Made by a program: the position numbers and the translations under genes. Shown here piece by piece: positions 1-64,000 of a stretch of 64,000 nucleotides of DNA; positions within the stretch are counted from its first letter, which is position 1; each line of letters starts with the position of its first letter. The DNA lies in assembly GCA_022641735.1 (NCBI GenBank), contig JALCDQ010000009.1, forward strand, positions 1 through 64,000, in the 5' to 3' direction. The notes beneath the pieces are model-generated. The model did no database searches and was not told where the DNA came from. It was given only the letters and a program-made list of their open reading frames with translations. The stretch is from Prevotella sp. (lineage in GTDB: Bacteria; Bacteroidota; Bacteroidia; Bacteroidales; Bacteroidaceae).

Positions 1-73
1 CCGAACAGAGAAGTTAAGCCCGCTTGCGCCGATGGTACTGCAATGCAATGCGGGAGAGTAGGCAGCCGCCTCC
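1..73 (+). rRNA. rrf: 5S ribosomal RNA, 3' portion (truncated by window start)
   Basis: CCGAACAGAGAAGTTAAGCCC...GGGAGAGTAGG...GCCGCC matches the conserved 3' part of bacterial 5S rRNA; followed by a terminator hairpin. Confidence 0.9.
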
Positions 74-81
74 TTTAAAAA

Positions 82-118
82 GAAAACCTCGGGAATAGCA
101 ATATTCCTGAGGTTTTTT
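82..118 (+). terminator. Rho-independent terminator after the rRNA operon
   Basis: AACCTCGGGAAT-AGCA-ATATTCCTGAGGTT stem-loop followed by TTTTTT. Confidence 0.85.
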
Positions 119-132
119 CGTTTGTATATCGT

Positions 133-1287
133 ATGCAGTGGACAGACCGTATTCGACAGGTAAAGATTATATTGGTTATTGCAGCAATATTGATAGCAGT
201 AGCATCCCTTGTTGTTTCTCACATTCTAACTCGCGATTTAGAGATTGAAGAGAGAAACAAGGTGGAGGTATGGGCTGAAGCTATGCGTTCACTTAGTACA
301 GCTGATGAAAATACTGATCTGAATCTTGTATTAAAAGTTATCAATGAGAATCACACCATCCCTGTGATTGTTATGGATTCAAATCAAAGAATTCAGACTT
401 TTAGAAATATCAATATTCGGCATAAAGACCAAAATGAGATTTTGATGCTTGGAAAGCAATTATTAAGACAAGGGCGCTATATCAGAATACAACTTGGAGA
501 TACGGTAAAATCAGATTACATAGATGTGTGTTATGACGATTCGGTGATGTTAAAGAGGCTGGAGTTCTATCCTTTTGTTCAACTTGGCGTCGTTCTAATC
601 TTTGTTATTATTGCCATTTTTGCTCTTCTTACTTCCAAACGAGCTGAACAGAATAAAGTTTGGGTCGGGCTTTCTAAAGAGACTGCTCATCAATTAGGGA
701 CCCCAATTAGTAGTTTGATGGCATGGTCTGAAATTCTGAAAGAAAATTATCCTCAAGATGAATTAATCCCAGAATTGGATAAGGACGTAAAGCGACTTCA
801 ACTGATTGCTGACAGATTTTCAAAGATAGGTTCTTTGCCGGAATTAGTTCCTACAAGTCTTAATGAGGTCTTGAACCATGTAATAGATTATATGGATAGA
901 AGAACCTCTAAGAATATAAAGATAATCAAAGAATTTCCAGCACATGATATTATATTGAATTTGAACTCTTCCCTTTTTGAATGGGTAATAGAGAATATCT
1001 CCAAAAATGCAGTTGATGCAATGGGAGGAGAGAAAGGCAGTATTACTTTGTCTGTAGAAGAAACAGAAGCAAAAGTAATTATAGATATTGCAGATACAGG
1101 AAAAGGAATAAAGAAAAAAGATATAAGGAATGTCTTCCGCCCTGGCTTTACTACTAAAAAGCGAGGTTGGGGGTTAGGACTCTGTTTGGCTAAACGAATC
1201 GTTGAAGAATATCATAAAGGCAAGATATGGGTGAAGAGTTCTGAGGTCGGAAAGGGTACAACCTTCCGAATTGAACTTAAAAAGTAA
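133..1287 (+). CDS. Membrane sensor histidine kinase
   Basis: Two TM segments, H-box 'KETAHQLGTPISSLMAW', N-box 'NISKNAVDAMGG', G-boxes 'DTGKGI' and 'GWGLGLCLAKRIVE'. Confidence 0.9.
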   Translation: MQWTDRIRQVKIILVIAAILIAVASLVVSHILTRDLEIEERNKVEVWAEAMRSLSTADENTDLNLVLKVINENHTIPVIVMDSNQRIQTFRNINIRHKDQNEILMLGKQLLRQGRYIRIQLGDTVKSDYIDVCYDDSVMLKRLEFYPFVQLGVVLIFVIIAIFALLTSKRAEQNKVWVGLSKETAHQLGTPISSLMAWSEILKENYPQDELIPELDKDVKRLQLIADRFSKIGSLPELVPTSLNEVLNHVIDYMDRRTSKNIKIIKEFPAHDIILNLNSSLFEWVIENISKNAVDAMGGEKGSITLSVEETEAKVIIDIADTGKGIKKKDIRNVFRPGFTTKKRGWGLGLCLAKRIVEEYHKGKIWVKSSEVGKGTTFRIELKK

Positions 1288-1328
1288 AGTTTTTCAAGAT
1301 AAAATTATCATTTATCAGAAAAAAGATG

Positions 1329-1336
1329 TAACTTTG
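1329..1336 (+). promoter_or_regulatory. Bacteroidota -7 element (TAACTTTG) upstream of the DUF177 gene
   Basis: TAACTTTG matches TAnnTTTG 18 nt before the 1354 ATG. Confidence 0.55.
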
Positions 1337-1353
1337 CAGTCCAAAGTGTAGAT

Positions 1354-1881
1354 ATGTCGAGGTTGGAGCCGTTTAAGATTGACCTTAAAGGTCTTAAAGA
1401 GGGGATAAATGTCCTTGAATATGACCTGGATGACGAATTTTTTGAGTCTGTTGAAGCCCCAGAGATTCGAAAAGGAAAACTGCATACGACTCTGTCTATT
1501 CAGCGGATTGATGACTTCTTTGAGCTTTGTTTTCATACATCGGGCTCAGTCATAATAGCTTGTGACTTGTGTCTTGAGGATATGGAACAGCCTATAGAGA
1601 CTACAAACAGTCTTATGGTGAAGTTTGGGGAAGAATATTCTGAGGAAGATGACCTTGTGATAGTTGAAAAGGACGATGGTGTTCTTGATATCTCATGGTT
1701 TATCTATGAATTTATAGATCTCAATATTCCTATCAAGCATGTGCATGCACCTGGAAAATGCAACCCTGCTATGATGAAGGTTCTTGAGGAACATTCAGCC
1801 TCCCGAAGAGGTAATGAGAATGAAGAGAAACCTATAGATCCCCGTTGGGCTACACTAAGTAAAATAAAGAACAAAGAATAA
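1354..1881 (+). CDS. DUF177 / YceD family protein
   Basis: 'CDLCLEDMEQPIE' Cys motif; located directly upstream of rpmF as in many bacteria. Confidence 0.85.
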   Translation: MSRLEPFKIDLKGLKEGINVLEYDLDDEFFESVEAPEIRKGKLHTTLSIQRIDDFFELCFHTSGSVIIACDLCLEDMEQPIETTNSLMVKFGEEYSEEDDLVIVEKDDGVLDISWFIYEFIDLNIPIKHVHAPGKCNPAMMKVLEEHSASRRGNENEEKPIDPRWATLSKIKNKE

Positions 1882-1900
1882 AAATTAAATTTTAAAAATT

Positions 1901-2086
1901 ATGGCACATCCTAAAAGAAGACAGTCAAAGACACGTACACTTAAGAGAAGAACTCATGATAAGGCAGTAGCTCCTACATTGGCAGTTTGCCCTAATTGCG
2001 GAGCTTATTATGTTTATCACACAGTGTGTCCTACTTGTGGTTACTACAGAGGCAAAGTGGCTATTGTAAAGGAAGCTGCTGAATAA
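1901..2086 (+). CDS. rpmF: 50S ribosomal protein L32
   Basis: MAHPKRRQSKTRTLKRRTH...CPNCGAYYVYHTVCPTCGYYRG. Confidence 0.97.
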   Translation: MAHPKRRQSKTRTLKRRTHDKAVAPTLAVCPNCGAYYVYHTVCPTCGYYRGKVAIVKEAAE

Positions 2087-3105
2087 TGGAGAAAATCAAC
2101 GCGATAATCACAGGTGTGGGTGGCTATGTGCCTGACTATGTCCTCAGCAATGAGGAATTGGCGCGCATGGTAGACACCAGTGATGAATGGATTACAACTC
2201 GCGTAGGAATCAAAGAACGCCGTATTCTTACGGAAGAGGGCTTGGGAACAAGTTACATGGCGCGTAAAGCGGCTAAGCAGCTTATTCAAAAGACGGGTGT
2301 AGACCCTGATTCCATTGATGCACTCATTGTCACAACTACTACTCCGGATTATAAATTTCCCTCTACAGCATCAATTGTCCTTGGAAAGCTAGGCTTAAAC
2401 AATGCCTTCGCCTTCGACTTTGAAGCTGCATGCTGTGGATTCCTTTATTCTCTGGATGTGGCAGCATCCATGATTCAAAGTGGAAGATACAAGAAAATCA
2501 TCGTAATCGGTGCAGACAAGATGTCTTCATTGGTCGATTATACTGATCGTGCTACTTGTGTTCTCTTTGGAGATGGAGCAGGAGCAGTCTTGCTTGAAGC
2601 AACTACTGAAGAAAATATCGGAGTTCAGAATTCATTCCTTCGTACGGATGGTAAAGGTCTGCCTTTCCTTCACATGAAGGCAGGTGGTTCTGTATGTCCT
2701 CCATCACATTTCACAGTTGACCATCGTTTGCATTATCTTTATCAGGAAGGACGTACGGTGTTCCGCTATGCGGTAACTGACATGAGCAAAGATATCCTTG
2801 AAGTAATGAAGAACAATAATCTTACGAATAGTGATGTCGATTGGATTGTCCCGCATGAAGCAAATCTCCGTATCATCGAAGCTGTTGCAAAACATGCTAA
2901 TTTGGCAATTGATAAAGTGGTAATCAATATCGACCATTATGGCAATACCAGTGCTGCAACGATACCTCTTGCCCTTTGGGACAATGAGGCGAATATGAAG
3001 AAAGGCGATAATGTGATATTCACTGCTTTCGGTGCAGGTTTCGTTCATGGGGCTTCTTTTTATAAGTGGGCTTATGATGGAGCTTCTGCAGTGGCAAAGA
3101 AATGA
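2086..3105 (+). CDS. fabH: Beta-ketoacyl-ACP synthase III
   Basis: 339 aa thiolase-fold with 'FDFEAACCGFLYSLD' active-site Cys and 'VPHEANLRIIEA'; rpmF-fabH order. Confidence 0.95.
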   Translation: MEKINAIITGVGGYVPDYVLSNEELARMVDTSDEWITTRVGIKERRILTEEGLGTSYMARKAAKQLIQKTGVDPDSIDALIVTTTTPDYKFPSTASIVLGKLGLNNAFAFDFEAACCGFLYSLDVAASMIQSGRYKKIIVIGADKMSSLVDYTDRATCVLFGDGAGAVLLEATTEENIGVQNSFLRTDGKGLPFLHMKAGGSVCPPSHFTVDHRLHYLYQEGRTVFRYAVTDMSKDILEVMKNNNLTNSDVDWIVPHEANLRIIEAVAKHANLAIDKVVINIDHYGNTSAATIPLALWDNEANMKKGDNVIFTAFGAGFVHGASFYKWAYDGASAVAKK

Positions 3106-3130
3106 GTTCCTAGAAATCAAACAAACAAAG

Positions 3131-3174
3131 AAAACGCATCTTTCTTACCAATTCTAAGACGATGCGTTTTTTTA
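3131..3174 (+). terminator. Rho-independent terminator after fabH
   Basis: AAACGCATC ... GATGCGTTT followed by a T run. Confidence 0.75.
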
Positions 3175-3192
3175 TTCTAAAGACAAAAGTAT

Positions 3193-4074
3193 ATGCATAA
3201 AGCAGGTTTCGTAAATATTGTTGGCAATCCCAATGTGGGTAAAAGCACGTTGATGAACCAACTTGTTGGCGAGCGGATAAGTATAGCTACCTTCAAGGCG
3301 CAGACAACTCGGCACCGTATTATGGGTATTGTGAATGACGAGGATTATCAGATAGTCTTCTCAGACACGCCTGGAGTGCTGAAGCCTAACTATAAGATGC
3401 AGGAGATGATGCTTGCTTTTTCGGAATCAGCACTTGCTGATGCTGATATTCTGCTGTATGTTACGGATGTTGTTGAGAACCCCGAGAAGAATAAGGACTT
3501 TTTGGACAAGGTGTCGAAAATGACCATTCCTGTGCTTCTCCTTATTAATAAGATAGATGAGAGCGACCAGAAAGCGCTTGGAAGTATCGTAGAAAGCTGG
3601 CATAAATTGTTGCCCAATGCTGAGATATTGCCTATTTCCGCCAAGAATAAATTCGGCATCGATATGCTGATGAAGCGGATTAAGGAGCTGCTTCCCGATT
3701 CTCCTGCTTATTTTGATAAGGACCAGCTGACCGATAAACCGGCAAAGTTCTTTGTTTCAGAGATTATCCGCGAGAAGATACTCCTTTATTATGATAAGGA
3801 AATACCATATTCCGTGGAAGTGGTGGTGGAAAGTTTCAAGGAAGATGAACATCGTATTCACATCAATGCAGTGATATATGTAGAGCGCGACAGCCAAAAG
3901 GGAATCATCATCGGACATCAAGGCGTAGCCTTGAAAAAGATGAATACCGAGGCTCGGAAAGCGTTGGAACATTTCTTTGGGAAGAGCGTTTATCTCGAGA
4001 CTTTTGTAAAAGTTGATAAGGATTGGCGTAACTCCCAGAAAGAACTTGATAATTTCGGATATAATCCCGAATAA
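3193..4074 (+). CDS. era: GTPase Era
   Basis: [21 protein letters not shown]-motifs and C-terminal KH domain 'GIIIGHQGVALKKM'. Confidence 0.97.
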   Translation: MHKAGFVNIVGNPNVGKSTLMNQLVGERISIATFKAQTTRHRIMGIVNDEDYQIVFSDTPGVLKPNYKMQEMMLAFSESALADADILLYVTDVVENPEKNKDFLDKVSKMTIPVLLLINKIDESDQKALGSIVESWHKLLPNAEILPISAKNKFGIDMLMKRIKELLPDSPAYFDKDQLTDKPAKFFVSEIIREKILLYYDKEIPYSVEVVVESFKEDEHRIHINAVIYVERDSQKGIIIGHQGVALKKMNTEARKALEHFFGKSVYLETFVKVDKDWRNSQKELDNFGYNPE

Positions 4075-4177
4075 TTATAATTAATATAGAAACTATAAAC
4101 GCCCTGATTGAAAAGAGGGCTTCACTCTCCAAAGTGGAGGGCCGAAGAATGTATAACTTCAGAAATTAAACAACAAA

Positions 4178-5491
4178 ATGGCAAATTTAATAGCAATTGT
4201 AGGACGCCCTAATGTGGGCAAGTCCACACTTTTTAACCGATTAACACAGTCTCGCCGTGCTATCGTCAGTGATACAGCAGGTACAACCCGCGACCGCCAA
4301 TATGGCAAGTGCTCATGGAACGGAAAAGAGTTTTCCGTTGTTGATACCGGCGGATGGGTCGTTAAATCCGATGATATCTTTGAGGATGCCATCCGCAAGC
4401 AGGTGATGGTGGCTACAGAAGAGGCCGATGTGGTGCTCTTCTTGGTAGATGTGGAGACCGGAGTGACCGATTGGGATGAGGATGTCGCCACCATTCTCCG
4501 ACGTGCAAAGTTGCCCGTCATCCTTGTGGCAAATAAAGTTGACAACAGCGCGAATTATTATCAGGCTGCCGAATTCTATAAACTGGGATTGGGTGAGCCG
4601 TTGTGCATCAGTGCCGCAACAGGCAGTGGAACAGGTGATTTGCTGGATATGGTGTTGGATAAGCTCCCTTCTGAGAATAAAGAAGAGGTCGAGGAGGATA
4701 TTCCGAGATTTGCCGTTGTGGGCCGTCCAAATGCCGGTAAGTCGAGCATTGTCAATGCTTTCATCGGTGAAGAGCGCAACATCGTGACGGAAATAGCCGG
4801 CACTACGCGCGACAGCATCTATACTCGTTTTGATAAATACGGATTCGATTTCTATCTCGTTGATACTGCGGGCATTCGCCGCAAGAACAAGGTGTCGGAA
4901 GATTTGGAGTTCTATTCGGTGATGCGAAGCATCCGCGCCATAGAAAACAGTGATGTCTGCATCCTCATGTTGGATGCTACAAGGGGCATCGAGGCGCAAG
5001 ATATGAATATTTTCCAACTCATTCAGAAGAACAATAAATCACTGGTAGTGGTGGTGAATAAGTGGGATTTGGTGGAAGACAAGAGCCAGAAGTCAATCAG
5101 TACTTTTGAGAATGCCATCCGTCAGCGTATGGCTCCCTTCGTAGACTTCCCTATTATCTTCGCTTCGGCACTGACTAAACAGCGCATTTTCAAGGTTTTA
5201 GAGACTGCAAAAGAGGTCTATATGAATCGTAAGGCACGTGTGGGAACCTCTAAGTTGAATGAGGTGATGCTGCCTATCATTGAGCAGACGCCACCTCCAT
5301 CGACAAAGGGTAAGTATATCAAAATCAAGTATTGCACGCAACTGCCTAATACTCAGATACCTTCCTTCGTATTTTATGCCAATCTTCCGCAGTATATCAA
5401 GGAGGCTTACCGCCGTTTCTTGGAAAATAAAATACGTGAGAATTGGTCGATGCACGGATGTCCCATCAACGTGTTTATCCGTCAGAAATAA
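4178..5491 (+). CDS. der: Tandem-GTPase ribosome biogenesis protein Der (EngA)
   Basis: Two GTPase domains ([12 protein letters not shown] and [12 protein letters not shown]) and KH-like C-terminus. Confidence 0.97.
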
Positions 5492-5513
5492 GGAAAGGAG
5501 CATAAAGAAAAAG

Positions 5514-5909
5514 ATGAAAAAGATATTTTTTCCAATCCTGCTGATTGTCGGTTTGGCGCTGACCTCTTGCCATAAGGGGCCCACTCCTGATGATGTAGCT
5601 GCCTTAGTAGCCAAAGACTACTATGAGCAACTGCTTCAAGGACATTATGAAGAATATGTGGATGGTCATTACCAGCCCGATTCTATCCCTGCTTCCTATC
5701 GAGAGCAGCTCATCCGAAACGCCAAGATGTTCATAGCGCAACAGCAGGAAGAGCACCGTGGAATCAAGCAACTCCGCGTTGTGGAAGCAAAAGCTGACAC
5801 CGTAAAGCATGTTGCCAATGTCTTTCTCGCTTTCTCTTATGGCGACAGCACCACGGAAGAAGTGGTCGTGCCGATGGTTTATCAGAAAGGCATCTGGTAT
5901 CTCCGATAA
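5514..5909 (+). CDS. Small putative lipoprotein of unknown function
   Basis: Start trimmed from the 5280 ORF: MKKIFFPILLIVGLALTSCHKG is a lipobox signal peptide; the upstream part of the ORF overlaps der in another frame. Confidence 0.8.
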   Translation: MKKIFFPILLIVGLALTSCHKGPTPDDVAALVAKDYYEQLLQGHYEEYVDGHYQPDSIPASYREQLIRNAKMFIAQQQEEHRGIKQLRVVEAKADTVKHVANVFLAFSYGDSTTEEVVVPMVYQKGIWYLR

Positions 5910-5914
5910 AACAG

Positions 5915-5969
5915 AAGGTTATCTTTTGAAAAGTGATGGTTTTCATGTTGCTTTTCAAGAGATAACCTT
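5915..5969. terminator. Long stem-loop between convergent genes (possible bidirectional terminator)
   Basis: AAGGTTATCTTTTGAAAAG / CTTTTCAAGAGATAACCTT, 18 of 19 positions pair, 17-nt loop. Confidence 0.6.
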
Positions 5970-5976
5970 TTCAATT

Positions 5977-6061
5977 ATAGACAACGGTCTTTTACGCTGT
6001 AAACAATGGCTTTTTACCGTGTAAATAACGGTTGTTTACAAGGTAAATAACCGTCTTTTAC
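5977..6061. repeat. 22-nt-period palindromic repeat array A (4 units; a possible degenerate fifth to ~6083)
   Basis: Units ATAGACAACGGTCTTTTAC-gct-GTAAACAATGGCTTTTTAC-cgt-GTAAATAACGGTTGTTTAC-aag-GTAAATAACCGTCTTTTAC. Confidence 0.85.
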
Positions 6062-6124
6062 ATTCCACCTGATTATTGGTACTAAAATGATAGCTATTTA
6101 AGAGGAATATTGCCGAAGGCTTAT

Positions 6125-6907
6125 TCACTTCTTGTGGGCTTTCTGCTCTTCCTCCAACTCCATCTCTTTCACCTTGCGGAAGAGGTCAGAAGCAAACACT
6201 AAGTCGTTGAGTCTCTTGTTAGTAGCGCCCATCACTTGGTCTTTATTTCCCTGCCATTCCTTGTGACCTTTATAGATAAAGGCGATGTTTTCACCTATTC
6301 CCATCACCGAATTCATGTCGTGCGTATTGATGATGGTGGTGATGTTGAACTCTTTTGTTATGCTTGAGAGAAGCTCATCGATGACAAGAGAGGTCTTAGG
6401 GTCCAATCCCGAGTTGGGCTCATCACAGAAAAGATACTTCGGATTGAGCACGATTGCCCTCGCAATGGCCACTCGCTTCTGCATACCTCCCGATATTTCA
6501 TCCGGGAATTTGTTCTCCGCATCCAGCAGATTCACGCGGTCGAGACACTCCTGAGCTCTCTTTACGCGCTCATTATAATTAAAAGAGGAGAACATATCGA
6601 GCGGAAATTGCACGTTATCCCTTACAGATAGGGAGTCGAAGAGCGCTGAGCCTTGAAAAACCATGCCCATTTCCCGTCGCATCATTACCTTCTCATGCTT
6701 GCTCATCGTCACGAAATTGCGCCCGTCATAAAGCACTTCTCCCTCCGTAGGTTTCAGTAATCCCACGAGGTTTTTCATCAAAACAGTCTTGCCGGAGCCG
6801 CTTTGTCCGATGATAAGATTGGTTTTTCCGGTCTCAAAAGTCGTACTGATGTCGAAGAGTACGGTCTTATCTTCAAACGCTTTCGTTAAATGTTTTACTT
6901 CTATCAT
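6125..6907 (-). CDS. ABC transporter ATP-binding protein, MlaF-like
   Basis: Walker A 'GQSGSGKTVLMKNL', signature 'EISGGMQKRVAIARAI', adjacent MlaE-like permease. Confidence 0.9.
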   Translation of the reverse strand: MIEVKHLTKAFEDKTVLFDISTTFETGKTNLIIGQSGSGKTVLMKNLVGLLKPTEGEVLYDGRNFVTMSKHEKVMMRREMGMVFQGSALFDSLSVRDNVQFPLDMFSSFNYNERVKRAQECLDRVNLLDAENKFPDEISGGMQKRVAIARAIVLNPKYLFCDEPNSGLDPKTSLVIDELLSSITKEFNITTIINTHDMNSVMGIGENIAFIYKGHKEWQGNKDQVMGATNKRLNDLVFASDLFRKVKEMELEEEQKAHKK

Positions 6908-6909
6908 AG

Positions 6910-7668
6910 CTATGAGAGCAATTGAGTGAGGAACACGTCAGAGAAAAGAATAAGCACCGAGCTGCACACAACAGCATCTGTAGAGGCTTTGCCCACTTCT
7001 ACAGACCCCCCTTCCACGGTGTAACCGAAGAAACTGGAGACGCTGGAAATGATATGGGCAAAGAAGATGCTCTTGATGATACTCATCCACATAAACCATG
7101 AGTTGAAGCAATGCTGGATGCCCATGGTAAGGTCGTCAGGGGAAATAATATGCCCTATATAGGCAGTACCATAAGCTCCGAAGATACCCATTGCCGAAGA
7201 GAATATCACAAGGAAAGGCATGATGGTCATCATGCCCAAGATTTTGGGCAATATCAGATAACTTGCCGAATTCACGCCCATGATTTCGAGGGCGTCAATC
7301 TGCTGCGTTACGCGCATCATACCCAATTCCGAGGCGATGTTGGAGCCTACTTTTCCCGATAATATCAAGCACATGATAGAACTCGAAAACTCCAAAAGCA
7401 TGATTTCACGAGTGGTATATCCAGCCACCCAATGAGGCATCCAAGGGCTTTCGATGTTCACTTTCATCTGAATGCAAATGACGGCTCCAATGAAGAAAGA
7501 AATCAAAAGGACGATGGGAATAGAGTCTACTCCTAACTGTGCCATCTCTTTCACATAGCGCTTCATGAACATCCTCATCTTCTCGGGCACACTGAAAGCG
7601 CGTCCCATCAAGATGAGATATTTCCCGAAGGTCGTGAGATATTTTCTTAATAATCTGAATAACAGCAT
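6910..7668 (-). CDS. ABC transporter permease, MlaE family
   Basis: 'GMMRVTQQIDALEIMGVNSASYLILPKILG' MlaE signature; start trimmed to MLLFRLLRK because a -7-like TTACTTTTG lies just upstream. Confidence 0.9.
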   Translation of the reverse strand: MLLFRLLRKYLTTFGKYLILMGRAFSVPEKMRMFMKRYVKEMAQLGVDSIPIVLLISFFIGAVICIQMKVNIESPWMPHWVAGYTTREIMLLEFSSSIMCLILSGKVGSNIASELGMMRVTQQIDALEIMGVNSASYLILPKILGMMTIMPFLVIFSSAMGIFGAYGTAYIGHIISPDDLTMGIQHCFNSWFMWMSIIKSIFFAHIISSVSSFFGYTVEGGSVEVGKASTDAVVCSSVLILFSDVFLTQLLS

Positions 7669-7773
7669 CGCTTTTATTTCTATTTCCACTGCAAAAGTAA
7701 CCAAATTCCGCTAAAAAACTGCAATATTATCAATAGTTTTTGATTTTATAAGTGTTATTAGGGGTATTTTTAG

Positions 7774-7781
7774 TAAATTTG
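7774..7781 (+). promoter_or_regulatory. Bacteroidota -7 element (TAAATTTG) upstream of lptB
   Basis: TAAATTTG 22 nt before the 7804 ATG in a divergent intergenic region. Confidence 0.5.
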
Positions 7782-7803
7782 CACCATAATTAGATATAAA
7801 GTG

Positions 7804-8607
7804 ATGGAAGAAAGAGAAAACGAAGGAATGGTGCTTCGCACCGAAGGGTTGGTAAAGCGTTATGGAAAAAGAACGGTTGCCAATGGTGTCACGATTAACG
7901 TGAAGCAAGGTGAAATCGTGGGTTTGCTCGGTCCTAATGGTGCCGGGAAGACCACTTCTTTCTATATGACCACGGGGCTGATAGTGCCTAATGAGGGTCA
8001 TGTCTATTTGAATGACGAGGAAATAACTGATTATCCTGTGTATAAAAGAGCACGTGCAGGCATCGGATATCTGCCTCAGGAGGCCAGTGTTTTCCGCAAG
8101 TTGAGCGTGGAAGACAATATCATGGCAGTGCTTGAGATGACGAGTCTTTCCCACGAAGAACAACTCCAGCATCTGGAGGCACTGATACAAGAATTCCGCT
8201 TGGCTAAAGTGCGTAAGAATAAAGGTGACCAGCTGTCAGGAGGTGAGCGTCGACGCACCGAGATTGCGCGTTGTTTGGCCATCGACCCTAAGTTCATTAT
8301 GCTCGATGAACCCTTCGCAGGAGTAGACCCTATTGCCGTCGAAGACATCCAACACATCGTTTGGCGACTGAAATATCGCAATATCGGAATCCTCATAACT
8401 GACCATAATGTGCAGGAAACACTATCCATCACCGACCGTGCCTATTTGCTTTTTGAGGGTAAGATACTTTTCCAAGGGCAGCCTGAAGAGCTGGCTTCCA
8501 ACCCGATTGTGAGAAAGAATTATCTTAGCGAGAACTTTGTCCTTCGCCGTTTCAAGCCTAATGAAGAGGATGAGTTGGCAGAAGAGGAAGAGAAAAATAA
8601 AGCCTAA
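7804..8607 (+). CDS. lptB: LPS export ABC transporter ATP-binding protein
   Basis: [29 protein letters not shown], '[16 protein letters not shown]' typical of LptB. Confidence 0.93.
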
Positions 8608-8687
8608 AAGAAATGGAAGGCAAAGCCTGATATGGTAAAAAATACAAATTTCTTTCTCTTATATTAGGTTTTGTGCTCAAAAATGAG

Positions 8688-8695
8688 TAACTTTG
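8688..8695 (+). promoter_or_regulatory. Bacteroidota -7 element (TAACTTTG) upstream of tig
   Basis: TAACTTTG, about 46 nt before the tig start. Confidence 0.55.
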
Positions 8696-8741
8696 CGGTC
8701 CGATTCAGAAATAACAATAAATAATATAACAAATTTCAGAG

Positions 8742-10097
8742 ATGAATATTTCATTTGAAAACCCTGACAAAATCAATGGTCTGCTGACCATAACAGTAGA
8801 GGAGTCTGATTATAAGGACAATGTCGAGAAGACATTGAAGGATTATCAGAAAAAGGCAAACGTACCGGGTTTCCGTCCGGGTATGGTTCCTATGGGACTT
8901 ATCAAACGTCAGTTTGGTACTTCAGTAAAGATGGAAGCTGTCAATAAGTTCATTGGCGAGCAGATTTACAAATATGTGCAAGATAACAAAATTCCAATGT
9001 TGGGCGACCCATTACCATCTGATAAGCAGGAGCCTGTAGATTTGGAGAAAGGTACAACTTATACATTCAAGTTCGACATAGCTGTCGCTCCTGAATTCAA
9101 GTGCGAGTTGTCAGGTCATGATAAGGTTGATTATTACAACATTACAGTAGATGATGCCCTGATTGACCAACAGATTAATATGTTCGCTTCACAGGCAGGA
9201 AAATATGAAAAGGCCGAGAATTATCAGGAGAATGACTCTCTGAAAGGCGACCTCCGTGAATTGGATGAGAATGGAAATACAAAGGAAGGCGGTCTTACAG
9301 TAGAGGGTGCTATCTTGATGCCATCTTATATTAAGGTGGAAGACCAGAAGAAGCTCTTTGAAAATGTCAAGTTGGGTGATATCATCACATTTAACCCACG
9401 TAAGGCATACCCCGATAATGACGCAGAAGTGTCTTCTTTGCTGAAGATAGAGCGTGAACAGGTGGCTGAACACATAGGCGATTTCAGTTTCCAACTTACT
9501 GAAATCAATCATTTCCAGAAGCATGAGGTTAATCAAGAACTGTTTGATACCGTTTATGGAAAAGATGCCGTAAAAGATGAGAAGGGTTTCCGCGAGAAGA
9601 TAGCAGAAGGTCTGAAGGCTCAATTGGCTACAGATAGCGACTTCCGCTTTATCCAGGATGTCCGCGCTCATTGTGAAAAGAAAGTCGGAAAAGTGGAATT
9701 CCCAGATGCTCTCTTGAAGAGAATCATGCTTGCCAACAATAAGGATAAGGACCAGGAGTTCGTTGATAAGAACTATGATAATAGCATTAAGGAGCTCACA
9801 TGGCATCTTATTAAGGAGCAATTAGTGGCTGCCAACAATGTGAAGATTGAGGATGCAGATGTGAAGGATGCAGCCAAGGAAGCCGCTCGTGCACAATTTG
9901 CTCAATATGGCATGAATAATGTGCCGGAAGAATACATCGAGCACTATGCTGATGATATGCTCAAGAAGCAGGAAAGTGTACAGCCAATGGTTGACCGCGC
10001 CATCGACCGCAAGCTCACAGAAATCCTTAAGGGTGTCGTGAAATTGAACCCTAAAGAGGTGTCTCTGGATGAATTTAATAAGATGATGAGCGAATAA
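8742..10097 (+). CDS. tig: Trigger factor
   Basis: N-terminal 'VPGFRPGMVPMGLIKRQFG' trigger-factor signature; followed by clpP-clpX. Confidence 0.93.
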   Translation: MNISFENPDKINGLLTITVEESDYKDNVEKTLKDYQKKANVPGFRPGMVPMGLIKRQFGTSVKMEAVNKFIGEQIYKYVQDNKIPMLGDPLPSDKQEPVDLEKGTTYTFKFDIAVAPEFKCELSGHDKVDYYNITVDDALIDQQINMFASQAGKYEKAENYQENDSLKGDLRELDENGNTKEGGLTVEGAILMPSYIKVEDQKKLFENVKLGDIITFNPRKAYPDNDAEVSSLLKIEREQVAEHIGDFSFQLTEINHFQKHEVNQELFDTVYGKDAVKDEKGFREKIAEGLKAQLATDSDFRFIQDVRAHCEKKVGKVEFPDALLKRIMLANNKDKDQEFVDKNYDNSIKELTWHLIKEQLVAANNVKIEDADVKDAAKEAARAQFAQYGMNNVPEEYIEHYADDMLKKQESVQPMVDRAIDRKLTEILKGVVKLNPKEVSLDEFNKMMSE

Positions 10098-10154
10098 TAA
10101 CGTTTTTTACGAAAAAAAACTTCTTTTTTATAAGGGGTTATCGACTTTTTTTAT

Positions 10155-10162
10155 TATCTTTG
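10155..10162 (+). promoter_or_regulatory. Bacteroidota -7 element (TATCTTTG) upstream of clpP
   Basis: TATCTTTG consensus in the tig-clpP gap. Confidence 0.5.
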
Positions 10163-10233
10163 TTCCTACAACAAGATAGAAAAGGTGGATAACCTCTCTT
10201 TTTGTGTATTACGAACGTATAGAAAGGAATAAT

Positions 10234-10902
10234 ATGAATAGTGATTTTAGAAAATTTGCAACCAAACATTTGGGCATGAATGGTATGACTCTTGATGATG
10301 TGGTAAAAAATCAAGCTCAGTATCTGAACCCTTATATATTGGAGGAGCGTCAGTTAAATGTCACGCAGATGGATGTTTTTTCCCGTCTGATGATGGACCG
10401 TATCATATTTTTAGGAACAGAAATAGACGATTATACAGCAAACACCTTGCAGGCTCAACTGCTTTATCTCGATTCAGTGGACCCAGGTAAAGATGTTTCT
10501 ATCTATATCAACAGCCCGGGCGGAAGCGTCACTGCAGGATTGGGAATTTATGATACCATGCAGTTTATCTCAAGCGATATTGCTACAATCTGCACTGGTA
10601 TGGCAGCTTCTATGGCAGCAGTATTACTCGTTGCGGGAGCTGAAGGCAAACGCTCTGCACTTACTCACAGTCGGGTAATGATACATCAGCCTTTAGGGGG
10701 GGTGCAAGGTCAGGCTTCAGATATCGAAATAGAGGCTAAGGAAATCCAGAAATTTAAGAAAGAATTGTATACAATCATATCCAACCATTCTCATACACCA
10801 TTTGAAAAAGTTTGGCAGGATAGTGACCGTAACTATTGGATGACAGCTGAAGAGGCTAAAGAGTATGGCATGATAGATCAGGTTCTAATTCGTAAGAAGT
10901 AA
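10234..10902 (+). CDS. clpP: ATP-dependent Clp protease proteolytic subunit
   Basis: '[22 protein letters not shown]', '[11 protein letters not shown]', '[10 protein letters not shown]'. Confidence 0.97.
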
Positions 10903-12149
10903 TGCAAAAAAAGAAAATTTGCAGTTTCTGCGGGAAAGATGAAACTCAAGTCAAGCTGATGATCAGTGGCTTGAATGGATTTATATGCGAAGATTGCGTG
11001 CAGCAGGCATATATGATCTTGCAGGAAACGGGTATTCTTACGGCTCCATCTGGCAAAAACAAGCAAGGCGAGAAACCTTTTGCCTTAAAAAAAGTGCCTA
11101 AACCGAAGGAAATCAAGGACTATCTCGACCAATATGTGATTGGGCAAGATGAGGCCAAACGTTACCTGTCGGTATCTGTATACAACCACTACAAGCGTCT
11201 GCAACAGCCAAAAGATGACAATGGAGTAGAGATTGAGAAGAGCAATATTATTATGGTGGGAAGCACGGGAACGGGGAAGACCCTCCTTGCAAGAACCATT
11301 GCCAAGATGCTCGATGTGCCTTTCACCATTGTTGATGCGACTGTTTTCACTGAGGCTGGGTATGTAGGAGAAGATGTGGAAAGCATTCTTTCTCGCTTGC
11401 TCCAAGTGGCTGATTTTGACGTAAAAGCTGCTGAAAGGGGTATTGTGTTTATTGATGAAATCGACAAGATAGCCCGTAAGAGTGACAACCCAAGCATCAC
11501 TCGTGATGTAAGTGGTGAAGGAGTGCAACAAGGATTGCTGAAACTGCTGGAAGGAACAATGGTGAATGTGCCTCCTCAGGGTGGTCGTAAGCATCCTGAT
11601 CAAGAATATATCCATGTAGATACCAGCAATATTCTCTTCATTTGTGGAGGTGCATTTGACGGAATAGAGAATAAGATTGCGCAGCGTTTGAATACACATG
11701 TTGTGGGATATAATTCCGTGCAGAATGTGGCTAAGATAGATAAGAACGACTTAATGAAATACGTTGTTCCGCAAGACTTGAAGTCATTTGGTCTTATTCC
11801 TGAGATTATCGGCCGATTGCCAGTGCTCACTTATTTGAATCCACTTGATCGGGAAGCCCTTCGCAGGATACTGATTGAACCTAAGAATTCTATTATCAGA
11901 CAATATAAAAAATTGTTTGAACTTGATGGTGTAACGTTGGATTTCACAGAAGAAACTCTCGACTTTATAGTCGATAAGGCTCTTGAATATAAATTGGGTG
12001 CCCGTGGATTACGCTCTATCGTAGAGTCTGTGATGATGGATGCCATGTTTGAAATACCTTCTAAGCGCACTAAGACGTTTGATGTGACTCTTGATTATGC
12101 AAAGAAACAGCTTGATAAAGCTCATTTGCAGAAGCTGGAGTCAGCCTAA
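10902..12149 (+). CDS. clpX: ATP-dependent Clp protease ATP-binding subunit ClpX
   Basis: N-terminal zinc-binding '[17 protein letters not shown]', AAA+ '[15 protein letters not shown]', '[11 protein letters not shown]'. Confidence 0.98.
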
Positions 12150-12155
12150 ACCTAA

Positions 12156-12202
12156 AGGATATAACTGTCAGAAGGGGGATAAATCCCTTCAGACAGTATC
12201 CT
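12156..12202 (+). terminator. Stem-loop after clpX
   Basis: AGGATATAACTGTCAGAAGGG...TCCCTTCAGACAGTATCCT. Confidence 0.6.
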
Positions 12203-12242
12203 ATAACCATTTAATATAGTAGAAAAGGACCTGCTTATTAAT

Positions 12243-14420
12243 ATGACAAAAGAAGTTAATCTTACCGCGAAACTAAAACATTATTTCGGCTTTGACACTT
12301 TCAAAGGCGATCAGGAAGCTATAATCAAAAATTTATTGGCTGGTAATGATGCTTTTGTGCTCATGCCAACGGGTGGAGGAAAGAGCCTTTGCTATCAGTT
12401 GCCATCCCTCATTATGGAAGGCACTGCCATTGTCGTTTCACCACTTATCGCCTTGATGAAAAATCAAGTGGATGTGATTAATGGGATGAGTGAGGATGAA
12501 GGGGTGGCTCATTATCTGAATTCATCTTTGAACAAGTCTGCTATCCAACAGGTGATGGATGATGTAAAAGCGGGGAAGACAAAACTTCTTTATGTTGCAC
12601 CGGAATCGCTGAATAAAGAGGAAAACCTGGAGTTCTTCCGTTCGTTTAAGATTTCTTTCTATGCTATTGATGAGGCTCATTGCATCTCTGAGTGGGGACA
12701 TGATTTCCGTCCTGAATATAGGAATATCCGTCCTACAATCAATAAGATATGTAATGCCCCGGTAATAGCTCTTACTGCGACAGCTACAGATAAGGTCCGC
12801 ACCGATATTAAGAAGAGTTTAGGCATTGTAGATGCCAAGGAGTTCAAAAGCTCTTTCAATCGTCCAAATCTCTATTATGAAGTTCGTCCGAAGACAAAGG
12901 ATATTGATAAGCAGATTATCATGTTTATTAAGCAGCATCCGAATAGGAGCGGCATTATCTATTGTCTTTCGCGTAAAAAGGTGGAAGAACTTGCAGAGAT
13001 CCTGAAAGCCAATGATATAAAGGCAGCTCCTTATCATGCTGGCCTTGACAGTGTCACTCGTTCTCAGACTCAGGATGATTTCCTGATGGAGACCATAGAT
13101 GTGATTGTTGCCACGATTGCTTTTGGCATGGGAATAGACAAACCTGATGTTCGTTTTGTAATACATTATGACATCCCTAAGAGTTTGGAAGGATATTACC
13201 AAGAAACTGGTAGGGCTGGTCGAGATGGAGGAGAAGGTAATTGCATAGCTTTCTATTCAAGTAAAGACTTGAAGAAGTTAGAGAAGTTCATGGAAGGAAA
13301 GCCAGTGGCTGAACAGGATATAGGTCGTCAACTACTTCAGGAAACTGCTGCCTATGCCGAGTCATCAGTATGTAGGCGCAAAATGTTGCTTCATTATTTT
13401 GGAGAGGATTATCCAAAGGACAATTGTGGAAATTGTGATAATTGTCTGCATCCTAAGGAAAGGATAGAAGCTAAAGATCAGTTGCTTATCGTATTGGAGG
13501 CTATCAATGCGATTAAAGAGAACTTCCGTCAGGAATATGTAATAGATTTTGTTAAAGGAAGAGCAACGGATGATATTGTCTCTCACAAGCATGATGAATT
13601 AGAAGAGTTCGGATCTGGAGAGGATGAGGAAGAGAAAATATGGAATCCTGTTATCCGTCAAGCTCTCATTGCTGGTTATCTGAAGAAAGATGTAGAAAAC
13701 TATGGTCTATTGAAAATTACTGCTGCAGGGAAGCGTTTTATGAAGTCGCCTAAGTCGTTTATGATTGTGCTGGACACAGAATTCAATGACGATTATGAAG
13801 ATGAAGAGCCACAAGGTGGAACTGCAGTGCTTGATCCAGAGCTTTTTGCGATGCTGAAAGACCTTCGAAAGAAGGTTGCTAAGAAGCAGAATTTGCCGCC
13901 TTATGTCATTTTCCAGGATGTTTCGCTTGAACAAATGGCCACGATGTATCCTGTTACTTTACAGGAATTGCAGAATATTCAAGGTGTTGGTGCTGGCAAG
14001 GCTAAACGCTATGGACAGGATTTCTGCAATTTAATCAAGCAGCATTGCACAGAGAATGACATTGAACGCCCTGAAGAGTTGCGTGTTAGGACGGTAGCCA
14101 AGAAGAGCATGCTGAAGGTAAAGATTATCCAAAGTATAGATCGTCAGATAGCTTTTGACGACATTGCCAATGCTTTAGGACTTGAATTTGATGAATTGCT
14201 CGATGAGGTGGAAGCCATTGTATATAGTGGTACGAAACTGAATATTGACTATTTCTTGGAAGATGTGATGGATGATGACCGCGTGGAAGACATTTATGAA
14301 TATTTCAGAGAGAGTGAAACAGATGATATTGAAGCTGCCCTTGACGAACTCGGAAAGGATTATAGCGAGGATGAAATCCGTCTTGTACGCATCAAATTCC
14401 TATCAGAAATGGCAAATTAA
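12243..14420 (+). CDS. recQ: ATP-dependent DNA helicase RecQ
   Basis: Helicase motifs 'MPTGGGKSLCYQLP', 'DEAHCISEWGHDFRPEY', 'ETGRAGRDG', RQC zinc cluster 'CGNCDNC', HRDC-like region. Confidence 0.95.
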   Translation: MTKEVNLTAKLKHYFGFDTFKGDQEAIIKNLLAGNDAFVLMPTGGGKSLCYQLPSLIMEGTAIVVSPLIALMKNQVDVINGMSEDEGVAHYLNSSLNKSAIQQVMDDVKAGKTKLLYVAPESLNKEENLEFFRSFKISFYAIDEAHCISEWGHDFRPEYRNIRPTINKICNAPVIALTATATDKVRTDIKKSLGIVDAKEFKSSFNRPNLYYEVRPKTKDIDKQIIMFIKQHPNRSGIIYCLSRKKVEELAEILKANDIKAAPYHAGLDSVTRSQTQDDFLMETIDVIVATIAFGMGIDKPDVRFVIHYDIPKSLEGYYQETGRAGRDGGEGNCIAFYSSKDLKKLEKFMEGKPVAEQDIGRQLLQETAAYAESSVCRRKMLLHYFGEDYPKDNCGNCDNCLHPKERIEAKDQLLIVLEAINAIKENFRQEYVIDFVKGRATDDIVSHKHDELEEFGSGEDEEEKIWNPVIRQALIAGYLKKDVENYGLLKITAAGKRFMKSPKSFMIVLDTEFNDDYEDEEPQGGTAVLDPELFAMLKDLRKKVAKKQNLPPYVIFQDVSLEQMATMYPVTLQELQNIQGVGAGKAKRYGQDFCNLIKQHCTENDIERPEELRVRTVAKKSMLKVKIIQSIDRQIAFDDIANALGLEFDELLDEVEAIVYSGTKLNIDYFLEDVMDDDRVEDIYEYFRESETDDIEAALDELGKDYSEDEIRLVRIKFLSEMAN

Positions 14421-14439
14421 TCTTGAGAATTTATTGTGA

Positions 14440-14511
14440 AAAGCCTCGATATTTCTTAGTCTCTGTTTACGCAATTGCTAGCAGAAACCTTATAGGAGAT
14501 ATCGAGGCTTT
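14440..14511 (+). terminator. Long stem-loop downstream of recQ
   Basis: AAAGCCTCGATAT / ATATCGAGGCTTT, 13 bp perfect stem with ~46-nt loop. Confidence 0.55.
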
Positions 14512-14626
14512 GATAAAATGATTTGTATAATAATTTCAACTGATATTTCATAGTCACCCTGAAAAATAATGAAAAAAGTTGTTGTTTTGCTTAGTTTTTT
14601 GTTTTGTTGAACTGTATAGTTAATAG

Positions 14627-15118
14627 ATGAAGCAAAAAACAGAAATAGAAAGGCTATTCAGAAGCCATTATGAGAGGATGTACAATCTGGCCAGATGCAT
14701 TCTTTATGATGACGATGAATGCAAGGATGTAGTAAGCGATGTGTTTGCGACGCTACTCGCTGATGGCATAGTCCTTTTGCCTGAAATAGAGGAAGGCTAT
14801 CTCTTGCGAAGTGTGCGTAATCGTTGTTTGAATGTGATAGCCCACAAGAGCATCAGAACTCAAGTGGAGAACTTGCTGCTTAATGAAAAAAAGCAGATTT
14901 TTTCGGACGATGATGATGAACAACTTGACCAACTGATGCAGATTATTGATGGGCTTGAACCACCTATTCGCCAACGAATTCTACGGTTACGTTATCTCAA
15001 AGAGATGTCGTATCAGGAGATAGCAGAACGCGAAGGAGTGAGCAAAGTAACCGTCTATAATCATCTATCACAGGCAATAGACCTAATTCGTAAGCAATTT
15101 CTTGCACAGCAAGAGTAA
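14627..15118 (+). CDS. ECF-type RNA polymerase sigma-70 factor
   Basis: 'LFRSHYERMYNLARCILYDDDECKDVVSDVFATL' region 2, 'RILRLRYLKEMSYQEIAEREGVSKVTVYNHLSQAI' region 4. Confidence 0.92.
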   Translation: MKQKTEIERLFRSHYERMYNLARCILYDDDECKDVVSDVFATLLADGIVLLPEIEEGYLLRSVRNRCLNVIAHKSIRTQVENLLLNEKKQIFSDDDDEQLDQLMQIIDGLEPPIRQRILRLRYLKEMSYQEIAEREGVSKVTVYNHLSQAIDLIRKQFLAQQE

Positions 15119-15138
15119 AGTTTCAAGAACAATTTAAA

Positions 15139-15798
15139 ATGAGCAAAACAATGACAAATATGACAATAGAAGAGAAACGGGCGATGTTCTTTGACATGCA
15201 GGAGCACCCCGATAAATACACCGATGAGCAAATAGAAGAGTCGCTTGTCGATGATGACATGCAGACATTTATCCATGATATGGCGATGACTAAGCGTGCT
15301 ATCTTAAAAGCGCATCCTAAGCAAGTGGATATTGATGCAGAATGGCAGAATTTTGCTCATCAGCAAGCACCTCGTCAGCATCGTTGGATGAAGATTGCTG
15401 CTACCTTCATTGGTGTGATATTCCTTTCGGGTGTCGCTTTGGCAGCAGTTCTACAACTAGGAATCTTCCGTGGTTCTAATGAAAAAGAACAGTCTTTAGG
15501 GCAAAATGAAATGGAGCAGATTATTCCGAAAGACAGTTCTAAGGTGATTCCAGCCATACAGAAAGATACGATTAACGAGAAACCTGTCATCTTTGAGAAT
15601 GCTGAACTTGGCAATATCTTGATGCAGATGACAGCCTATTATAACGTTAAACTGGTGTTTGGCGATGAGTCTTCCCGCCATATTCGGCTTTTCTTTAATT
15701 GGGATAAAAAGGAAAGTTTGCAGCGCAATATCGACCTTTTGAATGGCTTCGAGCGCATCAATATCACCTATAAAGACAACACTATAACCGTAGAGTAA
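15139..15798 (+). CDS. Anti-sigma factor-like membrane protein with C-terminal DUF4974
   Basis: Single TM 'WMKIAATFIGVIFLSGVALAAVLQ', C-terminal 'FENAELGNILMQMTAYYNVKLVFGDES...NITYKDNTITVE'. Confidence 0.8.
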   Translation: MSKTMTNMTIEEKRAMFFDMQEHPDKYTDEQIEESLVDDDMQTFIHDMAMTKRAILKAHPKQVDIDAEWQNFAHQQAPRQHRWMKIAATFIGVIFLSGVALAAVLQLGIFRGSNEKEQSLGQNEMEQIIPKDSSKVIPAIQKDTINEKPVIFENAELGNILMQMTAYYNVKLVFGDESSRHIRLFFNWDKKESLQRNIDLLNGFERINITYKDNTITVE

Positions 15799-15800
15799 TT

Positions 15801-18377
15801 ATGAGAAAGTTGATAATCATATTGCTCTGTGCATGGAGTTGTCAAATCTATGCGCAGCGCATCAATAGAAAATATAATAATGTGTCTATTTCTTATGCCC
15901 TCAAGGAGCTGAATAGCCTGCAGAATAAGTATGCCGTGAACTTCATTTATGATGAATTGGAGGACTTCAAAGTCACAACAGATATTCACGAAAAAAGCGT
16001 TCCCGATGCCATTCAACAGTTGATTGGCTTCTATCCCATCAAGGTGACACAGATGGATAATGTGCTGCTTGTGGAGTGTTTGCAGAAAACTAAAATCAGG
16101 TATAAGGGCAGCATTGTGGATAACAATAATCAGCCTTTGCCTTATGCAAATATTACTTTGCTTAATCCCGTGGATTCTTCTTTCATCACAGGCGGAGTAA
16201 GCAATGAGAGTGGCGTTTTCGTCATCCCATGTGATAACAGGAAGGTTTTGGCAAAAGTCAGTTTCGTAGGTTGCAAGACCGTCTATAGACTTTGTTCCCA
16301 TGAGAATTTAGGTACTATCAAGTTGATAGGCGATGCGAAGGTGCTGGAAGCTGTGAATGTGAAAGGCAGAAAGCCGCTTTTCACGAGGAAAGAGGATAGA
16401 ACAGTCTTCCATGTTGACCAGATTGCAAACTCTGAAGGGCTGTTTGCTACCGATGTGATGAAGTATATTCCGAGGGTTGTAGTCAATGGAAACGGCACTA
16501 TAACGGTGGCAAATACTTCTACAATCATCTTTGTAAATGACCGAAAATTGGAGGATAGCGAGGTGGAAAACTATCTCAAGACGCTTTTGGCATCAGATAT
16601 AGAGCGCATAGAGGTAAAGGAACACAACACGGGAGACCAAGATGCGTCGCTTGCGGGTGGTCAGATTTTCATCTATATGAAGCAGAAAGTCGGCTTTAGT
16701 GGGTATGTCAACCAGTATAGTCGTGTGACAACGCTCGATGGATGGGGATTAGGACCAACGCTTAATCTGTTTTTCGGCACGGCAAGATGGAACATATATG
16801 CCAATTATAGTTACTTCAGAGGCAAGGGCGGACAGATGGCGAAGACCACTCATAATTATCTTTACAATAACACACAGCATTTCAGTGAGCAGGATGTAGA
16901 TTTCTTTAGTTATCATCACGACCTTAAAGTAGGAGGAGTGGTGAATTTGGATGCGAAGAAAAAGCATACTATTGGTCTTGAAGCCAATATCAGCATAAAT
17001 GATAATGATATGCCTGCCAAGAGCAAGATAGTATTTACCGATAGCATCGGCAATAAATATAAGGCCAATAGTGATTGTAATTCTTTCCTTCATAACAATA
17101 TGGATAACGTGGCTTTACAATATAAATGGAAGATTGACGAGAACGATAGTTATCTGAAAGCTCTTATCAATTATAATTACAAATATGGAACTAATAATAG
17201 CGACTTCTTTGCTGATTATCCTACTTACGCTCAACGTAATGCCAGTGAAAAGGACCTTTCAGCCTCATGCGCAAACAATTTTTCCGGTCAGATAGACCTC
17301 AAAAAGGCATGGAAAAGCGGGTGGACTTTGACAGGCGGAGCTAAGTATGAGCAGACAGACAGGCGGAATAGAGACAACCGATATGATATGCTCAATGGGG
17401 GCGCACTTATTCAACCGTCCTTATATAAATATGTGGAGGGTATCTCTGCGGCCTATTTTGGCATGGCAAAAACGTTGCCTCATCATATCTATGCATCGGC
17501 TACTTTGAGGGTGGAAAAAACCAATGCATACGGTGATAACCGTTTGACGGGCATTCGGGAGATTGACCGCAGCTATACTGACTTTGTGCCTTATTTCTAT
17601 TTTTCTCAGTCTTTTGATAATGGATGGGCTTATAACATCAATTTCAACCGTAGTCTTGACCGTCCTTCTTTTTCGCAGTTATCCAACTTCTATAGCCGCT
17701 TGACGGATGCGCTCTATACTTGTGGGAACCCTGATTTACAGCGAGTTATCAACAATAATCTCTCTGCTACCCTCTCCTATAAACAGCATTCGGTGTCGCT
17801 GAATTATCTCTATACGCCCAATTTGATTTGTGAGAACTTCGTTGTGGAGAACGGTATTACCTATCATAAGAACCTGAACAGTGGCAAACGGACGATTTAT
17901 TTGATAGATTACAACTATACTGGGAAAATCTTTAAATGGTGGGATGCCAACTTTTTCATTTCGGGTTCCTATGTGAACACCCCTTGGTCAACCAATATCA
18001 AGCATCTCTGGTATGGCATGACGGCGATTAATAATGATTTCACCTTCGGCAAGATAGGCACCTTTACCTTAGCTTTTACAGCGTGGAAACGTAATATTGA
18101 CGGGAATACAAGCTTTTGTGGCTCAGGCTATATGGACATCGCTTATCGGCGTAGTTTCCTCAAAAACAAGTCGTTATCCTTACGGATGGGCATCAACGAC
18201 CTTTTTAAAGGCATCAAGAGCAACGCTGGCAATATCAGCCCGATACAGCATTATTACTTCTGGGAACAGTCCTCCACCCGTATGGCTTTCGTCAGTCTTA
18301 CCTATACATTCAAGTCGCGTCACACCGTAAAGACGGAGACTATCGAGAATAATAACGAGACGAAGGACCGCTTATAA
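15801..18377 (+). CDS. Outer-membrane beta-barrel / TonB-dependent receptor-like protein with N-terminal STN domain
   Basis: Signal peptide, STN-like 'VSISYALKELNSLQNKYAVNFIYDE', CarboxypepD_reg-like 'GSIVDNNNQPLPYANITLLN', plug-like and barrel strands. Confidence 0.85.
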   Translation: MRKLIIILLCAWSCQIYAQRINRKYNNVSISYALKELNSLQNKYAVNFIYDELEDFKVTTDIHEKSVPDAIQQLIGFYPIKVTQMDNVLLVECLQKTKIRYKGSIVDNNNQPLPYANITLLNPVDSSFITGGVSNESGVFVIPCDNRKVLAKVSFVGCKTVYRLCSHENLGTIKLIGDAKVLEAVNVKGRKPLFTRKEDRTVFHVDQIANSEGLFATDVMKYIPRVVVNGNGTITVANTSTIIFVNDRKLEDSEVENYLKTLLASDIERIEVKEHNTGDQDASLAGGQIFIYMKQKVGFSGYVNQYSRVTTLDGWGLGPTLNLFFGTARWNIYANYSYFRGKGGQMAKTTHNYLYNNTQHFSEQDVDFFSYHHDLKVGGVVNLDAKKKHTIGLEANISINDNDMPAKSKIVFTDSIGNKYKANSDCNSFLHNNMDNVALQYKWKIDENDSYLKALINYNYKYGTNNSDFFADYPTYAQRNASEKDLSASCANNFSGQIDLKKAWKSGWTLTGGAKYEQTDRRNRDNRYDMLNGGALIQPSLYKYVEGISAAYFGMAKTLPHHIYASATLRVEKTNAYGDNRLTGIREIDRSYTDFVPYFYFSQSFDNGWAYNINFNRSLDRPSFSQLSNFYSRLTDALYTCGNPDLQRVINNNLSATLSYKQHSVSLNYLYTPNLICENFVVENGITYHKNLNSGKRTIYLIDYNYTGKIFKWWDANFFISGSYVNTPWSTNIKHLWYGMTAINNDFTFGKIGTFTLAFTAWKRNIDGNTSFCGSGYMDIAYRRSFLKNKSLSLRMGINDLFKGIKSNAGNISPIQHYYFWEQSSTRMAFVSLTYTFKSRHTVKTETIENNNETKDRL

Positions 18378-18401
18378 ACGCATTTTAAACTCTCTCTTAA
18401 T

Positions 18402-18443
18402 AGGATGAAGCCAGAGGGAAATGATTCCCAATGGCTTCATCCT
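18402..18443. terminator. Perfect stem-loop between convergent genes
   Basis: AGGATGAAGCCA-ga-GGGAA-atga-TTCCC-aa-TGGCTTCATCCT. Confidence 0.7.
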
Positions 18444-18479
18444 TTGTGGATTAAGGGGATAAAGATGTTTGTTTGACGC

Positions 18480-18586
18480 ATAAAAGATGGTTATCAGACT
18501 TTGTTTTCCATAGGAAAACAGTCTGTTTCTATCGTTGAAACAGTCATTACAAACCGTTTGTAATGACCGTCCCAACGGTTTGTACA
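18480..18586. repeat. 22-nt-period palindromic repeat array B (5 units)
   Basis: ATAAAAGATGGTTATCAGA-ctt-TGTTTTCCATAGGAAAACA-gtc-TGTTTCTATCGTTGAAACA-gtc-ATTACAAACCGTTTGTAAT-gac-CGTCCCAACGGTTTGTACA. Confidence 0.85.
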
Positions 18587-18600
18587 CATCCATGCAATAA

Positions 18601-19740
18601 TTATTTCTTCAACTTGATGCCAATTCCAGGGAGGTCAGTAGGGGTTACTTTGCCATCAACTATCTGCATTCCGTCGAATCGGTCGTTAGAGATGAGCAGG
18701 TTTCCATCAAGGTCTGCCCAGTCAACTAGCGGTGCCAACTGAGCCGCAGCACTAACGGCGCATGAGGTTTCAGTCATACATCCCACCATGATTTTCATGC
18801 CAAGACTACGCCCGAGAATGGCCATTTTATAGGCTTCATGCAGTCCTGTGCTCTTCATCAGCTTGATGTTGATTCCGTCATAAGCATCCTTCAGTTTCAT
18901 AATGTCAGGCAGACGTTGGAATGCTTCATCAGCGATGATGGGCAAACTGCTGCGGTCTCGCAACCAAGCAGTGTCTTCTATCTTCTCTTTTGCCAATGGT
19001 TGCTCCACGAAAAGGCAATTTTGCGTGGCCAGCCAATCAATCATTCGGAGGGCATCTTCTTTGGAATTCCACCCCTGATTGGCATCCACACAGATAGGAA
19101 CATTGGTCATCGAGCGGATGGTCTCTATCATTTCCTTATCTCCAGGCAGTCCCATCTTGACCTTCAAGACCTTATAAGGCGCAGCTTCCTTCACCTTTTG
19201 GCGCACAACGTCAGGCTTATCCATGCCTATAGTGAAAGAGGTGTTTGGGCATTTCTCCACCGAAAGCCCCCAAATCTTATACCATGACTGTCCCATAATC
19301 TTGCCGAGCAGGTCGTGCAGGGCTATATCCACTGAGGCTTTTGCTGCCCGATTATTAGGAGCAACATGGTCCACATAATCGAGAATCTCGTCGATGCGGA
19401 AGGGGTCGGAGAACTGCGCAAGGTCAAGACTGCCGAGGAATGTCGTCACGCTTTGCACGCTTTCGCCAAGATAAGGTGGCATAGAAGCCTCGCCATAACC
19501 AGTGATACCGTCATATTCCAACTGTACTTGCACGTCAGGAGTTGTCGTGCGACTGTATTTAGCGAGGTTAAAGCTATGGCGCAACTTTAGTTCGTAAGGC
19601 TGAAACGATAGTTTCAGATGTGACTTCAAGGCCGTTTTCTTTATCTTGTTTTTACCGGTTTTCTCTGAAAAAATGGGCAGTGGATTGGCTGCTATGGCCA
19701 GTCCTAACGCCGAAGTCTTGATAAAATCTCTCCTGTTCAT
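18601..19740 (-). CDS. Enolase-superfamily dipeptide epimerase (L-Ala-D/L-Glu epimerase-like), Tat/secretion-type leader
   Basis: 'VLKVKMG' KxK motif, 'CVDANQGW', 'FVEQPL', 'IADEAF', 'INIKLMKSTGL'; N-terminal MNRRDFIKTSALGLAIAANPLP. Confidence 0.9.
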   Translation of the reverse strand: MNRRDFIKTSALGLAIAANPLPIFSEKTGKNKIKKTALKSHLKLSFQPYELKLRHSFNLAKYSRTTTPDVQVQLEYDGITGYGEASMPPYLGESVQSVTTFLGSLDLAQFSDPFRIDEILDYVDHVAPNNRAAKASVDIALHDLLGKIMGQSWYKIWGLSVEKCPNTSFTIGMDKPDVVRQKVKEAAPYKVLKVKMGLPGDKEMIETIRSMTNVPICVDANQGWNSKEDALRMIDWLATQNCLFVEQPLAKEKIEDTAWLRDRSSLPIIADEAFQRLPDIMKLKDAYDGINIKLMKSTGLHEAYKMAILGRSLGMKIMVGCMTETSCAVSAAAQLAPLVDWADLDGNLLISNDRFDGMQIVDGKVTPTDLPGIGIKLKK

Positions 19741-19743
19741 AAT

Positions 19744-21957
19744 TTATTGATTTTCATTCTTTATTTCAAAGTACCATGGATGATGTCTCACCGCCATGAT
19801 GCCATGCGTTCCTATGTAGCCATTTATCCTGCTGATAGACAGTGGGGACATGTCCAAATAGTCGTTGGCAACAGGGTCTAAGCTGTTGATTTTTACTTGT
19901 CCGGAGCAATGGATGTATTGTCCATCGCGCAGATAGAGAGCCACATGAGTCACTTTTCCTCTGCTTGAGCCGAAGAAAAGCAGGTCGCCCGTCTCGGCAT
20001 TACGCCAATCTGAGGCTTCAATCTTCTTTCCCGTGCAGGCTTGTTGCGATGCATCACGCTGAAGAATAATGGCGTTAGCAAAGTAGCTGACCTTTGCAAG
20101 CCCTGAGCAATCTGTTATTTTCGTGGTCGTACCACCCCAAAGATAACCGCTTCCCATCATTCTGCGAGCCGTTCTTTCTATTAATTGGGCATTGAAAGAC
20201 TGTAGAGCCCAGTCCTCGAAATCTTCCACTTCATCCTTAAGTATCCATCCTTCGCGACCATCGGGAGTGGCAAGCCTTATCCATTTGCCCTTCTTTGCCT
20301 TATATTCAAGCAGACATCCAAGCGTAAGGTCTGTCACTGTTTCGTCTCCATTCGGTTCACTTACAAGGCGAGACTGATAGGTCGTGACGATAAAACGCTT
20401 TGCTTTAAGCCACTGATGATAGCGAATACTGTCAACGGGAGTCAAGGAACTCTCAGGAATATACGCTATATAGCTGTCTGGAGTTTGGACGAGATACCAG
20501 TCATCATCCTTTTCAAGGATTCTGACAGGTGTGCCCATAATGGCCTGAGTGGCCATTTCAGCAGCATGAGAACCCTCAAAACGCAAGGAAGCTGTACTCA
20601 ATTTCACAATTCCACGAGGCTCTTTTGCCATAGGGCTATCAGCTTTTATGGGAAGAAAAGAATTGATTGTCATCTTTGAATCAAAGTCTTTATATTCCAA
20701 ATTTCCACCTCTCCATTCGGCTTCACCTGCTTGAAAATCAACCGTTTCACAACGAACAAATTCCTTTTTAGGGTTCAATTGACCGCATATTCCTTGATTG
20801 GTGGCAAGTCGACAGAAGTCAAGACCGCTCTTATAATAATCTGCAAGAAGCTCATTGCGGGTATCTCGGCCATAAGAAGGGTCAGCGGGTACCCAACCAA
20901 CACCTTCAAAATAGACTTCAGTCCAATCATGATAACCTGCTCCTGTTGGTTCAATAGCCCATCCGCTTTCCCATTTTGCAGGGATGCCAATAGAGCGGAG
21001 CAAGGTTATATATAATAAGGAGACCTGTCCACAGTCGCCATGCTTCTCGCGGAGAACGTATTCAGGGATGTTTTGAATTGTGCTATATTCACGTGCACCA
21101 GCCCATGGAAACGTCTTTGCAATCCAGTCATAGAGGAGAGAAGCCTGCAAAACGGGATTTGTTTCTTTGCCAACCAACTTCTTGGCAAGGGTGCGCATGT
21201 CGTTGGTTATAAGGATATGAGGAGCCTCAGATTGAGTATAATGGATATAATCAGCTGATGTCTTATCATAAGGTTTTAATCTTGAGAGCAACTCGGAACG
21301 GTCAATATGCCGTTCTCCAACATCATATCGGAAGGTGATCTCAAAACGGGTTATCTGTCCTTTCACAGCTTTTGCTTCCATATATGCTGTATGATGCAGA
21401 CTGCCTTCCGATAAATGAACATCATAGGAGGAACGGAGCAACTCTATATTACGTTGGCGCAGATTCTCAAAGGGGAAGGGTAGCCAGGCACGAATCGTTT
21501 CTCCAGCAGGAACGGCATCAGCTTTGACATCCAAACGGAATGTAAGCGTGACCCGATGCCAGTCTCGAATGTCGTTAATATCAGGCTCTGAAGCCATGGC
21601 TTCATCATAATATGACTTATAAGTATTATAAGTTTCCTTCTTTTTTGCAACTTTGCCAGTGCATATATTGTCAGGTCCTAGCAACCAGAAATTGCTTACT
21701 GCCTTACGAAACCACATCTCCTGACCGTCAATATTGGCTGTTTCAATAAAGCGTCTTGACTTCCAAGCATTAAGACTATCATCTGAAACAGCGCCAATGC
21801 GAGCCTCTATTTGGCGACGTCCTTCATCGGGTGTCAGCGAAAAATCATGGCGATAACGCTCTTCAATCCGTTTCAAGGAATCTGTCTTATAGTCGATTTG
21901 TGCCATGGCAGAGACGGATAGAAGCAATAAGCACAGTAAAAGTAAACTCTTTTTCAT
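19744..21957 (-). CDS. Transglutaminase-like + SH3 + NlpC/P60 cysteine peptidase (secreted)
   Basis: Transglutaminase core 'KHGDCGQVSLLYITLLRSIGIPAKW...HDWTEVYFEGVGWVPADPSYG', SH3-like repeats, C-terminal 'GYLWGGTTTKITDCSGLAKVSYF...GDLLFFG...HVALYL'. Confidence 0.9.
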   Translation of the reverse strand: MKKSLLLLCLLLLSVSAMAQIDYKTDSLKRIEERYRHDFSLTPDEGRRQIEARIGAVSDDSLNAWKSRRFIETANIDGQEMWFRKAVSNFWLLGPDNICTGKVAKKKETYNTYKSYYDEAMASEPDINDIRDWHRVTLTFRLDVKADAVPAGETIRAWLPFPFENLRQRNIELLRSSYDVHLSEGSLHHTAYMEAKAVKGQITRFEITFRYDVGERHIDRSELLSRLKPYDKTSADYIHYTQSEAPHILITNDMRTLAKKLVGKETNPVLQASLLYDWIAKTFPWAGAREYSTIQNIPEYVLREKHGDCGQVSLLYITLLRSIGIPAKWESGWAIEPTGAGYHDWTEVYFEGVGWVPADPSYGRDTRNELLADYYKSGLDFCRLATNQGICGQLNPKKEFVRCETVDFQAGEAEWRGGNLEYKDFDSKMTINSFLPIKADSPMAKEPRGIVKLSTASLRFEGSHAAEMATQAIMGTPVRILEKDDDWYLVQTPDSYIAYIPESSLTPVDSIRYHQWLKAKRFIVTTYQSRLVSEPNGDETVTDLTLGCLLEYKAKKGKWIRLATPDGREGWILKDEVEDFEDWALQSFNAQLIERTARRMMGSGYLWGGTTTKITDCSGLAKVSYFANAIILQRDASQQACTGKKIEASDWRNAETGDLLFFGSSRGKVTHVALYLRDGQYIHCSGQVKINSLDPVANDYLDMSPLSISRINGYIGTHGIMAVRHHPWYFEIKNENQ

Positions 21958-22002
21958 GATTTATATAATCATTAATAATGTTCCAATTAAACGTTAAACA
22001 CA

Positions 22003-23259
22003 TCATTTTATCATAGCTCCAGCAACGGCATTAGCTACAAGAGAACGCAGGCGTACCACACTGTATTTATCTTCAGGGTGAACGGCATTGATGAGAAGAA
22101 TTATCGAAAGGTCATTATCAGGGTCGATAACAATGGATGTGCCCGTATATCCAGAGTGACAATAGGTGTCTGGGCTCAGATAATCTCCTTTATTGGAAGA
22201 ATAATCAGAATAGACATCCCAACCGAGTGAACGCCCGAATTGAGCAACGGTACGTGGAACTGTACGCATTGCCTTTACGGCTAAAGGGCTCAAAATGCGT
22301 TTGCCATTCCACTCTCCGCCATTCTGAAGAGCGGCACATAAGATGGCTATATCATCAGCAGAACTGAACAAACCGGCATTCCCACTTACTCCATTATTGC
22401 AGATACGAGCCAAAGGGTCGTGCACTTGCCCACAAAGGACTTGCCCGCTTGTTTGTTTCTCAGTAGGAGCTATGATGTCATGCCAATCACCTTTCATCAA
22501 TGTTGACCAACAAGCATCCGATGTGTTTACCCAAATACCCTTGTCATTCTGTTTGCAAGGCAGGTAATCAGTGAACTTCATGCCTAATTTTTCAAAGATA
22601 TTTTCACGTGCAAACTGTCTAAGAGTCTGTCCACTGATTTTTTCAATGATGCGTTGTAACGTAATATAATTGAGACAACTATATTGAAAATCTGTTTTGG
22701 GACGGAAATCGCGATGGCAGGAATCTATATAATTCATTAGTGTATTATGATTGGAATCCCCACATTTTCTTTTCAAGTCATCGGGCGTGATATACGGTGG
22801 CAGCCCTGATGTATGGGTCATTAGATCTTCAATGCGGATTGCCTGCGTCATTTCTCCATCTTCACTCGTCCAGTATTTAAATTCGGGTAGGTACATGTTC
22901 ACAGCATCAAGCATCCTAATCTTTCCCTGTTCTGCAAGAATATGAATGCATATAGCTGTAGACATAGCTTTCGAACAGGAAGCCATATCAAATACAGTAC
23001 CCACGGTCATGGGCTCTATAGTAGGGTAAATTTGTTTATTGCCGTAAGCTTTCAGATAGGCCATTTTCCCGTTTTTCACAACAGCAAGGACTGCACCAGG
23101 AATTCTTTTCTGAAGAATTTCATTGTTGATGACATCATCAGCATATTTTAGGAGTTCTGAACTCATGCCTACTTGTTCTGGCGCAACGCGTTGTAAAGGT
23201 TGAGAAAAGCCTATAGTTACAACATTCAGAGCAAAAAGGAAAGCATACAAACGCTTCAT
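22003..23259 (-). CDS. Serine hydrolase, class C beta-lactamase-like (EstB/PBP-type)
   Basis: 'FDMASCSKAMSTAI' SxxK, 'YSCLNYITLQRIIEKI' YxN, 'CHSGYTGTSIVIDP'. Confidence 0.9.
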   Translation of the reverse strand: MKRLYAFLFALNVVTIGFSQPLQRVAPEQVGMSSELLKYADDVINNEILQKRIPGAVLAVVKNGKMAYLKAYGNKQIYPTIEPMTVGTVFDMASCSKAMSTAICIHILAEQGKIRMLDAVNMYLPEFKYWTSEDGEMTQAIRIEDLMTHTSGLPPYITPDDLKRKCGDSNHNTLMNYIDSCHRDFRPKTDFQYSCLNYITLQRIIEKISGQTLRQFARENIFEKLGMKFTDYLPCKQNDKGIWVNTSDACWSTLMKGDWHDIIAPTEKQTSGQVLCGQVHDPLARICNNGVSGNAGLFSSADDIAILCAALQNGGEWNGKRILSPLAVKAMRTVPRTVAQFGRSLGWDVYSDYSSNKGDYLSPDTYCHSGYTGTSIVIDPDNDLSIILLINAVHPEDKYSVVRLRSLVANAVAGAMIK

Positions 23260-23282
23260 AACAGATTCACTTTATATTGAAT

Positions 23283-24104
23283 TTATAGATTTTCTTCCTT
23301 ATTATATTCATCAATGGCTTTCTTTACAGAGCCATGCATGAGAAGCATTACTTTGGCATGTTCGTAGTCAAGTCCTAATTCCTTGACAATCATTCGAGTA
23401 CCTCTATCAACGAGTTTTTGATTGGTGAGTTGCATATTCACCATCATATTACCCTTGACACGCCCAAGTTTGATCATTACAGTGGTAGTTATCATGTTAA
23501 GAATCATTTTTTGTCCTGTACCAGACTTCATGCGGGAAGAACCTGTCACGAACTCAGGACCAACAATCATTTCAATCGGATAATCAGCTTCTGCAGCCAA
23601 AGGAGAATCGGGATTGCTCGTAATACAACCTGTTAGAATACCGTGGGCACGTGCTTCATGCAGGGCACCGATAACGTATGGGGTGGTACCCGATGCCGCA
23701 ATGCCGATAACGGTATCGCGTTTGGTGATTTTATGTGCCACAAGTTCATCCCATCCATGATGTGGGTCATCTTCTGCATTCTCCACTGCATTGCGCAAAG
23801 CGGTGTCTCCACCAGCAATAAGACCGATAACCATCGATGGTGGAACGCCAAACGTTGGAGGTAACTCAGAAGCATCAAGCACACCAAGACGACCGCTCGT
23901 CCCCGCTCCCATGTAGAATATTCTTCCACCACGTCTCATTCTTGGGACGATTTCCGTTACCAGTTTCTCTATCACAGGAATGGTTTTCTTAACAGCTGGA
24001 GCTATCTTTTGGTCTTCAGAATTGATGTCATAAAGCAACTCACCTACTGTTTTCTTCTCTAAATCGTCATATAATGACGCTTGTTCAGTTATCTTTACGA
24101 ACAT
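23283..24104 (-). CDS. murQ: N-acetylmuramic acid 6-phosphate etherase
   Basis: 'IFYMGAGTSGRLGVLDASELPPTFGVP', 'DDPHHGWDELV', 'GSSRMKSGTGQKMILNM'. Confidence 0.96.
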   Translation of the reverse strand: MFVKITEQASLYDDLEKKTVGELLYDINSEDQKIAPAVKKTIPVIEKLVTEIVPRMRRGGRIFYMGAGTSGRLGVLDASELPPTFGVPPSMVIGLIAGGDTALRNAVENAEDDPHHGWDELVAHKITKRDTVIGIAASGTTPYVIGALHEARAHGILTGCITSNPDSPLAAEADYPIEMIVGPEFVTGSSRMKSGTGQKMILNMITTTVMIKLGRVKGNMMVNMQLTNQKLVDRGTRMIVKELGLDYEHAKVMLLMHGSVKKAIDEYNKEENL

Positions 24105-24190
24105 ATCTTATAAATTAAAGATTAGTAAATAAAAGTTTCTAATAGCAACTGATAGTGAGCGGATATGCCGCCCCTCTTTATCATTGATTG

Positions 24191-25042
24191 CTAATGATGA
24201 TATTTAATCAGGCCTCCCATTGGAGCTTTCATGATGAGGCCAAGCTTAATCCCTGTCTTATTGGCAGCCTCTTGCAAAACATTGCGGTAATAGTAGGCTA
24301 TAGAACCAATGAAATTGACGGGTACACCTTGATATTCATATTGCATCACATTACGGCGGATGAAGGCTTCAAAGCTATTAAGAACCAAGGCGTGTACCGT
24401 TGGGTCACTGAGATTATCTTCAAGAAATTTGTTAAGGGAAGCCAAGAATCGGTTAGGGAAAGGTTTGCGATAGACACGGTCAATGATGTCCGCAGGTGTC
24501 AGATTGTATTCTTTCAGGAACTTCTCTTTTAAGCCTGGTGTCATCTGATTCTTCAGTAAGTCACCGACCATCAGTTTTCCTAATACAGCCCCACTGCCTT
24601 CATCGCCAAGGATGAAACCCAATGGCGACACATTGGCTGTTATCTGATTACCATCATAATAGCAAGAGTTACTACCCGTTCCCATGATGCATACGATTCC
24701 AGCTTCATGCTGACATAAAGCACGAGCAGCACCGGCCATGTCACTCTGTACCTCTACATGGACATCAGCGCCAAGTGCTCTTGCCACTGCTTTTTGTACT
24801 ATAGGGGATTTCTCAGCCGTACAACCTGCCCCATAGAAATAAACATCTGTGATGATTTTGGAAGTACCATGAAGCACTTTATCAATCTCTGGGACAAGGG
24901 TTAGCGAAAGTTCAGTGAATATTTCGTCCTCCGTTTGGTAGAACGGATTAATTCCCTTTGTTGAAATCATTTGAGATTCCCCAACCTCACCGATAAGACT
25001 CCAATCGGTTTTAGTGGAACCACTGTCTGCAATTAGTATCAT
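24191..25042 (-). CDS. murK: BadF/BadG-family amino-sugar kinase (MurK/NagK-like)
   Basis: 'MILIADSGSTKTDWSLI', 'CIMGTGSNSCYYDG', 'GFILGDEGSGAVLGK'; adjacent to murQ as in Tannerella murTKQ. Confidence 0.75.
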   Translation of the reverse strand: MILIADSGSTKTDWSLIGEVGESQMISTKGINPFYQTEDEIFTELSLTLVPEIDKVLHGTSKIITDVYFYGAGCTAEKSPIVQKAVARALGADVHVEVQSDMAGAARALCQHEAGIVCIMGTGSNSCYYDGNQITANVSPLGFILGDEGSGAVLGKLMVGDLLKNQMTPGLKEKFLKEYNLTPADIIDRVYRKPFPNRFLASLNKFLEDNLSDPTVHALVLNSFEAFIRRNVMQYEYQGVPVNFIGSIAYYYRNVLQEAANKTGIKLGLIMKAPMGGLIKYHH

Positions 25043-25048
25043 ATTTAA

Positions 25049-26239
25049 TTATATTTTTATGTAAATTCTACGTTTATAAAGTTGATATCCGATGACCCAG
25101 TTAAGCAAAACGAATAGTAAGGCATAGACAAGAGAGCCTAACTTAGCACCAAACAGAGGATCATAAAGTTGATAATAGAAGAAGCCGACAACGTTATGGG
25201 ATACGCCATTGACCATGAAATGCACAGCACCGAACACGATTGCGATAATGTCTCCCATAACGTACATGAACAGCGGATTGACTCCAAAGGCCTCAAAAAA
25301 TCGACTCCATGCCTTGTGGTCCTTTACATCGATTACATAAATGAGCATTGCCAGCAGGCAAGCGCCCATTCCCGTTGTGATAAGTACAAATGTGGGCGAC
25401 CATACTTTCTTGCTGATAGGGCAGCCAAAACTAAGCAACCAACCTGCCAAGATGAGTGGAGCACCTGTCAGAAAGAGTTTCGAGATGATGTTCCAAAGAT
25501 GCTGTTCCTTGGTTGTTCCTTCCTTTTCAGGCTTGAATATCATGCGTCCTACCAAGAAACCAATCATCACGTGGGCAACGGCAGGAATGGTACTGAGCAG
25601 TCCTTCAGGGTCGATACCATTGTCATGATACATGTGCTCAGGGGTAAGTATGGAACGGTCGACAATTGAAAGAATGTTGTCTTCACCATAAACAAAGCCA
25701 TTTCCGAGGAGCAATAAAATGAAATATCCGCCTAAAAGAACGGTAATAATCCATGGGAAATATTTGTGTTTGACGGTAATGGCAAGAATTGCCGTGATGC
25801 CATAGCATAAAGCCAACCGTTGCATGACACCTAATATACGCATGTGGTCGAAGTTCAGCAAGGCTTCCAAGAACTGATTGCCAAAACCGATGCCCTCCGT
25901 AGGGGTATGCCAATAATTGCAGAAGCGCGAAAACCAGCCAATCAGTACGCCAATCAGAAAGATAACCACGGTACGGCGCAGGATTTTCAGGATGGCTGCA
26001 GTGGATGGCTGGAAATCATACTTACGCAAAGAGATGTATGTGGAAACACCCATGATGAACATGAAGAACGGGAATACGAGGTCCGTAGGTGTCAGTCCTA
26101 TCCATGGAGCATGTTCCAATGGCGTGAAGACATTCTCTCCGTTGCCAGGATTATTTACTAATATCATTCCCGCAATGGTAAATCCTCGAAGGATATCGAG
26201 GGCTAAGATACGATGCGATGATGTCTGAACGTTATTCAT
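25049..26239 (-). CDS. murT: DUF5009 / NagX-type multipass membrane protein, MurT-like MurNAc transporter candidate
   Basis: 'RILALDILRGFTIAGMILVNNPG' DUF5009 signature, ~10 TM; operonic with kinase and murQ (same order as Tannerella murT-murK-murQ). Confidence 0.65.
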   Translation of the reverse strand: MNNVQTSSHRILALDILRGFTIAGMILVNNPGNGENVFTPLEHAPWIGLTPTDLVFPFFMFIMGVSTYISLRKYDFQPSTAAILKILRRTVVIFLIGVLIGWFSRFCNYWHTPTEGIGFGNQFLEALLNFDHMRILGVMQRLALCYGITAILAITVKHKYFPWIITVLLGGYFILLLLGNGFVYGEDNILSIVDRSILTPEHMYHDNGIDPEGLLSTIPAVAHVMIGFLVGRMIFKPEKEGTTKEQHLWNIISKLFLTGAPLILAGWLLSFGCPISKKVWSPTFVLITTGMGACLLAMLIYVIDVKDHKAWSRFFEAFGVNPLFMYVMGDIIAIVFGAVHFMVNGVSHNVVGFFYYQLYDPLFGAKLGSLVYALLFVLLNWVIGYQLYKRRIYIKI

Positions 26240-27477
26240 TTATAAAGATAATATTTTTTAGATAATTGTTTAAAACTTTCTATATCTTTGTACCAGTAGC
26301 CACGAACATCCTCCCAACGGAATCGTTTGGAGAACAGTTGGCGAATCTGTTTGGAACCGCAAACCTTGTCAAACATGTTGAAACGGTCTTTATCCTCTTC
26401 TCCGAAGATTTTATGATCGGGGTACATGGCAGCCTCTTCTTGGGCTACAAGGAATTGAATATCTGTGAGTGGAGCCTTCTGATAATCAATGATATGTACC
26501 TGAACACCTTGTATCTGCTGGTCTTTATACACCGCATAGAAGGGTCTGCAATAGATTGGACGGAACAAAACACCAGGAATCTTCAAAGCATTCAGCCTCT
26601 CTGCAAAGGCCTGAGCGTCTATCCATGGTGCTGCGAACATCTGGAAAGGAATCGTATAGCCAACGCCGATACTCATATAGTTGAATTCTCCGATAATTCC
26701 ACTTACGGAATAGAACCACGAGGAGACAGGTTGTGGGATATGGGGAGAGGATGGAATCCACTCCAAACCTGTCTGTGTATAGTCCATACGGCGTTTCCAG
26801 CCCTTCATTTTGATGACCTTTAGATTGCATTGAATGCCGCCTTTCAGCATGTGTTCTCCATTGAGCAATTCTGCCAATTCTCCACAAGTGAGGCCATATA
26901 TATAAGGTATCTTGAATTGAGAAACAAACGATACGCAGTCATCTTCCGTAAGATTACCCTCTACTTTCTCACCTCCAAGGGGATTAGGACGGTCAAGAAC
27001 GATGAACTCCTTGCCATTTTCGGCAGCCGCTTCCATGGCTAATCCCATGGAACTGATATAAGTAAAGGAGCGGCAACCAATGTCCTGAATATCATAAACG
27101 AGAACATCTATATCCTTCAACATCTCTGCTGTTGGTTTGCGGGTCTTGCCGAAAAGCGAGTAAACAGGCAGTCCTGTGGCCTTGTCTTTGGCATCCGTAA
27201 CTGCATCTCCTGCATGTGCATTGCCTCTGACGCCATGTTCAGGACCGTAAAGAGCCACAAGATGCACGTTAGGGGCGGCTGCAAGGATGTCAATCGTTGA
27301 ACGCAGATTGTTGTCAACGCCCGTAGGATTGGTGATGAGACCTACTCGCTTGCCTTCAAGAGGCTTGAAATTCTCAGCCTTCAAGACCTCGATGCCTGTC
27401 TTGATGCGAATCTTCTGACGGGCAGAAAGACTCGTAAAAGTCAGTAAACAGAGAAATAAAAGAACTGTTTTTCTCAT
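26236..27477 (-). CDS. namZ: DUF1343 protein, NamZ-like exo-N-acetylmuramidase
   Basis: 'RVGLITNPTGVDNNLRSTIDILAA', 'LYGPEHGVRG', 'VLVYDIQDIGCRSFTYISSMGLAMEAA', 'VLDRPNPLGG' DUF1343 motifs. Confidence 0.8.
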   Translation of the reverse strand: MRKTVLLFLCLLTFTSLSARQKIRIKTGIEVLKAENFKPLEGKRVGLITNPTGVDNNLRSTIDILAAAPNVHLVALYGPEHGVRGNAHAGDAVTDAKDKATGLPVYSLFGKTRKPTAEMLKDIDVLVYDIQDIGCRSFTYISSMGLAMEAAAENGKEFIVLDRPNPLGGEKVEGNLTEDDCVSFVSQFKIPYIYGLTCGELAELLNGEHMLKGGIQCNLKVIKMKGWKRRMDYTQTGLEWIPSSPHIPQPVSSWFYSVSGIIGEFNYMSIGVGYTIPFQMFAAPWIDAQAFAERLNALKIPGVLFRPIYCRPFYAVYKDQQIQGVQVHIIDYQKAPLTDIQFLVAQEEAAMYPDHKIFGEEDKDRFNMFDKVCGSKQIRQLFSKRFRWEDVRGYWYKDIESFKQLSKKYYLYK

Positions 27478-27492
27478 TTTTAGTCTTGCTTT

Positions 27493-28815
27493 TTATTTCT
27501 TTCCATATTCAGGGTCGATTCTCTTATCCACAAAATAAGTGATGAATAGGGTTGCCAAGCAACAAACCATGACCATCCAGAAGAAGTTTACATAGCCGAT
27601 AGCCTCTTGTATATAGCCTGCCACAAAGCCCGGAAGCATCATGCTCAGAGCCATGAAGGCCGTGCAAATAGCATAGTGGGAGGTCTTGAATTCACCCTCA
27701 GAGAAGTACATCATATAGAGCATATAAGCGGTAAACCCAAAGCCATAGCCGAATTGTTCGATACATACGGCAACGCTGATGATGGCTACGTTTTCGGGTT
27801 GGAACAGGGCCAAATAGACGAAAGCGAGGCAAGGCAGGGTCATACATCCTGCCATCAGCCAGATAGACTTCTTTAACCCTACGCGCGAAGCGTAGATTCC
27901 ACCGAGGATTCCACCGGCAAGCAGGGCAATAACGCCAAAGGTTCCATAGACTAATCCAACGATTTCCGTGTCCAAACCAAGCCCTCCACTCGTGACTGGT
28001 TGCACCAAGAAAGGCTGACAAAGTTTGATGAGGAAGCCTTCGGGAAGCCTGAAAAGCAGCATGAAAGCTACTGCAAGCCAAAAGCCGGGCTTACGGAAGA
28101 AGGTGACAAAAGAGTTGCCTAACTCCACTAAATTTGACTTTGCGCTACTTCCGTCACTATTCGTGCGAGGAGCATCGCTGGCTGGTTTCGGGAGAAAGAA
28201 TATATGATATAAGGTTATTAAGAAGAAGATGACGGCAGCAACACCCAATGTTATTTGCCATGACATCGGTATATTGCCGGTCTGTTTTTCAATCAAACCA
28301 GCAATCAAGACAAGCACTCCCTGCCCGAAAATCGAGGCAATGCGATAGAAAGTGCTGCGGATGCCGATGAAAGCAGCCTGACTGCTGGGGCTATGCGCAA
28401 GCATATAGTAGCCATCGGCAGCAATGTCATGGGTGGCTGAGGCAAAAGCGGCGCAGATAAACAGTATGAGTGTGAAGAGAAACATGGAAATGTGAGTCTC
28501 TCCAGATGCTATCATTGCGGCACTCGGATGCGGCAGGGTAACCGTCAGCAAGACAAGCATGGCGGTTATCAGAATCTGCATCGTGACAATCCACCATCGT
28601 TTGGTCTTGACCACATCGACGATAGGACTCCACACACCCTTCAAAAACCAAGGGAAATAAAGCAGTGTTGTGAAGAACGACATATCGCCGTTTGGCACGC
28701 CCATCTTGGTAAACATCATCACCGAAATGTTGTTTACTACGAAGTAGGGAATGCCTTCGGCTAAATATAATGTTGGTACCCAAAGCCATGGGCTTGCTTC
28801 TTTCAGTTTGTTCAT
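27493..28815 (-). CDS. ampG: MFS transporter, AmpG-like muropeptide permease
   Basis: 'WVPTLYLAEGIPYFVVN' and 'ASATHDIAADGYYM' resemble AmpG; 12 TM; context. Start trimmed to MNKLKEASPWL. Confidence 0.75.
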   Translation of the reverse strand: MNKLKEASPWLWVPTLYLAEGIPYFVVNNISVMMFTKMGVPNGDMSFFTTLLYFPWFLKGVWSPIVDVVKTKRWWIVTMQILITAMLVLLTVTLPHPSAAMIASGETHISMFLFTLILFICAAFASATHDIAADGYYMLAHSPSSQAAFIGIRSTFYRIASIFGQGVLVLIAGLIEKQTGNIPMSWQITLGVAAVIFFLITLYHIFFLPKPASDAPRTNSDGSSAKSNLVELGNSFVTFFRKPGFWLAVAFMLLFRLPEGFLIKLCQPFLVQPVTSGGLGLDTEIVGLVYGTFGVIALLAGGILGGIYASRVGLKKSIWLMAGCMTLPCLAFVYLALFQPENVAIISVAVCIEQFGYGFGFTAYMLYMMYFSEGEFKTSHYAICTAFMALSMMLPGFVAGYIQEAIGYVNFFWMVMVCCLATLFITYFVDKRIDPEYGKK

Positions 28816-28984
28816 TCTATTGTTTTTTAATCGATATACTATTTTGGCAATTCTCGAAATCCAATTTTCATGCTGACCTTTCTCGCTTTGCATGCTCTGC
28901 GAAACTGCCTTTTCGGTTGTTGGAAATGTTCTTTTGTATTCTTAAAGAACGTCTTTCAGCAAACCCTTTACGGCAAAGAGTTAA

Positions 28985-29069
28985 ACAATCCGGGCCACTT
29001 TGTTTGACAATCCGGTCCACTTTGTTGAACAATCCGGGCCATTTTGTCTCGTAAACAACCGTTACTTAC
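28985..29069. repeat. 22-nt-period repeat array C (4 units)
   Basis: ACAATCCGGGCCACTTTGT-ttg-ACAATCCGGTCCACTTTGT-tga-ACAATCCGGGCCATTTTGT-ctc-GTAAACAACCGTTACTTAC. Confidence 0.88.
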
Positions 29070-29138
29070 AAAATCGGGAACGATTGTCGGCATCGCAACT
29101 CATCGTTTTTGATGCCGCAACCATTCATTTCCGAGGGG

Positions 29139-30557
29139 TTATTTCTTGTTTTTCGCAATGCGTGCCTGCAACTCCCACGTGCGGATGCGGTCCTTGTAGG
29201 TGTTGTAGGTGTTCGTTTTGTTGATGTCCAACGCTGCATCGCTGTTGTCATCCCAACGACGACACATATAGACGGGTGTGAACACTCGGCCTATCTGATA
29301 ATCGCGCGAGATATTCAAAGCGAGGGCGTAATCCTCTCCATAACTTACGTTTGGCATGTTGACCTGACGCAAAACAGGAGTATAGAAAGCGCGCGGAGCC
29401 CCGAAACCATTGATGCGCAAGGCATTGTTGCGCCCGTTTTCAGGAGTCCATTCCTTATGGTCGATGATGCCCGGAGCAATCATATTGAGGTTGACATCCG
29501 TTATCATATAGGTCCCGACGACCATGGCTACATTTTGATCATAGAATGCCTTGACCATCGTCGAAAGCGTATTCTCATCCTTATACATATCGTCGCTGTC
29601 GAGTTGCACCATAAATTTGCCGGCTTTCGCATGATGAGCGGCTAAGTTCCAATAGCCTCCGATGCCGAAATCATAGTAATCTGCAACGATATGAATCAGC
29701 CTTGGATTGTCCTTAAACTCATCAATAGCATCGCGGGTGCCATCTGTTGAGAAGTTATCCACTACCATCACATTATATTTGAAGTCGCATTTCTGATTTA
29801 AAGCAGAGGTAATGGCATCCCTGATGGTGCGTATTCTATTGCGCACAGGAATCATGATTGTGGCCTCAACTTCAAAGTTGTTCTCCCCAAACTCTATGTG
29901 TTTGAAGGTCGGAGCAAGATAGCCACCCACCTCTTTCAAATGCTCTGTGCAGGCTTGCTCCATCTCTATCTGACGACTGCGGTTGCTCGGGTCGACATAG
30001 TCAAACTGCTTGGCTCCGCTCAAACGCGTGTCTTGCTCGACCTCACTATAGAGGAATTCGGGGATATGAACAAGTTTATGCTTTTGACTAAGCTTCAGAC
30101 GCAAGTCATAAAAGCCTGCAAACTGGTAGTCGGCCTTCATTCTGCTGACGCTCTCTTTCAGCGCATCGGTGTGGAATAAGAGGACTGAACCGAAGTCAAA
30201 ATCATCTCTTAAAGAGCCCATCTGATAATCAATGACCGGCGCTTTCTCGATGTTGTCGCCCTTCAACTGAAAGTGGTCAGCATACAACAAGCCAGCTTGG
30301 CTCACCTCGGCAATGTTCAACATGCGGGTGAGGGCAAGGTAATTCATCTTCAGTTTAGTCGTTTTCATATAGATGAGCGTATATTCAGTATCTGCCTGTT
30401 GGGCAATCGCCTTGATGGTCGCAGTGCTGAATATCGTTTCCTTTACGGGCGTTACAGCCTTCACTTCTTCTTGCTCACGAAGGTGGGCAACCGTTTCTCC
30501 TGTCTGCTTTTCGTCAACATAAGGAACGAAACAGCTTATAAGTTCTTTTGTTTCCAT
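29139..30557 (-). CDS. Glycosyltransferase family 2 protein
   Basis: 'ATIMIPVRNRIRTIRDAITSALNQ...VMVVDNFSTDGTRDAI...MVQLDSDDMY' GT-A fold motifs. Start trimmed to METKEL. Confidence 0.85.
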   Translation of the reverse strand: METKELISCFVPYVDEKQTGETVAHLREQEEVKAVTPVKETIFSTATIKAIAQQADTEYTLIYMKTTKLKMNYLALTRMLNIAEVSQAGLLYADHFQLKGDNIEKAPVIDYQMGSLRDDFDFGSVLLFHTDALKESVSRMKADYQFAGFYDLRLKLSQKHKLVHIPEFLYSEVEQDTRLSGAKQFDYVDPSNRSRQIEMEQACTEHLKEVGGYLAPTFKHIEFGENNFEVEATIMIPVRNRIRTIRDAITSALNQKCDFKYNVMVVDNFSTDGTRDAIDEFKDNPRLIHIVADYYDFGIGGYWNLAAHHAKAGKFMVQLDSDDMYKDENTLSTMVKAFYDQNVAMVVGTYMITDVNLNMIAPGIIDHKEWTPENGRNNALRINGFGAPRAFYTPVLRQVNMPNVSYGEDYALALNISRDYQIGRVFTPVYMCRRWDDNSDAALDINKTNTYNTYKDRIRTWELQARIAKNKK

Positions 30558-30583
30558 TGTTTTTTTATATTTCATTATTTAAT

Positions 30584-32434
30584 TTATTGTCTTTTCAAAA
30601 GCACCACATAGCCCTCTGAAGAGGTAACAAGCACTTTGTCATCACTCAGTGGCAAGACGGTGTTAATCAGCGAGTTGCCAAGTTTATGCTTCCATAACAC
30701 CTTCCCCGTAGTGGCTTCCAACGCATAGATAAGCCCAGAGGCCGTACCCCCGAAAACCGTATTTCCGCACTCCAAAGGCATCGATGGGGCATGCTCATAG
30801 CCGAAACCGAGGTCGCTTGCCCATAGTTCCAAAGGCTTATTGCCAGATGTGGAATAGCATACAACGCTGTCTTTCATCGTCTTGGCATACAGCCTTTTGC
30901 CATCTATCGAGAGGCCTAAAGACTCGCGCACGGTCGATTGATACGTGCGCCAAAGGGTGTTGCCTGTCTGGATGTCAATGGCTGTCAGGGCTCTTTGCGG
31001 GTCCACAATGAATACCTTTCCTTCAGTGGCTACTGGCCAAACGGCAGCAGGGGAGAAGTGCATCCGCGTCAAGTCACCTGTCCAACGCCACTCCTCTTTT
31101 CCGTCAACTTTATCCAAACAGTAGAGCGTATTATCCCATGCACCGAAGATAACCTTATCTTTAGTGACCAAAGGCTTGGTCTCAATATAGCCTCGAATGC
31201 CATGATAAGCCCATTTCAACTTGCCGGATTGTATGTCGATAGCACGCATCGTACTGTCGCTTGCGCCAATATAAGCTATGCCATTATCCGTTGCAACCGC
31301 TCCAAGAACAGGCTCTTTGGCCTCGATTTTCCATTTGAGGGTGCCGTTATGGGCATCAATTCCATAGATATTCTTATCGGCAGAGCCAAACACAACGATG
31401 CCATCAGCAACGGCAGGAGTACCCACGATGCGGGCATCCGACTTGAATTTCCATAGCTGCTTGCCGTTTTTCATACTGAAAGAAAACAGTTGTCCGGCAT
31501 CATCACCGATAAAGATTTGCTTGCCATCCGTTACGGGCGAAGAGAAAATCGCTGTCCCTGTATTAGCCTTCCACACCTCTTTTATCTTGGAATATCGTGT
31601 GTTTACGCTGAAATCAGGATAATGATTGGCGTGTCCGTTATGGTCAAAATAGTCCTTGGATAAGGAGAAAGCCGCATAACGCTGGCGCTTTTCACCAATG
31701 CGCTGACTATAGACAATGATGGAATCAGCCGTTATTTCATAGATGCCATACCCCGGTTTACCCTCTGCATCAGCAAGGTTGCTGCGCATGAGAACCCCTG
31801 GGATGCCATCATAAAGCAAGTTTTTCAACCTGTGATAATGGCCTCCAATGAATAAGCGGATGTTATAGGGCCGCACTGCATCTGTCACTTGATACCAATT
31901 ATCGACGTCACCATCCAGCATGGGATAATGGGTTACGAGAATAACGGGCTTGTCCTTGCCATACTTTTCAATCTCTTGTTTAATCCAAGAGATGTCTTGC
32001 GGTGCCACATGGCCAAAAGCCATGCGCATCAAAGGACCGGAGTTGAAACCCAAGAAGAGGATTCCTTGATGGACAAACTCAAATCGCTCACCTCCGAAAA
32101 TCTCACTGAAAGCGGTGCATCCGGAGTCACTCCACTTCGTTTCATGATTTCCCAAGCATACATATACAGGCACTTTCAACAGGTTCAGGCAATCTTTTAC
32201 CTTCTCCAAAGTTTTTCGGTCGCCTTCTTCCGTTAGGTCGCCAGTGACGAGAACAAAGTCAAGGCTGTCAGTAGCATTGATTTGGGCAATGCTCTTCAGC
32301 AGATATTCAGTGGGCGCAGAATTGTTGGAGCTAAGATGCACATCGGTCAGTTGCGCGAAACGAAACGTTCCGTGCTGCGCCATCAATGCAGAAGGCAATA
32401 GGGTGAAAAGAATGAATAATACCTTTTTAATCAT
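30584..32434 (-). CDS. Calcineurin-like metallophosphoesterase fused to PQQ/WD-like beta-propeller
   Basis: 'FAQLTDVHLS', 'VTGDLTEEGD', 'CLGNHETKW', 'GGHYHR' then repeated 'GTLKWKIE...GKLKWAYHG...GKEEWRW...GKVLWKHK'. Confidence 0.9.
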   Translation of the reverse strand: MIKKVLFILFTLLPSALMAQHGTFRFAQLTDVHLSSNNSAPTEYLLKSIAQINATDSLDFVLVTGDLTEEGDRKTLEKVKDCLNLLKVPVYVCLGNHETKWSDSGCTAFSEIFGGERFEFVHQGILFLGFNSGPLMRMAFGHVAPQDISWIKQEIEKYGKDKPVILVTHYPMLDGDVDNWYQVTDAVRPYNIRLFIGGHYHRLKNLLYDGIPGVLMRSNLADAEGKPGYGIYEITADSIIVYSQRIGEKRQRYAAFSLSKDYFDHNGHANHYPDFSVNTRYSKIKEVWKANTGTAIFSSPVTDGKQIFIGDDAGQLFSFSMKNGKQLWKFKSDARIVGTPAVADGIVVFGSADKNIYGIDAHNGTLKWKIEAKEPVLGAVATDNGIAYIGASDSTMRAIDIQSGKLKWAYHGIRGYIETKPLVTKDKVIFGAWDNTLYCLDKVDGKEEWRWTGDLTRMHFSPAAVWPVATEGKVFIVDPQRALTAIDIQTGNTLWRTYQSTVRESLGLSIDGKRLYAKTMKDSVVCYSTSGNKPLELWASDLGFGYEHAPSMPLECGNTVFGGTASGLIYALEATTGKVLWKHKLGNSLINTVLPLSDDKVLVTSSEGYVVLLKRQ

Positions 32435-32455
32435 CTTGCTCCTTCGTATTTCTGT

Positions 32456-35212
32456 TTATTTTTTACCTTTCAAGAAAGTCAGTACCTCTTTCATCATGGC
32501 GTCACGCTGTTGTGGAGAGGCCACAGTCTCAAACGGGAAGCCAAGCACTACCGTCTTATACGTGCCACTATAAGCGACGCCCGCACTCAGTTCATTTTCC
32601 GAATAACGCATAATGGTATAGGCACAAGAGTCTGCCGGCTCGATGGCATCGGGTGATTCAACGATGTAAATGCTGTCATTGAGGGTGTTAGAATATTTGA
32701 AATTCCCTGCTGTTACTTGATAAGGGGTCGGCACACTGTGTACATTTCCCAATACGGCAGCCTGTCCTGTGCGCCACTTGAACTTCAGAACGTTCATTGC
32801 AAAATTACGGTCTTCCTTTTTGGAGTTGGTCAAGTGACTGTCCCAAAGGTCTGTTCCGACATACGCACCACTGACAAATAGGTTGCCTCCAGCACTTGTA
32901 TATTGAGTCAAAGCTTTTTGCATTTCGGGGCTGAAAGTCTTGAATTGCAGAGGAGTAACGCCTGGACGCCCCATCTTTGTCTGACATTGTTTGCCCAGAA
33001 TATAGTCAACCATGTGATAATCATTCATCTTGACATCCGCCTCTTCTATGGCTTTATGGCTACAGGAGACGAATGAATAGCCGGCTTTAAGTATGGATGT
33101 GCCATGCACAGAAGGATAATCGAAGGTGTTGCCAGCAATTACCTGCCGTTCATAATCTCCATAACTATCGCCAAAACCTGCTGCATCATCATCCATCCAT
33201 GGGATGCGACGGCGGAATTCCTTCATCTTTCCGATGTAACTGAAGTCCTGAACGTAAGGCACACCATGGTCCAAATCATCGATAAATCCTGCTAATGCGG
33301 TGTCAGCAGGTGCTGGAGCGACGAAGTCAGCAGGCGCACTGATGCGGTCAAAACCATTGATGACGAGCACGGTATCTTTTGATTCTTTGGCTAAACCTAC
33401 AGAAAGGACCTCTGAAGGGAAACTTTCCCCACCTTTATTAAATGCTGTTACCTTGTAACTAATGACCTCTCCAACGGGTATTTTAGTGGTATATTTCTCC
33501 TTTTTCACTATCGTTCCGTTGTCAAAATCACCTTTTCCTATTCGCGTATAAACGATGTATTTATCCGCTTTTGCTGTAGGTTCAAGCGGGTCAAGCACTG
33601 ATTTCCAAGTCAATTCGACCTGATTCTTGGCTTTAAGTTTCATTGCCATATTGTCAACAGGCAGTGGCTGAACAACGTATTTGTCCCCATATTGTTCACA
33701 GAAGAACTTCAATATACCTTTATAGATGGCTCTGCTGACCGTAAAACGGAAACGAGGGTCAAGTCCATAACGCATATCTGCAAAGTTCTCATGTGATAAA
33801 AGCTCGAGCAACATCGCAGGAACACGAGGCACGCGGGCCTCAAAATAAGACTTATTCCACATCCAGCGGCGAGTCCATTGAGGCTCATAAAGTGTCCGGA
33901 TATCGCGCACGATAGAGGACATGACGGAATCGGTGAGTTCTCCGGCAAGTTTGCGGGAAGAACCGTTATAGTAAACGCTGTCATAGCAGTTGGTATAATA
34001 GATGCCCAATGTCCCGATAATGGAGTCGTTGAGGGTAGTCCCGGCATCGCTATGAAAGGCAAATGACAAGTCAACAGGGATGCCTAAGCCTTTGTTATAA
34101 GGGTCAACTACTGAGCCTCCGGCAAGCCAATTCACCCATTCACCACGGCATTTGTAATCGTCAACATAGTCATTTACATTATGTGTTGGTGAATAGATGC
34201 TATCCGGAGCACCAGCCCATTGCAGCCAATAGCGGGCTGCTTCGGCAAAGCGGGGATAAGTACTGAGTTGATAAGGATAGTCGATCTGTGGAATATCAGC
34301 GGTTTTTGTCGTTGTAGTTTCATCAGAACTTCTCACATTTTCAGTGGCTTCCGGGGATGGACGACGGGCTATATTGCCCATTCCACCACCAATCTTGACG
34401 GCATCGGCAGTAATGACATTGCCGGCTTTAGCGCTCTTATTGGAAAGCACAATGCGGCAGGCACTGCTCTTCCCTTTATCGAATAGGAACGTTCCGAGAT
34501 AAATCCAGGTCTCGTTACCCATGGTCTGATTGACCTTAAAGCGAGTTGCTCCGCCGCAATGATACACGGTATAGAGCGCATCTTCAGCACTATTGGGCAA
34601 TGAATGATAACTGACATAAATAGCATAACGGCCTGTTCGAGGGATGTCAGGCAGCCATTGCGCTGTGCTTTCGTTACCTTTATTAATGGTGTTGATGGCC
34701 CGATAAGTGCCTTCTTGAAACGGATTATCGAAGTCTTTATAGATAGCGCGCTTTTGAGCAAAGCCCGTTCCTTCGCCATTCTGCCATGTTTCAGTGCCAT
34801 TTTGCTCACTATATTGCGAGCGGGCACTAAGTGTTCCATCATTATCCACTATCACTTCCTCATTCTGAGTGTCACGTTCACGGGGCATCATGACGTAAGC
34901 GCCCGCATTCTCAAGCATCGGAACGAGAAACGGGAGCACATAACTGGAGGTATAGAGGTCCTCGCAGGTCTCAAAAAGACGGGCTCTTTGCCATTCCCAA
35001 CGATTCAGTTTCGGTTCGAAATATTTGCCATGGCTTGCCCACATGGCTATGTGTTTGTCGGTTAAAACGCATGGATTCTTATAGGGAACATCCACACGTG
35101 TGACGATAGGAGTTTGCTCTGGCCGTGTGAAAGTGGTCGAGTTGGCTTTTTCCTGAGCAATAGCAGGGGAGGAAAATAGCAAAGTGCTTGCTGCTAAAAG
35201 TATATATTTCAT
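32456..35212 (-). CDS. Secreted protein with golvesin-like and N-acetylmuramoyl-L-alanine amidase (Amidase_3)-like regions plus Fn3-like segment
   Basis: 'VDLSFAFHSDAGTT...RKLAGELTDSVM...VPAMLLELLSHENFADM' resembles amidase_3; 'IYKDFDNPFQEGTYRAINTINKGNESTAQWLPDIPRTGRYAIYVSY' resembles golvesin/xanthan lyase domain. Confidence 0.7.
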   Translation of the reverse strand: MKYILLAASTLLFSSPAIAQEKANSTTFTRPEQTPIVTRVDVPYKNPCVLTDKHIAMWASHGKYFEPKLNRWEWQRARLFETCEDLYTSSYVLPFLVPMLENAGAYVMMPRERDTQNEEVIVDNDGTLSARSQYSEQNGTETWQNGEGTGFAQKRAIYKDFDNPFQEGTYRAINTINKGNESTAQWLPDIPRTGRYAIYVSYHSLPNSAEDALYTVYHCGGATRFKVNQTMGNETWIYLGTFLFDKGKSSACRIVLSNKSAKAGNVITADAVKIGGGMGNIARRPSPEATENVRSSDETTTTKTADIPQIDYPYQLSTYPRFAEAARYWLQWAGAPDSIYSPTHNVNDYVDDYKCRGEWVNWLAGGSVVDPYNKGLGIPVDLSFAFHSDAGTTLNDSIIGTLGIYYTNCYDSVYYNGSSRKLAGELTDSVMSSIVRDIRTLYEPQWTRRWMWNKSYFEARVPRVPAMLLELLSHENFADMRYGLDPRFRFTVSRAIYKGILKFFCEQYGDKYVVQPLPVDNMAMKLKAKNQVELTWKSVLDPLEPTAKADKYIVYTRIGKGDFDNGTIVKKEKYTTKIPVGEVISYKVTAFNKGGESFPSEVLSVGLAKESKDTVLVINGFDRISAPADFVAPAPADTALAGFIDDLDHGVPYVQDFSYIGKMKEFRRRIPWMDDDAAGFGDSYGDYERQVIAGNTFDYPSVHGTSILKAGYSFVSCSHKAIEEADVKMNDYHMVDYILGKQCQTKMGRPGVTPLQFKTFSPEMQKALTQYTSAGGNLFVSGAYVGTDLWDSHLTNSKKEDRNFAMNVLKFKWRTGQAAVLGNVHSVPTPYQVTAGNFKYSNTLNDSIYIVESPDAIEPADSCAYTIMRYSENELSAGVAYSGTYKTVVLGFPFETVASPQQRDAMMKEVLTFLKGKK

Positions 35213-35223
35213 ATCTAATAACA

Positions 35224-36678
35224 TTATATTCTATCTTTTTGAGGTTTCTTGATGAGCAGGCAAAGACCGATGAAAGTAAAGGCTGCATTGAGGATGAGCA
35301 GTTCATAACTCATGTGATAGCCATTAAACCAACGTTCTGAATTCTGCTGGATGATAAAGCAAAGCACTGGCGAAAGGATGACTACGAGAGGTATCCAACG
35401 GTTGCGCACAGGGCTTTTGAGGATGATTCCGAAGGCAAAGAGCCCAAGAATAGGCCCATAAGTATAACTTGCCAAAATGTAAACGGCATCGATTACACTT
35501 GTACTATTGATAAGTCCGAAGAGGAAAATGGTGATTGCCATGACGATAGCCATTAAGGCATGGACCTTCTGACGAAGGCTTGTCACTTGCTTATCGCTCT
35601 TGTTTCGGATGCCAAGAATATCGACTGTGAAGGATGTAGTGAGGGAGGTGAGGGCCGAACCGGCGGCAGAATAAGCCGAAGCGGTAAGTCCTATGATGAA
35701 CAGGATGCCGACAATCATCGGAAAATAAGCACTTGTAGCCACTGCAGGGAACAACTTGTCGCCCGTCTCCTGAATGCCTTTAACCTCAGCAAACTGATAA
35801 AGCAGGACACCGAGAATGAGGAAGAGCAGGATGACAAACAGTTGGCAAACACTACTGATGAGCATGTTTTTCTGAGAATCATGCGAGTTTTTGCACGACA
35901 GATTGCGTTGCATCATGTCCTGGTCAAGGCCCGTCATGGCGATAACCGTGAACACTCCAGCGAAAAATTGCTTGAAAAAGTATTCCTTATCATTGATATC
36001 ATCGAAGAAGAAAATTCTCGACATGGCACTATGACGGACATTCTCAGCCATCTCGCCAAAGGAAAGTTGGAGCGATGAGGCTATGTAAAAGATGCACAGA
36101 ACGACAGAGGCGACAATGCAAACAGTCTTCAGTACATCGGTCCAAATTATCGATTTGACCCCTCCACGAAAGGTGTAAATCCACACCAAAAATACCGTCA
36201 GGATGACATTCAGAATGAAAGGCAGGTGGAAAGGAGTGAAGACAAGCAGTTGGAGTGCTATGCACACTAAGAACAAACGCACCGATGCGCCCAGCATTTT
36301 GGAGATAAAGAAGAGCCACGCACCCGTCTTATAGGCCGACAGACCGAAGCGGGAGTCGAGGTAGCCATAGATTGAAACGAGGTCTTTTCGATAGAAAAGC
36401 GGCACCAACACGAAAGCGATTATCACATAGCCAGCCGTGAAACCCAGCACCATTTGAAGGTAGCCGAATGCGCTCGTGGCAACCATTCCCGGCACGCTCA
36501 CAAACGTTACGCCGGACATGGTAGCCCCTATTGTCGCAATACTGACTGCCCACCATGGAGATATTCGTCCTCCGATGAAGAAGCCGGTATTATCTGCATG
36601 CCTTCCTGCAATATACGAAATGGTGAAAAGCAATGCCAAATAACTGATGACTGTTATGAAAACAACTGATGGTGTCAT
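35224..36678 (-). CDS. Sodium:solute symporter family protein
   Basis: 'GRISPWWAVSIATIGATMSGVTFVSVPG', 'GLTASAYSAAGSALTSLTTSFTVDI', ~13 TM. Confidence 0.9.
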   Translation of the reverse strand: MTPSVVFITVISYLALLFTISYIAGRHADNTGFFIGGRISPWWAVSIATIGATMSGVTFVSVPGMVATSAFGYLQMVLGFTAGYVIIAFVLVPLFYRKDLVSIYGYLDSRFGLSAYKTGAWLFFISKMLGASVRLFLVCIALQLLVFTPFHLPFILNVILTVFLVWIYTFRGGVKSIIWTDVLKTVCIVASVVLCIFYIASSLQLSFGEMAENVRHSAMSRIFFFDDINDKEYFFKQFFAGVFTVIAMTGLDQDMMQRNLSCKNSHDSQKNMLISSVCQLFVILLFLILGVLLYQFAEVKGIQETGDKLFPAVATSAYFPMIVGILFIIGLTASAYSAAGSALTSLTTSFTVDILGIRNKSDKQVTSLRQKVHALMAIVMAITIFLFGLINSTSVIDAVYILASYTYGPILGLFAFGIILKSPVRNRWIPLVVILSPVLCFIIQQNSERWFNGYHMSYELLILNAAFTFIGLCLLIKKPQKDRI

Positions 36679-36779
36679 TCTTTTAAAAAGTGCTGTTTGC
36701 TATAAATGAATTTCCTTTTATTTTTACCTCTGAATTTCAAAAAATCTCTGTTCACAATTCCTTTCCTGCAAAGGGCTGA

Positions 36780-36864
36780 GTAAGTAATGGTTGTTTACCT
36801 CGTAAAAGATGGTTGTTTACCTATCAAATAACGGTTGTTTACCCTGTAAAAGATGGCTTTTTAA
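36780..36864. repeat. 22-nt-period palindromic repeat array E (4 units; possible extra unit at 36758-36776)
   Basis: GTAAGTAATGGTTGTTTAC-ctc-GTAAAAGATGGTTGTTTAC-cta-TCAAATAACGGTTGTTTAC-cct-GTAAAAGATGGCTTTTTAA; upstream TTCCTTTCCTGCAAAGGGC keeps register and dyad. Confidence 0.88.
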
Positions 36865-36978
36865 AAAGCAGAGTCTATTCTCTTGATTTACAGTTGATTA
36901 TTTACAATTAACGAGTTGATGGTAACTCTATTTATCATGTCATTACACATCAACTCGTTAACTTATGTCAGAAGAGTA

Positions 36979-38676
36979 TTACCAACCCGGGTTTTGTGTT
37001 GTTTTTCCTTCGCTCAGCGTAATCTGAGAAGAAGGTATTGGGAAGAAGTAATATTTCTTATCGAACGTACGAGTCTTGCTTGTAGGGATAGCATAGCCAG
37101 CAGCATCCACTAAAACGGCTACATTAGCAACTGTACTCAGATTGGCTCCACGGTTAACATCCGTATAGACGCTTGTGTCAATCTTGTCAAGTTGATGCCA
37201 GCGCACTAAGTCCCAATAGCGAATCCAGTTGTCAGTCATCAGCTCACAACGGCGGCAACGGCGGATTTCCCATATCAGATTGCTTACGCCCATGTTGTTG
37301 GCAGGGTCAGCATCTGGGGTTAAAGTCAGTTTAGGAAGTGCTGCGCGGGTCTCCAATTTGTTGATGGAATTGTCCAAATCGCCTTGAGTGATGGTGCCAA
37401 GCTCTGCTTTTGCTTCAGCAAAATTCAAGTAGATTTCAGCAAGCCAGAAGAGAGGAGCATCGGTGGTGTTCGTTCCCGTGTTGTTACGATAATAAAGAGG
37501 AATGGTCAGATTATCGTATTTGCCGATGTTATAAGCTGTTGAAGAAGTCATCAAAGATGAACCGCCACCACGTGACCACCCATGGCCTTTGAAGCAAAGT
37601 ACAGAGTCGAGCAATACGCTGAGACGCTTGTCGCGTACGGAGAACATATTGTTGATGGTGTAGTTTCCTTCTTTCGTCAAGACTGGCTTATCGCTCTTGT
37701 CGAGTGTTGTCGTAGCGAGAGGCTTGCCATCACGGAACAAAAAGGCGTTAACAGCATCTTTCGTAATACCGCGTTGCTGAGAAGATGAGCAGGTATAGTC
37801 AATCGTTGAATGCATCTGAACATCCTGTTCGTAATTGCGGAAGAAGATAACTTCCTTGCTGCCGCTCAAATCTGTCGAGTTGTAAACCTCTCCATAGTTG
37901 GCTGTAAGGCTGTATCCGGCGCTCATCAACTGTTGAGAAGCGTCAACGCAAGCATTCAGATAAGTAGCAGCACGACTAGCATCAGGAGCTTTTCCGTTAT
38001 CTGTAGCGGTGCGATATTTGCAATATGTACCTTCATAAAGAGCTATTTCGCTCTTCATAGCAAGTGCCATGTTCTTGCTCCAAGTGTTCTTGTTGGAGGT
38101 AGAACCTATGTTGTCGATAGCATAGTTGAGATCGTTCATCACGCTATCCATGACAACATCCCTGTCAGTACGAGTTCCATAGATGACGTCTACATCAGCA
38201 TCAGGGTCAAGAACAACAGTGTTCTCCCATTGCACATCACCATACATACGGACTAACTGATAATATTCCCAAGCACGATTCAAGCGTGCGATGGCCATAA
38301 ATTTTGCCTTTGTGGTAGCATCAAGAGTAGAAGTAGCCAGACCGGTAATCATGTAATTGGCACGACGGATTTCCGTATAACTGCCACTCCAATAGCTGGA
38401 GGAACCTGGAATAGTCGTAAAGGTCCAGTTGTCAAAACTTGGACTTGCCTGGTCATCGCTAAGAGATTTGAAATAGAACCAGCCTGAACCAGTGCCAGTG
38501 CCATAACCTGAATAGTTCTCGAAGAACGTATTGCTGTAGCTTTCAACCTGATTTGAGTTGCTCCAGAATTCTACAGACTCTGTGAATCTGTCACGTGGAG
38601 TCTTGTCAAGCATGTCATTACAACTGGTCATCAGCAGTGCAACAGTACCTAAAACATATAAATATGATTTTTTCAT
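36979..38676 (-). CDS. RagB/SusD family nutrient-uptake outer-membrane lipoprotein
   Basis: Lipobox 'LLMTSCNDMLDKTPRD', SusD-type TPR region, C-terminal 'FFPIPSSQITLSEGKTTQNPGW'. Confidence 0.95.
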   Translation of the reverse strand: MKKSYLYVLGTVALLMTSCNDMLDKTPRDRFTESVEFWSNSNQVESYSNTFFENYSGYGTGTGSGWFYFKSLSDDQASPSFDNWTFTTIPGSSSYWSGSYTEIRRANYMITGLATSTLDATTKAKFMAIARLNRAWEYYQLVRMYGDVQWENTVVLDPDADVDVIYGTRTDRDVVMDSVMNDLNYAIDNIGSTSNKNTWSKNMALAMKSEIALYEGTYCKYRTATDNGKAPDASRAATYLNACVDASQQLMSAGYSLTANYGEVYNSTDLSGSKEVIFFRNYEQDVQMHSTIDYTCSSSQQRGITKDAVNAFLFRDGKPLATTTLDKSDKPVLTKEGNYTINNMFSVRDKRLSVLLDSVLCFKGHGWSRGGGSSLMTSSTAYNIGKYDNLTIPLYYRNNTGTNTTDAPLFWLAEIYLNFAEAKAELGTITQGDLDNSINKLETRAALPKLTLTPDADPANNMGVSNLIWEIRRCRRCELMTDNWIRYWDLVRWHQLDKIDTSVYTDVNRGANLSTVANVAVLVDAAGYAIPTSKTRTFDKKYYFFPIPSSQITLSEGKTTQNPGW

Positions 38677-38701
38677 GTCGTTTCAGAGTTAAAATATTTA
38701 T

Positions 38702-41700
38702 TTAGAATGTAACTTGAAGTCCAATTGACCAACTGCGAGTAATAGGATATGTACGTCCCCAAGTACCATAGCCAAGAGAGCCTTGTCCTTCATCCATTTC
38801 AGGGTCGATTGGCAAATTACCGCTACCCTTATGAATCAAACAGAGATTATTGACACTTCCGTAAATACGGAGTTTCTGGATATAAGCTTTCATGGTGAGA
38901 GCTTTCGGCAGAGTATAACCTAAAGTTATGTTCTTCAAACGCAGATAAGACATGTTTACCAAGTACTTTGTCTGAGGATAATAGTTGTGGCAGCCACCTT
39001 CAGAAGCAAGACCAACAACATTACCTGCATACTCATTACCAGGATATAGAGTTGGGAAGTCATTGCCCTGATTGATAGTATTCTGAGTTACCGTGAGCGT
39101 ATTATTAGCGATGGTGTAGTCATAAATATTATAACTTGTCTGGTTGTCATAGATAGCCAAGTCAGCTTCACGCATTTCTGGGAATACAAATGAAGACTGA
39201 GTCCACTCATCACGCTTGCCGACTCCTTGGAAGAAGAGGTCTAAGTCTAAGCCTTTATAATTGCCTCCGATATGGAAACTGTATTCATAACGTGGCATTG
39301 TGTTGCCGATAACCTTCAGGTCACCATGGTCTTCAAGGGTTCCCTTGCCGCCATCGATAACGCCATCACCGTTCAAATCCTTGTACTTAATGTCGCCAGG
39401 ACCATAGATGAAGTTCTCTGTCTGCAAACCTGTCTGGTCTGCTACACCTTTCTTATAGTTCCATCCTGTCAGCTGATTGTTGCTGATAATAGGACCATCG
39501 AAGTCATCTTCAGTGAAGTAGCGGTCGGTTTCAAAGCCCCAGATGTCACCCCATGTCTCACCTTCGTAAGCATAACTGACAGAGCCCGGATGGCCGATAA
39601 GCTTGGATTCATTGTTCCATTTGTGTACTTTCGTCTTAGAATCACCGATACTGAAGTTAAAGTATGCACCAAAATCTTTGGTAAACTGGTGACGGAGATT
39701 GAGAGTGAATTCCCATCCATTAGTGCGTAACTGACCTGCATTTGTATAAGGTGCACTGGCTCCAACACTTGAAGGAAGAGCTTTACCAGGAGCGAGCATG
39801 TCTTTAGTATCACGCTGATAGAGTTCAAAACTAGCTGTAATCTGGTCATTCAGGAAACCTAAATCAAGTCCCAAGTTAGTGGTGTTGATGCGTTCCCAAG
39901 AAAGAGAAGGTAATGTCCAGTCAGGCAAATCAAGCTCAGCAACCTTTGCGCCAGCACTTGAAAGCCAATGTACATAGCTCTGAGAGATAGTGCTGATGGT
40001 AGAAAGGAACATCCAGTCACCAACAGCTTCATTACCAATAGAACCATAAGAGAAACGCAACTTGACGTTGTCAACGATGTCTTTAATGCCTAATTTCTGC
40101 CAATAAGGCTCCTCACTGATGCGATAACCAGCAGAGAAAGATGGGAAGAATGCCCAACGGTCACCTGAAGGGAAGCGGGAAGAACCATCGTAACGTCCAT
40201 TCAACTCCAATAGATAGATGCCTTTATAGTCATAGTTGATACGGCCAAAGTAACCTGCTGATGCACGGTCACCTGTGCTACTGTCAATGGTGGCGTTCTT
40301 CAAGTCTCCATAAGCAAGGTTCAATTCAGGATATTCCTCTGAGTAGAGTTGCGTACGGCGTGCATAGAAGTAGTCACTGCTATAGTTCTCACCGTTCATA
40401 CCCAACATCACATTCAGATTGTGAACATCTGCAAAAGTATGAGCATAATTCAAATAAGCATTGGCAGTCCAACGGTTGCTCTTGAAATTATCACGACGAG
40501 CATTGGTCGTAGAAGGCTGTACAATATAACCAGGAGTTACTGCTGACCAGTTCATACCATAGACACTATGATTGCTCTGTTTGTAATTTTCATTCTCAAT
40601 GTCGTAAGTATAGTCTGCATTAAAGGTCAGGTCTTTTGTGATATTGGCCTTGACGTAAGCGTTCATACGCAGACGGTCGGTAGTATCAACAAAACGAGAA
40701 GCCTGTTTTTGCATGGCAATGACACGGAAATCTTCTCCATCGATGCTTCCTGAAGGAATGAAGAAAGAACCCCAGCGCCATAGATACTGGTAAATGTTGT
40801 TGTAAGCATTTGCACGAGAGAAGTGTGAACGCGTGAAGTTGAGGCGTGCACCAATCTGCAACCAGTCAGTGATATCGGTCTGCAAGTTCAGTGTTGCATT
40901 CATGCGCTCATGCTCTGCAGGATTGAAGGACATCTGGTCCTCTTTCTTGTTGTAGCCTACAGATGTATAGAAGGTTGTGCGCCCGCTTGCACCTGACAAA
41001 GAGATGTTGTGACTCTGTGAAGGAGCAGCATCCTGATACCAAATCCCAGCAATGTCATAGTTGGCATAATACATAGGTTGCTTTCCGTTGAAGCGGTAGT
41101 CGCCGACATTGGTGTCGCTTTGATAAGCTCTCATTTCACCGTAGCCAATCTTTGTATCGCCGTTTTCCTTAATCCATTCGTTGGCATAAGGAAGCAACTG
41201 GTCGAAGTACATACCGAACAATTCGACAGCATCAGAACCAGCGCGCTTCTTTGCGCGGATGGCAGCTTCAAGCTGTGTAGGTACATTCGGGAATCCTGGC
41301 AGATAAGTAGAGCCGTCCCATGCGAAGTTGTTGGTATAATCAATCTTGATGCGGTCGCCTTTCTTAGCGTTCTTCGTTGTAATCAAAATAACGCCGAATG
41401 CTGCACGCGTACCATATATAGAAGAAGCAGCTGCATCCTTCAGCACGCTGATGGAAGCAATATCATTGGCATTAATCATTGAAAGGTCGTCAACGGGTAC
41501 ACCATCCACTACGATGAATGGAGAGCTGGTCTGACTGTTACTCAAAGTTCCAAGACCGCGAATACGCAGTGTAGGCTCTGAGTTGATATCACCACTGGTG
41601 TTGAGGACGGTAAGTCCTGGCACTGCACCTTGCAATGCTTTGGTGACGTCCTGCTCTGGGCGTGAGGTAAGAGTCTTATCAAGGTCAACAGTAGAAACTG

Positions 41701-42085
41701 CGCCGGTAAGGTTAGCTTTCTTTTGAGCACCATATCCAACGACAACAACTTCGTCGAGTTGAGCATTATCTTCTTTCATGACAATGCGCATGTTGCCTTC
41801 AGGTTTAGTTACCACGGTCTTGTAGCCCAAGAAAGAGAATTGAAGTTTAGCATTGCTGCCAACTTCCAAAGAGAAGTTTCCATCAGCATCGGTCACTGTT
41901 CCCTTGGTGGTTCCAAGCTCTTGAACGAAAACGCCAACGATGGGTTGTCCGTTCTCATCGACAACAGTACCTTTTGCTAAATTCTCAGAAGAGCTCACTT
42001 CCTGCAGCACGCCAGCAGCGTAGACTTGTGTACTCATGGCACATGTCAATAAAAGCATGCACAGGAAAACTAAATGTTTCTTCAT
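38702..42085 (-). CDS. SusC/RagA family TonB-linked outer-membrane protein
   Basis: 'GTVVDENGQPIVGVFVQELGTTKGTVTDADGNFSLEV', 'DEVVVVGYGAQKKANLTGAVSTVD', plug 'ISVLKDAAASSIYGTRAAFGVILITTK'. Confidence 0.97.
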   Translation of the reverse strand: MKKHLVFLCMLLLTCAMSTQVYAAGVLQEVSSSENLAKGTVVDENGQPIVGVFVQELGTTKGTVTDADGNFSLEVGSNAKLQFSFLGYKTVVTKPEGNMRIVMKEDNAQLDEVVVVGYGAQKKANLTGAVSTVDLDKTLTSRPEQDVTKALQGAVPGLTVLNTSGDINSEPTLRIRGLGTLSNSQTSSPFIVVDGVPVDDLSMINANDIASISVLKDAAASSIYGTRAAFGVILITTKNAKKGDRIKIDYTNNFAWDGSTYLPGFPNVPTQLEAAIRAKKRAGSDAVELFGMYFDQLLPYANEWIKENGDTKIGYGEMRAYQSDTNVGDYRFNGKQPMYYANYDIAGIWYQDAAPSQSHNISLSGASGRTTFYTSVGYNKKEDQMSFNPAEHERMNATLNLQTDITDWLQIGARLNFTRSHFSRANAYNNIYQYLWRWGSFFIPSGSIDGEDFRVIAMQKQASRFVDTTDRLRMNAYVKANITKDLTFNADYTYDIENENYKQSNHSVYGMNWSAVTPGYIVQPSTTNARRDNFKSNRWTANAYLNYAHTFADVHNLNVMLGMNGENYSSDYFYARRTQLYSEEYPELNLAYGDLKNATIDSSTGDRASAGYFGRINYDYKGIYLLELNGRYDGSSRFPSGDRWAFFPSFSAGYRISEEPYWQKLGIKDIVDNVKLRFSYGSIGNEAVGDWMFLSTISTISQSYVHWLSSAGAKVAELDLPDWTLPSLSWERINTTNLGLDLGFLNDQITASFELYQRDTKDMLAPGKALPSSVGASAPYTNAGQLRTNGWEFTLNLRHQFTKDFGAYFNFSIGDSKTKVHKWNNESKLIGHPGSVSYAYEGETWGDIWGFETDRYFTEDDFDGPIISNNQLTGWNYKKGVADQTGLQTENFIYGPGDIKYKDLNGDGVIDGGKGTLEDHGDLKVIGNTMPRYEYSFHIGGNYKGLDLDLFFQGVGKRDEWTQSSFVFPEMREADLAIYDNQTSYNIYDYTIANNTLTVTQNTINQGNDFPTLYPGNEYAGNVVGLASEGGCHNYYPQTKYLVNMSYLRLKNITLGYTLPKALTMKAYIQKLRIYGSVNNLCLIHKGSGNLPIDPEMDEGQGSLGYGTWGRTYPITRSWSIGLQVTF

Positions 42086-42433
42086 AAGCTTTGTTTTTTA
42101 ATGATTGGTGTATAAATTTATTTATTTAGGTTACATGAGGAATTTCTTGTGGCAATTAAATAGGTTCCGTACAAATGGCTTTTCTCTCCTTGCCGAAAGA
42201 AGGTATCGATCATTTTATCTCAAAAGCTAATATTTTCCATAATTTTCGTGTCTTACAAATGACAACTGCAAATATAAGCAATATTTTTCAAACATGAACA
42301 CATTTTTAATATTTTTATGTATTATGAACATAAATTTATAATAAATGCTTTGATTATTTGTTTAAAGAACTTAACAATATTGCCATTATCTGCCCTGAAA
42401 ATGGTATAAATGGAGCGAAAAGCATAGAATAAA

Positions 42434-43273
42434 TTATGGAATTAACGCATGATAATAGATGAGACCTTCCATAGAGCGGTCGCGAATTTCATCGACTTCG
42501 ATGTCAAACTCCTTGGCTACGCGCCGCAATTCGATGGCAAACTTGGAGGCAGCGAGGCCTACAAAGCGCACTTTGCAATCCTGATACTGATATTGACAGA
42601 CGTTGCGCGTAAAGAAGTTTCTCAAGTTCTTGGTGATGAGTTCTTCCACATAGGAATTTGAAACGTAATCCGCAAGGAAATAGCCTATTTGCGCAAGGAA
42701 TCGGTTAGGTAAGGGCTTATTGTAAACTTCCGTAAGAACATCGTCAGGATTGATGGACGTCTGGCGCATGAAAACCTCCGCTAAGTCTTCTGGAATAAGG
42801 CCTTTCACGTAGTCGGAAAGAAACATTTTGCCCAATGCGGCAGCACTGCCTTCATCGCCAAAGATATAACCGCCGGCCCTGACGTGCTTCTGAATATTCT
42901 CCCCGTCGTAATAGCAAGAGTTGGAGCCAGTTCCGAGAATGCAGGCGATGCCCGCCTCATTATTAAATAAGGACCTAGCGGCAGCGAGCAAATCGCTCTC
43001 TACAACCGTGTGAGAACGAAACTGCGTGGTGAGCGAAGCCTTGACAATATTGCCCCTTGCCTCATTGTTACATCCGGCACCATAATAATAGATTTTATCA
43101 TATCTGTGCTTGAAGTAATCTTCGGGTAAGCCAAGTCGGATGACTCGGCTGATTTCCCGGCGTGTCTGGAAGAAAGGATTTATGCCTGCCGTCGTTGCCT
43201 TGGCGATAATGTTTTGATGCTCGACTATTGCCCAATCAGTCTTAGTGGAGCTGCTATCAGCTATCATGTTCAT
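42434..43273 (-). CDS. Second BadF/BadG-family amino-sugar kinase (N-acetylglucosamine/MurNAc kinase-like)
   Basis: 'MIADSSSTKTDWAIVE', 'CILGTGSNSCYYDGENI', 'GYIFGDEGSAAALGK'; paralogue of 24191-25042. Confidence 0.88.
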   Translation of the reverse strand: MNMIADSSSTKTDWAIVEHQNIIAKATTAGINPFFQTRREISRVIRLGLPEDYFKHRYDKIYYYGAGCNNEARGNIVKASLTTQFRSHTVVESDLLAAARSLFNNEAGIACILGTGSNSCYYDGENIQKHVRAGGYIFGDEGSAAALGKMFLSDYVKGLIPEDLAEVFMRQTSINPDDVLTEVYNKPLPNRFLAQIGYFLADYVSNSYVEELITKNLRNFFTRNVCQYQYQDCKVRFVGLAASKFAIELRRVAKEFDIEVDEIRDRSMEGLIYYHALIP

Positions 43274-43538
43274 AATGCGAAAGATTAAAGTCGGTCCTTA
43301 GTCATTGTTCACAAAGTTAGAAAAAATAATTTTAACTTGCAACTTTTTTACGACTTAATTACATTTTTTAATATTATAAGTTGTTCACTTTTGCGCAATT
43401 TTCCTCTCTTTTGGCCAATAATGGCCTTCCAAAAGATGGTAAGAGGACAAAGAGGGGATAAGCCCTGAAAAAGTAATCAGTATCTGAAAACTTGGCTTCT
43501 GATGAATGAAAGAAGCCTAATCAATCATTGGAAGCCTT

Positions 43539-43711
43539 GTAAAAGATGATTGTTTACATTTGTTTTCCTATCGAAAACAGCGTGTTTCTCTATGGAAAAC
43601 AGTCTGTTTTTCTATGGAAAACAAATTGTGCCAGTCGATTGGTACTGTTCATTACAGTATCTGGTACTGACCTTCCCAACGATTGGTATTAGCCGCTCCA
43701 ATCGTTGGAAA
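43539..43711. repeat. 22-nt-period palindromic repeat array D (8 units in exact register)
   Basis: GTAAAAGATGATTGTTTAC-att-TGTTTTCCTATCGAAAACA-gcg-TGTTTCTCTATGGAAAACA-gtc-TGTTTTTCTATGGAAAACA-aat-TGTGCCAGTCGATTGGTAC-tgt-TCATTACAGTATCTGGTAC-tga-CCTTCCCAACGATTGGTAT-tag-CCGCTCCAATCGTTGGAAA. Confidence 0.9.
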
Positions 43712-43946
43712 CATTCCGAAAATACGCTTTCTGCCTGTCCGTTTGCTCTTGCATTTGCATCATTCCTATATATTTTGAGATGTCTGTCATTATCTCCTTT
43801 TTGTCAGTCATTCAATTTGCGCCGATTTGCGCCATATTGGCATAACTTCTCTTTTTGAATGTTCGGAAAACCCGAAAATGCACGTTAAATACAATTAAAT
43901 GCATCAGAAAAATTTTAAAAGCCGTTCAGATGTGGATTTTTATTAC

Positions 43947-43954
43947 TAAATTTG
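43947..43954 (+). promoter_or_regulatory. Bacteroidota -7 element (TAAATTTG) upstream of guaB
   Basis: TAAATTTG ~28 nt before the guaB ATG. Confidence 0.5.
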
Positions 43955-43972
43955 CACGCAATAAATTTCTAA

Positions 43973-45466
<1,494 letters not shown>

Positions 45467-45472
45467 TTAAAG

Positions 45473-46906
45473 ATGAAAAGAATGAAATCGACGATATTGC
45501 TGTCAGCCCTGCTTCTTTGTGGCAGTGCGGCTTATGCTCAAGATGATCCGACGATTATGACCATCAATGGGAAACCTGTCAGTCGCTCGGAATTTGAGTA
45601 TTCATACAACAAAAACAATACGGAAAGTGTAATTGATAAGAAGAGTGTCGAAGAATATGTTGACCTATTTATTAATTACAAGTTGAAGGTTGAGGCTGCC
45701 GAGGCTGCTCATCTCGACACAATGAAGTCGTTTCAGAAAGAATTCGCAACCTATCGCGACCAGCAGATACGCCCTGCTATGATTACAGATGCTGACGTTG
45801 AGCAGGAAGCGAAGAGAATATATAAGGAAGCACAGGAAAGATGTGACAAGGGTGGTGGACTTGTAAAGCCTGCTCATATCCTCGTGATGATGAAGCAGAA
45901 AGCCACTGGCGATGAGATGCGGGCAGCCAAGTTGCGTATCGATTCCATATATTCAGCTCTCCAAAAGGGTGCTGATTTTGCCATGCTTGCTAAGAAATGC
46001 TCTGACGATAAGGGCTCTGCTGCTAATGGAGGAGAGCTGCCTTGGATAGAAAAGGGTCAGACTTTGAAGGAATTTGAAGAGCAGGTCTTCTCGATGAAGC
46101 CTGGTGAATTGAGCAAGCCTTTCGAGTCTCCTGCCGGCTGGCATATCGTGCTGTTGAAGGCAAAGCGCAACTTCTTCCCTTATGACTCCTTGCGCTCGGA
46201 TATCCTGAGGTATATTGACCAACGCGGACTTCGTGAGAAAATCATCGATGACAAGTTGGATTCTTTGGCCAAGAAGGCCTCTGTGAAGACTACTCCAGCT
46301 GAAATCCTCAATGCAAAAAAAGAGGAAATGGAGGCAAAAGACACCAATCTGAAATACCTTATCCAAGAGTATCACGATGGCCTTTTGCTCTATGAAATCA
46401 GCAATCGCACCGTATGGGATAAGGCTGCTAAAGATGAGGCAGGACTTGAAAATTATTTCAAGAAGAACAAGAAGAAGTATCGTTGGGATGAGCCTCGCTT
46501 CAAGGGAATAGCTTATCATGTAAAGGATAAGGCCGATGTGAAGGCTGTGAGGAATGCGGTGAAAAACATCCCATTTGACAAATGGGCAGAGCAACTCCGC
46601 AAGACATTCAACAACGACAGTATCCTTCGCATCCGTGTGGAGAAAGGTATTTTTAAGAAAGGTGACAATGCATTAGTCGATAGAGAAATCTTCAAGACTG
46701 GTGCAGAGGCAAAACCGATGAAAGATTATCCGATAGATGCTGTTTATGGCAAGGAACTCACCGCTCCAAAGGAGATGGAAGACGTGCGCTCACAAGTGCT
46801 GTCAGACTATCAGGAAGCTTTGGAGAAAGAGTGGGTGGAGGGCCTGCGCAAGCAGTATTCTGTGAAAGTGAATGAAGATGTATTGAAAACCGTAAATAAA
46901 CATTAG
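45473..46906 (+). CDS. Peptidylprolyl isomerase (parvulin/SurA-like), periplasmic
   Basis: Signal peptide, PPIC domain 'ILVMMKQKA...ADFAMLAKKCSDDKGSAANGGELPWIEKGQ...FSMKPGELSKPFESPAGWHIVLL'. Confidence 0.9.
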   Translation: MKRMKSTILLSALLLCGSAAYAQDDPTIMTINGKPVSRSEFEYSYNKNNTESVIDKKSVEEYVDLFINYKLKVEAAEAAHLDTMKSFQKEFATYRDQQIRPAMITDADVEQEAKRIYKEAQERCDKGGGLVKPAHILVMMKQKATGDEMRAAKLRIDSIYSALQKGADFAMLAKKCSDDKGSAANGGELPWIEKGQTLKEFEEQVFSMKPGELSKPFESPAGWHIVLLKAKRNFFPYDSLRSDILRYIDQRGLREKIIDDKLDSLAKKASVKTTPAEILNAKKEEMEAKDTNLKYLIQEYHDGLLLYEISNRTVWDKAAKDEAGLENYFKKNKKKYRWDEPRFKGIAYHVKDKADVKAVRNAVKNIPFDKWAEQLRKTFNNDSILRIRVEKGIFKKGDNALVDREIFKTGAEAKPMKDYPIDAVYGKELTAPKEMEDVRSQVLSDYQEALEKEWVEGLRKQYSVKVNEDVLKTVNKH

Positions 46907-46909
46907 AAA

Positions 46910-48343
46910 ATGAATAAAGGTTATAAGATATTTTTTGGCTTTGTGGCATTGCTGCTGCTCATTGGTGGAAATGCAAGGGCTTTCAGAAGCTTGTCTTCTC
47001 CTGTAAAGAACGACACGACAAAGGTGGCTAAAGAGGCTGAAGCTCCTGAATCCTCCATCGTTGATGAGGTGATTTGGGTAGTTGGTGATGAGCCTATCCT
47101 GAAGTCGGATGTTGAGGCTTTGCGTCTTCAATCTGAAGCAGAGAACGTCAAATGGGCGGGAGATCCGGATTGCTCCATCCCTGAAAACATAGCTGTGCAG
47201 AAGCTTTATCTTCATCAGGCAGCCATCGACTCTATTGAAGTTTCGGAATCGGATGTGACCAGTAGAATTGACCAACAGATTAACTATTGGATTTCCATGG
47301 CTGGTTCAAAGGAAAAACTGGAGGAATGGCGTAATCAGAGCATTTCTCAAATGCGTCTGCAGATGCACGATGATTTCAAAAATCAGCTGGTAATCGAAAA
47401 GATGCGTCAGGAATTAGTGAAAGATATTGCTGTCACACCAGGTGATGTGCGCAAGTATTTTGAAAGCGTTCCAGCCGACAGTGTTCCTTTTGTGCCTACC
47501 GAAGTGGAAGTCGAAATCATTACCCATCAGCCAAAGGTATCACAGGAAGAAATCAATAGAGTGAAGGACCAGTTACGTAGTTACACCAATAGAGTAATGA
47601 CGGGAGAAACTTCATTTGCCGCATTGGCTCGTCTATATTCTGAAGATGGCTCTGCCCGTCAAGGTGGTGAGATGGACTATGTGGGTAGAGGTATGCTCGA
47701 CCCTAACTTTGCCAACGTGGCATTCAACCTGACTGACCCTAAGAAAATATCAAAGATTGTGGAGACGGAATTCGGTTATCATATCATACAGTTGATTGAT
47801 AAGCGCGGAGATAAAATCAAAGTGCGCCATATTCTGCTCAAGCCCCATATTACCGATGCTGCCCTGAAAGAGACGAAAAACCGTATGGACTCGATTGCAG
47901 ATGAAATCAAAGCCGGTAAATACACCTTTGAGAATGCAGCAACTTATGTTTCTGATGATAAAGAAACCAAAAATAATCACGGTCTGATGGCATATTTTGA
48001 CCAAGAAACTCAAACGAGAACCTCAAAATTTGAGATGAAGAATCTGCCCACAGAGATTGCCCGTCAGGTGGAAAAAATGAAAGTGGGAGATGTTTCTTCG
48101 GCTTTTCAGATGATTAATGATAAAGGAAAAACCGTTTTGGCAGTCATCAAACTGAAGAGCAGAACGGAAGGTCATAAGGCTAATATGACGGAGGATTTCC
48201 AGGTGATGAAGAATGTAGTCCTCTCCAAAGAGCGGGACAAGGTTTTGCATAATTGGGTAGTGGATAAGATAAAGCATACTTATGTCTGGATGAATCCAAG
48301 GTATAAGAATTGCAATTATGAGTATCAAGGATGGGTTAAATGA
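46910..48343 (+). CDS. Peptidylprolyl isomerase, SurA-like
   Basis: SurA_N-like 'VDEVIWVVGDEPILKSDVEALRLQ' and parvulin 'TSFAALARLYSEDGSARQGGEMDYVGRGML'. Confidence 0.9.
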   Translation: MNKGYKIFFGFVALLLLIGGNARAFRSLSSPVKNDTTKVAKEAEAPESSIVDEVIWVVGDEPILKSDVEALRLQSEAENVKWAGDPDCSIPENIAVQKLYLHQAAIDSIEVSESDVTSRIDQQINYWISMAGSKEKLEEWRNQSISQMRLQMHDDFKNQLVIEKMRQELVKDIAVTPGDVRKYFESVPADSVPFVPTEVEVEIITHQPKVSQEEINRVKDQLRSYTNRVMTGETSFAALARLYSEDGSARQGGEMDYVGRGMLDPNFANVAFNLTDPKKISKIVETEFGYHIIQLIDKRGDKIKVRHILLKPHITDAALKETKNRMDSIADEIKAGKYTFENAATYVSDDKETKNNHGLMAYFDQETQTRTSKFEMKNLPTEIARQVEKMKVGDVSSAFQMINDKGKTVLAVIKLKSRTEGHKANMTEDFQVMKNVVLSKERDKVLHNWVVDKIKHTYVWMNPRYKNCNYEYQGWVK

Positions 48344-49998
48344 CACCGGAAAACAACATAAAACAGTATATCCTTGGGCATAGAATCTCGCTGATAGTGG
48401 TTCTATGCCTTTTTGGCCTATGCATCCAATCAAGCATCACGCCAAGAAAAAAACGGCGGAAAACAGATGAAAGAGTGTATCTGATTCATTCTGATGAATT
48501 GAGATACGACCAATTCGGAAACAATCCAGAGGCTCAAATTGTGAAAGGACACGTGCAATTTACTCATCAAGGAGCGCATTTATGGTGTGATAGTGCCTAT
48601 TTCTATCAAGTGTCCAACTCTGTGAAAGCTTTTGGACATGTGCGCTTCAAGCAGGGAGATACCCTATCGCTTACTTGTGATTATGCAGATTATGATGGTC
48701 AGGAACAGAAGATGGCGGCACGCAAGAATGTTGTATTGACGCATAGACGTCAGGTCCTTCATACGGATAGTTTGAATTTTGACCGTCTTTACAATTATGC
48801 TTATTTCTTTGAAGGCGGAACTTTGACGGATGCCAAGGATAAACTTGTTTCTGATTGGGGAGAGTATCACATGGATACCCGGCAGGCTGTGTTCTATTTT
48901 AAGGTAAAAATGAAAACCGCTGATAGGCTGATAACAACGGATACCTTATATTATGATATGGCCAAGTCGATGGCTCATGTGGTAGGCCCACACTCAAAAA
49001 TCACAACCAATACGAGTGTTGTAAACACTTCTGATGCTTATTATAACACCAAAACAGATAAGGCAAAACTTTATGGACGTTCCACATTGGTTGATAAGCA
49101 GAAGCAGATAACCGGTGATACTCTTCTCTATGTAAAGAATGGGGATAGCTATGGTTATGGCCGTGTGGTCTATATTGACAAGGAAAACAAGAATTCTCTT
49201 CTTTGTGATAAGCTTAAATATAATGAGAAAACTGGGAATGGCTATGCCACTAAGCATGCTTTGCTAAAGGATTATTCGCAAGGTCCTGACACCCTTTTTG
49301 CTCATGCTGATTCCATAAAACTGTTTACCTTTAATATCAATACAGATTCCATTTATCGTAAGGTGCATTGTTATAATAAGGTACGCGCGTATAGGACGGA
49401 TGTTCAAGCCGTTTGTGATTCTCTTGTCTTCAACTCTAAAGACTCCTGTATGACCATGTATAAAGACCCTATTGTATGGAATGGAGGCCGGCAAATCTTG
49501 GGAGAGGTCATCAAAGTGTACTCAAACGATTCCACTATACGGAAGGCAGAGATAATCGGTCAGGCCCTTTCCATTGAGCAAATGCCTGATTCTATTCATT
49601 ATAATCAGATTTCCTCAAAAGACATGAATGCCTATTTTATACAAGGAAAAATAAGGGAAGCCGAGTCAATAGGCAATGTGAGGTCTGTTTATTATCCTGT
49701 GGATGACAAGGATACTAGTATGATAGGACTGAACTATCTGGAAACAGATACCATGAGGATGTATTTGAATCCAGAGCGGAAGCTAGACCATATATGGACT
49801 TGTAAATTCACATCTACCCTTTATCCGATGACTCAAATCCCACCTGAAAAGGAAAAGTTGGATGCCTTTGCATGGTTTGATTACATCAGACCAATAGACA
49901 AATTCGACATTTTCAATTGGCGAGGAAAAGGTAAAGACAAGAGTTTGAAAGTTATCAAGCGGCGTGAAGCCCCATTACAACATTTGAATTCACGATGA
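48340..49998 (+). CDS. OstA/LptA-like periplasmic protein
   Basis: Repeating 'VKGHVQFTHQGAHLWCDSAYFYQVSNSVKAFGHVRFKQGDTLSLTCDYADYDG' beta-jellyroll pattern of OstA-like domain. Confidence 0.85.
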   Translation: MTPENNIKQYILGHRISLIVVLCLFGLCIQSSITPRKKRRKTDERVYLIHSDELRYDQFGNNPEAQIVKGHVQFTHQGAHLWCDSAYFYQVSNSVKAFGHVRFKQGDTLSLTCDYADYDGQEQKMAARKNVVLTHRRQVLHTDSLNFDRLYNYAYFFEGGTLTDAKDKLVSDWGEYHMDTRQAVFYFKVKMKTADRLITTDTLYYDMAKSMAHVVGPHSKITTNTSVVNTSDAYYNTKTDKAKLYGRSTLVDKQKQITGDTLLYVKNGDSYGYGRVVYIDKENKNSLLCDKLKYNEKTGNGYATKHALLKDYSQGPDTLFAHADSIKLFTFNINTDSIYRKVHCYNKVRAYRTDVQAVCDSLVFNSKDSCMTMYKDPIVWNGGRQILGEVIKVYSNDSTIRKAEIIGQALSIEQMPDSIHYNQISSKDMNAYFIQGKIREAESIGNVRSVYYPVDDKDTSMIGLNYLETDTMRMYLNPERKLDHIWTCKFTSTLYPMTQIPPEKEKLDAFAWFDYIRPIDKFDIFNWRGKGKDKSLKVIKRREAPLQHLNSR

Positions 49999-50282
49999 AA
50001 TATTTTGGAAGTAGACGTCCTCAAGGTTTTCATCACACGTTTCTCTATGTGGATGAGCATAAAGATAATGTCCGTAAGGTGGAAGAGCGTGCTCGCAAGG
50101 AGCTTGGAATGGATAACAGCCAAGACTCTCCTTCGGAAGGATTGCGTGGAACATTTTTTCGGGTGACACAACAGAAGAGGCAGAAACGCAATCAATTTCA
50201 ATCAATGTTCTTGATAGTGCTCTTCCCGCTTATTATTATTCTGCTATTGGTGTTTATTTGCTATATCTTGACAAGAAGTTAG
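49995..50282 (+). CDS. Small conserved C-terminally anchored membrane protein
   Basis: 95 aa, basic N-terminus, one C-terminal TM '[22 protein letters not shown]'; overlaps OstA stop and abuts mutL. Confidence 0.75.
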
Positions 50283-50286
50283 GAAG

Positions 50287-52092
50287 ATGAGTGATATAAT
50301 ACAACTTTTACCGGATTCGGTGGCTAATCAGATTGCAGCTGGAGAAGTGATTCAAAGGCCTGCAAGTGTTATCAAGGAGTTGGTGGAGAATTCTGTTGAT
50401 GCTGAGGCTCAAACGATCAATGTACTCGTAGTTGATGCAGGCAGAACATCTATACAAGTTATTGATGACGGGAAAGGTATGTCAGAAACGGATGCCCGTT
50501 TGGCTTTTGAGCGCCATGCCACTTCCAAGATTCGGAAAGCTGATGATTTGTTTGCCTTACATACAATGGGATTTCGTGGTGAGGCCTTGGCTTCCATAGC
50601 TGCAGTAGCTCAAATTGAGTTGATGACAAGGCAGGAAAGTGATGAGATAGGAACTCTTTTGTCTTTGTCGGGGTCTAAGTTTACGGGGCAAGAGCCTTGT
50701 TCTTGCTCTGTAGGGAGCAACTTCAAGGTAGAAAATTTGTTTTTTAATGTCCCGGCAAGGAGAAAGTTCTTGAAATCAAATTCTACAGAACTCAATAATA
50801 TTCTCACCGCTTTTGAGCGTATTGTATTGGTCTATCCTCATATAGCCTTTACCCTGCACAGCAATGATGCAGAGCTTTTCAACCTGAAAGCAGGGGGATT
50901 GCGTCAACGGATTATCGATGTTTTCGGCAAGAAGTTAAATCAAGATTTGATGCCGATAGAGGTAGATACCACGATGTGCAAGATAAAGGGCTTTGTCGGA
51001 AAGCCAGAGTCTTCCAGAAAGAAAGGTGCTCATCAATATTTCTTTGTCAATGGGAGATATATGAAACATCCTTATTTCAATAAAGCCGTGATGTCTTCCT
51101 TCGAGCGATTGGTTCCATCAGGTGAGCAGGTGCCTTATTTCATTTATTTTGAAGTAGCACCTGAAGACATTGATGTTAATATTCATCCGACGAAAACTGA
51201 GATAAAATTTGAAAACGAACAGGCTATCTGGCAGATCCTTTCAGCTGCCGTTAAAGAAGCAATAGGCGTATTCAATGAGGTTCCATCCATAGACTTTGAT
51301 GTGCAGGGGAAGCCTGATATACCAGTTTATAACCCTAACGTCACATCGGCATCAGCTCCTAAAGTGAGCGTGAATCCTCAATATAATCCATTCAAGGAAT
51401 CTGCTGTCGCTATCCCGAAAGCCCCTACGAGATGGGAAGACCTCTATAAAGGACTGAAGACGGGGAATGATAAAAATGCAGAAATCTTTGAATCCGAGCC
51501 TGTCTCCAATCATAATATTATAGAAGAGAAATCTCCTACACATTATCAATATAAAGGGAAATATATCATGACGGCTGTAAAATCAGGCCTGATGATAATC
51601 GACCAGCATCGTGCACATGTGAGAATTCTTTATGAAAAATATCTTAATTTGCAAAAGAATCATAAAGGACAATCACAGAAGTTGCTGTTCCCCGAGATAC
51701 TCTATTTGAATCCATCGGGCATGGTACAATTAGAGAAAGCAATGTCAGAGTTAGAGTCTTTAGGCTTTGAATTGACGGATATGGGAAGGAATTCTTATGC
51801 CATTAATGGCGTTCCTGCAGGAATAGACGGGCTCGATAATGTGACTTTGGTAAATGAGATTCTTGCAGATACGGCCGAAAAGGGGACTTCCTCAAAAGAA
51901 GAAATGGATAGGACGATGGCACTCAGTTTGGCACGTCGTGCAGCAATACCGCAAGGGCAAGTCCTCACAAATGAGGAAATGGAAAACATTGTAAATGAAT
52001 TATTCGCTTGTGAGAATGTCAATTATACTCCAGATGGGAAGAATATTCTGTGTATTTTAAAACAGCAAGAAATAGAACATTTGTTGGGTTAA
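50287..52092 (+). CDS. mutL: DNA mismatch repair endonuclease MutL
   Basis: '[35 protein letters not shown]', '[16 protein letters not shown]', MutL C-terminal domain. Confidence 0.97.
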
Positions 52093-52106
52093 GTCCTGAA
52101 AATGAC

Positions 52107-52147
52107 AATATTAGGACCCATTTTGTGCCCAATATTTGTTTTTTTTA
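52107..52147 (+). terminator. Terminator-like stem-loop after mutL
   Basis: AATATTAGGACCCATTTTGTGCCCAATATT followed by TGTTTTTTTT. Confidence 0.55.
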
Positions 52148-52199
52148 ATTTATTTTGATATTTTCTCAAAAAAAAGTGATTATATTTGAAATTTATTAT

Positions 52200-52207
52200 T
52201 ATCTTTG
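52200..52207 (+). promoter_or_regulatory. Bacteroidota -7 element (TATCTTTG) upstream of the ompA-family gene
   Basis: TATCTTTG ~68 nt before the ATG; long 5' UTR implied. Confidence 0.5.
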
Positions 52208-52274
52208 CCATCGAATATGTGTTAGAAGCATTTCCTTAAAGGATTATTTTTTTGATAGTTTAATATAAAAAGTT

Positions 52275-53417
52275 ATGAAAAAATTATTGATTGTATTGGC
52301 ATTTGCCAGTGTATCTATGTGCTCAATGGCACAAGATGCCGATCCTACACTGAAGTATAGTGTAGCAACCAATTCGTTTTGGAGCAACTGGTTTATCCAG
52401 GTAGGCGGACAGTGGAACGCTTGGTATTCAGGCCAGGAGCATGGTCAGAATCTTGCAACAAGTCCATTCAAGAGCTTCCGTTCAAACCCAGGTGCTGCAA
52501 TTGCTATTGGTAAGTGGTTTACTCCAGGTCTTGGACTTCGTACGAAACTCCAGGGTATTTGGGGCAAGCGTGTATGGAACAATGGTGATGGTCCTGCTGA
52601 CGCTAGTAACAGATATTGGTTCTTGAATGAGCATATTCTGTTCAATGTTAGCAACATGCTTTGTGGTTACAACGAGAACCGTGTTTGGAATTTCATTCCA
52701 TTCGTAGGTGGTGGTATTGGCCGTTCTATGACTATTAACCAGTACGGAATGGATCTGAGTGCAGGTATCTTGAACGAATTCAGAGTAAGCCGTCACGTAG
52801 CAATCAACCTTGAATTGGGTTGGATTCGCTCTGAAGGTGATGTTGATGGATACGATCAGGTTGCTGGCGATCGCGGTTGGGTTTCTCATGACAACAACCT
52901 CTATGCTGAACTTGGTTTGACCTTCAACCTTGGCAAGGCTACTTGGAACAAGGTTCCTGATGTAGACGCTATCAAGGCTCTTTCTCAGTCTCAGATTGAT
53001 GCACTTAACGCACAGCTCAATGATGCAAATGCAGAGAACGCTCGTTTGAAGAATCTGCTTGCTAATCAGAAGCCAGCTGAAACCGTTAAGGAATTCGTTG
53101 CTACTCCTGTATCTGTATTCTTTAACCTCGACAAGACCAACATCGCTTCTCAGAAGGATTTGATCAACGTTCAGGCTATTGCTAAATACGCTAAGGAAAA
53201 CAACACTAAGTTGAACGTTAACGGTTATGCCGACAGCGCTACAGGTAAAGCTGATCACAACCAGTGGTTGTCAGAGCAGCGTGCTGCTACAGTTGCTGAC
53301 GAACTCGTTAAGATGGGTGTAAGCCGTGACAACATTACTACTAAGGGTAATGGTGGCGTTGACGAGCTTTCTCCAATTTCATTCAACCGTCGTGCTACTG
53401 TAACTGTTGCTGAATAA
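52275..53417 (+). CDS. OmpA family outer-membrane protein
   Basis: Signal peptide, N-terminal beta-barrel, C-terminal OmpA domain 'VNGYADSATGKADHNQWLSEQRAATVADELVKMGV...'. Confidence 0.93.
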   Translation: MKKLLIVLAFASVSMCSMAQDADPTLKYSVATNSFWSNWFIQVGGQWNAWYSGQEHGQNLATSPFKSFRSNPGAAIAIGKWFTPGLGLRTKLQGIWGKRVWNNGDGPADASNRYWFLNEHILFNVSNMLCGYNENRVWNFIPFVGGGIGRSMTINQYGMDLSAGILNEFRVSRHVAINLELGWIRSEGDVDGYDQVAGDRGWVSHDNNLYAELGLTFNLGKATWNKVPDVDAIKALSQSQIDALNAQLNDANAENARLKNLLANQKPAETVKEFVATPVSVFFNLDKTNIASQKDLINVQAIAKYAKENNTKLNVNGYADSATGKADHNQWLSEQRAATVADELVKMGVSRDNITTKGNGGVDELSPISFNRRATVTVAE

Positions 53418-53440
53418 TTTATTTTAGCAATAAGATATTT

Positions 53441-53476
53441 AAGGGATGTTCCAATAGGAGCATCCCTTATTTTTTG
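53441..53476 (+). terminator. Rho-independent terminator after the ompA-family gene
   Basis: AAGGGATGTTCC-AATA-GGAGCATCCCTT followed by ATTTTTTG. Confidence 0.85.
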
Positions 53477-53582
53477 TAGAAAGTTATCTTTTACCTTGCA
53501 AAAAGCCATCTTTTAAGGGATAAAAGGTTATCTTTTACAAGGTAAGTAATGGTCTTTTACAATTCTGAAAACAGCTTTCTTT
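53476..53582. repeat. 22-nt-period palindromic repeat array F (4-5 units)
   Basis: GTAGAAAGTTATCTTTTAC-ctt-GCAAAAAGCCATCTTTTAA-ggg-ATAAAAGGTTATCTTTTAC-aag-GTAAGTAATGGTCTTTTAC-aat-TCTGAAAACAGCTTTCTTT. Confidence 0.85.
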
Positions 53583-53654
53583 CGGATTGAAGGGCACAAA
53601 GATAGCCAATTGACACCAATTCTTTCTTAAAATATGTAAAAAGAATGAGAAATG

Positions 53655-53686
53655 TTTGGCCGTTTCGAATAATCTCTTTATCTTTG
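53655..53686 (+). promoter_or_regulatory. Bacteroidota promoter (-33 TTTG, 20-nt spacer, -7 TATCTTTG) of tRNA-Val
   Basis: TTTG at 53655-53658 and TATCTTTG at 53679-53686, canonical spacing. Confidence 0.8.
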
Positions 53687-53710
53687 CACTCGCTTTTCAG
53701 ATGAAGCCTC

Positions 53711-53788
53711 GGGCGTTTAGCTCAGCTGGTTTAGAGCATCTGCCTTACAAGCAGAGGGTCGGCGGTTCGAATCCGTCAACGCCCACCA
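53711..53788 (+). tRNA. tRNA-Val (anticodon TAC), CCA encoded
   Basis: GGGCGTT acceptor pairs with AACGCCC; anticodon loop CTTACAA in TCTGC/GCAGA stem; T-loop GGTTCGAATCC; 3' ACCA. Confidence 0.96.
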
Positions 53789-53909
53789 AAGAGTCCTGCA
53801 AAATGAAAATTTTGTGGGACTTGTTGCTTTTAACAAATCTTTTGGCAAAAATATAGTGTAGATATCAATTTAAATTATTAATTTTGTAGCTTGAATAATA
53901 TAAGAAAAG

Positions 53910-55256
53910 ATGAAACTGGATAATTTAACCGCTATTTCGCCTATTGATGGCAGGTACAGAAGTAAGACAGAGCCTTTAGCTGAATATTTTTCAGAATATG
54001 CACTTATCAGATTTCGCGTACGTGTTGAGATTGAATATTTCATCACTTTATGCGAACTCCCTTTGCCGCAGCTGGCTACTTTCGACAAGCAGCTTTTCAC
54101 GTCATTGAGAGACATCTTTCTCAATTTTGACGAGCAGGATGCCCAGCGTGTCAAGGATATCGAGAAGACTACCAATCATGATGTGAAGGCTGTTGAATAT
54201 TTCATCAAAGAACAATTCGATAAAATAGGAGGTTTAGAGGCTTACAAGGAGTTTATCCATTTTGGCCTTACCTCACAGGATATCAATAATACCAGTGTCC
54301 CTCTTTCTATTAAAGAGGCGCTTGCTGATGTGTATTATCCTCAAGTGGAGGAGCTCATCGCTCTGTTGCAATCGTATGCAGAGGAGTGGAAAGATGTGCC
54401 GATGCTTGCAAAGACGCATGGCCAGCCAGCTTCACCTACACGCTTAGGCAAAGAGATTATGGTGTATGTCTATAGGCTTTCAGAGCAGTTAAAATCCTTG
54501 AAGGCATGCAAGATTACCGCTAAGTTCGGTGGCGCTACGGGCAATTTCAATGCTCATCATGTAGCTTATCCCGATTATGATTGGAAGACTATAGCTGATA
54601 AGTTCGTCAGTGAGAAACTGGGACTTGAGCGTGAGCAATACACTACTCAGATTAGTAATTACGATAATTTAGGTGCTGTCTTTGATGCCATCCGTCGCAT
54701 CAATACCATTATTATAGACCTTGACCGCGACTTTTGGATGTATATTTCGATGGAATATTTCAAGCAGAAGATTAAAGCAGGCGAGGTGGGCTCGAGTGCA
54801 ATGCCTCATAAGGTGAATCCTATCGATTATGAGAACAGCGAGGGCAACCTTGGCATAGCAAATGCATTGCTTCAGTTCCTTGCACAGAAGTTGCCAGTGA
54901 GCCGTTTGCAAAGAGACCTCACGGATTCTACGGTGCTCCGCAATGTTGGAGTGCCATTGGGACATAGCATCATAGCCATTCAGAGCACTCTCAAAGGCCT
55001 TCATAAGTTGATTTTGAATGAAGAAAAGATGAGCGAAGACCTTGATAACACATGGGCAGTAGTGGCTGAAGCTATCCAGACGATTCTTCGTCGTGAAGGC
55101 TATCCACATCCTTATGAGGCTCTGAAGGCGCTTACGCGTACTAATCAGAAAATGACAGAAGAAACAATACATGAATTCATTAAACAATTGAATGTAAGTG
55201 ACAGCGTGAAAGCCGAACTGATGGCCATCACTCCGCACAATTACGTAGGGATTTAA
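53910..55256 (+). CDS. purB: Adenylosuccinate lyase
   Basis: 'AISPIDGRYRSKTEPLAEYFSEYAL', signature 'GSSAMPHKVNPIDYENSEGN'. Confidence 0.97.
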   Translation: MKLDNLTAISPIDGRYRSKTEPLAEYFSEYALIRFRVRVEIEYFITLCELPLPQLATFDKQLFTSLRDIFLNFDEQDAQRVKDIEKTTNHDVKAVEYFIKEQFDKIGGLEAYKEFIHFGLTSQDINNTSVPLSIKEALADVYYPQVEELIALLQSYAEEWKDVPMLAKTHGQPASPTRLGKEIMVYVYRLSEQLKSLKACKITAKFGGATGNFNAHHVAYPDYDWKTIADKFVSEKLGLEREQYTTQISNYDNLGAVFDAIRRINTIIIDLDRDFWMYISMEYFKQKIKAGEVGSSAMPHKVNPIDYENSEGNLGIANALLQFLAQKLPVSRLQRDLTDSTVLRNVGVPLGHSIIAIQSTLKGLHKLILNEEKMSEDLDNTWAVVAEAIQTILRREGYPHPYEALKALTRTNQKMTEETIHEFIKQLNVSDSVKAELMAITPHNYVGI

Positions 55257-55328
55257 ACACAACAATCTAAATATTTAAAAAAAATTGATTATTAACCCAG
55301 CCGTGAGGCTATTAAAGAAAAAGAACAA

Positions 55329-56825
55329 ATGGAAGATTTAGAAAACAAAACACAGGAGTCTTCTGCTGAAAAGATTGAAACTGGCCGTGAAGGCTATAAG
55401 CAGGACGAAAATTTGCAAAATGATTATCGTGGTGACGCAAGACCACAGCGCCCACGTATCCACACTCAGCGTGCATACAGCGCGGATCACAGGAATCAAA
55501 CCAATGAAGATGGCGGATTCCGCCCTGAAGGCTTTGGCGCATCTCTATCAAGCAATGGACCACAACGTCCACAGCAGGGTGGCTATCGACCACGTTACAA
55601 CAGTAATGGCGGTGGTGGTTATCAGCAACGCGGTGGTTATCAGCCACGTCAGCAACAAGGAGGTTATCGCCCTCGCTACAATAATAATGAAGAGGGAGGT
55701 TATCAGCCACGTCAGCAACAAGGAGGTTATCGTCCTCGTTACAATAATAATGATGAAGGCGGCTATCAGCCAAGAGGCGGCTATCAACAGCGTGATGGTG
55801 GTGGCTATCAGCCAAGAGGCGGCTATCAGCAGCGTGATGGTGGTGGTTATCAGCCAAGAGGCGGTTACCAGCAGCGTGACGGAGGTGGTTATCAGCAACG
55901 CGATGGAGGAGGCTATCAACCAAGAGGCGGCTATCAGCAGCGTGGTGGCTATCAGCCAAGAGGCGGTTACCAGCAACGTGGTGGATATCAGCAACGTGGC
56001 GGTTATCAGCAAGGTGGCTATCGTCAGCATACTGATGATTATGATCCAAATGCAAAATATAGCTTGAAGAAGCGCATTGAATATAAGGAAGAGAACGTTG
56101 ACCCTAATGAGCCGATACGTTTGAATAAGTATCTTGCTAATGCCGGTATCTGCTCTCGTCGTGAGGCTGATGAGTACATTCAGGCAGGAGTGGTGAAGGT
56201 AAATGGTGAAGTCGTGACGGAACTTGGTACCAAAGTGCTCCGCAGTGATGAGGTTATCTTCCACGATCAGCCGGTTTCTCTGGAGAAGAAAGTATATATA
56301 TTGCTCAATAAACCGAAGGATTATGTTACCACAAGTGACGACCCTCAGCAGCGCAAGACGGTGATGGACCTCGTGAAAGGCCTTTGTCCTGAACGAATCT
56401 ATCCTGTTGGACGTCTTGACCGTAATACAACGGGTGTTCTGTTGCTTACGAATGATGGCGACCTTGCCAGCAAACTCACGCATCCTAAGTTCTTGAAGAA
56501 GAAAGTTTATCATGTATATCTTGACAAGAACGTGACTGACCACGACCTTCAGCAGATTGCCAGCGGCGTTGAACTCGAAGATGGAGAGGTACATGCAGAT
56601 TCCATCGACTACCCTGATCCTCGTGATAAGAGTCAGATTGGCATTGAAATCCATAGCGGGAAGAACCGCATTGTACGCCGTATTTTTGAGAGTCTTGGCT
56701 ATCGCGTAGTGAAACTTGACCGCGTGCAGTTTGCCGGACTCACAAAGAAGAACCTTCGTCGTGGTGATGCTCGTTATCTCACAGAGAAGGAAGTGGAAAT
56801 GCTTCGTATGGGAGCTTTTGAATAA
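55329..56825 (+). CDS. RluB/RsuA-family pseudouridine synthase with [10 protein letters not shown]-repeat N-terminal extension
   Basis: S4 domain '[31 protein letters not shown]', '[22 protein letters not shown]', '[17 protein letters not shown]'; N-terminal half is low-complexity Gly/Tyr/Gln/Arg. Confidence 0.93.
55578..56031 (+). repeat. Coding tandem repeat encoding GGYQPRG / GGYQQRDG motifs
   Basis: Near-identical GGCTATCAGCCAAGAGGCGGCTATCAGCAGCGTGATGGTGGT-type units repeated in frame. Confidence 0.92.
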
Positions 56826-56846
56826 AAATCAATTAATAGGAAAAAG

Positions 56847-58241
56847 ATGAAAAGAACTAAAGTTGTTGATGCGCTTAAACGCACTGACTTTGGAAAAGAT
56901 ATCAATGTAAAAGGATGGGTACGTACCCATCGTAGCAGCAAGGCCGTCGACTTCATTGCGCTCAATGATGGCTCGACTATTAAGAATATTCAAATCGTTG
57001 TTGACCCTACCAAGTTTGATGCTGACAAGCTCAGAAGCATTACTACTGGAGCTTGCATCGGTGTCGCAGGTACTCTTGTGGAAAGCCAAGGAGCTGGGCA
57101 GTCGGTAGAAATCCAGGGCTCTGAAATCGAGATTTACGGTCTTTGCCCTAGTGATTATCCGATGCAGAAGAAGGGCCAGAGCTTCGAATATATGCGTCAG
57201 TATGCCCACGTGCGTCTGCGTACGAACACCTTCGGAGCAGTGATGCGCATCCGCCACAATATGGCCATGGCCATCCATACCTATTTCCATGAGCATGGAT
57301 TCTTCTATTTCCACACGCCACTCATCACTGCCAGTGATGCTGAAGGTGCTGGAGATATGTTTCAAGTGACCACGTTGGATTTGAACAATCCGAAGAGAAC
57401 TGAGGATGGAAAAATCGACTATAGCGAGGACTTCTTTGGCAAACACACCTCTCTGACAGTATCCGGGCAACTCGAAGGAGAGCTTGGCGCTACCGCACTC
57501 GGTCAGATTTACACTTTCGGACCTACCTTCCGTGCTGAAAACAGCAATACTCCACGCCATTTGGCAGAGTTTTGGATGATTGAGCCGGAGGTTGCTTTCC
57601 TTGAGATGAACGACCTTATGGACCTTGAGGAAGACTTCATCAGATACTGTGTGAAGTGGGCTCTCGATAACTGTAAGGACGACCTTGAGTTCTTGAACAA
57701 GATGATTGATAAGGGACTTATCGAGCGTCTTCAGGGAGTCCTAAAGGAAGGATTCGTGCGTCTGCCTTATACGGAGGGCGTAAAGATTCTTGAGGAGGCT
57801 CAGAAGAACGGCAAGAAGTTTGAATTCCCGGTAAGTTGGGGAGTCGACCTTGCTAGTGAGCATGAGCGTTATCTTGTGGAGGAGCACTTCAAACGGCCGG
57901 TCATCATGACCGATTATCCGAAGGATATCAAGGCTTTCTATATGAAAATCAATGCTGACGACAAGACCGTGCAAGGCACGGATGTGCTCTTCCCGCAGAT
58001 TGGCGAAATCATTGGAGGCTCCATCCGTGAAGAGAATTATGACAAGTTGCTCGCTGAAATCAAGCGTCGCAATATCCCGATGAAAGATATGTGGTGGTAT
58101 TTGGATACCCGCAAGTATGGTTCTTGCCCTCACGGCGGTTTCGGATTAGGCTTTGAGCGTCTTATCCTCTTCGTTACGGGAATGCAGAACATCCGCGATG
58201 TCATTCCATTCCCACGTACACCGAAGAATGCTGAATTCTAA
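56847..58241 (+). CDS. asnS: Asparaginyl-tRNA synthetase
   Basis: '[21 protein letters not shown]', '[28 protein letters not shown]', 'FGLGFERLI'. Confidence 0.97.
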
Positions 58242-58262
58242 CCTAAAAATTTATTATAACCA

Positions 58263-58307
58263 ATGCCCGGCAGGAGTAGACGATACTCTTTGTCGGGCAT
58301 GTTTTTT
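58263..58307 (+). terminator. Rho-independent terminator after asnS
   Basis: ATGCCCGGCAGGAGTA-gacga-TACTCTTTGTCGGGCAT-GTTTTTT. Confidence 0.85.
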
Positions 58308-58328
58308 GTATTCTTAATCTTGCGAAAT

Positions 58329-58413
58329 GTAAGAGATAGCCTTTTACACCTCTTCTAACGGTCTTTTACAAGGTAAACAGTCATTGTTTACAGGGTAAAA
58401 AGCCGTCTTTCAG
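58329..58413. repeat. 22-nt-period palindromic repeat array G (4 units)
   Basis: GTAAGAGATAGCCTTTTAC-acc-TCTTCTAACGGTCTTTTAC-aag-GTAAACAGTCATTGTTTAC-agg-GTAAAAAGCCGTCTTTCAG. Confidence 0.83.
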
Positions 58414-58447
58414 AAACCTCATAAGGAAAACGCGCTACATACGCTCT

Positions 58448-59065
58448 TTATCTCCGCTTATCCACAATGGTGGCATGCGGGTATTTATGATAATTGAATT
58501 CAAAGTTTGAATCCGAATAATTGGCGGCAGTGACGTTCCATAGGGTAATGGTAACCCACAGAAAGCCGAATTTCACGCGCACTTTGGTGGGCTCGTAGGT
58601 CACTTTATTTATCCATACTTCTGCATTCTTGATTTTCGCTTCTTTAGCTACCGCCTTCACATAAATCTTCCAATTGCCGCCATCGCTCGTCACGGCGTAG
58701 CGACATCCGTTTCTCACGAGGTTCATCTGCTCAGTGAGCGAAGCGTCGTCATCCTCCATTCTCTTTTTCGGATTGCTGATTTTCACCACTTCGGACTCGC
58801 GATTCATGCTCCAAAAGGTCGTTCCGTCAAACCAATCGATGGTGCGTTTGGAGCGTCTTTGGAATTTTCTGCCTTTAAAGATTACGTATCCCTGCTTGTG
58901 GATAAAGGAGAAATCAAGCTTGTAGTTGAGGCTCGCACCTCCCGGATTCTGCAAAATGTCAAGCGCACGTATCAGTATATTATGAGCCTGAGTCTCATTG
59001 CTTTCGGCACTCACGGAGAGCGCAATCATCATCAGGAGACCCGCTAATATTGTCTTCAATTTCAT
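58448..59065 (-). CDS. Secreted LolA-like protein
   Basis: Signal peptide [22 protein letters not shown]; 'GYVIFKGRKFQRRSKRTIDWFDGTTFWSMNRESEVVKISNP' LolA-like beta pattern. Confidence 0.65.
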   Translation of the reverse strand: MKLKTILAGLLMMIALSVSAESNETQAHNILIRALDILQNPGGASLNYKLDFSFIHKQGYVIFKGRKFQRRSKRTIDWFDGTTFWSMNRESEVVKISNPKKRMEDDDASLTEQMNLVRNGCRYAVTSDGGNWKIYVKAVAKEAKIKNAEVWINKVTYEPTKVRVKFGFLWVTITLWNVTAANYSDSNFEFNYHKYPHATIVDKRR

Positions 59066-59901
59066 TTTACCAGTTTTATGCCGTCTTCACCTATTATTAT
59101 AAGGTGGCGTTTATAAAGGTCGCTGATGCCTTTCTTATAGATTTTCTTGCTCACTTGGAAGCGTCTTCTGATTTCCTCAGCGTCGCTCTTGTCGCCTAAT
59201 TCGCAAGCGCCGTCATGCTCTTTCAGATATTCCAACAGGGTTTCTGCGAAGTCGAGCACCTGCTTTCGACCTATCGGCTGTAAGGTTACATCAATCTTTC
59301 CATCCTCTCTCAGGGTGGCGATATAGCCTTTCATGCGGTCGCCGGTATGCACGTATTTGAATACTTGGTCCTCATAGACAAGTCCAGGATAGCGATTGTC
59401 GATGATAACCTTGAAGCCCAGCTCTGTTTTTTGCCAAATGAGGAGGTCCACCTCTTGCCCTTGCTCATACGAGGGAGGCTCTTCAGCGAAGTAATGCTCT
59501 ACTTTTGCCGACGCCATGATGCGATAACTCTCCTCGTCGATATGCACGTGAACGATATAGCTCTCACCCGTTTCCATTCGTCTTTTCTGCTCACGGAAAG
59601 GGCAGAAGAGGTCTTTCATGAGGCCCCAATTCAAGAAAGCCCCATATTCATTCACCCATGCGCATTGCAAATAAGCAAAATCACCCACCTTTGCGAGCGG
59701 TTGCTCGGTGGTCGCCACGGGTCTTTCATCTTGGTCGAGGTAGATGAATACCTTCAACTCATCGCCAATCTTGTATTCAGCGGGCACATAGCGTTTCGGC
59801 AAGAGAATTTCACCCTCTTCGCCACCATCCAGATAAAGACCGAAATCAACCGCCTTAGTGATGGCCAGCGTGTTGTAGTCACCCAGTTTAATCTTCTCCA
59901 T
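59062..59901 (-). CDS. S1-domain RNA-binding protein, CvfB/YitL-like
   Basis: Tandem S1-like OB folds '[39 protein letters not shown]', C-terminal winged-helix-like region. Confidence 0.82.
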
Positions 59902-60589
59902 TTTCTTCCTTTTCTATGGTTTCTGTTGTCGTTTCAGAAGTCACAATCTGACCGTCTTTGAGGTGGATAGTGCGGTCGGTAATGGCCGCCAAGGTCTCAT
60001 CATGCGTCACAATGACGAATGTCTGACCGAATTTATCGCGGAGGTCGAAGAACAGTTGATGCAGTTCCGCCTTGTTCTTAGAGTCGAGCGAGCCACTGGG
60101 CTCATCGGCAAGAATGACGGCAGGGTTGTTCACCAGTGCCCTTGCGACAGCTACACGCTGTTTCTCACCGCCCGAAAGTTCATTCGGCTTGTGGTTTGCT
60201 CGGTCTTTCAGTCCCATGAAAGTGAGCAGTTCCATGGCGCGTTTCTTAGCGTCGCTGCGCCCTTTCCCTGCAATATAGGCGGGTATCATAATGTTCTCAA
60301 GTGCCGTAAATTCAGGCAACAACTGATGAAACTGAAACACAAAGCCGATGTGATGATTGCGGAAATCGCTCAACTTATCCGTTGAAAGTTTCCGCACATC
60401 GATGCCGTCCACCTCAATAGAGCCGCTGTCGGGCTTATCGAGCGTACCGATGATTTGCAGCAGAGTGGTCTTTCCAGCTCCACTGGGCCCTACAATGCTC
60501 ACCACTTCCCCCTTGTCGATGTGGAGGTCGATGCCCTTCAACACTTGCAGGGAGCCGAAACTCTTGGTTATACCTTTAATATCTATCAT
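59888..60589 (-). CDS. lolD: Lipoprotein-releasing ABC transporter ATP-binding protein (LolD-like)
   Basis: '[23 protein letters not shown]', '[33 protein letters not shown]'. Confidence 0.85.
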
Positions 60590-60601
60590 ATTCTTATTTG
60601 T

Positions 60602-62728
60602 TTATCTGTGTAATTTGCGATGTATCCATTCACTCAATATCTCATAAGCACTGCGCTCCTCAGTATGTTGGGGTTGCGCAAAAGTCATCTCATCCATCGA
60701 GCTGCCATATTGGTCAGGGAAGATAATCATCAGATTCTTGCCGCTGAAATAATGCGTAAGCTCTTCCGGAAGATGCTCGAGAGCCGTCTTGTAAGACACG
60801 GTTCCCTTTCTTGCCGTCACCACTACGAACATGTGGTCATCATGGATAGAGGTGGCTAATTTGGGCAATCCGTTCCAATGTTCCATCGAACAATACTCCG
60901 CTCTCACCTCTGAATGTCGATTCCGGATGAACTCATTGATGAGCGCAAGCGTGTCTTTACGGCCATGAAACTGAATTCTGCACTCCAGATTGCCTGCCAT
61001 ACGGGCAAGTCTTTCCAGCCATCGATAGAAGCCGGGCTCATATTGCGCCCTTGAGGGAACGGCCACCTGTATTCTCCGCAACGTATTCAGCGGTTGGTGA
61101 ATGCGCGCCATGATGATTTGCCGATTGAGCCCATTGAAGAGGCTTTGATGGAATTCACCCCAAAACTTAGTAGATACATTGAAGTGCATGTGCAATCCGA
61201 TGACTATCTCGGATGCCTGAAACTCCTTGAAAGCATGCTTGATGCCATTGGCGATGTTGGCAGCCACGCGCACTTGCGTCTGCATCTGAACATCTGCAGC
61301 AGCGGCATATTGCGTCACTTTGTCAAGCAGTTGTCGCCCGCTTGCTTGGTTTTTGCGCATATCCACATCGTCGTATATCACGTTCAGGGCAATGAGCCCT
61401 CGATTCAACTTCTCGTTTTTCATCAGAATGGCAAGGTTGATAAGGCGCTCGGCATACTCCGGATATTTCACCGGAATCAGCATCCGCTCATCGTCACTCT
61501 CAGTGTTGCTCTCACTGGGGAACTCCTTGTCGCGCAAAATAATCCGTTGCGCGGAATGGTCGGTCACTAATGTAGAGATGATGCAGGTGAAGAGTATCAT
61601 GATGACCACGCCGTTCAGCATCTCGTCGTTCACAAGCGGCTGGCCGTTTGGCGACATCATTTTCATGCCCACCATGACGATGGCAATCGCACCGGCAGCA
61701 TGCGCAGAGGTGAGTCCGAACATCATGTGGCCAGAGGAAAGCGGCATTTTCATGGTGATTGAAGCCACATAAGCGGCAATCGCTTTCCCCAAAGTGCCGA
61801 AGAGAACGATGCAGAATACTATCCATATAATGTCTCCTCCCTGAAAGAGCAGTTGCACATTGATGAGCATGCCTACACCTATCAGAAAATAAGGAATGAA
61901 GAGGGCGTTGCCGATGAACTCTATCCTGTTCATCAAAGGAGAAAGATGAGGAATATAGCGGTTGAGTATCAAACCCGAAAGGAAAGCTCCGAAGATGCCT
62001 TCAAGGCCTACAGCCTCAGAGAATGAGGCACTCATGAAGAGAATGGCAAGCACGAAGATGAACTGCATGACGGCGTCGCTGTATCGATGCAGAAACCATC
62101 TTGCCAGTCGTGGTATCAGCCATATCAACCCTGCGCAGAAAGCCGTGAATTTGAGGGCAAACAACAACCAAAAGCCGACTGAACTGTTACCTTTATTGGA
62201 GGCAACGATGGCTGCAAGCACCACCAGCGCAATGAAGAGGGATATCATGGTGGAGCCGACGCTCAAGATGACGCTCGGTTTGCGCTGCAAACCATATTTC
62301 CCGATAATCGGATAAGCAATCAGCGTATTGGACGACATCACACAGGCGAGCAGCAATGACGCAGTGATGGAGTATCCAAGCATATCCAAGCCCATGAAAT
62401 AAGTGAGCGTGAAGGGAATGAGGAAAGTGAGCAAGCCAAAGAGAAGCATGCGGTATTTGTTCTTCTTGAGCCCCTCCATATCCATTTCCAGTGCTGCCAG
62501 AAACATGATATAGTAAAGCCCCACTCTGCCGAAAAGCTCGAAAGAGGCGTCGCGCTGCAAGATATTCAAGCCGTATTTGCCCACCAAGACACCCGCAATG
62601 ACCATTCCGATGATATGCGGAATCCTCAGTTTGCCCATGATAATAGGGGCAAAGAGAATGATGAGCAACACCACGAGAAATATCAACGTGGGGTCGGTAA
62701 TGGGAAAGTATTGAAGGATGCCAGACAT
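60602..62728 (-). CDS. Cation:proton antiporter (CPA2/KefB-like) with C-terminal cytosolic domain
   Basis: 'LRIPHIIGMVIAGVLVGKYGLNIL', 'GLEGIFGAFLSGLILNR'; start trimmed to MSGILQYF. Confidence 0.88.
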   Translation of the reverse strand: MSGILQYFPITDPTLIFLVVLLIILFAPIIMGKLRIPHIIGMVIAGVLVGKYGLNILQRDASFELFGRVGLYYIMFLAALEMDMEGLKKNKYRMLLFGLLTFLIPFTLTYFMGLDMLGYSITASLLLACVMSSNTLIAYPIIGKYGLQRKPSVILSVGSTMISLFIALVVLAAIVASNKGNSSVGFWLLFALKFTAFCAGLIWLIPRLARWFLHRYSDAVMQFIFVLAILFMSASFSEAVGLEGIFGAFLSGLILNRYIPHLSPLMNRIEFIGNALFIPYFLIGVGMLINVQLLFQGGDIIWIVFCIVLFGTLGKAIAAYVASITMKMPLSSGHMMFGLTSAHAAGAIAIVMVGMKMMSPNGQPLVNDEMLNGVVIMILFTCIISTLVTDHSAQRIILRDKEFPSESNTESDDERMLIPVKYPEYAERLINLAILMKNEKLNRGLIALNVIYDDVDMRKNQASGRQLLDKVTQYAAAADVQMQTQVRVAANIANGIKHAFKEFQASEIVIGLHMHFNVSTKFWGEFHQSLFNGLNRQIIMARIHQPLNTLRRIQVAVPSRAQYEPGFYRWLERLARMAGNLECRIQFHGRKDTLALINEFIRNRHSEVRAEYCSMEHWNGLPKLATSIHDDHMFVVVTARKGTVSYKTALEHLPEELTHYFSGKNLMIIFPDQYGSSMDEMTFAQPQHTEERSAYEILSEWIHRKLHR

Positions 62729-62800
62729 TCCTAATGCGTTATTTGGACTACAAAGTAACAAAAAAAATATCAAATAGGCGATAATTTCAGAGGAAATTTG

Positions 62801-62808
62801 TATTTTTG
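62801..62808 (+). promoter_or_regulatory. Bacteroidota -7 element (TATTTTTG) upstream of asd
   Basis: TATTTTTG ~38 nt before the 62846 ATG; argues against the longer ORF start at 62798. Confidence 0.5.
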
Positions 62809-62845
62809 CAACGGATTAAAGTATGTTTTAAAAATTATTAGGAAT

Positions 62846-63859
62846 ATGAAAGTTGCAATAGTTGGCGCCAGTGGTGCTGTCGGTCAGGAGTTTCTCCGCA
62901 TTCTTGCAGAGCGTAAATTCCCTATGGATGATTTAGTTCTTTTCGGTTCTCAGCGTAGTGCCGGACGAAAATATAGCTTTATGGGCAAGGATTATGAGGT
63001 GAAACTGCTTCAGCATAACGATGACTTCAAGGACATCGATGTGGCTTTCGTTTCAGCGGGTGGCGGCACTTCAGTCGAGTTTGTTGAAACCATCACCAAG
63101 TATGGAGCCGTGATGATAGATAATTCCAGTGCTTTCCGCATGGATGATGATGTGCCTTTGGTGGTGCCGGAAGTGAATCCCGAAGATGCGCTCAAGCGTC
63201 CGCGCGGCATCATTGCCAACCCTAACTGCACCACAATCATGATGGTGGTGGTGCTTGAGCCTATCGAGAAGCTCAGCCACATCAAGCGCATCCACATCTC
63301 TTCTTATCAGAGTGCCAGTGGAGCAGGGGCTTCTGCCATGAAGGAGCTGGAGCAGCAGTATAAGGAAATCGTAGAGACGGGAAGCGTGAAGACCATCAAT
63401 AAGTTTCCTCATCAGCTGGCTTACAACGTCATTCCGCAAATCGACGTCATGACGCCGAATGATTATACGAAGGAGGAGATGAAGATGTATAATGAGACAC
63501 GCAAGATTATGCACAGCGATGTGAAGACGAGTGCCACCTGCGTGCGCGTTTCTTCCCTCCGCTCTCACTCTGAATCGGTGTGGATAGAAACTGAGAAACC
63601 GCTCTCAGTGGAGGCTGTGCGCAAGGCGATAGTCGCCGCTCCGGGTTGCACATTGAAGGATGACCCTCAGCAATATGTCTATCCGATGCCGCTTGAGTCT
63701 GCCGGAAAAGATGACGTCTATGTAGGGCGCATCCGCAAGGACCTCGCCGATGAGAATGGCATCACCCTTTGGTTGACGGGCGACCAGATACGCAAAGGCG
63801 CAGCGCTGAATGCCGTGCAGATAGCCGAATATCTGATAAAGGTGGGCAATCTGAAGTGA
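62846..63859 (+). CDS. asd: Aspartate-semialdehyde dehydrogenase
   Basis: '[20 protein letters not shown]', '[11 protein letters not shown]', '[16 protein letters not shown]'. Confidence 0.96.
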
Positions 63860-63908
63860 TCTGTTGATAAATCTTGGCTTTTCATTGAAATGAATTGTCA
63901 ACATAGTG

Positions 63909-63963
63909 AAATCTCTTTACATTTGCAAAAAGGAAAGTAGAATTTGCAAAGGTAAAGAGATTT
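63909..63963. repeat. 12-bp perfect inverted repeat with two TTTGCAAA palindromes in the loop
   Basis: AAATCTCTTTAC ... GTAAAGAGATTT, 31-nt loop containing TTTGCAAA at 63922-63929 and 63943-63950. Confidence 0.8.
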
Positions 63964-64000
63964 TTATGATTTTGGATATTCTGAATACATACGAGCCTAT

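What the first reader, a model, noticed from the sequence alone, without database searches (positions are those of the whole stretch)
5977..58413. A dispersed family of intergenic arrays: ~19-nt imperfect palindromes on a strict 22-nt period
Seven intergenic arrays (5977-6061, 18480-18586, 28985-29069, 36780-36864, 43539-43711, 53476-53582, 58329-58413), about 34 units in all, share one architecture: a 19-nt core, a 3-nt spacer and an exact 22-nt register. Core sequences fall into classes (GTAAAnAAYGGYYKTTTAC; TGTTTTCCTATSGAAAACA; ACAATCCGGKCCACTTTGT; CCAAYSGTTGG/TGGTAC-type). What is conserved between classes is the length, the period and the dyad symmetry, not the sequence. That looks like compensatory change. 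It suggests selection on a hairpin or dyad structure, or a dimeric protein reading arms on one helical face (22 bp is about two turns). I do not recognise a named family with these properties.
Basis: partly seen in the sequence, partly recalled or inferred. Interest (0 to 1): 0.85.

Follow-up and report, generated by a model that had tools for sequence, protein, structure and literature searches.

The report
Regularly spaced 22-bp palindrome arrays, Prevotella
Between the genes of this Prevotella bacterium, mostly just past gene ends and roughly once every 6-10 thousand bases, sit short blocks of about four near-palindromes repeating every 22 DNA letters (two helix turns); many other Prevotella species have such blocks too, but spelled with different letters, which suggests an undescribed chromosome-organising signal or a mobile repeat that behaves like one.

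Summary
All seven arrays are at the stated places, with an exact 22-nt register, far above shuffles. In 858 kb of this genome, intergenic 19-mers resemble their neighbour 22 nt away 1874 times, against 1-126 at unrelated lags; coding DNA gives 3. The phenomenon runs through the genus: related or unrelated unit sequences with the same period occur in P. histicola, its relative G156 and many other congeners, but hardly elsewhere in the order. I add four things. Arrays are usually 4 units long. They favour convergent gene ends. Weak in-phase sites extend about 4 units outward, with single-base phase precision. Arrays avoid one another along the chromosome (G000: 5 pairs under 5 kb against 21 expected; P. 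histicola spacing CV 0.50 against 0.77), though the effect is weak in G156 and G146. Compensatory change holds between unit classes but not inside the main class, and the period is more conserved than the dyad. A sense-strand wobble test gave no sign of RNA selection. Best reading: DNA-level, helically phased binding or bending arrays that organise the chromosome (0.4). Main rival: a REP/MITE-like mobile repeat. The binding protein, and whether the element moves, are not shown.

The parts
5977..6061 (.). Array 1: four 22-nt units of the GTAAA..TTTAC class (starts 5977, 5999, 6021, 6043), between convergent genes 5514-5909 (+) and 6125-6907 (-), just after an apparent intrinsic terminator
18480..18586 (.). 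Array 2: four strong units (18502 TGTTTTCCATAGGAAAACA, 18524 TGTTTCTATCGTTGAAACA, 18546 ATTACAAACCGTTTGTAAT, 18568), different palindromes in one register, plus a weak in-phase unit at 18480; between convergent genes
28941..29069 (.). Array 3: in-phase palindromes at 28941 and 28963 (ACCCTTTACGGCAAAGAGT), three ACAATCCGGKCCACTTTGT units (28985, 29007, 29029) and one common unit (29051 GTAAACAACCGTTACTTAC); between two minus-strand genes
36780..36864 (.). Array 4: four GTAAA..TTTAC units (36780, 36802, 36824, 36846), flanked in phase by TTCCTTTCCTGCAAAGGGC at 36758; between two minus-strand genes
43539..43623 (.). Array 5, paired-arm part: GTAAAAGATGATTGTTTAC plus three TGTTTTCCTATGGAAAACA-type units, in the intergenic region between BcrAD/BadFG-like (-) and IMPDH (+) genes (divergent)
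43627..43711 (.). Array 5, continuation: four units in the same register with only a central dyad (CCAAYSGTTGG / TGGTAC type)
   Evidence: register read directly from the sequence
53476..53582 (.). Array 6: four GTAAA..TTTAC-like units (53476-53560) plus a weak fifth at 53564, between an OmpA-family gene (+) and tRNA-Val 53711-53788 (+), after a terminator-like hairpin
58329..58413 (.). Array 7: four units (58329, 58351, 58373, 58395), between convergent class II aminoacyl-tRNA synthetase (+) and LolA-like (-) genes

Best explanation
Each array is a DNA-level element: about four strong 22-bp sites (two half-sites one helical turn apart, usually inverted), flanked by weaker sites in the same phase, about 180-260 bp in all. 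The most likely use is a nucleoprotein or bent-DNA platform. An oligomeric DNA-binding protein, not identified, would load on the four strong sites and spread along one helical face onto the weak ones, or the 11-bp-phased A/T tracts would pin a superhelical bend. Sited past gene ends, above all between convergent genes where supercoils collide, and spaced every 6-10 kb, the arrays would act as topological or domain-organising sites. Each species' arrays would change sequence together, by gene conversion or by coevolution with the binder, while period and placement stay. Shown: period, strong dyad in several species, phase-precise weak flanks, placement, spacing bias (strong in two species), species-specific sequence, no sense-strand wobble bias. 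Inferred: the protein, bending, topological function, coevolution.
For: Lag-22 excess in intergenic DNA: G000 1874 windows; P. histicola 1209 and G156 1251, against at most 144 at lags unrelated to 22 in those two. In phase, 24% of flanking units 1-4 outside the strong array carry RATnATY, against 0-7% at each of the 21 other phases; no 22-nt signal for this motif in intergenic regions without arrays. AAA/TTT spacing peaks at 11 bp in G000, P. histicola, G146 and G024. Dyads exceed column-permuted controls in G000 and P. histicola. G.T and A.C mismatches on the sense strand are about equal, 135 and 125. Occupancy: G000 convergent 37 arrays for 54 regions, tandem 42 for 121, divergent 12 for 67, and 86% of tandem arrays nearer the upstream gene's 3' end; P. 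histicola convergent 34/46, tandem 36/129, divergent 7/49. Spacing against shuffles within the same context and length class: G000 pairs <5 kb 5 vs 21.2+-3.1, 0/5000; P. histicola CV 0.50 vs 0.77, with unseen contigs CV 0.535 vs 0.81, p=0.0007; G156 CV 0.545 vs 0.76, p=0.025; G146 pairs <3 kb 3 vs 7.1, p=0.01. Orthologous intergenic regions of P. histicola and G156: 6 occupied in both, 4 and 3 in one, 34 in neither, Fisher p=0.0013, with unrelated unit sequences at several shared sites.
Against: No binding protein was found and there are no binding, Hi-C or supercoiling data. Composite subfamilies with fixed unit order and a terminal hairpin, and long homogeneous elements in P. histicola and sp. 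tf2-5, look like dispersed copies of a repeat. GC-rich classes (TGTCCGG.., GGTGCGG..) lack A-tracts, so intrinsic bending cannot be the general mechanism. Dyads are weak in G146 and G024. Spacing avoidance could come from transposition immunity. It is only modest in G156 (1-5 kb pairs 12 vs 13.0) and in G146 CV (p about 0.07), and is not seen among convergent sites alone. Many shuffled statistics were looked at, without multiple-test correction. Shared occupancy of orthologous sites is partly explained by context preference.
Confidence: 0.4

Rival explanations
1. A non-autonomous mobile repeat (REP/MITE-like). Copies spread into intergenic DNA past gene ends, tandem 22-bp sites being transposase-binding sites; spacing reflects target immunity or purifying selection; each species has its own amplified family.
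For: Composite copies with the same unit order and leader at different loci (five TGTCC elements, several ACCCTTTGC + CAGGCTG elements). P. histicola element about 290 nt in many copies at 73-87% identity. tf2-5 element about 103 bp, mostly 94-99% identical between copies, with CTCCTATC/GATAGGAG-like inverted ends. PINSR in P. intermedia is a dispersed 188-bp intergenic repeat (PMC4755523). 22-bp transposase sites and immunity are known for Mu and Tn7 (own knowledge).
Against: No empty site or target duplication could be shown. Y1_Tnp (RAYT/IS200) is absent from the array-rich genomes G000, P. histicola, G156 and G284. Mu-transpos_C was not found in 16 array-rich genomes, but that control did not ring. 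Weak flanking units keep only a degenerate central dyad at exact phase rather than a copied sequence.
Confidence: 0.33
2. Transcribed RNA hairpins: terminators, RNase barriers or mRNA stabilisers at 3' ends.
For: 3'-end location; arrays fold well as RNA, mean z -4.6 against mononucleotide shuffles, as any palindromic array would.
Against: Sense-strand G.T about equals A.C mismatches (135 vs 125). Ordinary terminators are as frequent or more frequent at array-bearing ends (37% vs 21% convergent, 32% vs 24% tandem). An exact 22-nt phase across units, A-tract phasing at 11 bp and spacing between arrays are not expected from RNA.
Confidence: 0.1
3. DNA-uptake (self-recognition) signals: species-specific, repeated, intergenic.
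For: Species-specific spelling, high copy number and non-random spacing; uptake sequences elsewhere are related to Rho-independent terminators (PMC1852404, title and abstract only).
Against: Known uptake sequences are short single motifs with many copies inside genes (PMC2346458, abstract only); here only 2 of 93 arrays fall mostly in predicted coding DNA and the signal is a 22-bp array. Competence was not tested.
Confidence: 0.07
4. Neutral minisatellites: slippage plus hairpin-templated repair makes periodic, self-correcting palindromes without function.
For: Palindromes can perfect themselves by template switching (own knowledge); units within an array resemble one another.
Against: One exact period in many species and unrelated sequences; a usual length of 4 units; convergent bias; spacing; degenerate phase-locked flanks.
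Confidence: 0.07

Closest known systems
[quoted passage not shown] 2015, PMC4755523)
   Same: High-copy (177-184), intergenic, non-coding, lineage-specific repeat in the genus, similar total size, mostly absent from strain-specific conjugative elements
   Different: Described as one 188-bp sequence without terminal inverted repeats in four species; no period, dyads or spacing reported in the text held, and its consensus (in a figure) could not be read, so whether it is a member is open
BrickBuilt MITE/minisatellite of Porphyromonas gingivalis (PMC4596501)
   Same: Intergenic tandem repeat of about two helical turns, predicted stem-loops, leader and tail, flanked by terminators in 10 of 19 cases
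   Different: 23-nt unit, 1-23 copies, 19 loci, terminal inverted repeats (12 bp where intact) and 4-bp target duplications; here 22 nt, mostly 4 units, hundreds of sites, many sequence classes
REP/BIME/REPIN elements with RAYT transposases (PMC2817692, PMC3733652)
   Same: Hundreds of intergenic imperfect palindromes, species-specific, often in arrays
   Different: No GTAG/CGTC tag, no Y1_Tnp in several array-rich genomes, strict 22-bp helical register
DNA uptake sequences (USS/DUS)
   Same: Species-specific spelling, high copy number, link to gene ends
   Different: Short single motifs often inside genes; here 22-bp arrays almost only between genes

Membership tests
REP/BIME with RAYT | RAYT (Y1_Tnp) transposase in the same genome | tested here: not met
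   PF01797 absent from G000 (81.5% complete), P. histicola (95%), G156 (99%), G284 (99%); present in 8 of 16 array-rich genomes; controls rang
REP/BIME with RAYT | GTAG or CGTC tag at the palindrome base | tested here: not met
   Main-class units begin GTAA/GCAA; other classes TGTCC, TGTTT, ACAAT, CCAAA
REP/BIME with RAYT | High-copy extragenic palindromes | tested here: met
   290 main-class sites; 91 of 93 arrays intergenic
BrickBuilt | 23-nt repeat unit | tested here: not met
   Period exactly 22; lag 23 not elevated in G000
BrickBuilt | Leader and tail with terminal inverted repeats and 4-bp target duplication | tested here: inconclusive
   Conserved tail in P. histicola and inverted ends in tf2-5; no target duplication could be tested
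PINSR | High-copy intergenic non-coding repeat of similar size | tested here: met
PINSR | Match to the 188-bp PINSR consensus | not testable with these tools
   Consensus only in Fig. 4 of PMC4755523; no named P. intermedia sequence was reachable
DNA uptake sequence | Biases DNA uptake in a competent strain | not testable with these tools
   needs an uptake assay
DNA uptake sequence | Single short motif with many copies inside genes | tested here: not met
   2 of 93 arrays mostly coding
Rfam structured RNA | Match to a curated RNA family | tested here: not met
   No gathering-level hit at any array

The most novel reading that the evidence does not exclude
A genus-wide chromosome-organising system: quasi-regularly spaced, phase-locked 22-bp arrays that a fast-evolving, unidentified oligomeric protein reads on one DNA face, marking topological domain borders at converging genes, with site sequence and protein coevolving in each species.
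Probability: 0.25. Interest if true: 0.92.

Novelty: new variant of a known kind. Interest (0 to 1): 0.76.

Why it matters
Prevotella is abundant in mouth, rumen and gut, and none of the papers found in the searched open-access library describes this layer of its genomes. A repeat whose period and spacing persist while its sequence is replaced in each species points to a physical constraint (helix phase, oligomer length) rather than a sequence motif. It gives a concrete handle on what organises Bacteroidota chromosomes between genes, and a test of whether intergenic palindromes are selfish or architectural. It may also explain PINSR, whose function is open.

Tried and rejected
RAYT/REP membership: no Y1_Tnp in several array-rich genomes. 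Rfam: nothing at arrays. RNA hairpin: no G.U bias, terminators not replaced. Mu/Tn7-type transposase: none found, but the control did not ring. Autonomous element flanked by two arrays: the few close pairs enclose several genes each, none looking like a transposase from the protein starts read (no family search). Insertion boundaries by aligning P. histicola and G156 intergenic regions: too diverged. Functional theme of flanking genes in the window: none, mixed housekeeping, transport and surface proteins. Compensation inside the main class: not found.

Full report
What was checked. In the window's intergenic DNA, chains of three 19-nt palindromes at exact 22-nt steps occur 12 times against a shuffled mean of 0.02 (maximum 2 in 1000 shuffles), and lag-22 self-similar windows 132 times against 0.21. 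Units in the window number about 28 strong ones plus weaker in-phase ones.

Genome scale. The window lies in a 2.56 Mb, 33-contig draft genome of 81.5% completeness. Related loci are mostly labelled Prevotella. I fetched 858 kb (794 kb plus the window) and called genes with a simple hexamer-scored ORF caller (not a standard annotator, so context counts are approximate). Intergenic lag-22/44/66 similarity is 1874/1083/274 windows. Other lags are mostly 1-66, up to 107-126 at lags 20-21. Coding DNA gives 3 at lag 22. Palindromes pair at lags 22, 11, 33 and 44, so each unit has two dyad axes (the core and the spacer). Arrays begin and end on whole core units, which suggests that the 19-nt core is the real module.

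Anatomy. Of 93 arrays, 47 have 4 detected units and 37 have 3; 91 are intergenic. Several subfamilies consist of three special units plus one common unit: TGTCCGG..CCGGACA with a TGTCCCCAT/ATGGGGACA leader hairpin, CAGGCTG units after ACCCTTTGCnGCAAAGGGC, CCAAAACAAGTTGTTTTGG, TGTTTTCCTATGGAAAACA, and ACAATCYGG.CC. Within the main class the half-sites come from a small set (AGAC, AGAT, CAAC, CAAT, AGGT, AAGC and a few more) and are not matched across the dyad. Arms match between classes. So the compensatory-change argument holds only at class level.

Weak flanks. Outside the strong array, units in the same register carry the centre RATnATY in 24% of cases (offsets 1-4, non-coding), against 0-7% at each of the 21 other phases. 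The excess falls with distance, and intergenic regions without arrays show no 22-nt signal for this motif. This suggests a core with weaker phased sites around it, about 8-12 units in all. In P. histicola the element is about 290 nt with five units and a conserved TTTGTAAC..GTTACAAA tail, of the same order as PINSR.

DNA rather than RNA. In tandem arrays the sense strand carries 135 G.T and 125 A.C mismatches. Intrinsic terminators are not depleted at array-bearing gene ends. AAA/TTT tracts are spaced 11 bp within the unit in G000, P. histicola, G146 and G024, weakly in G156. 22 bp is two turns at 11 bp per turn.

Other species. With 2 mismatches, 114 of 398 congeners match, up to 197 times. 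The reversed control itself finds many matches in some species (for example G248, G259), where sampled sequence shows 22-nt arrays of other classes. Outside the genus, 5 other genomes of the order have 1-2 matches each (its tally of 6 counts G000). Among 19 congeners sampled, chosen mainly because the pattern search had found few or none, lag 22 was the top or near-top lag in about half. Dyad symmetry beats column permutation in 79% (G000), 71% (P. histicola), 29% (G156), 19% (G146) and 0 of 4 (G024) arrays. The period is the more general feature.

Orthologous sites. G156 is a relative with median 87.6% protein identity over the stretch compared (probably P. melaninogenica, not proven). Of 47 orthologous intergenic regions, 6 carry arrays in both, 4 and 3 in one, 34 in neither (p=0.0013). 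At several shared sites the unit sequences are unrelated (P. histicola GTAAAAGGTGCCC.., G156 CGTGCGGAGCGTCCGCACA). Context preference explains part of the overlap.

Placement and spacing. Convergent regions are favoured: G000 37 arrays for 54 regions, tandem 42 for 121, divergent 12 for 67; P. histicola 34/46, 36/129, 7/49. Occupancy was shuffled among regions of the same context and length. In G000 this predicts 21.2+-3.1 neighbour distances under 5 kb; 5 are seen (0/5000). The result stands after merging regions split by short ORFs (1-5 kb: 5 vs 20.2). P. histicola: first 172 kb CV 0.376 vs 0.63 (0/2000); unseen contigs CV 0.535 vs 0.81, p=0.0007. G146 and G156 show weaker effects in the same direction, and convergent sites alone show none. 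The spacing claim therefore rests mainly on two species.

Interpretation. The features fit a helically phased, DNA-level platform with regular placement at gene ends, most simply a cooperative DNA-binding protein or bend that organises supercoiled domains. A mobile repeat with target immunity is the serious rival. It fits the composite copies and the mostly 94-99% identical tf2-5 elements, but no empty site could be shown. The two are not exclusive: a spread element may have been put to use.

Limits. Unnamed draft genomes, home-made gene calls, no expression or binding data, several statistics examined without correction, and PINSR itself unread.

Noticed in passing
window 55614-56029: Pseudouridine synthase (S4 + PseudoU_synth_2) with a long N-terminal tandem repeat of [12 protein letters not shown] type (18-, 42- and 63-bp DNA repeats), a low-complexity arginine-glycine-rich extension.
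   Followed up: partly
window 4101-4186 (+): engA cis-regulatory RNA (RF02972, 54 bits) just upstream of the gene at 4178-5491.
   Followed up: no
L033:9920-10361, L043:17409-18033, L048:7878-8550: A second kind of long 22-nt array in the same genome: TTGTAACnnnnTTACAA-type palindromes running into degenerate CTAAWGACAA..cgg units over many repeats.
   Followed up: no
L198:8231-8298 and 9647-9736: 23-nt tandem arrays (CTCACAAGTTTGTCAGTTTTTAC) in a genome of another family of the order (G053); same period as BrickBuilt.
   Followed up: partly
L251-L270 (G422, Prevotella sp. tf2-5): About 103-bp element, mostly 94-99% identical between copies, three 22-nt units between CTCCTATC/GATAGGAG-like inverted ends; a young family suited to a strain-level insertion test.
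   Followed up: partly
L182 and L225-L234 (G146): Beside the arrays, purine-rich tandem tracts (GGAAGGAGTAAGGAG-like) and units whose right half is direct rather than inverted (GCAAAAGCTAAGAAAACGC).
   Followed up: no
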